From positions 1 through 22,879 of the IMG/VR virus record IMGVR_UViG_3300029286_000256: 22,879 nucleotides of DNA. The stretch is one strand, 5' to 3'. Every line of letters starts with the position of its first letter. Within the stretch, counting starts at the first letter, position 1. Under the pieces are notes generated by a model. It searched no databases, was not told where the DNA came from, and was given only the letters and a program-made list of their open reading frames with translations. Below, piece after piece: positions 1 through 22,879 of the stretch. Made by a program: the position numbers and the translations under genes. The stretch is from a virus.

Positions 1-2
1 AG

Positions 3-761
3 TTCAACAACAACTATGCACTTGAGTTCCTTATCTCAGGTAGATCTGTATTTACACAAGAAGCAATTTCATTACAAAGAAAGAGATGTTTGAAGGTTGG
101 AGATAAAGTAAAACTCGAAGACGGCACAGAACACATAGTTCGAGAAGAGGAAGGATTTAGAATTTATAGACCTGAACAGAAAGGACATTTTTATGTAGTT
201 GGAGCAGACTGTTCTGAAGGTGTAACTGGGGGAGACTATGCCGTTGCTGTTATCATTGATAGAACAACAGGAGAAGAAGTTGCGATGTGGAGAGGCCACA
301 AGTCACCAGACAAGTTTGCAGAGATTTTAAATAAGTGGGGACGAAGATATAACAATGCCCTGATGGTAGTAGAAGCTGAAGCTCACGGTAACGTAGTTCT
401 TAACATTCTTAAAACATTACTTTATCCATCACTTTATTTTAGACCAGCTCGCTTTGACACAATCGGCAACCCATGGTCTGATAAATTGGGTTGGAAGACG
501 ACAAAGGTAACTAGACCCATCCTTATCGATGAATTCGAACAGATGACTAGAGAAGATAATGTGACACTACACAGCAAGGAGACGGTAGACGAGATGACAG
601 TATTTATATATAATGATGCAAACAATATGGTTTGTATGGATTCGTATCATGATGACTGTATTTTTGCCACAGCTATCGCCCTACAGGGTTTTAAGGTAAT
701 ATCAGATAAAAAAATGGATCAGATTAACTATAGTCAACATCTGCCATCCGTTGGTTATTAA
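3..761 (+). CDS. terL: Terminase large subunit, C-terminal part (5' end outside window)
   Basis: The frame is open from the first bases of the window, so this is the last 252 residues of a longer protein; the TTG at 90 is only an internal codon. The visible part starts with the linker that follows the ATPase domain (peptide YALEFLISGRSVFTQEAI) and continues into the RNase H-like nuclease domain. Candidate metal-binding acidic residues lie in GADCSEG, VVEAEAHG and YHDDCIFATAIA, the usual D-E-D order of terminase nucleases. The family cuts concatemeric DNA and drives it through the portal into the prohead. The portal gene follows 26 nt downstream, the normal neighbour. The ATPase motifs (Walker A and B) would lie upstream of the window and cannot be checked. 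I am confident of the family and less so of the exact catalytic residues. Confidence 0.9.
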   Translation, partial: FNNNYALEFLISGRSVFTQEAISLQRKRCLKVGDKVKLEDGTEHIVREEEGFRIYRPEQKGHFYVVGADCSEGVTGGDYAVAVIIDRTTGEEVAMWRGHKSPDKFAEILNKWGRRYNNALMVVEAEAHGNVVLNILKTLLYPSLYFRPARFDTIGNPWSDKLGWKTTKVTRPILIDEFEQMTREDNVTLHSKETVDEMTVFIYNDANNMVCMDSYHDDCIFATAIALQGFKVISDKKMDQINYSQHLPSVGY

Positions 762-764
762 TAA

Positions 765-787
765 AGGACTATGATAAAATAACCAAT
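765..787 (+). promoter_or_regulatory. Extended -10 promoter giving a leaderless portal mRNA
   Basis: AGGACTATGATAAAATA precedes the portal ATG. It contains TG-A-TAAAAT (772-780), an extended -10 box, with only 7 nt between the box and the ATG at 788. Transcription would therefore begin at or next to the A of the start codon. A weak -35-like TTGGTT lies at 751-756 with an 18-nt spacer. The same 17-mer occurs again before the gene at 14609. Confidence 0.7.
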
Positions 788-2956
788 ATGTCAATTATTT
801 TAAATAAGTACAGCAGATTCAATACGTATACGCCATCTGATTATGGACCTGAAGAGGTGAATTTTCAGGCAAAATTCCATCTACAGATGCAAGATGCGCG
901 TCAGTATTTTTTGCGTGTAATAAAACCTCGTTTGGATAGATCTTACAAGTTATATATCGCCTACAATGGTGATAGACAATTGCAAATTAAGCCATGGCAG
1001 TCAAACATATTCGTTCCCTACGTCCAAGCAGTCGTAGAGACCCTTATGCCTCGTGTCTTAGACGCAAGACCCGATTTTAATGTACAAGGAAGAACAGCAG
1101 ATGACCAGTTAAAAGCAGAAAAACAACAGCAATTGGGAGACTATCTATGGGAAATCTCAAAAATGGACAAGACAACCGAGGATGTAGTAAGATCATCACT
1201 CGTTTATGGTATGGGATATCTACAAGCATACTGGAAAAAGGACGTAAGAAAGCAAAAATTCCTAAAAACTAAAGACCTATTAAAGAAAAAATATGAATGG
1301 AAGGAAGAATCCAGAACTTTTTATGACGCACCAAGCGCAGAATGGGTAGACAACTACTCTTTGTTCTACGATTGGCACAATACAGAAAGAGCCAGCAAGC
1401 AATATTGGTTCAGAAGACTCGTTTTGACAGCTGCAGAGATCGTTAGACGATACCCAAATGCAGATCCAGAGAGATTAGCCCTCGCTTTGAACAATCCAGG
1501 AGGAGATTTACAAGATTATGCCTCAATCAGAGTCCAAGTTAAACAAAATCAAGACCTTACAGTTAAGGGTGTTAACACTTTTAACGGTCCAGCATACGGA
1601 TTTGGTAGTGATAAATACAATACATTCGGTGATCCAGAGTTACAGATGTACGAAGTGTTCGAATGGACACAACCTTTTGCCGATTGTTACTCAGTTCACG
1701 TTGGAGGAGGATGGACACCTATCTTAAAAGGAGGTTGGATGCCTATTCCTTACGATTTTAAGGAGTCAACATACATAGATTTCCCATATTTGAAGGTTCC
1801 AGGTGAATATGAAGGTTATGGCCTCCCTATGATCCTCGAAAATCCTCAAATCATGATGAATATGATCAAAAATCAGAGATTAGACGCTACAACCTTGTCA
1901 ATTCACAAGATGTGGATCGTAAATCCTCTCGCAAACATCAATAAAGAAGAATTGGTTACAAGACCATTCGGTATTATCTATTCAGTTGATCCAAACGGTG
2001 TTAGAGAAGTTCAATTTAGCGATATTAAGGCATCAGCATACAAAGAGGAAGACCTATTAAAGGCAGATATGAGATATGCATCAGGAGTTGATGACTTTTC
2101 AATGGGTGCTGGAGGCTCAGCAAGCTCAGCAACAGAAGTTAGACACCTTAGAGAGTCAACACTTGAAAGAGTTAGACTATTCGTTAACCATTTGGGTAAC
2201 GGATTCTCAGACTTGATGAGATATTGGATGGATATGTCAAGACAATTCTTTACAGCAGATATGACGATCAGAATCATCGGAGACGATGGTAAAGAGATGT
2301 TCCCTATTATACAAAAAGACGATCTTATGGGTATGTTTGACTACAAAGCAACAGTACTTCCATCAATCGCTGGACAACAAGATATTAAGAAGAAACAAGA
2401 CATGGATCTATTCCAACTTCTTATCAACTTACCATTCGTTGATCCACAAAAACTTACACAAAAGATTCTCGTTGATTGGAACTGGTCAATTGATTCAGTT
2501 GCAAAAGGAGAAGATCAAGCACAACCAACTTTGGGCCCAGACGGACAACCAGTCGGTCCAGACGGTCAACCAATGCCAGTCGGTCCAGACGGACAACCTA
2601 TGGCAATGCCAGCAGCAGACCCAATGGCAGATGCTCTTTCAGCAGGAGTTCCACAAGTTCCATCTCCAATGGGAGGTACAAGAAATATTCCAACGGACGT
2701 TGCCGCAAATGCTCTAGCAATGCTAAGAGGAGGCGCAGCAGCACCATCACCAATGGCACAAGCATCAACCCCAATCAATCTATTGAATATGGGAGGAATG
2801 CCACCAACAGCACCAAGAGTTGCCCTACCAACATCTAATCCACGAGGAATGAATAGAACTGGTAAAGTAAATACAAATACAAGTATGGGTAACAATAGTA
2901 ATCCTGAGAGTGCGTTGATGAACCAAGCATCAAGCCTTCAGAAAAAGAAGAAATAA
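788..2956 (+). CDS. Portal protein
   Basis: A 722-residue protein directly after the terminase. Position, length and the N-terminal half (for example IKPWQSNIFVPYVQAVVETL and VYGMGYLQAYWKKD) fit the portal family of podovirus-type phages, the dodecameric ring at the capsid vertex through which DNA enters and leaves. The core seems to end near residue 575. The last ~145 residues are low-complexity, with three GPDGQP units (about 583-605) and a Pro/Met/Ala-rich tail ending in KKKK. Residues 654-675 (SPMAQASTPINLLNMGG...) are repeated almost unchanged in the next gene. The ATG at 788 is chosen because it sits 7 nt after an extended -10 box and has no competing upstream start; no Shine-Dalgarno is present. 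The stop is followed after one base by the next ATG. Confidence 0.88.
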   Translation: MSIILNKYSRFNTYTPSDYGPEEVNFQAKFHLQMQDARQYFLRVIKPRLDRSYKLYIAYNGDRQLQIKPWQSNIFVPYVQAVVETLMPRVLDARPDFNVQGRTADDQLKAEKQQQLGDYLWEISKMDKTTEDVVRSSLVYGMGYLQAYWKKDVRKQKFLKTKDLLKKKYEWKEESRTFYDAPSAEWVDNYSLFYDWHNTERASKQYWFRRLVLTAAEIVRRYPNADPERLALALNNPGGDLQDYASIRVQVKQNQDLTVKGVNTFNGPAYGFGSDKYNTFGDPELQMYEVFEWTQPFADCYSVHVGGGWTPILKGGWMPIPYDFKESTYIDFPYLKVPGEYEGYGLPMILENPQIMMNMIKNQRLDATTLSIHKMWIVNPLANINKEELVTRPFGIIYSVDPNGVREVQFSDIKASAYKEEDLLKADMRYASGVDDFSMGAGGSASSATEVRHLRESTLERVRLFVNHLGNGFSDLMRYWMDMSRQFFTADMTIRIIGDDGKEMFPIIQKDDLMGMFDYKATVLPSIAGQQDIKKKQDMDLFQLLINLPFVDPQKLTQKILVDWNWSIDSVAKGEDQAQPTLGPDGQPVGPDGQPMPVGPDGQPMAMPAADPMADALSAGVPQVPSPMGGTRNIPTDVAANALAMLRGGAAAPSPMAQASTPINLLNMGGMPPTAPRVALPTSNPRGMNRTGKVNTNTSMGNNSNPESALMNQASSLQKKKK

Positions 2957-2957
2957 T

Positions 2958-3269
2958 ATGCCCTTTCAAAGTCTCGCACAAATGAGAGCCGCCTTCGCTG
3001 GCAAACTCGGACCTTCAATGCAGGCCCGTGCTCATGAGTGGGCAGACGCCACACCTAATATTAAGGATCTTCCAGAACATAAAACACAATCAAGAACAAA
3101 GAAGAGTATAGTTAAGAAATTAGTTAAGAAACATACAGGAAAGGGAGGAATGCCAAAATCACCCTTTGCACAAGCAAGCTCACCAATCAATTTATTAAGT
3201 ATGAGGGGAACACCGCCGACAGCAACGTCGATCCCTAAATCAAAGAATAATTCATTAGGAAAACAATAA
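2958..3269 (+). CDS. Small basic protein sharing a tail peptide with the portal
   Basis: A 103-residue lysine-rich protein of unknown function. The N-terminus (MPFQSLAQMRAAFAG, then HEWADATP) resembles the short MPF-K/Q-S-x-x-Q motif seen in many small phage proteins encoded beside head genes; this is recalled family knowledge and not a database hit. Residues 41-64 are strongly basic (KKSIVKKLVKKHTGKGG). Residues 68-89 (SPFAQASSPINLLSMRG...) match portal residues 654-675 closely, and the DNA there is also similar, suggesting a duplicated segment. The gene is joined to the portal by TAA-T-ATG and to the next gene by TAA-C-ATG, so translation is probably coupled. A role in head assembly or as a packaged protein is inference. 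Confidence 0.75.
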   Translation: MPFQSLAQMRAAFAGKLGPSMQARAHEWADATPNIKDLPEHKTQSRTKKSIVKKLVKKHTGKGGMPKSPFAQASSPINLLSMRGTPPTATSIPKSKNNSLGKQ

Positions 3270-3270
3270 C

Positions 3271-3507
3271 ATGGATAAGAAAAAGATATTACAAAAAGCG
3301 GTCAAGAGAGAGGTTCCTTCTGGGTTAGATGATTTAAAGATAAAGATAAAGAAGGTTCCCTCGACGAATGTCCCAATAGGTTCTAAATTTAGTAAGTTAG
3401 CATCGGTAGCCACACCAGTATCACAAATGACGCCAATACAGCAACAAGAGTGGTTTAGGAAGTCGATACCAATGTCTTATAAGCAAGTTAAAAACATAAA
3501 AAGATAA
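3271..3507 (+). CDS. Small lysine-rich protein (KKILQKA type)
   Basis: A 78-residue basic protein that I do not recognise. It opens with DKKKILQKAVKR, a version of the K-K-x-I-L-K-K-A motif that recurs in several proteins of this block. It continues with DDLKIKIKKVP and ends with a more hydrophobic stretch (MTPIQQQEWFRKSIPMSY) and a basic end (KQVKNIKR). There is no signal peptide or membrane segment. It lies third in the portal operon with one base between it and the genes on both sides and no Shine-Dalgarno. Translation of the tight junctions and the clean reading frame support it being real. Function is unknown; a nucleic-acid or capsid-interior role is a guess based on charge and location. 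Confidence 0.7.
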   Translation: MDKKKILQKAVKREVPSGLDDLKIKIKKVPSTNVPIGSKFSKLASVATPVSQMTPIQQQEWFRKSIPMSYKQVKNIKR

Positions 3508-3508
3508 C

Positions 3509-3949
3509 ATGAAAAACAAAAAAGCAATATTAAAAAAAGCATGTGGCAAAGGAGGCCCAATGGAAGGTATTAAGAATACCGCATCAGGAATCGTAGGAGC
3601 CGCAAAGAATGTAGCCAAGATAGTTGGCTCTGGTGCACGAGGAGCAATATCAAGTTATTCAGATACAAGAAAAGCAGATCAGAAGAACTTAGGTTTCTCA
3701 GATCCAGGAGCTTATCTTAACGCAGGTGTGAGAGGTTTAATGGGTGGAGTTGCAGCAGCGGCTAAAAAAGCAAAAGACCTATCAGACAAGAAACCTAAAG
3801 CAATACCAGCCATTAAAAGAGTTGCACCATCAGCACAACCACTTAAAACTTCAGTTCCACTTCAGAATAAACCAAGAACATCAATGCCGATAAATGCACC
3901 GACATCACTACCAGCGAAGAAGACAATATTAAAGAAGAAGTTAGTTTAA
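3509..3949 (+). CDS. Ala/Gly/Lys-rich protein with the KKxILKK motif at both ends
   Basis: A 146-residue basic protein of unknown function. It starts MKNKKAILKKACGKGG and ends AKKTILKKKLV, so the basic motif stands at both termini. Between them are two Gly/Ala stretches that could form amphipathic helices (SGIVGAAKNVAKIVGSGARGA near 28-48, AGVRGLMGGVAAAAKKAKDL near 72-91), followed by a Pro-rich linker (100-133). This helix-plus-linker make-up could suit a virion-internal or membrane-active protein, but no family was recognised. It is the last gene of the portal operon, one base after its neighbour; the next gene has its own start signal 24 nt downstream. Confidence 0.7.
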   Translation: MKNKKAILKKACGKGGPMEGIKNTASGIVGAAKNVAKIVGSGARGAISSYSDTRKADQKNLGFSDPGAYLNAGVRGLMGGVAAAAKKAKDLSDKKPKAIPAIKRVAPSAQPLKTSVPLQNKPRTSMPINAPTSLPAKKTILKKKLV

Positions 3950-3961
3950 TTATAAAAATAA

Positions 3962-3973
3962 TATAAAAACAAT
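3962..3973 (+). promoter_or_regulatory. Candidate -10 box for the gene at 3974
   Basis: TATAAA at 3962-3967 is followed by exactly 6 nt (AACAAT) and the ATG at 3974. This is the same spacing as at 8549, 8928, 10307 and 11403. The surrounding 24-nt gap is almost pure A/T, so a chance match is possible. Confidence 0.4.
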
Positions 3974-4333
3974 ATGAATAAAAATATAAACGAGATCAAG
4001 AATTACTTTACAAAAGATGTCAGAGATTCAATTAGGGAGATGTCTATATCAGACATGAACCAACTCTTACGTGAATTAGAAGGCACACCAGTATGGTTTG
4101 CTATTCTTAAATACACACAAGAGAGAATCGCGGTCATCCAAGATTCATTCTTGGTTATAGATCCAGTTAAAGAACCTTCAAAAATCTCACAATATCAAGG
4201 CGCCATTACAGGTATGCTTGATCTACAAGACGCTGTATTATCACTCAAATTTGAGTCAAAAAAGACAGAAAACCCTAAATATAAGGTAGAAAAACAGATA
4301 GAAGATAATGGCGGTGCATATGGGGTTGTTTAA
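3974..4333 (+). CDS. Hypothetical head-region protein
   Basis: A 119-residue protein, mostly helical in appearance. The centre (LRELEGTPVWFAILKYTQER, then a KISQYQGAITGMLDLQDAVLSL segment) recalls the small helical proteins often encoded just before the scaffold in podovirus-like phages; I cannot assign a named family. It is neutral to mildly basic, unlike its very basic neighbours. The start has an A-rich MNKN-type N-terminus (ATGAATAAAAAT), a feature shared with the genes at 5380 and 5574, and lies 6 nt after a TATAAA box. It is followed by a perfect extended -10 box for the next unit. Confidence 0.75.
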   Translation: MNKNINEIKNYFTKDVRDSIREMSISDMNQLLRELEGTPVWFAILKYTQERIAVIQDSFLVIDPVKEPSKISQYQGAITGMLDLQDAVLSLKFESKKTENPKYKVEKQIEDNGGAYGVV

Positions 4334-4347
4334 TTTTATTAAAAGTG

Positions 4348-4356
4348 TGTTATAAT
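4348..4356 (+). promoter_or_regulatory. Consensus extended -10 promoter
   Basis: TGTTATAAT is a perfect extended -10 element (TG at 4348-4349, TATAAT at 4351-4356). It lies 11 nt before the ATG at 4368, so the leader would be about 4-5 nt, too short for a Shine-Dalgarno. A weak TTGTTT lies at 4326-4331, 19 nt upstream. Confidence 0.7.
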
Positions 4357-4367
4357 GTTTGAATACA

Positions 4368-4619
4368 ATGAACATATCCAATCCAAAATCAGTTATAAAA
4401 GTTAAATCATCAATCGCCCCTAAACTGAGTGCGAAACTTTCTAGTCTCAAAAAGGCACCGAAAGTGGCAGGAGGTAGTTTGAATTCAGTAAAGGTTCCAA
4501 AAGGATCAAGACTCAAAACACCAAATTTTGCAAAAATGATGAAACCAAAGGCAGTCAAGTTAACAAAGATTACAGTATTAAAGAAAGCAGTTAAGGCAGC
4601 TAAACCCAAGGGATACTAA
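4368..4619 (+). CDS. Small lysine-rich protein (ITVLKKA type)
   Basis: An 83-residue, extremely basic protein with about one lysine in four and almost no acidic residues. Pairs of Ser/Val/Lys segments (SVIKVKSSIAPKL, LSSLKKAPKV, SVKVPKGSRLK) are followed by KITVLKKAVKAAKPKGY, containing the KKxILKKA-like motif at 67-74. Composition resembles histone-tail or protamine-like polypeptides, but no family is recognised. A TTG at 4359 is in frame but falls only 2 nt after the -10 box, so the ATG at 4368 is preferred. It heads a four-gene set joined by single-base gaps. Confidence 0.7.
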   Translation: MNISNPKSVIKVKSSIAPKLSAKLSSLKKAPKVAGGSLNSVKVPKGSRLKTPNFAKMMKPKAVKLTKITVLKKAVKAAKPKGY

Positions 4620-4620
4620 C

Positions 4621-4758
4621 ATGGACACAACACCCAATTACTCAGGACCCACAACAACAGCAACCTCAGCACAAGAGGGTCGCTTAAAGGTCGGAGTTGA
4701 AACAAGAAGGAAAATTATAAAGAAACATTTAAAGAAATACCCAAACTTAAAGAAATAG
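4621..4758 (+). CDS. Very small basic protein (45 aa)
   Basis: A 45-residue open frame between two well-placed genes: TAA-C-ATG before it and TAG-A-ATG after it. The first half is Thr/Ser/Pro-rich (MDTTPNYSGPTTTATSA) and the second half basic (TRRKIIKKHLKKYPNLKK). The KIIKKHLKK segment (31-39) resembles the end of the next gene product (VIINKHLKK), which supports it being a real protein. Function unknown. Confidence 0.65.
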   Translation: MDTTPNYSGPTTTATSAQEGRLKVGVETRRKIIKKHLKKYPNLKK

Positions 4759-4759
4759 A

Positions 4760-5065
4760 ATGAAGAAAGACTTTACTACAAAAGAATCACAACAAATTGT
4801 CAAGAAGCTTGGTGCTAAATTAAGCCCTAAGGGAGTTGAACAGTTTAGAAGGGGTCTTAAAGTAGAGTTAGAACACGGTACAGAAGGTCCTAAAGAAGGA
4901 ATGAATACCAATATAACTAATGACGATCCAATCAAGACAGGAAAAATTGCATTAGCACACCTTAAAGAAACTCCAAGTTACTATAAAGCCCTCAGTCACA
5001 TGGAGAGTAAAGAGAAAAAGAAGGGCGAATTAAAGGTCATTATTAATAAACATTTAAAAAAATAA
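4760..5065 (+). CDS. DUF5661-like protein
   Basis: A 101-residue protein that matches my memory of the DUF5661 family: FTTKESQQIVKKLG near the N-terminus, then VELEHGTEG, NTNITNDDPIKTGKIALAHL and YYKALSHMES. The conserved parts are ELEHG, TN-T-DDP and IALAHLKE-P-YY. The family is of unknown function and is found in phage structural regions, alone or fused to other domains. The C-terminus carries a basic extension (VIINKHLKK, 93-101) like that of the 45-aa protein before it. One-base gaps separate it from both neighbours. The family name should be checked by HMM search. Confidence 0.75.
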   Translation: MKKDFTTKESQQIVKKLGAKLSPKGVEQFRRGLKVELEHGTEGPKEGMNTNITNDDPIKTGKIALAHLKETPSYYKALSHMESKEKKKGELKVIINKHLKK

Positions 5066-5066
5066 C

Positions 5067-5300
5067 ATGGTAAATCACGAAGACAAAGGTAAATCAGAAG
5101 TGTTTGATCAATCAGACATTATGGGAAAGAAACCTTATTCAAGCATCGGTCCTGATAGAAAGGCCGAAGCACAAAAGGTTGTTAAGAAGATATTAAAGAA
5201 GAAAAAAGGGGTCGAAGTAGCTGAAGGAACCGAGAGTGGCGAAGAAGCCAACGGAGGTAAGTGTTCAAAAGCTATTGGCAAATTTGTTAATAGATTGTAA
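5067..5300 (+). CDS. Small charged protein with KKILKKKK segment
   Basis: A 77-residue protein of unknown function, last in the 4368-5300 set and one base after its neighbour. It combines an acidic/polar N-terminus (MVNHEDKGKSEVFDQSD), a basic helix at about 31-47 (RKAEAQKVVKKILKKKK), an acidic linker (EVAEGTESGEEANGG) and a basic C-terminus (KAIGKFVNRL). The basic segment again has the I-L-K-K core that marks this gene cluster. There is no sign of a membrane segment or signal peptide. Confidence 0.65.
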   Translation: MVNHEDKGKSEVFDQSDIMGKKPYSSIGPDRKAEAQKVVKKILKKKKGVEVAEGTESGEEANGGKCSKAIGKFVNRL

Positions 5301-5341
5301 CTGGATTAAGAGATCTGAAAATAATGAGGTTAGAGGGGGTA

Positions 5342-5379
5342 TTGCCAAGAATTTATAAGTAGAGTATAATATAACCAAT
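5342..5379 (+). promoter_or_regulatory. Sigma70-like promoter next to the ATG at 5380
   Basis: TTGCCA (5342-5347) and TATAAT (5365-5370) are separated by 17 nt, the best complete -35/-10 pair in the window. The ATG is 9 nt after the -10 box, so the transcript is nearly leaderless. The downstream spacer reads ATAACCAAT, close to AACCAAT at the portal start and AGCCAATAT at 14609. The region 5301-5341 before it holds nothing else that I recognise. Confidence 0.7.
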
Positions 5380-5532
5380 ATGAATAAGAATATAGAAAAA
5401 ACACATGAGAATCTAATAAGTCCATCCATTTCTGAGGCCCTTTTAAAGCTAAAAAAGGAACCTCCACAAAAGGAAGGGGTAAATTTATTAGATATCACTA
5501 AAAAGATTTCTTCGAAGAAATTCAAGAAATAA
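5380..5532 (+). CDS. Small protein, 50 aa
   Basis: A 50-residue open frame starting MNKNIEKTHENL and ending KKISSKKFKK. It begins 9 nt after a consensus TATAAT and uses the same A-rich MNKN opening as the genes at 3974 and 5574. The middle (SPSISEALLKLKKEPPQKEG) may form a short helix. Its basic C-terminus fits the other small proteins of this block. Function unknown; the promoter and the shared opening are the main evidence that it is expressed. Confidence 0.6.
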   Translation: MNKNIEKTHENLISPSISEALLKLKKEPPQKEGVNLLDITKKISSKKFKK

Positions 5533-5573
5533 GTGTGATAATTGTTTGAGCTCAGTCAGTTTATTAATTTAAT

Positions 5574-6383
5574 ATGAATAAAAATATGGCAAACGCATTT
5601 GATGGGTCCGCAACCGCGGGTAGCCCTATAGGAGGTAGTGTTCCAAATCCAAATAATCCTGGAGGCGGGCAGACACAAGCAGCACCAGCTGCAGGAGCAG
5701 AAGTTAAGATAGATCCAACACAGCATGCTGAGTTGGAGAGTCTTGTAGGAAGACAAGGACAGGAGTTAGGTGAATTCAGAAAATTCTTTTCTGACATCGC
5801 TCCATTACTGGACAAACTAGATAAGAGTCCCGAGATCGTACAAGCCATCATCGATGGTAATATTACTGGAGATTTGGCGAAAGCCGCAATGGAAGGTAAG
5901 GTTTCAATCGGAGATGCACAAATCGTTAGTAAGGCTAACGAAGAAGTGAAAAAGGAATTGGGAAAGAAAGGTTATGAGAATGCAGCACCCGAGGATGTCA
6001 ACAAACTCGTTGAGGAAAAAGCAAAGCAAATTAGAGCAGACTTTCAGAAAGAATTGAAGGAACGCGACGATTTGTCAGCATTTGAATCAAGTGTCAATGA
6101 CTTCATCGCCAGAACGCCAGATTTCTCGACGTACGCGTCAGAGATCGACAAATGGTTAGACTCACACGATGTTACAGATATAGTTGTAGCATACTATGCA
6201 GTCAAGGGAGAGCTTTCCGAGAGGGACGCTAAAAAGCAAGCAAATCTAGACAGAGTAGAAGCTGAAAAGATGGGTGCACTGAATATGGGCGGAAGTCCAA
6301 CAGGAGGTACAACTCACCTTAGAGGAGACGAAAATGTCGTAGATACACTCATTGCCTCAAAATCTAATCCTAATATCTTCTAA
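5574..6383 (+). CDS. Head scaffolding protein
   Basis: A 269-residue, highly charged, mainly helical protein directly before the major capsid gene, the usual place of the scaffold that guides capsid assembly and is removed before DNA packaging. After a Gly/Pro/Ala-rich start there are long helical and likely coiled-coil stretches (about 45-75 ESLVGRQGQELGEFRKFFSD..., and 120-175 with EEVKKELGKKG, NKLVEEKAKQIRADFQKELK). The C-terminal part (DFIARTPDFSTYASEIDKWL, then EAEKMGALNMGG) resembles phage scaffold ends. No protease motif is visible. Two starts compete: ATG 5574 (MNKNMANAF) and ATG 5586 (ATGGCAAAC), the latter like the ATGGCA start of the capsid gene. 5574 is kept because of its MNKN opening and a TATTAA box 6 nt upstream. 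Confidence 0.82.
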   Translation: MNKNMANAFDGSATAGSPIGGSVPNPNNPGGGQTQAAPAAGAEVKIDPTQHAELESLVGRQGQELGEFRKFFSDIAPLLDKLDKSPEIVQAIIDGNITGDLAKAAMEGKVSIGDAQIVSKANEEVKKELGKKGYENAAPEDVNKLVEEKAKQIRADFQKELKERDDLSAFESSVNDFIARTPDFSTYASEIDKWLDSHDVTDIVVAYYAVKGELSERDAKKQANLDRVEAEKMGALNMGGSPTGGTTHLRGDENVVDTLIASKSNPNIF

Positions 6384-6467
6384 GTCGGTTTTATTTAAAG
6401 TTATAATAAATTGTTTTTAACACACAAATTTATAAGCTTTATTAGTTATTAGTTATTTAGAAAAATT
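6384..6467 (+). promoter_or_regulatory. Leader/promoter region of the capsid gene
   Basis: An A/T-rich 84-nt gap. TATAAT at 6402-6407 could be the -10 box, giving a leader of about 50 nt; no clear -35 is seen. The repeat TTAGTTATTAGTTA lies at about 6442-6455. The end reads TTTAGAAAAATT-ATGGCA, and the same string stands before the gene at 12451. No Shine-Dalgarno is present. Confidence 0.4.
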
Positions 6468-8524
6468 ATGGCATACCCTTATTACACAGAGCCAACACAT
6501 CAAACAGGTCAAGTTATAAATCCTGCAGCAACTGGTTACCAAAGAACAACCACAACTGCAGCTTCAGAACAAAGACTTATCGTTGATGCGGTGGACAAAA
6601 TATTCTTACTCGAACCTAACAAGCACCCTCTAGTAACTCTTCTGACGAACGTTAACTTTAAACCAGCGTTCTTGTGCAGTAATGTACTTTAAAAATTAAT
6701 TGGCTATATGCTGGAAACCCCTAAAGCCACAATTACTTATAAACAGTTGTAATTTAAATGTAGGTAGTGTATACTATACATATGATACAACAAATAAGTG
6801 AAAATATTGTGGATAATACAATGGGCAATCAGCAGGAAACTATTTCTGATATAGAAATGAGTTGGCTAGCAGGGATTCTTGACGGTGAAGGTTCAATCGG
6901 TATAAGCCGAATGATGTCACATAGAAAGAATCCAACCTTGACACCTAGAATTAGTATAGGAAATACAAACATGGATATTATAAATCATGTTGTAGATATT
7001 TTAAAAAGAATTCCTATTACAATGTTCGTAGAAAAACGTCAAAAGGTTAATAATAAGAACTGGAAACAGGCATCTGTTATTCAAATAAGCCACATCAGTG
7101 GAGTTAAAAGTTTATTAGACAAAGTAACTCCATTCTTAATCGGTAAAAAGTCACAAGCAGAACTTCTTCTTTCATTCGTAAATTCACGAATGGAAGTGTA
7201 TAAAAAGTTGAATCGAACTCCTGGATCAGGAGGAAGAGGAACTCCATACACAGAAGAGGAACAACAACTTTGTGATCAAATTAAAATACTCAATAAAAAG
7301 GGTATCGAATAGACTCCTCAACGACTACACGCCAATCTCCTATATAAAAAATAGGATGAAGATATAGTCTGGTCTGCTGGGAAACCTGCAGAGATACACA
7401 GAAATGATGTATCCCTTGTTTTAACAAGGTAACAATCAAGTGGAAAAGTATGGGATGGAAAAGCATGGAAAGGATCAGGTATGATGAAGAGAGCTACAGG
7501 TAACCCTGAGTTCAAATGGTTTGAAGATGTTTACGGTGGTAGATACGCAAGAGCCTCAGGCGCTGACGTTTCTGCAGCTGCAAACCAAAACGTTACAGTA
7601 ACAGGTGCTGGATCAAGTTCGGCAGCTATCTTTACACTCGGAGACGTTGTAAAGAATGCAAGAACAGGTGAAGTATTCACTGTTGGAGCAGTCACAGTAG
7701 CAACAAACATCATAGTAGCAGCAGCAAGAGGCTTCGGTTCAACAGCAGCAGCTATTATCAAAGATGGAGACGGTTTGTTCATTATCGGAAACGTTAATGA
7801 AGAAAACTCAGGTGCAAGAAATGTTAACTCAACAGTTACAGCACCTCAGACAAACTACACACAGATTTTCAAAACCACAATTGCACTTTCAAATACAGAG
7901 AAAGAAGCTAACCTTTACGGAGGTAAAGATCTTCCTTATCAAAGAGCAAAGAAAGGTACAGAGCACGCACTAGATATCGAAAGAGCATTCTGGTGGGGTC
8001 AAAAGTTTGCAGATACAGGTCTTTATGGTCACCCACGAAGATCAACAGGAGGAGTTCATGAGTTCATTTCAGCAGGTAATTCTTATGTTCAAAATCAAAG
8101 CGGTCCATTGACAGCTCCAGATATGAACACATTCTTGAGAGAAGGATTTACTTACGGTAATGATACAAAAATGATCTTTGCTGGTGGTATCGTTTTGCAA
8201 GCTATCAACGAAATTGCAAGAGGACAAATTTTATGTAAACCAGTTGAAACAACATATGGTATGAAAATATCAACATGGGTTACAGCTTTCGGTACAGTAA
8301 ACATTGTTCACAACCCAATGTTCGTTCAAGATTTCGCAGGTTACGCATTTATGATGGATATGGAAAGCTTTGCTTACAGATTCATGAATAACAGAGATAC
8401 ATCTCTACAAACAAACATCCAAGCTCCAGACGCTGACGGTGAAGTAGATCAATATATCACTGAATGCGGACTTCAAAGAGAACAATCTCCAAAGCATGCA
8501 TTGCTATTAGGAGTTACATCTTAG
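6468..8524 (+). CDS. Major capsid protein, two exons (6468-6652 and 7441-8524)
   Basis: Joining the exons gives 1269 nt and a 422-residue protein. The junction falls inside codon 62 (GT/T, Val) and produces LLTNV-GKVWDGKAWKGSG, then RATGNPEFKWFEDVYGG. The segment DAVDKIFLLEPNKHPLVTLL and the NPEFKWFED motif are typical of the SU10-type (DUF5309-like) capsid proteins with an HK97 fold. Later parts (TVGAVTVATNIIVAAARGFG, ALDIERAFWWGQK, TGLYGHPRRSTGG, the C-terminal CGLQREQSPKHALLLG) fit too. It follows the scaffold, as expected. Without splicing, the first exon runs 12 codons into the intron and stops at TAA 6690-6692, giving a useless 74-aa peptide, so splicing is required. The start has the A-rich AAAAATT-ATGGCA context shared with three other virion genes. 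Confidence 0.9.
6653..7440 (+). mobile_element. Group I intron in the capsid gene
   Basis: A 788-nt self-splicing intron whose core can be traced by eye. P1: exon GAACGT (6647-6652) pairs with guide GCGTTC (6666-6671), with the U-G wobble at the splice site. P10: exon TGG (7441-7443) pairs with CCA (6663-6665) beside the guide. P3: ATTGGC (6699-6704) with GCCAAT (7331-7336). P4: TGCTG (6709-6713) with CAGCA (6830-6834). P7: GACTA (7323-7327) with TAGTC (7365-7369), the latter within the signature GAAGATATAGTC. P8: CCTAT/ATAGG (7339-7355). P9-type hairpins: TCTGC/GCAGA (7373-7392), GATACA/TGTATC (7393-7413), CCTTGT/ACAAGG (7414-7429). The last intron base is G7440, as required. Excision restores the capsid frame exactly. 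The endonuclease gene fills the P6 loop. Confidence 0.93.
6782..7312 (+). CDS. LAGLIDADG homing endonuclease inside the intron
   Basis: A 176-residue protein with one LAGLIDADG motif (WLAGILDGEGSIG, residues 28-40), so it should act as a homodimer. The central part (TPRISIGNTNMDIINHVVDIL) and the LLLSFVNSRM helix fit the family. These enzymes cut intron-free alleles and so spread the intron. The start is uncertain: ATG 6782 follows a TATACT box (6770-6775) by exactly 6 nt and suits the leaderless pattern; GTG 6767 lies upstream; ATG 6821 is also possible. The 5' coding part overlaps the intron core strand P4' (6830-6834), so bases here serve both protein and RNA fold. The stop TAG (7310-7312) falls just before P7. 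Confidence 0.88.
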   Translation: MIQQISENIVDNTMGNQQETISDIEMSWLAGILDGEGSIGISRMMSHRKNPTLTPRISIGNTNMDIINHVVDILKRIPITMFVEKRQKVNNKNWKQASVIQISHISGVKSLLDKVTPFLIGKKSQAELLLSFVNSRMEVYKKLNRTPGSGGRGTPYTEEEQQLCDQIKILNKKGIE

Positions 8525-8548
8525 TCTTCGTTAAGTTAAAATAAATTT

Positions 8549-8829
8549 ATGAAAATATGTCCAAAGTGTGGTAAGAAGAAGGATCCCAGTATGTTTTATT
8601 CAGATTTACTCTCACTTTGGATGATTTCATAAAGTTTTGGAATAAGAGTTGTCATTATTGCGGAGATGAAATTGAAGGAATTGGTTTAGATAGAATAGAT
8701 AATTCTATCGGATATGAGATTGAAAATGTGGCTCCATGTTGTGAAATATGTAATTACATGAAACAGTCTTCATCCAAAAAAACCTTTATTTCTCAATGTA
8801 AGAAGATCATCAAGTTTCAAAATAGTTAG
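8549..8829 (+). pseudogene. HNH endonuclease gene with a one-base frame break
   Basis: Two overlapping frames together make one HNH protein. From ATG 8549 comes MKICPKCGKKKDPSMFYSD with a CxxC pair; this frame stops at TAA 8630-8632. The -1 frame then continues FTLTLDDFIKFWNKSCHYCG, followed by GLDRIDNSIGYEIENVAPCC and EICNYMK, the core of a small Zn-binding HNH nuclease. One missing base near the TTT at 8605-8607 would explain the break and restore a 93-residue protein. The ATG lies 6 nt after TAAAAT (8537-8542), another leaderless-type start. Such free-standing genes spread by cutting intergenic sites. It may be decayed, a sequencing error or a programmed shift; no standard -1 slippery heptamer is seen in frame. 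Confidence 0.75.
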
Positions 8830-8927
8830 GCCCTTCGTTTTCCTGGGGCGTTAAATCAGGAGGATGTCCGATTTCGGATCGGTCCCCATTAGATACAGGG
8901 TTAGGTATCATTAATTAAAATAAAATT
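8830..8927 (+). other. Intergenic stretch with three small hairpins and a -10-like box
   Basis: Three inverted repeats follow each other: TCCTG/CAGGA (about 8842-8862), TCCG-ATTT-CGGA (about 8867-8878) and GATAC/GTATC (about 8892-8909). None is followed by a T run, so an intrinsic terminator is unlikely; a structured leader or a scar of the endonuclease insertion is possible. The end, TAAAAT (8916-8921) plus 6 nt and then ATG 8928, repeats the leaderless-type spacing. Confidence 0.4.
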
Positions 8928-9677
8928 ATGGCAAGCATGGAAGGATTAAAATCAAGATATTTGTTAAGAGAATCAAAAGTAGCAAGAGTATTAGATGATC
9001 AATCAGTAGCTATTAGAATCGCCTATAACGGCGCTTCAACATCAGCTCCAGTTATATCTATTATTACAGCTACATCATTGACCTTAACGACATCATTTGG
9101 TGCAACAGTATTTACTTTCGCAGGTTTATTCGGTACACTGGCTCTATTAGCTGCTGGAATTAATGCAGGCAAAGGAGACGCAGGTGCAGGAGCAGCCCTA
9201 GGAGGTTTTTCAGCAAGAATTCTGGATGCAGTTCCATCACAAATCACAACAGCTTCTAACTTGGTTGTTAGCGCTGGTCTAGTTGCTTCTTCAGTAGAAG
9301 GAGAATTGGTATATGATGCAATGTTGGATACATCAACATCAAAAAATGTCTGTTACAGAGTAGCTTATGATAGAAACGTAGTTTCTAGAAAAGCTGTTGC
9401 TGGACACAGAGTAGCCCTTGGAAATTTCTCATACAATGAGAACGTTTCAGGAGCAGAAGCAGCCGCAGTGAGAATTTACGAATTTAACCCAATCGACGGT
9501 TCTACGAACCTAGTATGGGCAGCAGTATCAGTTGACGCAATAGTTACTGCTATTGATTTCGCAGATTACCCATTGACAGCTTCAGAAGGTAGAGAATATG
9601 TAGTTATGATCTCAGATGCAACATCTTTGACAGACGCTGCTGTTAACTATCTACAGGTTGGTTTCATTAGAGAATAG
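8928..9677 (+). CDS. Structural protein, unknown (possible head decoration or neck)
   Basis: A 249-residue protein rich in Ala, Val, Ser and Thr. After a charged start (MASMEGLKSRYLLRESKVAR) it has alternating hydrophobic/polar stretches suggesting beta structure (VISIITATSLTLTTSFG, VYDAMLDTSTSKNVCYRVAY, REYVVMISDATSL). An Ala/Gly-rich segment at 62-90 (FAGLFGTLALLAAGINAG...) is hydrophobic but may be buried rather than membrane-spanning. I do not recognise a family. Being the next non-mobile gene after the capsid, a capsid-associated or connector role is likely by position. The start context TAAAAT-AAAATT-ATGGCA fits the other virion genes. The gene ends with TAG followed by two hairpins. 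Confidence 0.72.
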   Translation: MASMEGLKSRYLLRESKVARVLDDQSVAIRIAYNGASTSAPVISIITATSLTLTTSFGATVFTFAGLFGTLALLAAGINAGKGDAGAGAALGGFSARILDAVPSQITTASNLVVSAGLVASSVEGELVYDAMLDTSTSKNVCYRVAYDRNVVSRKAVAGHRVALGNFSYNENVSGAEAAAVRIYEFNPIDGSTNLVWAAVSVDAIVTAIDFADYPLTASEGREYVVMISDATSLTDAAVNYLQVGFIRE

Positions 9678-9705
9678 TCTCTAAAAAGAACTTTTGGTTC
9701 TATAG

Positions 9706-9731
9706 GTAACAGGAATGACCCCTGTTACTTA
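9706..9731 (+). terminator. Possible terminator hairpin
   Basis: GTAACAGG (9706-9713) pairs with CCTGTTAC (9721-9728) over a 7-nt loop, followed by TTATTA. The T run is weak, so termination may be partial. A smaller hairpin, AGAAC/GTTCT, lies at about 9687-9701 just upstream. The rest of 9678-9779 contains an A/T-rich start region with TAAAAT at 9761-9766. Confidence 0.45.
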
Positions 9732-9779
9732 TTAGGGCCGAAAGTGTGCGCTTTATTAAGTAAAATATGAACAAAAATT

Positions 9780-10274
9780 ATGTCAATCAAATTTGTTAGC
9801 AAGAACTCAAACTACATGATAGTTTTGAGACCAGGAATAGAGGGTAACAGAAATTTAGGTACCCATGCAGTCCCTGGATTATACGTAAAATTCCAAGCTG
9901 GAGTTGTAGATGTCAAGGAAGATTCAATAATCGAATTGATGAGAAAACATCCATGTTTTGGAACAGACTTTGTAGAAGTTAAAGCCGAAGAGGTAGATCC
10001 TTTTATAGATGAGAGACAAGATATCGAACCAATGCACACTATGCAGGAAATGAAATACGGTCATGCAGAAGGTAAAGTGAGAACAGGTTCAACAAAACTT
10101 ACTCCAGCTATGAAAAAATTGATCGAGGGCGAAGCACTTAAAATGCTCCCTGGACTTCTAAAAAAGAACCCAAATATACTTAAAGATATTATTTTAGGTC
10201 TCGCAGCCGACATGAAGGAGAAAGAAGCTCCTAAAACTGAAGCCCCTGCAAAGAAAACCGAGGAAACTAAGTAG
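9780..10274 (+). CDS. Structural protein, conserved head-region type
   Basis: A 164-residue protein. The N-terminal half (IKFVSKNSNYMIVLRPGIEG, GTHAVPGLYVKFQAGVVDV, IIELMRKHPCFGTDFVEV) resembles a family of small phage proteins found downstream of SU10-type capsid genes; I recall the pattern but not a function. The middle (DERQDIEPMHTMQEMKYGHA) is acidic. The C-terminus is helical and ends in a Lys/Glu/Pro/Ala tail (KEAPKTEAPAKKTEETK), as in disordered virion-protein tails. The ATG at 9780 has the AAAAATT-ATG context of the capsid gene. An ATG at 9767 in another frame would give only ten codons and is not used. Confidence 0.72.
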   Translation: MSIKFVSKNSNYMIVLRPGIEGNRNLGTHAVPGLYVKFQAGVVDVKEDSIIELMRKHPCFGTDFVEVKAEEVDPFIDERQDIEPMHTMQEMKYGHAEGKVRTGSTKLTPAMKKLIEGEALKMLPGLLKKNPNILKDIILGLAADMKEKEAPKTEAPAKKTEETK

Positions 10275-10291
10275 TAAATTCTTTTAATTTA

Positions 10292-10300
10292 TGTTATGAT
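10292..10300 (+). promoter_or_regulatory. Extended -10 box before the second HNH gene
   Basis: TGTTATGAT (TG at 10292-10293, TATGAT at 10295-10300) is followed by exactly 6 nt and the ATG at 10307. The endonuclease gene thus seems to carry its own leaderless start and does not depend on read-through from the structural genes. Confidence 0.6.
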
Positions 10301-10306
10301 TTATAG

Positions 10307-10772
10307 ATGCCAACAGGTATTTATAAAAGAACAATTAATAGACACTGGAAAATAAATGACACTTCAAAAATGAAGGGGTCATTCTGGTGTGTATGTAAGA
10401 ACCCCAGATCACAAAAAGAAATTAAGTCTCATTAAGATCGGGAAGAGAAGACCAGATATTACAGGTGATAAAAATGGTAGATGGAGAGGGGGAATATCGA
10501 CTGAAAATGAAAAAATAAGGCATTCTTTAGAATCAAAATTATGGCAGAAGGGTGTCAAAAATAAAGACCATAATAGATGTCAAAAATGTGAAGAAAATAG
10601 GTTAAGTGTATTGACAGCACACCATATTTTTAACTTTTCTAAATATCCAGAACTTAGATTCGTAATAGATAACGGCATTACCTTTTGTAGACCTTGTCAC
10701 AAAGAATTTCATAGAATATATACAGTTAAAGATAATACGCCAGAACAAGTAAAAAGTTTCATTTCCAAATAG
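10307..10772 (+). pseudogene. HNH endonuclease gene with a one-base insertion
   Basis: ATG 10307 opens MPTGIYKRTINRHW...SKMKG, the usual start of NUMOD3-type phage HNH proteins, but this frame soon ends. Removing one G from GGGG (10375-10378) joins it to HSGVYVRTPDHKKKLSLIK, with GDKNGRWRGGIS after it. The HNH core follows: CQKC, LTAHHIFNFSKYPELRFVI, DNGITFCRPCHKEFH, giving two CxxC zinc pairs and the catalytic His region. The repaired protein has 154 residues. Without repair the longest frame begins at GTG 10389. The G run is a likely slip or sequencing-error site. The gene lies between two structural genes and has its own -10 box. Confidence 0.78.
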
Positions 10773-10777
10773 TACTA

Positions 10778-10786
10778 TGGTAGAAT
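10778..10786 (+). promoter_or_regulatory. Extended -10-like box before 10816
   Basis: TG-G-TAGAAT lies 29 nt before the ATG at 10816, within ACTATGGTAGAAT, which resembles GGACTATGATAAAAT at the portal promoter. The leader would be about 22 nt, A/T-rich (ATTTAAATAAAAACA) and without a Shine-Dalgarno. Confidence 0.45.
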
Positions 10787-10815
10787 ACTTGTATTAATCA
10801 ATTTAAATAAAAACA

Positions 10816-11382
10816 ATGTCTAACGAAACTTTTTCTTTCTACTATGATCCTACACGTCAGGGATATGACGCCAACACATGGAGTACCATATCAGGTGCTC
10901 CTATTGTCGTTGCAAACCATCTCAGTTTAGGTAATTCAGAGATCATTCATTTCGCAGACCTCCTAAGAGGAGATCTTTCAATGAGTATCGGTATTGACGC
11001 CCCAGCAGCAGGAGATGCAAAGCAGTTCGGTTTCATGGCACATAACAAAGACGCACACCTTACTTTTAAAATAGCAGATGACGTATTGACAGCAGAATCT
11101 TCCGACGGTGTAACAGTATATTCACAAGCAATAGACTGGAACACAGATTGGAGTAATGTTGATACGGTCTTTAGAATCAAATGGGAACCAGGAATAGCCT
11201 TCTTTTATATCGATGGACAGTTAAAGGCTACATTTAGTGACGCCTATGCCCTAGGAGTCCCGACAATCGTTATTCCAGGGGATACAATGAGTATATATAT
11301 ATCAAACAACGCTAATAGTGCATTGTCTTTAGATTACTTCGAAGTACTAGGAATACAGAGTTCAAACCTGGAAGTGCTATAG
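10816..11382 (+). CDS. Lectin-like structural protein, copy 1
   Basis: A 188-residue protein with the look of a concanavalin A-like (LamG/GH16-type) beta sandwich. The strongest sign is FRIKWEPGIAFFYIDGQLKA, the strand pair common in these folds. The start YYDPTRQGYDANTW and the middle IIHFADLLRGD, HNKDAHLTF and AIDWNTDW are shared with the next gene, with which it is paralogous over its whole length. No catalytic glycosidase motif (E-x-D-x-x-E) is visible, so binding rather than hydrolysis is likely. A capsid or tail decoration with carbohydrate affinity is inference from the fold. The stop TAG overlaps the start of the next promoter element. Confidence 0.68.
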   Translation: MSNETFSFYYDPTRQGYDANTWSTISGAPIVVANHLSLGNSEIIHFADLLRGDLSMSIGIDAPAAGDAKQFGFMAHNKDAHLTFKIADDVLTAESSDGVTVYSQAIDWNTDWSNVDTVFRIKWEPGIAFFYIDGQLKATFSDAYALGVPTIVIPGDTMSIYISNNANSALSLDYFEVLGIQSSNLEVL

Positions 11383-11402
11383 GACTATGTTAATATATAA
11401 CC
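11381..11402 (+). promoter_or_regulatory. Extended -10 promoter between the lectin-like paralogues
   Basis: AGGACTATGTTAATAT matches the portal-type element (AGGACTATGATAAAAT). TG-T-TAATAT occupies 11388-11396 and is followed by 6 nt and the ATG at 11403, so the transcript should be leaderless. The element begins inside the stop codon of the previous gene. Confidence 0.65.
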
Positions 11403-12254
11403 ATGGCAAATCAATTTATTAATTTCACATACGATCCAGCACAAGAAGGTTTTGACCTAGATAGTTGGAGATTAGCTTACGGAGACGCAGATATAGTTGG
11501 TGGACAGTTACAATTAACAAAGGCCGCTATTATTCATTATGGAGATATACTTCGTGGTGATGCAGTTTTTAGTATAAACATAGCCAAACCAGTACTTGGA
11601 GATAACTCCAGGTTCGGTTTTATTCAATACAATAAAAACGCATATCTATTATTTCAAATAGTAGACGGTGTATTAACAGCAGAATGTTCTAATGGAACAA
11701 CATCAGCATCCTCAGCCGCAATAGACTGGAATGATGATTGGACAGATACAGATATAGAATTCAGGATCAAATGGGAGGCTGGAACAGCCACATTCTTCAT
11801 AGATAAACAGTTTAAAGCAGTATTTAATGATACATATACCTTAGGAGTACCAGTTAAGTTGATTCCAGGCTCACCAATGAGCTTATATGCAGCTACAGAT
11901 GCCCCAGACCTAATGCTTATCGATTACATCGAAGTTAAAGGCATACAAGGATTCGTTATGAGTCAAGGTAATGCAGATTCAAGTTTTGAAATGATCGTAA
12001 AAGAGTCAGATAAACTTAATATCGCCGAGGCTATTGTTATGGCAATGGCAGCAGAAGAAGAGGTAAATAAGGTAGATTCTATATCAATATCAGAAAATAA
12101 AACAGTAGATTTACCAGTTAATCCAGTTTCGGTTGTAGATTCAATAAGCATCGCTGAAGATCTAGTTGTACCAGTAATTGATATGGGAGACGCAACCGCT
12201 GTGGATAACCCATCCATCGAAGACGTCGTAACCGTAGATCCACCAACAGAATAG
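11403..12254 (+). CDS. Lectin-like structural protein, copy 2, with V-x-D-x-I-x-I repeats
   Basis: A 283-residue protein. Residues 1-185 are paralogous to the preceding gene (TYDPAQEGFDLDSW, IIHYGDILRGD, AIDWNDDWTD, FRIKWEAGTATFFIDKQFKA). A ~95-residue extension follows with repeats of the type V-D-S-I-S-I-x-E: SDKLNIAEAIVM, VDSISISENKTV, VDSISIAEDLVV, and an acidic end. Similar repeats open the 1520-aa protein at 16798, which hints at a shared structural or docking element. The lectin-like fold is inferred from the strand pattern. A strong intrinsic terminator lies 19 nt after the stop. Confidence 0.7.
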   Translation: MANQFINFTYDPAQEGFDLDSWRLAYGDADIVGGQLQLTKAAIIHYGDILRGDAVFSINIAKPVLGDNSRFGFIQYNKNAYLLFQIVDGVLTAECSNGTTSASSAAIDWNDDWTDTDIEFRIKWEAGTATFFIDKQFKAVFNDTYTLGVPVKLIPGSPMSLYAATDAPDLMLIDYIEVKGIQGFVMSQGNADSSFEMIVKESDKLNIAEAIVMAMAAEEEVNKVDSISISENKTVDLPVNPVSVVDSISIAEDLVVPVIDMGDATAVDNPSIEDVVTVDPPTE

Positions 12255-12272
12255 TCCTTAAGCAGATAAGTT

Positions 12273-12305
12273 AAGCAAGTTGAAAGACTTGCTTTTCTTT
12301 TTTTT
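12273..12305 (+). terminator. Intrinsic terminator
   Basis: AAGCAAGT (12273-12280) pairs with ACTTGCTT (12287-12294) across a 6-nt loop and is followed by a T-rich tract (TTCTTTTTTTT overall). It ends the transcript of the lectin-like pair and separates it from the next unit. Confidence 0.88.
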
Positions 12306-12315
12306 GTATGTGTTG

Positions 12316-12450
12316 TATAATGATAGATGTTAAAAACAATTTAAAAAATGAATATGTATATTTCAATACAATGTTTTGGTTACTAGGTCGAACTTGTAAG
12401 CAAAATGTTAATCTAGATTAGTATTTTTAATAGAAACTTTTAGAAAAATT
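12316..12450 (+). promoter_or_regulatory. Promoter and ~120-nt leader of the gene at 12451
   Basis: TATAAT at 12316-12321 lies just after the terminator. The start would be near 12328, giving a leader of about 120 nt. The ATG codons inside (12327, 12349) open only 5-13 codon frames. The leader ends in TTTTAGAAAAATT before ATGGCA, nearly identical to the capsid gene start. No clear -35 or Shine-Dalgarno is visible. Confidence 0.5.
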
Positions 12451-12948
12451 ATGGCAAAAACAAAATCTCACTCAGACGGTTTGAAAGTTCAAGGTTTCTT
12501 CAGAGTACAACTTACCGAAGATGGTAAAGGTGTAGTCGGAGATTCAGGTTGGACAAAAAACCAAGTCACAGATCTTGGAATTAGACAGTACATTGTTGAC
12601 TGGCTATGTTCAGGAGCAGGAAAGAGCGTCACTTATATGGCACTCGGAACTGGAACTGTGGTTGGAGCAGCAGCTACAGCCCTTGTAGGTGAATTAACTC
12701 ACTCAACAAGCGGAAGAGCAGCAGTTTCAAGTTCAATCGTAGCTTCTGGTACAGCTCAGTTTACAGGTGCATTTGCATCTGCAGCTAGCTTCGTCACAAC
12801 TACAGCAAACATTTCTTGTATCGGTTTGTACAACACATCAACAACTAACGTAGGAACCCTGTTCGCAGGTAACACCTTCGCTTCTTCTTCATGTGCTACT
12901 AACCAGTCAGTAAATGCTACTTATCAAATAAGATTCGCAAGCGTTTAG
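12451..12948 (+). CDS. Structural protein, probable appendage or decoration
   Basis: A 165-residue protein rich in Ser, Thr, Ala and Gly. The first part (LKVQGFFRVQLTEDGKGVVG, then GWTKNQVTDLGIRQYIVDWL) and the segment YMALGTGTVVGAAATALVGE, followed by GTAQFTGAFASAAS and ISCIGLYNTST, match a common type of small phage structural protein with a beta-rich fold, usually described as tail-fibre-related or decoration. It stands alone between two terminators, with its own promoter and a capsid-like start context, suggesting high and separate expression. The exact place in the virion cannot be read from sequence. Confidence 0.72.
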   Translation: MAKTKSHSDGLKVQGFFRVQLTEDGKGVVGDSGWTKNQVTDLGIRQYIVDWLCSGAGKSVTYMALGTGTVVGAAATALVGELTHSTSGRAAVSSSIVASGTAQFTGAFASAASFVTTTANISCIGLYNTSTTNVGTLFAGNTFASSSCATNQSVNATYQIRFASV

Positions 12949-12982
12949 TTTCTGACTGCTTGACATGTTAAAAGCAATAAAG

Positions 12983-13012
12983 TACACTTACTCCTAGTAA
13001 GTGTATTTTATT
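12983..13012 (+). terminator. Intrinsic terminator
   Basis: TACACTTACT (12983-12992) pairs perfectly with AGTAAGTGTA (12996-13005) over a 3-nt loop and is followed by TTTTATTA. It closes the unit of the gene at 12451 and insulates the methyltransferase gene. The 18 nt between it and the ATG at 13031 are A/T-rich, and I see no clear -10 box there. Confidence 0.85.
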
Positions 13013-13030
13013 AGTTAATGAATATTAAAT

Positions 13031-13606
13031 ATGAAAATATCGAAGGAAATGAAAAACGTTTTAGCGTCCAAAAAGGTCGCATACGTAGACATTGGGTGCG
13101 GTAAGAATAAGCAAGGAGAGAATTGGTTCGGGATAGATTACAGAAAACTACCAGGGGTAGATCTAGTCCAAGATTTAGAAGTATTTCCATGGGGGGTACC
13201 ATCTGAATCGTTTCATACAGCGTTAGCAAACCATGTGATAGAACACATTAATCCATCACACGGAATTTTTATAAGTTTCATGAATGAAGTCTGGAGAATT
13301 CTTAAACCAGGCGGTGAATTTATGATCGGTGCTCCATATGCAACATCACAAGGTATGTTTAGAGATCCTACACATGTCAACTTTGTTAATGAAGAAACCT
13401 GGTCATACTTTGATCCAGATGATAACTTCTATAAAGGAGGATTATATAACATCTATTCCCCATTACCATGGAGAATTAAGATAAACACATGGCACAACAA
13501 CGGAAACGTCGAGGTTGTTCTTGTTAAAAGAGACATTTTACCTGAATATAAGGTGGATGAAGAGTATCAAAATGTCTTGAAGAAACACACTAAATTAATG
13601 AAATAA
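13031..13606 (+). CDS. Class I SAM-dependent methyltransferase
   Basis: A 191-residue protein with the motifs of the type 11 methyltransferase family: motif I VAYVDIGCGKN (about 17-27) for SAM binding, the acidic end of strand 2 in WFGIDYRKL, LANHVIEHI (motif IV region), then WRILKPGGEFMIGAPYA (motifs V-VI). DPTHVNFVNEETW is common in methyltransferases found in sugar-modification clusters. The substrate is unknown. The gene is fused in translation to the following glycosyltransferase by TAA-T-ATG, and both lie between terminators, so they form one expression unit. A role in glycan or surface modification is inferred from that pairing. The N-terminus is short compared with cellular relatives. 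Confidence 0.82.
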   Translation: MKISKEMKNVLASKKVAYVDIGCGKNKQGENWFGIDYRKLPGVDLVQDLEVFPWGVPSESFHTALANHVIEHINPSHGIFISFMNEVWRILKPGGEFMIGAPYATSQGMFRDPTHVNFVNEETWSYFDPDDNFYKGGLYNIYSPLPWRIKINTWHNNGNVEVVLVKRDILPEYKVDEEYQNVLKKHTKLMK

Positions 13607-13607
13607 T

Positions 13608-14543
13608 ATGAAGAAAACAAACAAACTAGGTCATAATTTGACCCAAAATGTGCCTGTTAAGAAGCAAAGAACCGATTATTCACTTCAGGGACAGATAAAC
13701 CATGAATGTGATAAGAACCCCCTCGCTAAAAATGGCGTGTGGACGAACAGAATACTCATAGCCGTTCCATGTACTGGGTTGGTGAGAATAGAGTGGGTAA
13801 TGGCCAAATATGGGCAGATTATACCCACAAACTGGTCACAGGTAGAGATGATACAGTGGCTAAATACATATGCCCCAATAGAGTATCAATTACCTGATGC
13901 AGAGAACCTTATAGCAAAAGCCGTAGTAGAAGGTGATTTCGAGTGGTTCCTATCAATTGAACAAGATAACGTGTTACCACAAGATACATTCGTTAGATTG
14001 AATGAATATATGACAGAAGCTAAATACCCGATTATTTCTGGTCTATATTACACAAAGTCAGTTCCTGCAGAACCTATCTTGTACAGAGGTAGAGGGAATG
14101 GTTCATTTAGAGACTTTAAACTAGGAGATAAGGTATGGGCAGACGGTATACCATTTGGATGTACTTTAATCCACGGATCCATTATTAAGGCTATTTGGAA
14201 CGAAAGTGAAGAATACTCAATAGGTGGACAAGTCACAAGAAAAGTGTTCGAATTACCTAACTTCAATAAAGGAAGCATGGGATTTGAAAACGAAGGTACC
14301 GAAGAAAAGAGATTCGCATATACAAGAGGTACAACAGATCTAAACTTCTGTAAGAGAGTTATGAGAGACGATATATTTACAAAAGCAGGTTGGCCACAAT
14401 TTGCAAAGAAGAAATATCCTTTCTTAGTAGATACTAACATTCTAATCCAACACATTGATAACACTGGAAGAATGTATCCCTTAGGAGGAGTTCCACTAAA
14501 GAACGCTCCAGTAAAGGGGGTTAAACCAAAAGAGATTAACTAG
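13608..14543 (+). CDS. Putative GT-A type glycosyltransferase
   Basis: A 311-residue protein. RILIAVPCTGLVRIEWV begins a Rossmann-like strand; NLIAKAVVEGDFEWFLSIEQDN (written here in part) gives the typical strand ending in an acidic metal-site motif, here EQDN in place of the usual DxD. YPIISGLYYTKS and GIPFGCTLIHGSIIKAI follow, as in family 2-like enzymes found in phages. FAYTRGTTDLNFCKRVM may carry the second acidic cluster. Donor and acceptor are unknown; virion protein or host glycan modification is possible. It starts one base after the methyltransferase stop and ends before a terminator. The first ~45 residues are polar and basic and look like an added segment. Confidence 0.72.
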   Translation: MKKTNKLGHNLTQNVPVKKQRTDYSLQGQINHECDKNPLAKNGVWTNRILIAVPCTGLVRIEWVMAKYGQIIPTNWSQVEMIQWLNTYAPIEYQLPDAENLIAKAVVEGDFEWFLSIEQDNVLPQDTFVRLNEYMTEAKYPIISGLYYTKSVPAEPILYRGRGNGSFRDFKLGDKVWADGIPFGCTLIHGSIIKAIWNESEEYSIGGQVTRKVFELPNFNKGSMGFENEGTEEKRFAYTRGTTDLNFCKRVMRDDIFTKAGWPQFAKKKYPFLVDTNILIQHIDNTGRMYPLGGVPLKNAPVKGVKPKEIN

Positions 14544-14552
14544 CGACTAGAC

Positions 14553-14580
14553 AAACACCTCAGAAATGGGGTGTTTTTCT
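14553..14580 (+). terminator. Intrinsic terminator
   Basis: AAACACC (14553-14559) pairs with GGTGTTT (14570-14576) over a 10-nt loop, with TTTTT at 14574-14578. It ends the methyltransferase/glycosyltransferase unit. The next promoter starts 4 nt later. Confidence 0.85.
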
Positions 14581-14583
14581 ATT

Positions 14584-14608
14584 AGGACTATGATAAAATA
14601 GCCAATAT
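14584..14608 (+). promoter_or_regulatory. Portal-type extended -10 promoter
   Basis: AGGACTATGATAAAATA is identical over 17 nt to the element before the portal gene, and the next bases (GCCAATAT) differ from the portal copy by one base plus a 2-nt insertion. TG-A-TAAAAT is at 14591-14599; the ATG at 14609 is 9 nt further. The leader would be 0-3 nt. Confidence 0.72.
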
Positions 14609-14857
14609 ATGAATAATAACAATTTAAATGACGGTCAAGTGCATAAGGTTCTTTTTAGTAAGGGTAAACTATATCTTGACGGTGTTCAGATAGGTGGCGA
14701 AGATGTCGCACCTGGAAAAGACATCGGTTTCGAGTTTAGAACTAATCCCCCAGTAGAACCAATTAAGGAGGTTACAGCAGCGAAAGATCCCTCAGTTTTA
14801 GAAATTAATGTTCACGATAAGGTCGCTGGACGATCAGTAGGTCCAGGACAAATTTAA
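14609..14857 (+). CDS. Small protein at the head of the tail-fibre operon
   Basis: An 82-residue protein of unknown function. The start MNNNNLNDG is A-rich, as in other near-leaderless genes here. The core (VHKVLFSKGKLYLDGVQIGG) looks like two beta strands and a turn, similar to a fragment of a lectin-like sheet. The middle is Pro/Glu-rich (NPPVEPIKEV) and the C-terminus polar. It is separated from the next fibre gene by 7 nt. Position suggests a fibre-associated or chaperone-like protein, but nothing in the sequence proves this. Confidence 0.62.
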   Translation: MNNNNLNDGQVHKVLFSKGKLYLDGVQIGGEDVAPGKDIGFEFRTNPPVEPIKEVTAAKDPSVLEINVHDKVAGRSVGPGQI

Positions 14858-14864
14858 ATAATAA

Positions 14865-16796
14865 ATGGCAATACAATTACCACAAGCAAACGATCCATTG
14901 AATGTACCAGATCATGCGTTTTCGCATAGAGTCTTTGCCAATGATGATATGGCACCAGAACAATCAGTTGTTGTGGATGATGCTGGTAGAGTAAGTATTC
15001 CACAACCAATAGTTCTTGGGCTCACACCAACAATAGGTGCAACAGAAATAGGCAAATTATACTGGGATGTAGATTGGAAAACGCCAGTAGTAGAATTAGA
15101 AGATGATGTCAGATTACAAGTAGGTCAAGAAACAATGGCTTATGTTTATAATGGGACTGGTTCAACTATAGGACAAGGTAAAGTTGTTTATGTTTCAGGT
15201 ACACAAGCAGGTGTTCCTAGCATATCACTAGCACAAGGAGACTTGGATGAAACTTCAGCAGTTCTTGGACTTGTTACTTCAACAACAATAGCACCAACAG
15301 AATATGGTTATGTAACGATTAGAGGAAATGTAAACAATTTAGATACATCAGCTTGGAACTTAAATGACAAATTATACTTAGATGCAGCAACAGCAGGCAT
15401 GCTTACAAACGTAAAACCAAACACTGAAGATTACGATACGATAGTGGGCAGAGTTATGTTAAAAGACGCCTCAACAGGTAGAGTTTATGTAAACATTACA
15501 AGAGATTATAAAGTAGGTTCTGTTTCAGCAGGAGCAGGAGTAGAAATGTTCCCAGATGATACAGCAATTACACCAGCAGGAACACAATCAACTTATCCGA
15601 TAAAGACACTTTCAAAAACACCAGTAACAACAGCCGAAGATGTAGATTCAATTTCGATAACAGCAGCAACCTCTCCAGTTCTTTACGGAACATATCTTAA
15701 CACCGCACCAATAGGGCTTACAACTATCGCAGGTGGAGTATGGGAATTTAGTATTTGGGCAGGTGTATCATCAGCAACAAACGTAACCTCAATAACACAA
15801 AACGTAAACAGAGTAAGACCAGGAGTAGGAACATTAACCACAACAGATTTAACTGCAACTTCTAAGACAGCAACAGCTTCAACAGGAACACCATTCTTAG
15901 CTGCGAATGTTAATGTTGGTGGAACAAAAGATTCAGATTCATTCCTACAAACACCACAAGGTTATTACAGAATACTTACAAGCGTAGATAATATAACGGT
16001 AACTATAGAAGTTCCAGCAACTTATACAAACGAAGCAGGTGTAACTTATTCAACTCACAAAAAACTATTTGGAGTAACAACTGGTGAGATAAACAACGTA
16101 GCAACATCACCACTATTCGCAGGACTACAACTTTACACAGTTACTTCAGTTCAGGACGCATTTACAGTGGAAGCAACAGATACTTTAGCTTCTGCTTTCT
16201 TTGGTGTATCAACGGGAACAAGGACAGTATACTTTTCACACAATGGGACAACAAGATATTCACACTTCTCAACTCCACTTGTAACTCAACACAACGACTT
16301 AGCAGGACTTCAAGGAGGTGCAGCAACAGAGTATTATCACTTAACATCAGCACAAGCTACAGTGGTAGGAAATACATCAGGAACGAACACTGGAGATAAT
16401 GCAACCAACTCACAATATTTTACAGCCTCAGCCGCAGCAACCCTTTCAAACAAGAGAAATACTCCAAGAAAATATACAACCGTATCTATAGCTGGAGCAC
16501 CAGGAGTTCTAACGCCAGAAATAAGTACTTATGATTATTTTGAAATCACTGCACAGGCAGCACCATTAGACATTGCTAATCACGTTACGTCAACTCCTAC
16601 AGAAGGTGAGAATTTAATCATTGCAATTACTTCAGATGCAACACCGAGAGCTTTAACTTACGGAACGAATTATGTCGCTAAAGGTGGAGTCGCCCTTCCA
16701 AGCACAACGGTAGCAAGCAAGACACTAACCCTCGGATTCAAGTGGAATGGGGGATTAGGAAAGTGGAATTTGCTAGCGCTAGGTCAGGAAGCATAA
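14865..16796 (+). CDS. Tail-fibre-type structural protein
   Basis: A 643-residue protein. The N-terminal part, with NDPLNVPDHAFSHRVFAND, EIGKLYWDVDWKTPVVEL, LQVGQETMAYVYNGTGS and GQGKVVYVSGTQAGVPSISL, then LNDKLYLDAATAGMLTNVKP and IVGRVM, is a domain common in phage fibre and baseplate proteins. The middle (about 220-470) is Thr/Ser-rich and beta-like. Near 490-540, HNDLAGLQGG, EYYHLTSAQAT and NTSGTNTGDNATN form the repeat often found near the ends of fibre proteins. A compact C-terminal domain follows. No enzymatic motif is seen. It precedes the largest gene by one base, so fibre assembly from the two proteins is plausible. Confidence 0.8.
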   Translation: MAIQLPQANDPLNVPDHAFSHRVFANDDMAPEQSVVVDDAGRVSIPQPIVLGLTPTIGATEIGKLYWDVDWKTPVVELEDDVRLQVGQETMAYVYNGTGSTIGQGKVVYVSGTQAGVPSISLAQGDLDETSAVLGLVTSTTIAPTEYGYVTIRGNVNNLDTSAWNLNDKLYLDAATAGMLTNVKPNTEDYDTIVGRVMLKDASTGRVYVNITRDYKVGSVSAGAGVEMFPDDTAITPAGTQSTYPIKTLSKTPVTTAEDVDSISITAATSPVLYGTYLNTAPIGLTTIAGGVWEFSIWAGVSSATNVTSITQNVNRVRPGVGTLTTTDLTATSKTATASTGTPFLAANVNVGGTKDSDSFLQTPQGYYRILTSVDNITVTIEVPATYTNEAGVTYSTHKKLFGVTTGEINNVATSPLFAGLQLYTVTSVQDAFTVEATDTLASAFFGVSTGTRTVYFSHNGTTRYSHFSTPLVTQHNDLAGLQGGAATEYYHLTSAQATVVGNTSGTNTGDNATNSQYFTASAAATLSNKRNTPRKYTTVSIAGAPGVLTPEISTYDYFEITAQAAPLDIANHVTSTPTEGENLIIAITSDATPRALTYGTNYVAKGGVALPSTTVASKTLTLGFKWNGGLGKWNLLALGQEA

Positions 16797-16797
16797 T

Positions 16798-19700
16798 ATG
16801 GATATAGATATTTTTGATGGTTTAAATATAAGAGAAGTCTCACTGGGTGTTACTACCTATGAGATTAACATTGTCAATGATATTAATATCATTGAACTAC
16901 CTACAGAGTGGGTTCTTTTTGATTTCGAAATAGGCGTGGTAGATAGATTGAGTGTTTCGGAAGATCTAACGAGGAATAGAGACCTAGAGATTGATATAGT
17001 TAATGACATAAGAATATCTGAACAAACAACTCAATTTCCACTTTTTGATTATGAAATAGGTGTGGCAGAAAATATCAATATATCAAATCCAAGCGCTGTT
17101 AAAAACAATCCACTAAAAGTGTACTGGTATGGAGGAACTGGAAACTGGAGCGACGGTGCAACCCACTGGTCAAGAAATTCTGGTAACTTAATTGCCGATG
17201 GAATAGCTGCACCAAATGATACCAGTACAATCGCATGTTGGGATGGAAACTCTGGGATAGGAACTTGTACAATTAACTCTGTCGGTGGATCGATTGGGGG
17301 TTTTGATTTTACAGGAGTATCACCAAATTTAACTATTGCTGGAAGTGCCTCTTTTTCAAGTTTCTATGGAAATCTTACCTTACAGGCAGGAATGAGTCTT
17401 ACTTGTACTAGTGCTCTGTCAAACATGAAAGGAACAAACATTATAACCTCAAATGGTGTTGTTTGGAAGGGTTATATACAACAAGGAACTTCTTCTGGGA
17501 CAATTATTCTTGCAGATGACTTTGTTAGCAACGACGCTACAGGTTATAGATGCACCCTCGGCCAAGTTGAACTTAACGGGCATTCATGTGAATTTAAAGT
17601 TATACAGATTGATGGGGCAGACCCAAATACTAGGGGTTTTAAGGATAGTGTGGGAGGAGGATCTCTAAGACTTTCTGGAAACAATACAGTGTTGTGGTTG
17701 GGTATAGCATCATCTTCGGTAACTTTAACCAATATTCCATATATTACATGTACTTATACAGGTTCTGTTGGAACGAGATCTTTTAGAAGTTCTACGACTC
17801 ACGGTTCTCTTAACCCCTCTTTTAAATTTATAGGAGGAACAGACATAATTAGTTTTGATTCTGGAGCTGTACTCGGTGATCTTGATTTTACAGGATTCTC
17901 AGGAACTTTAGCAAATACAAGTTTTAGTGCAAGTAGTCTTAAGTTGTCGGATACAATGACAGCCACTGCTGGTGCCAGCACGATTACACTTAACGGTAAT
18001 GGAACTACAGATGTAGCGGGAATAAAATATATAAAAACAGGAGCTGGCAAGGTTTTTCCATCTAATCTTACCATAAATGGAACTGGAAAAACATTTCAAC
18101 TAGAAGATGATTTATCGACGGCCTACAACTTTATAATGACGGCGGGTACACTTAATCCTAATGGTAAGAACTTTACCTTTACTGGGGCAACTCCAACTTA
18201 TACACCAACTGTTGTAACGAACTTTTATAATCTGTCACTAGTTGCTACAACTCCAGCCGCAGCGAACGTTTTCTCTATAGCTGGGGCAGGAGGAACGATA
18301 ATTTCGAATAATCTAACAATAAACCACGGGACAGATAATACCAAAAGACTCCTTGTTTCCTCTTCTTCTTTTGGAACACAAAGAAGTATAAGTGTCGGTG
18401 GAGTTGTTTCTGCAGAGAACGTAGATTTCAGAGATATACTTGGAATAGGATCAGCAACTTGGGATGTATCTGGAGCGACATACTACACAGGAGACTGTGG
18501 AGGAAATACGTTTAAGGCACTCGGTGCCGCAGCTTTTACAACGGCGACAAATCAAATATGGAATGGAACTGCTGGAGGAAATTTTTCAACAGTAGCAAGG
18601 TGGACATCAAGAATTCCTCTACCACAGGATACTGCCATTTTTAATGGTGTGGACTTAGGAACTTCACAAACAATAGTCCAGGATTTAATAAGATGTCCAG
18701 GAATAAACTTTACAGGAGCAACATGGACAACTGGTTTTACGTTTACGATGTCAACGGCATGTGATCTTTATGGGTCGCTTATCCTTATAACGGGGATGAC
18801 CCTTGGTGCCGCTACACAAACTTATACGTTAAGAGGGAGACACGGAATAACAAGAGTTTTGGATACAGCGGGACTTACATTAACAAAAGCTGTCATTCAA
18901 GACAACTGGGAGGGTACTTATCAGATAGGTGCAGGAGATTTTATATTAGCTGCGGCCCAAACATATACCCTAACTTCTGGAAATCTTGATCTTAATGGAA
19001 ATACTTTTTCTACTGGAATATTTAATACTACTGGAACAGTAACCAGAGCCATTTTAGATGTGGCAACTGGAGGGTCCTTTCTTGTAACGGGAAATGCAAC
19101 AACTGTCTGGACAAGTGCAGTTTCGACAGGATTAACATGTACTCCGATAATCGATTTTAATTACTCAGGGGCAACTGGAACGAGAACAATAACGGGATCA
19201 TCAACAGAATTGGGTAGTGCACACTTCAGTATAACAGCAGGAACAGATGCAACCACGATAACCGCTGGAATTAGAAGTTTAAACTTTACGGGTTATTCAG
19301 GAACAACAGCAAACAGTGTTAGAACAATTTATGGAAATTTGACTGTTCCAAATACAGGAACACACACTGGGGGAGCAAACGCAACGACTTTTGCCGCAAC
19401 CTCTGGGACTAAGTCAATAACTACAAATACCAAAACGCTTGATTATCCAATTACGATCAATGGAGTCGGTGGAACTTTCCAACTAGCAGATAATCTAACA
19501 ATGGGAGTTACCAGAACACTCACAGTTACAAATGGAACATTTAATACAAACAGTTTTGTTCTTTCAACTGGTTTATTTACGATGAGCGGAGTTGCACAGA
19601 CAATCAATCTAGGTTCTGAGACACACCTATTAACTGGAACGGGAACAGTATTTACTGGAACACTCGGTACATTAAGCGGATCATACACCTTAAAGATAAG

Positions 19701-21360
19701 TGATATAAGTGCAACAGGTATAACTTTTGCTGGAGGGGGTAGACAATACAACAATATCTGGTTCTCAAGAGGTTTGAGTACTGGAACAAATACAATAACG
19801 GGAGCAAATACTTTTGCATCTTTTGTTGATGGTGGTACAACAGCACACATAGACACATTCCCAGCAACAACAATAAACACATTCGCGTCACTTGCTATCA
19901 CTGGAAGAGAAAGTCAATTAATAACGTTGTCTTCAGCGACCGCTGGAACAAGAACAATACTAATAGATACCGCTGGAACAAATACATGTAATTATATATT
20001 AGCAAAAGATACCCTAGTTTCAGGAGGAGCAACATGGGTTGGGGGAGCAAACAGTTCCTTTATAAATAGCGTAGGATGGTCAGACTTACCCGCAGCTCCA
20101 ACTAGATATTGGGTTTCTGGAGGCAACGGAAACTGGAGTAGCAACACCAACTGGTCTGCAACTGATGGGGGTCCAAGATATGCATCAATTCCTACTGGGG
20201 ATACAGATGTTTTCTTCACGGCAAACTCTGGGTCAGGTATATCTACGATAAATTCAGCGTCTGCAGTGGGGAATCTTAACTTCACGGGTTTTACTGGAAC
20301 ATTGGCAGGATCAGGAGCTCTAACCTTGAATGGAAGTTTGACACTGGGAAGTGGAATGACAATAACTTATACAGGAGCCATTGGAACAGATCTTACTTTT
20401 GCAAATAATACAATTACATCTAACTCAAAAACACTATTAAGCGCAGTAACACTTGGAAAGGCACTTCTTTCATCATACGTCACTGACTCTTGGACACTTC
20501 AAGATGATTTTTCCGCCACGGGTTTGGTTCTCACACAGGGAACATTTAATTCAAATAATAAAGCTTTAACTTTGGGATCTTTCAACTCAGTAAATAGTAA
20601 CGTTAGAACTCTTAATTTGGGTACTAATACATGGACAATTACTGGGACTGGAACGGCCTGGAGAATCGTCGGTTTAGTTGGTATTACACTCAATCCAAGT
20701 ACTTCTACAATTAAAATGACAAATACCTCTTCAAGCACAGTTACCTTTGAGGGAGGAGTATTAACCTACAATAACCTATGGTTTGCTAGGGGGGCAAGTA
20801 GTGGTGAATCTCAAGTGGGTGTAAATACAACCTTTAACGACATTAAGGACGATGGGACAATCGCTCACAACCTATCATTTCAGGCAAACATGACCACAAC
20901 ATGTAACACCTTTACGGTTAATGGAAATCCTGGAAATGTAATTACAATAAAATCAACTACACCTGGTACACGTTTTGTATTAAACAACAAAAAAACAATC
21001 GTTTCTGATTACTTGTCTATTTCTGATTCAGTGGTTACAGGTACTGCATATGCGGGCGCAAATTCCGTTGCGACAAATACAATTGGAGTGACAACTAGTG
21101 ACAATGTGGGTTGGATCTTTGCTGCACCATCAACTGTAATAGCAGGACAAGCAACAAAATCGAGTGTGGGTGTTTCTGGCGCCGTTGTAAGACTCATTAG
21201 ACAAATAGATAACGTAGAAGTTGATCAAACAACGACTGATGGAAGTGGAAACTACTCATTCTATGCCCCTTCAACGAATAAATACCATGTTTGTATAGAA
21301 TATACGGATGGAGGAGTGAAATACAACGCAAAATCGCTTTGGGAGTTAACACCAGCTTAA
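16798..21360 (+). CDS. Giant repetitive tail-spike/fibre protein (1520 aa)
   Basis: The N-terminal ~100 residues hold repeats of the V-x-D-x-I-x-I-x-E type (IVNDINIIEL, VVDRLSVSED, IVNDIRISEQ, VAENINIS), as at the end of the protein at 11403. Three large units follow, each opened by a Trp/Gly/Asn motif: YWYGGTGNWSDGATHW (about 109), IWNGTAGGNFSTVARW (about 586) and YWVSGGNGNWSSNTNW (about 1103). Each continues into hundreds of residues of Gly/Thr/Asn-rich short strands (for example LTLNGSLTLGSGMTI), as in right-handed beta-helices of spikes and adhesins. The last ~75 residues (GVSGAVVRLIRQ, TTDGSGNYSFYAPS, YNAKSLWELTPA) form a carboxypeptidase-regulatory-like domain common at phage fibre ends. 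Host binding is the likely role. It is one base after the preceding gene. Confidence 0.8.
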   Translation: MDIDIFDGLNIREVSLGVTTYEINIVNDINIIELPTEWVLFDFEIGVVDRLSVSEDLTRNRDLEIDIVNDIRISEQTTQFPLFDYEIGVAENINISNPSAVKNNPLKVYWYGGTGNWSDGATHWSRNSGNLIADGIAAPNDTSTIACWDGNSGIGTCTINSVGGSIGGFDFTGVSPNLTIAGSASFSSFYGNLTLQAGMSLTCTSALSNMKGTNIITSNGVVWKGYIQQGTSSGTIILADDFVSNDATGYRCTLGQVELNGHSCEFKVIQIDGADPNTRGFKDSVGGGSLRLSGNNTVLWLGIASSSVTLTNIPYITCTYTGSVGTRSFRSSTTHGSLNPSFKFIGGTDIISFDSGAVLGDLDFTGFSGTLANTSFSASSLKLSDTMTATAGASTITLNGNGTTDVAGIKYIKTGAGKVFPSNLTINGTGKTFQLEDDLSTAYNFIMTAGTLNPNGKNFTFTGATPTYTPTVVTNFYNLSLVATTPAAANVFSIAGAGGTIISNNLTINHGTDNTKRLLVSSSSFGTQRSISVGGVVSAENVDFRDILGIGSATWDVSGATYYTGDCGGNTFKALGAAAFTTATNQIWNGTAGGNFSTVARWTSRIPLPQDTAIFNGVDLGTSQTIVQDLIRCPGINFTGATWTTGFTFTMSTACDLYGSLILITGMTLGAATQTYTLRGRHGITRVLDTAGLTLTKAVIQDNWEGTYQIGAGDFILAAAQTYTLTSGNLDLNGNTFSTGIFNTTGTVTRAILDVATGGSFLVTGNATTVWTSAVSTGLTCTPIIDFNYSGATGTRTITGSSTELGSAHFSITAGTDATTITAGIRSLNFTGYSGTTANSVRTIYGNLTVPNTGTHTGGANATTFAATSGTKSITTNTKTLDYPITINGVGGTFQLADNLTMGVTRTLTVTNGTFNTNSFVLSTGLFTMSGVAQTINLGSETHLLTGTGTVFTGTLGTLSGSYTLKISDISATGITFAGGGRQYNNIWFSRGLSTGTNTITGANTFASFVDGGTTAHIDTFPATTINTFASLAITGRESQLITLSSATAGTRTILIDTAGTNTCNYILAKDTLVSGGATWVGGANSSFINSVGWSDLPAAPTRYWVSGGNGNWSSNTNWSATDGGPRYASIPTGDTDVFFTANSGSGISTINSASAVGNLNFTGFTGTLAGSGALTLNGSLTLGSGMTITYTGAIGTDLTFANNTITSNSKTLLSAVTLGKALLSSYVTDSWTLQDDFSATGLVLTQGTFNSNNKALTLGSFNSVNSNVRTLNLGTNTWTITGTGTAWRIVGLVGITLNPSTSTIKMTNTSSSTVTFEGGVLTYNNLWFARGASSGESQVGVNTTFNDIKDDGTIAHNLSFQANMTTTCNTFTVNGNPGNVITIKSTTPGTRFVLNNKKTIVSDYLSISDSVVTGTAYAGANSVATNTIGVTTSDNVGWIFAAPSTVIAGQATKSSVGVSGAVVRLIRQIDNVEVDQTTTDGSGNYSFYAPSTNKYHVCIEYTDGGVKYNAKSLWELTPA

Positions 21361-21364
21361 TTTT

Positions 21365-21508
21365 ATGTATACACCACCTATAGGAACAGCAGCAGATTTG
21401 GTTTTAGAAGCGTATACTCCACCTGTTGGAACCGCTGCGAACTTTGATTTGGACGGTGGAACACCTCCAATACCAACAAATACGGGCAATTTCTTCTTAT
21501 TTATGTAG
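21365..21508 (+). CDS. 47-aa protein with two PPxGTAA repeats
   Basis: The frame starts 4 nt after the giant fibre stop and encodes MYTPPIGTAADLVLEA, then YTPPVGTAANFDLDGG, and ends GNFFLFM. The Y-T-P-P-x-G-T-A-A-x-F-x-L repeat is like the PPxGxxxxF repeats seen in the C-terminal parts of many phage spike proteins. It may be a separate small virion protein or a detached end of the fibre gene. No Shine-Dalgarno is seen. Its TAG stop overlaps the start of the next promoter. Confidence 0.6.
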   Translation: MYTPPIGTAADLVLEAYTPPVGTAANFDLDGGTPPIPTNTGNFFLFM

Positions 21509-21530
21509 GACTGTAGTATAATATAACAAT
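21508..21530 (+). promoter_or_regulatory. Consensus -10 box before the lysis pair
   Basis: GGACTGTAGTATAAT resembles the portal-type element (GGACTATGATAAAAT) but has a full TATAAT (21517-21522). The ATG at 21531 is 8 nt after the box, so the transcript should start at or next to the ATG. Confidence 0.7.
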
Positions 21531-21893
21531 ATGGAAATATCAGAATTAATATCAATTATTGGAGGAAGTTTGGGTGTCCTAGCTATGATATTTGGAGCCT
21601 TTAATTACTTTAGAAAACCTCAGGAAACATCAGCTGAGAACGACATTCGATTTGATGAAAAAATAAAAGGGGATAACAAAATGTTTGACGAGAAATTTAG
21701 AGCACTCACGGAAAAATTTGACACCAGATTCCAAGATATGAAGGACGGCGTTGTTAAAGTCATGCAAAATGACCTACAAGAAGTCAAATCCGAGTTGAGA
21801 AGCCACGTCTCAAACCAGACAGTATATGAAAGAGAAATGGCAAAAGAATTAGGAGGATTGAACGCAAAATTAGATATTTTAATAAAAAAATAA
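21531..21893 (+). CDS. Membrane-anchored coiled-coil protein (possible holin)
   Basis: A 120-residue protein with one predicted membrane segment at about 6-26 (LISIIGGSLGVLAMIFGAFNY), then RKP and a long polar, helical region to the end. Heptad-like spacing (FDEKIKGDNKMFDEKFRALT, then FDTRFQDMKD and LQEVKSELRSHV) suggests a coiled coil. This make-up, one N-terminal span and a cytoplasmic or periplasmic coil, is found in XhlA-like and other phage lysis-associated proteins. It is joined by TAA-T-ATG to a papain-like enzyme with a cell-wall-binding domain, which makes a holin or enzyme-tethering role likely but unproven. Confidence 0.68.
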   Translation: MEISELISIIGGSLGVLAMIFGAFNYFRKPQETSAENDIRFDEKIKGDNKMFDEKFRALTEKFDTRFQDMKDGVVKVMQNDLQEVKSELRSHVSNQTVYEREMAKELGGLNAKLDILIKK

Positions 21894-21894
21894 T

Positions 21895-22869
21895 ATGGAT
21901 AATACACCTTACCTTGGAGCTAGAGATGATCAATCAACGGCCCAGAAAGCCAAAAACTACAACTTTAATGAAGTAGTGGCTACTGCTGGACCTGTAACTT
22001 GGGTTGAAAAAACTCAAGATCAGTGGAAGAAATTCCCGATTAGAGATCAGGATGGTTCAGGACAGTGTGTTGTTATGACTTATGCAAAAGAATGTTCTAT
22101 TTACTTTAAAGAAAAGTATGGAGTCTATGTTGAGTTTTCTTCTTCTTATCCCTATCAATATAGAACAAGTCCGTCTTTATCTGGTTGTAGTTCTACCGAT
22201 ATTTACTCTGTATTTCCCAAATTGGGGAACGTATTTGAGTCATTTATGCCGTCCCAAAAAATAAATGATGCAGGCGCGATGTCTGTAAAGAAAGAATCTT
22301 ATTTTGATGATTTAGCAAAGGTGTATAAATTCAGTAGAATTTCTATGCCAACAAGTTTTGAATTAGTGGCCTCTACATTGGAAGCGACGGGAAGAGCGGT
22401 GATGGTTTGGTTTCGCTTCTCACACGATGAATGGACTAATATGCCCACAGTTCTTCCTCAGCCAACCACTTCTGGACACTCTGTTACCGTCGTAGATTAT
22501 GTTTTATTTAACGGTAAGAAATATTTAGTAATAGATGATTCATGGGGACTTGCATATGCCATGAATGGACAGAGACTCATTTCAGAAGAGTATTTTAACG
22601 CAAGATGTTTTTTGACATCATATTTAATGAACTTCAGAGTTCAAAATAACGATTTGGTTTCTAGACCGAAGTTTGACGGATCAATTGCAAGCATGCAGGA
22701 TTGTCTAAAATGGGAAGGTTTATTCCCTGTGAATGTAGACAGTACAGGAGTAATTGGTAATGTTACAACTCAGGCCTTGATTTCTTTTCAGTTAAGGTAT
22801 AATATAAAACCATCACTTGGTAATTTCGGTCCAATTACTAAAGGAAAGTTATTAGCTTTATATAAATAA
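21895..22869 (+). CDS. Papain-like cysteine peptidase with peptidoglycan-binding domain (putative lysin)
   Basis: A 324-residue protein. RDQDGSGQCVVMTYAKEC aligns with the papain active-site helix: Gln52 as oxyanion residue and Cys58 as nucleophile, six apart as in papain. TSGHSVTVVDYVLFNGKKYL supplies His185, and IDDSWG matches the papain NSWG with Asp205 in place of the usual Asn. Residues ~243-324 (SIASMQDCLKWEGLFPVNVD, GVIGNVTTQALISFQL, ITKGKLLALYK) form a peptidoglycan-binding type 1 domain. The combination suggests cleavage of peptide bonds in the cell wall or surface proteins during release or entry. There is no signal peptide, so export would need the preceding membrane protein. A last ATG at 22872, two bases after the stop, may begin a further gene outside the window. 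Confidence 0.82.
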   Translation: MDNTPYLGARDDQSTAQKAKNYNFNEVVATAGPVTWVEKTQDQWKKFPIRDQDGSGQCVVMTYAKECSIYFKEKYGVYVEFSSSYPYQYRTSPSLSGCSSTDIYSVFPKLGNVFESFMPSQKINDAGAMSVKKESYFDDLAKVYKFSRISMPTSFELVASTLEATGRAVMVWFRFSHDEWTNMPTVLPQPTTSGHSVTVVDYVLFNGKKYLVIDDSWGLAYAMNGQRLISEEYFNARCFLTSYLMNFRVQNNDLVSRPKFDGSIASMQDCLKWEGLFPVNVDSTGVIGNVTTQALISFQLRYNIKPSLGNFGPITKGKLLALYK

Positions 22870-22879
22870 AAATGGATAA

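Follow-up and report, generated by a model that had tools for sequence, protein, structure and literature searches.

A conserved, putative GGACT-containing extended -10 promoter close to start codons in tailed phages that probably infect Patescibacteria

Introduction

Bacteria are already known to have leaderless genes in which a -10 box lies close to the start codon (PMC3160421, PMC3898074, PMC4633059). The TA-led genes described by Zheng et al. 2011 carry a TANNNT box ~12 bp before the start codon and no Shine-Dalgarno (SD) sequence (PMC3160421), and many leaderless transcripts with mapped 5' ends have been reported in Mycobacterium (PMC3898074, PMC4633059). Initiation by the 70S ribosome on the 5'-terminal AUG of leaderless mRNAs has been described (PMC9031893), and one paper remarks in passing that phage transcripts are often leaderless (PMC5312081). 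No paper on leaderless mRNA in Patescibacteria, Saccharibacteria, Parcubacteria or their phages was found in a literature search whose coverage was incomplete and left out most subscription journals and preprints.

The phage genes analyzed here resemble TA-led genes in an above-chance frequency of -10 boxes 6–9 nt before the start codon, and in lacking an SD sequence; they differ in a GGACT element upstream of the box, and about half of the phage promoters lie at a distance that would yield a leader. The Mycobacterium leaderless mRNAs are backed by mapped 5' ends, whereas the present arrangement is known from sequence alone; unlike Mycobacterium, some presumed-host lineages show no SD excess at all. 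The phage promoter shares TGn plus the -10 hexamer with the sigma-70 extended -10 promoter (TGnTATAAT), but adds a conserved GGACT directly upstream and has no clear -35 element. The portal (PF16510/PF23899), capsid (PF17236) and terminase (PF17289) families are those of SU10/P22-like tailed phages, from which this phage differs in that its genes start without SD sequences and that a tblastn search of 50,697 deposited phage records with its portal gave no match. The patescibacterial phage of Strigamonas is described as tailed and assigned to Patescibacteriota, the host group that is probable for the present phage, and it differs in reading UGA as glycine (PMC13059738).

Results

Gene content of the window

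The window is the whole IMG/VR virus record IMGVR_UViG_3300029286_000256 (22,879 nt; 22.9 kb). Its main genes all lie on the + strand and appear to form the block that runs from head to tail genes in a tailed phage whose portal and capsid are SU10/P22-like and which probably infects Patescibacteria. The C-terminal part of the terminase (3-761, +; PF17289) is followed by the portal gene (788..2956, +; PF16510, 3e-21; PF23899, 5e-18), which is predicted to be leaderless and whose N-terminus is kept in relatives. Small ORFs lie downstream of the portal gene, and the gene at 5574 occupies the usual scaffold position. The major capsid gene (PF17236, +) is split into 6468-6692 and about 7442-8524 by a group I intron, which was matched at 7163-7391 with an E-value of 1.2e-9, under Rfam's gathering score, and which carries a homing endonuclease gene starting at ATG 6782 (+; LAGLIDADG_3, 0.0026; phrog_5046, 6e-16). 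Readthrough of the capsid stop codon, with pseudoknots further downstream as the driver, was considered and rejected, as the frames do not agree and a stop is usually reached shortly afterwards. Two HNH genes look frameshifted in this contig, one headed by ATG 8549 and the other by ATG 10307 (+; PF01844, 8e-6 for the 10389 frame). Tail and fibre-like genes are located 3' of the capsid gene, one protein gave weak cysteine-peptidase and peptidoglycan-binding matches, and no tRNA genes were found in the window. Three further + strand genes are predicted to be leaderless: a gene without known function (11403..12254) from the 10816/11403 paralogue family, and small ORFs of 82 aa (14609..14857) and 120 aa (21531..21893). 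IMG/VR yielded 91 relatives by portal and 32 by capsid, and in the relatives compared the start calls of the portal gene and of a ~1070-aa gene are backed by conserved N-termini.

-10 boxes at 6–9 nt from start codons

A sequence-only reading of the window had placed a -10 box 6–9 nt before ten ATGs. When its six hexamers were scored at that distance across the 28 plausible starts listed in the window, all ten were verified, and exactly those ten. Shuffling the upstream sequences gave a mean of 1.09 and a maximum of 5 in 2000 trials, against 10 observed, so the reading survived the shuffled-sequence check that it had proposed. A box at 6–9 nt was found at only 4 of 447 other ATGs on the + strand and 7 of 297 on the - strand, and other 4-nt distance bins held 0–3 starts each. 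Non-random placement at 6–9 nt is supported, and it repeats at orthologous genes despite different surrounding sequence.

The ten boxes are of unequal quality. Four of them, before ATGs 788, 11403, 14609 and 21531, belong to a conserved putative phage promoter, GGACTNTGNTAWAAT, which consists of an extended -10 (TGnTAWAAT) with GGACT just upstream, at about -21 to -17. All are on the + strand: GGACTATGATAAAAT at 766..780, 7 nt before the portal ATG (788), where the motif is kept in promoter-bearing relatives; GGACTATGTTAATAT at 11382..11396, 6 nt before ATG 11403; GGACTATGATAAAAT again at 14585..14599, 9 nt before ATG 14609; and GGACTGTAGTATAAT at 21508..21522, 8 nt before ATG 21531. TGn directly precedes the hexamer at the first three, and TAG takes its place at 21531. 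A terminator-like hairpin, read by eye, lies at about 14550-14579, just 5' of the 14585 promoter. In one relative (L038), this promoter type lies 8 nt from the start of the orthologue of 14865, the gene that comes next in the window. A further promoter of the GGACT type, GTACTATGGTAGAAT (10772..10786, +), had been overlooked; it lies 29 nt before ATG 10816 and is thus of the short-leader form, not leaderless.

The other six boxes differ from this type. A promoter-like TTGTAA-17 nt-TATACT (6747..6775, +) and an extended -10, TGTTATGAT (TGT-TATGAT; 10292..10300, +), each 6 nt before the ATG (6782 and 10307, respectively), are plausible -10 elements of other kinds, each heading a homing-endonuclease gene. 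The bare TATAAT at 5365..5370 (+), 9 nt before ATG 5380 of a 50-aa ORF, has neither GGACT nor a TG element; orthologues have short AT-rich gaps, and it may or may not be a promoter. The TATAAA at 3962..3967 (+) before ATG 3974 lies within an A-rich leader conserved in orthologues, and the orthologues of the gene at 8928, which is preceded by TAAAAT at 8916..8921 (+), carry conserved pseudoknots followed by an A-rich leader. Because orthologues have A-rich leaders and no promoter, neither of these two boxes is probably a promoter. For them, and for the weak, A-rich TAAAAT at 8537..8542 (+) before ATG 8549, an A-rich leader is more likely than a promoter. The reading's extension of leaderless starts throughout the block therefore went too far: three of the ten boxes are unlikely to be promoters, many starts within the block are internal to operons and lack a box altogether, and many genes depend for their start on stop-start coupling or on an A-rich leader.

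The promoter motif across relatives

The comparison set comprised about 100 related phage contigs. Regions upstream of the portal gene, taken from about 80 relatives, fall into two kinds: one contains the conserved block GGACTNTGNTAWAAT, 6 to 26 nt from the portal ATG, and the other has no promoter, the terminase stop being followed by an A/T-rich stretch. In many relatives the GGACT promoter is missing at the portal gene. A weight matrix was derived from portal-upstream sites picked by eye. At a threshold of at least 13 bits it gave 79 deduplicated coding-strand matches in 1.17 Mb of relatives, compared with 11 on the opposite strand and 12 in simulated sequence.

Spacing was analyzed for sites outside genes and within 45 nt of a start in the relatives and four large records (n = 59, including the sites used to derive the matrix). 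The distance from promoter to start was 6 nt in 11 cases, 7 nt in 3, 8 nt in 8 and 9 nt in 4; none lay at 0–5 or 10–11 nt, and the other 33 were spread over 12–40 nt. Thus, 26 of the 59 promoters lie at exactly 6–9 nt (P = 6e-13 against a uniform spread), so that about 44% have leaderless geometry and the remainder short leaders. These data indicate two distinct arrangements, a genuine leaderless one and a short-leader one, with one promoter serving both. At the orthologous ~1070-aa gene, the motif stays 6–9 nt from the ATG in six relatives with differing flanks (6 nt in L035 and L060, 7 in L047, 8 in L038 and L041, and 9 in L039).

Of 11 matrix matches in a 97-kb record (G382), 10 are intergenic; these occupy the + strand within 20–63 kb, a region that takes in the structural genes. 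Fewer intergenic matches, of the same kind, occur in a 65-kb record (G383), and the two other large records have no match outside genes. The concentration of GGACTNTGNTAWAAT in and around the structural block of G382 and G383 points to a promoter that is probably late. The motif alone is not a specific marker: the matches of an exact search over all viral contigs lie mostly within genes, and several of those between genes are followed by SD-like leaders. Where a -35 element would be expected (17 ± 1 nt from the -10), the phage set shows a weak T-rich signal and the host set a somewhat clearer TTG.

Scarcity of SD sequences and stop-start junctions

The claim that no SD sequences precede these genes held up. 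There is no SD excess, and an SD-like 4-mer is found at only three window starts (3271, 4621 and 16798). Across the family such 4-mers are at or below the shuffled level (20 vs 23.7; 23 vs 30.6), and just one of the 33 leaders in the 12–40 nt class has one. Operon-internal starts in the window often read TAAtATG or TAAcATG, with 1 nt between stop and start; the family has 39 junctions with this 1-nt gap, 26 of them TAATATG. More generally, the stop codon often lies 1–5 nt before the next ATG at the downstream genes of a unit, a layout as expected for termination-reinitiation.

Start signals in the presumed host phylum

The portal alignment was scanned against 85k bacterial and archaeal species genomes, in which relatives were found in only two metagenome-assembled genomes (MAGs), of about 0.5 and 0.8 Mb, both from one phylum. 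Sampled members of this phylum measure 0.4–2.0 Mb, and it fits Patescibacteriota. Co-binning in the two MAGs suggests that the phages probably infect ultra-small Patescibacteria; the contig with the closest relative looks pure phage and is tied to its presumed host by binning only. Host genes flanking the phage were sought on that contig, and the Pfam matches there were phage-like or general only.

TG-extended -10 boxes peak at the same 6–9 nt in genomes of this phylum: 8 against 0.2 expected in G001, the MAG carrying a relative; 15 against 1.1 in G066; and 33 against 1.6 in about 40 other genomes. A second peak of extended -10 boxes lies at 20–28 nt in G066. The E. coli control had 0 boxes at 6–9 nt and a strong SD signal (11 vs 1.3). 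For SD-like 4-mers, G066 does not exceed the chance level, G001 is close to it, and the sample pooled over the phylum has more than expected (46 vs 20); SD usage therefore differs between lineages, and host usage is mixed. Leaderless and short-leader starts together appear to outnumber SD-led starts in some presumed-host lineages, with the 16S tail kept. Among 11 genomes in which that tail was read, the anti-SD CACCTCC is kept in 10 and the eleventh has CACTTCC; loss of the anti-SD was rejected on these counts as the cause of the missing SD. Loss of ribosomal protein S1 was likewise unsupported: a shorter S1 homologue, of about four-domain length, occurs in most host-phylum genomes tested.

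GGACT is not a feature of host promoters in the host-phylum set. An exact match to the motif plus ATG was found in 4 of 145 genomes, and only one of these looks intergenic, on which basis GGACT was rejected as a host promoter. Since host promoters are without GGACT and the exact motif is rare in host genomes, the element appears to be the phage's own.

Discussion

We consider it probable that late units of these phages start at GGACTNTGNTAWAAT, whose -10 often lies 6–9 nt before the ATG and would then give a leaderless mRNA, and otherwise leaves a short leader of 12–40 nt that is nearly devoid of SD sequences, a usage matching that of some lineages in the presumed host phylum, Patescibacteria. 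A host-sigma RNA polymerase, perhaps together with a phage factor for GGACT, would open the extended -10; transcription would begin 6–9 nt past the -10, on the A of the ATG, and the 70S ribosome would start on the 5'-terminal AUG of the resulting mRNA. Downstream genes of the unit would often be served by ribosomes that have just terminated.

Three other readings were weighed. The boxes could be chance matches in A+T-rich start regions, where leaders rich in A and free of structure happen to resemble TAAAAT or TATAAA, with initiation depending on low structure and S1-type binding instead of leaderless mRNA. This is likely true at 3974, 8928 and perhaps 8549, where orthologues have A-rich leaders without promoter elements, and the enrichment of A just upstream of most starts and the roughly four-domain S1 homologue of the host phylum are in keeping with it. 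As a general account it is quite improbable: the GGACT and TG elements are not rich in A, and their distances show a sharp peak at 6–9 nt, neither shuffles nor other ATGs reproduce the count, and motif matches in the general viral set do not cluster so strongly. That the genes are instead translated mainly from long readthrough transcripts of upstream late genes by stop-start coupling, the promoters being minor or regulatory, is very improbable. The shared strand of the window's main genes and the frequent short stop-start gaps, including the family's 39 1-nt junctions, would suit such transcripts; the hairpin directly before the 14585 promoter would not, nor would the conservation of motif and spacing where neighbouring sequence is not conserved.

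The third reading accepts the promoters as real and places the transcription start slightly upstream, so that very short 5' UTRs of 1–5 nt would form a continuum with the 12–40 nt class. Spacings of 7–9 nt are together as common as 6 nt, and the 12–40 nt class also has no SD, both of which speak for it. Against this, the distribution looks two-part, with a gap at 10–11 nt and nothing below 6 nt, and the largest single class, 6 nt, sets the ATG at +1 under standard geometry; we regard the very short UTRs as unlikely.

The preferred reading, a promoter that serves both leaderless and short-leader starts, bears on the earlier suggestion that leaderless translation is a main route in the host and that the phage is adapted to it. 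That suggestion is partly supported, being largely right but overgeneralised. The non-random spacing common to the presumed host phylum and the little or no SD signal in some lineages agree with it; as the single main route it does not stand, because 33 of the 59 phage promoters would leave a leader. The phage-specific GGACT promoter with its two-part spacing, and the host-phylum pattern, appear to be undescribed in the literature searched.

A broader proposal, for and against which we see about equal weight, is that some Patescibacteria lineages, though still equipped with the anti-SD, have largely abandoned SD initiation for mRNAs that are leaderless or have short leaders, and that their phages tie transcription start to the start codon through a dedicated late promoter, GGACTNTGNTAWAAT. 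Patescibacteria make up a very large, mostly uncultured share of bacterial diversity and have reduced ribosomes. Their way of selecting start codons matters for gene prediction, as starts called with an SD model will often be wrong, and for ribosome evolution, including the question of why a little-used anti-SD is retained. For the phages themselves, GGACTNTGNTAWAAT provides a short sequence tag for late promoters and may aid host assignment.

Tandem pseudoknots downstream of the capsid gene

Two tandem H-type pseudoknots lie at ~8830-8912 of the window, before the gene that begins at 8928, and the equivalent region in related phage contigs, which lies between the capsid stop and the next gene, is exemplified by 10296-10444 of L023 and 9470-9606 of L013. 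Representative structures are GTCC-TTCACC-TCCCTG-GGAC-GATAAAT-CAGGGA and CCCG-ATTA-GGTCA-CGGG-TCAT-TGACC. Comparison of the relatives showed that the pairing is kept although the stem sequences vary. A strict pseudoknot was found in 25 of 34 upstream regions (1.5 in shuffles), and 11 of the 34 contained two (0 in shuffles). Searches against Rfam returned no family at the gathering level for the window and no convincing family match for L023. A stop readthrough signal was considered and rejected; the pseudoknots possibly serve as mRNA end protection or as a translation leader.

Intervening elements in the phage and observations on bacterial genomes

The major capsid gene harbors a group I intron (6693-7441; Rfam match E 1.2e-9, under the gathering score) that carries a LAGLIDADG gene with its own promoter-like site, TTGTAA-17-TATACT, 6 nt from the ATG. 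Two HNH endonuclease genes (8549-8829 and 10307-10772) both appear to be frameshifted in this contig, or else contain assembly errors. The 16S rRNA genes L108 (G002) and L285 (G140) span 1824 and 2437 nt, respectively, against a 1533-position model, which suggests insertions or introns. In a bacterial genome of the presumed host phylum, G066 C6 (L253-L272), SD-like 4-mers are at or below chance, yet the anti-SD is canonical, and the -10-to-ATG spacing is two-part, at 6 nt and 20-28 nt.

Candidate regulatory elements

The near-palindrome GTTAATCTAGATTAG (~12408-12422) precedes the start codon of gene 12451 by ~30-45 nt and is also present at the orthologues in L003, L005, and L045, where it is kept while the adjoining sequence varies; it is a possible operator. 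A leader, TTAATTATGAANAAAA..ATG, recurs upstream of genes 5574 and 9780 and their orthologues. It contains an extra ATG, whose frame varies, ~11-16 nt ahead of the real start codon. This additional ATG may represent a 5' decoy AUG, or the leader may be a conserved element.
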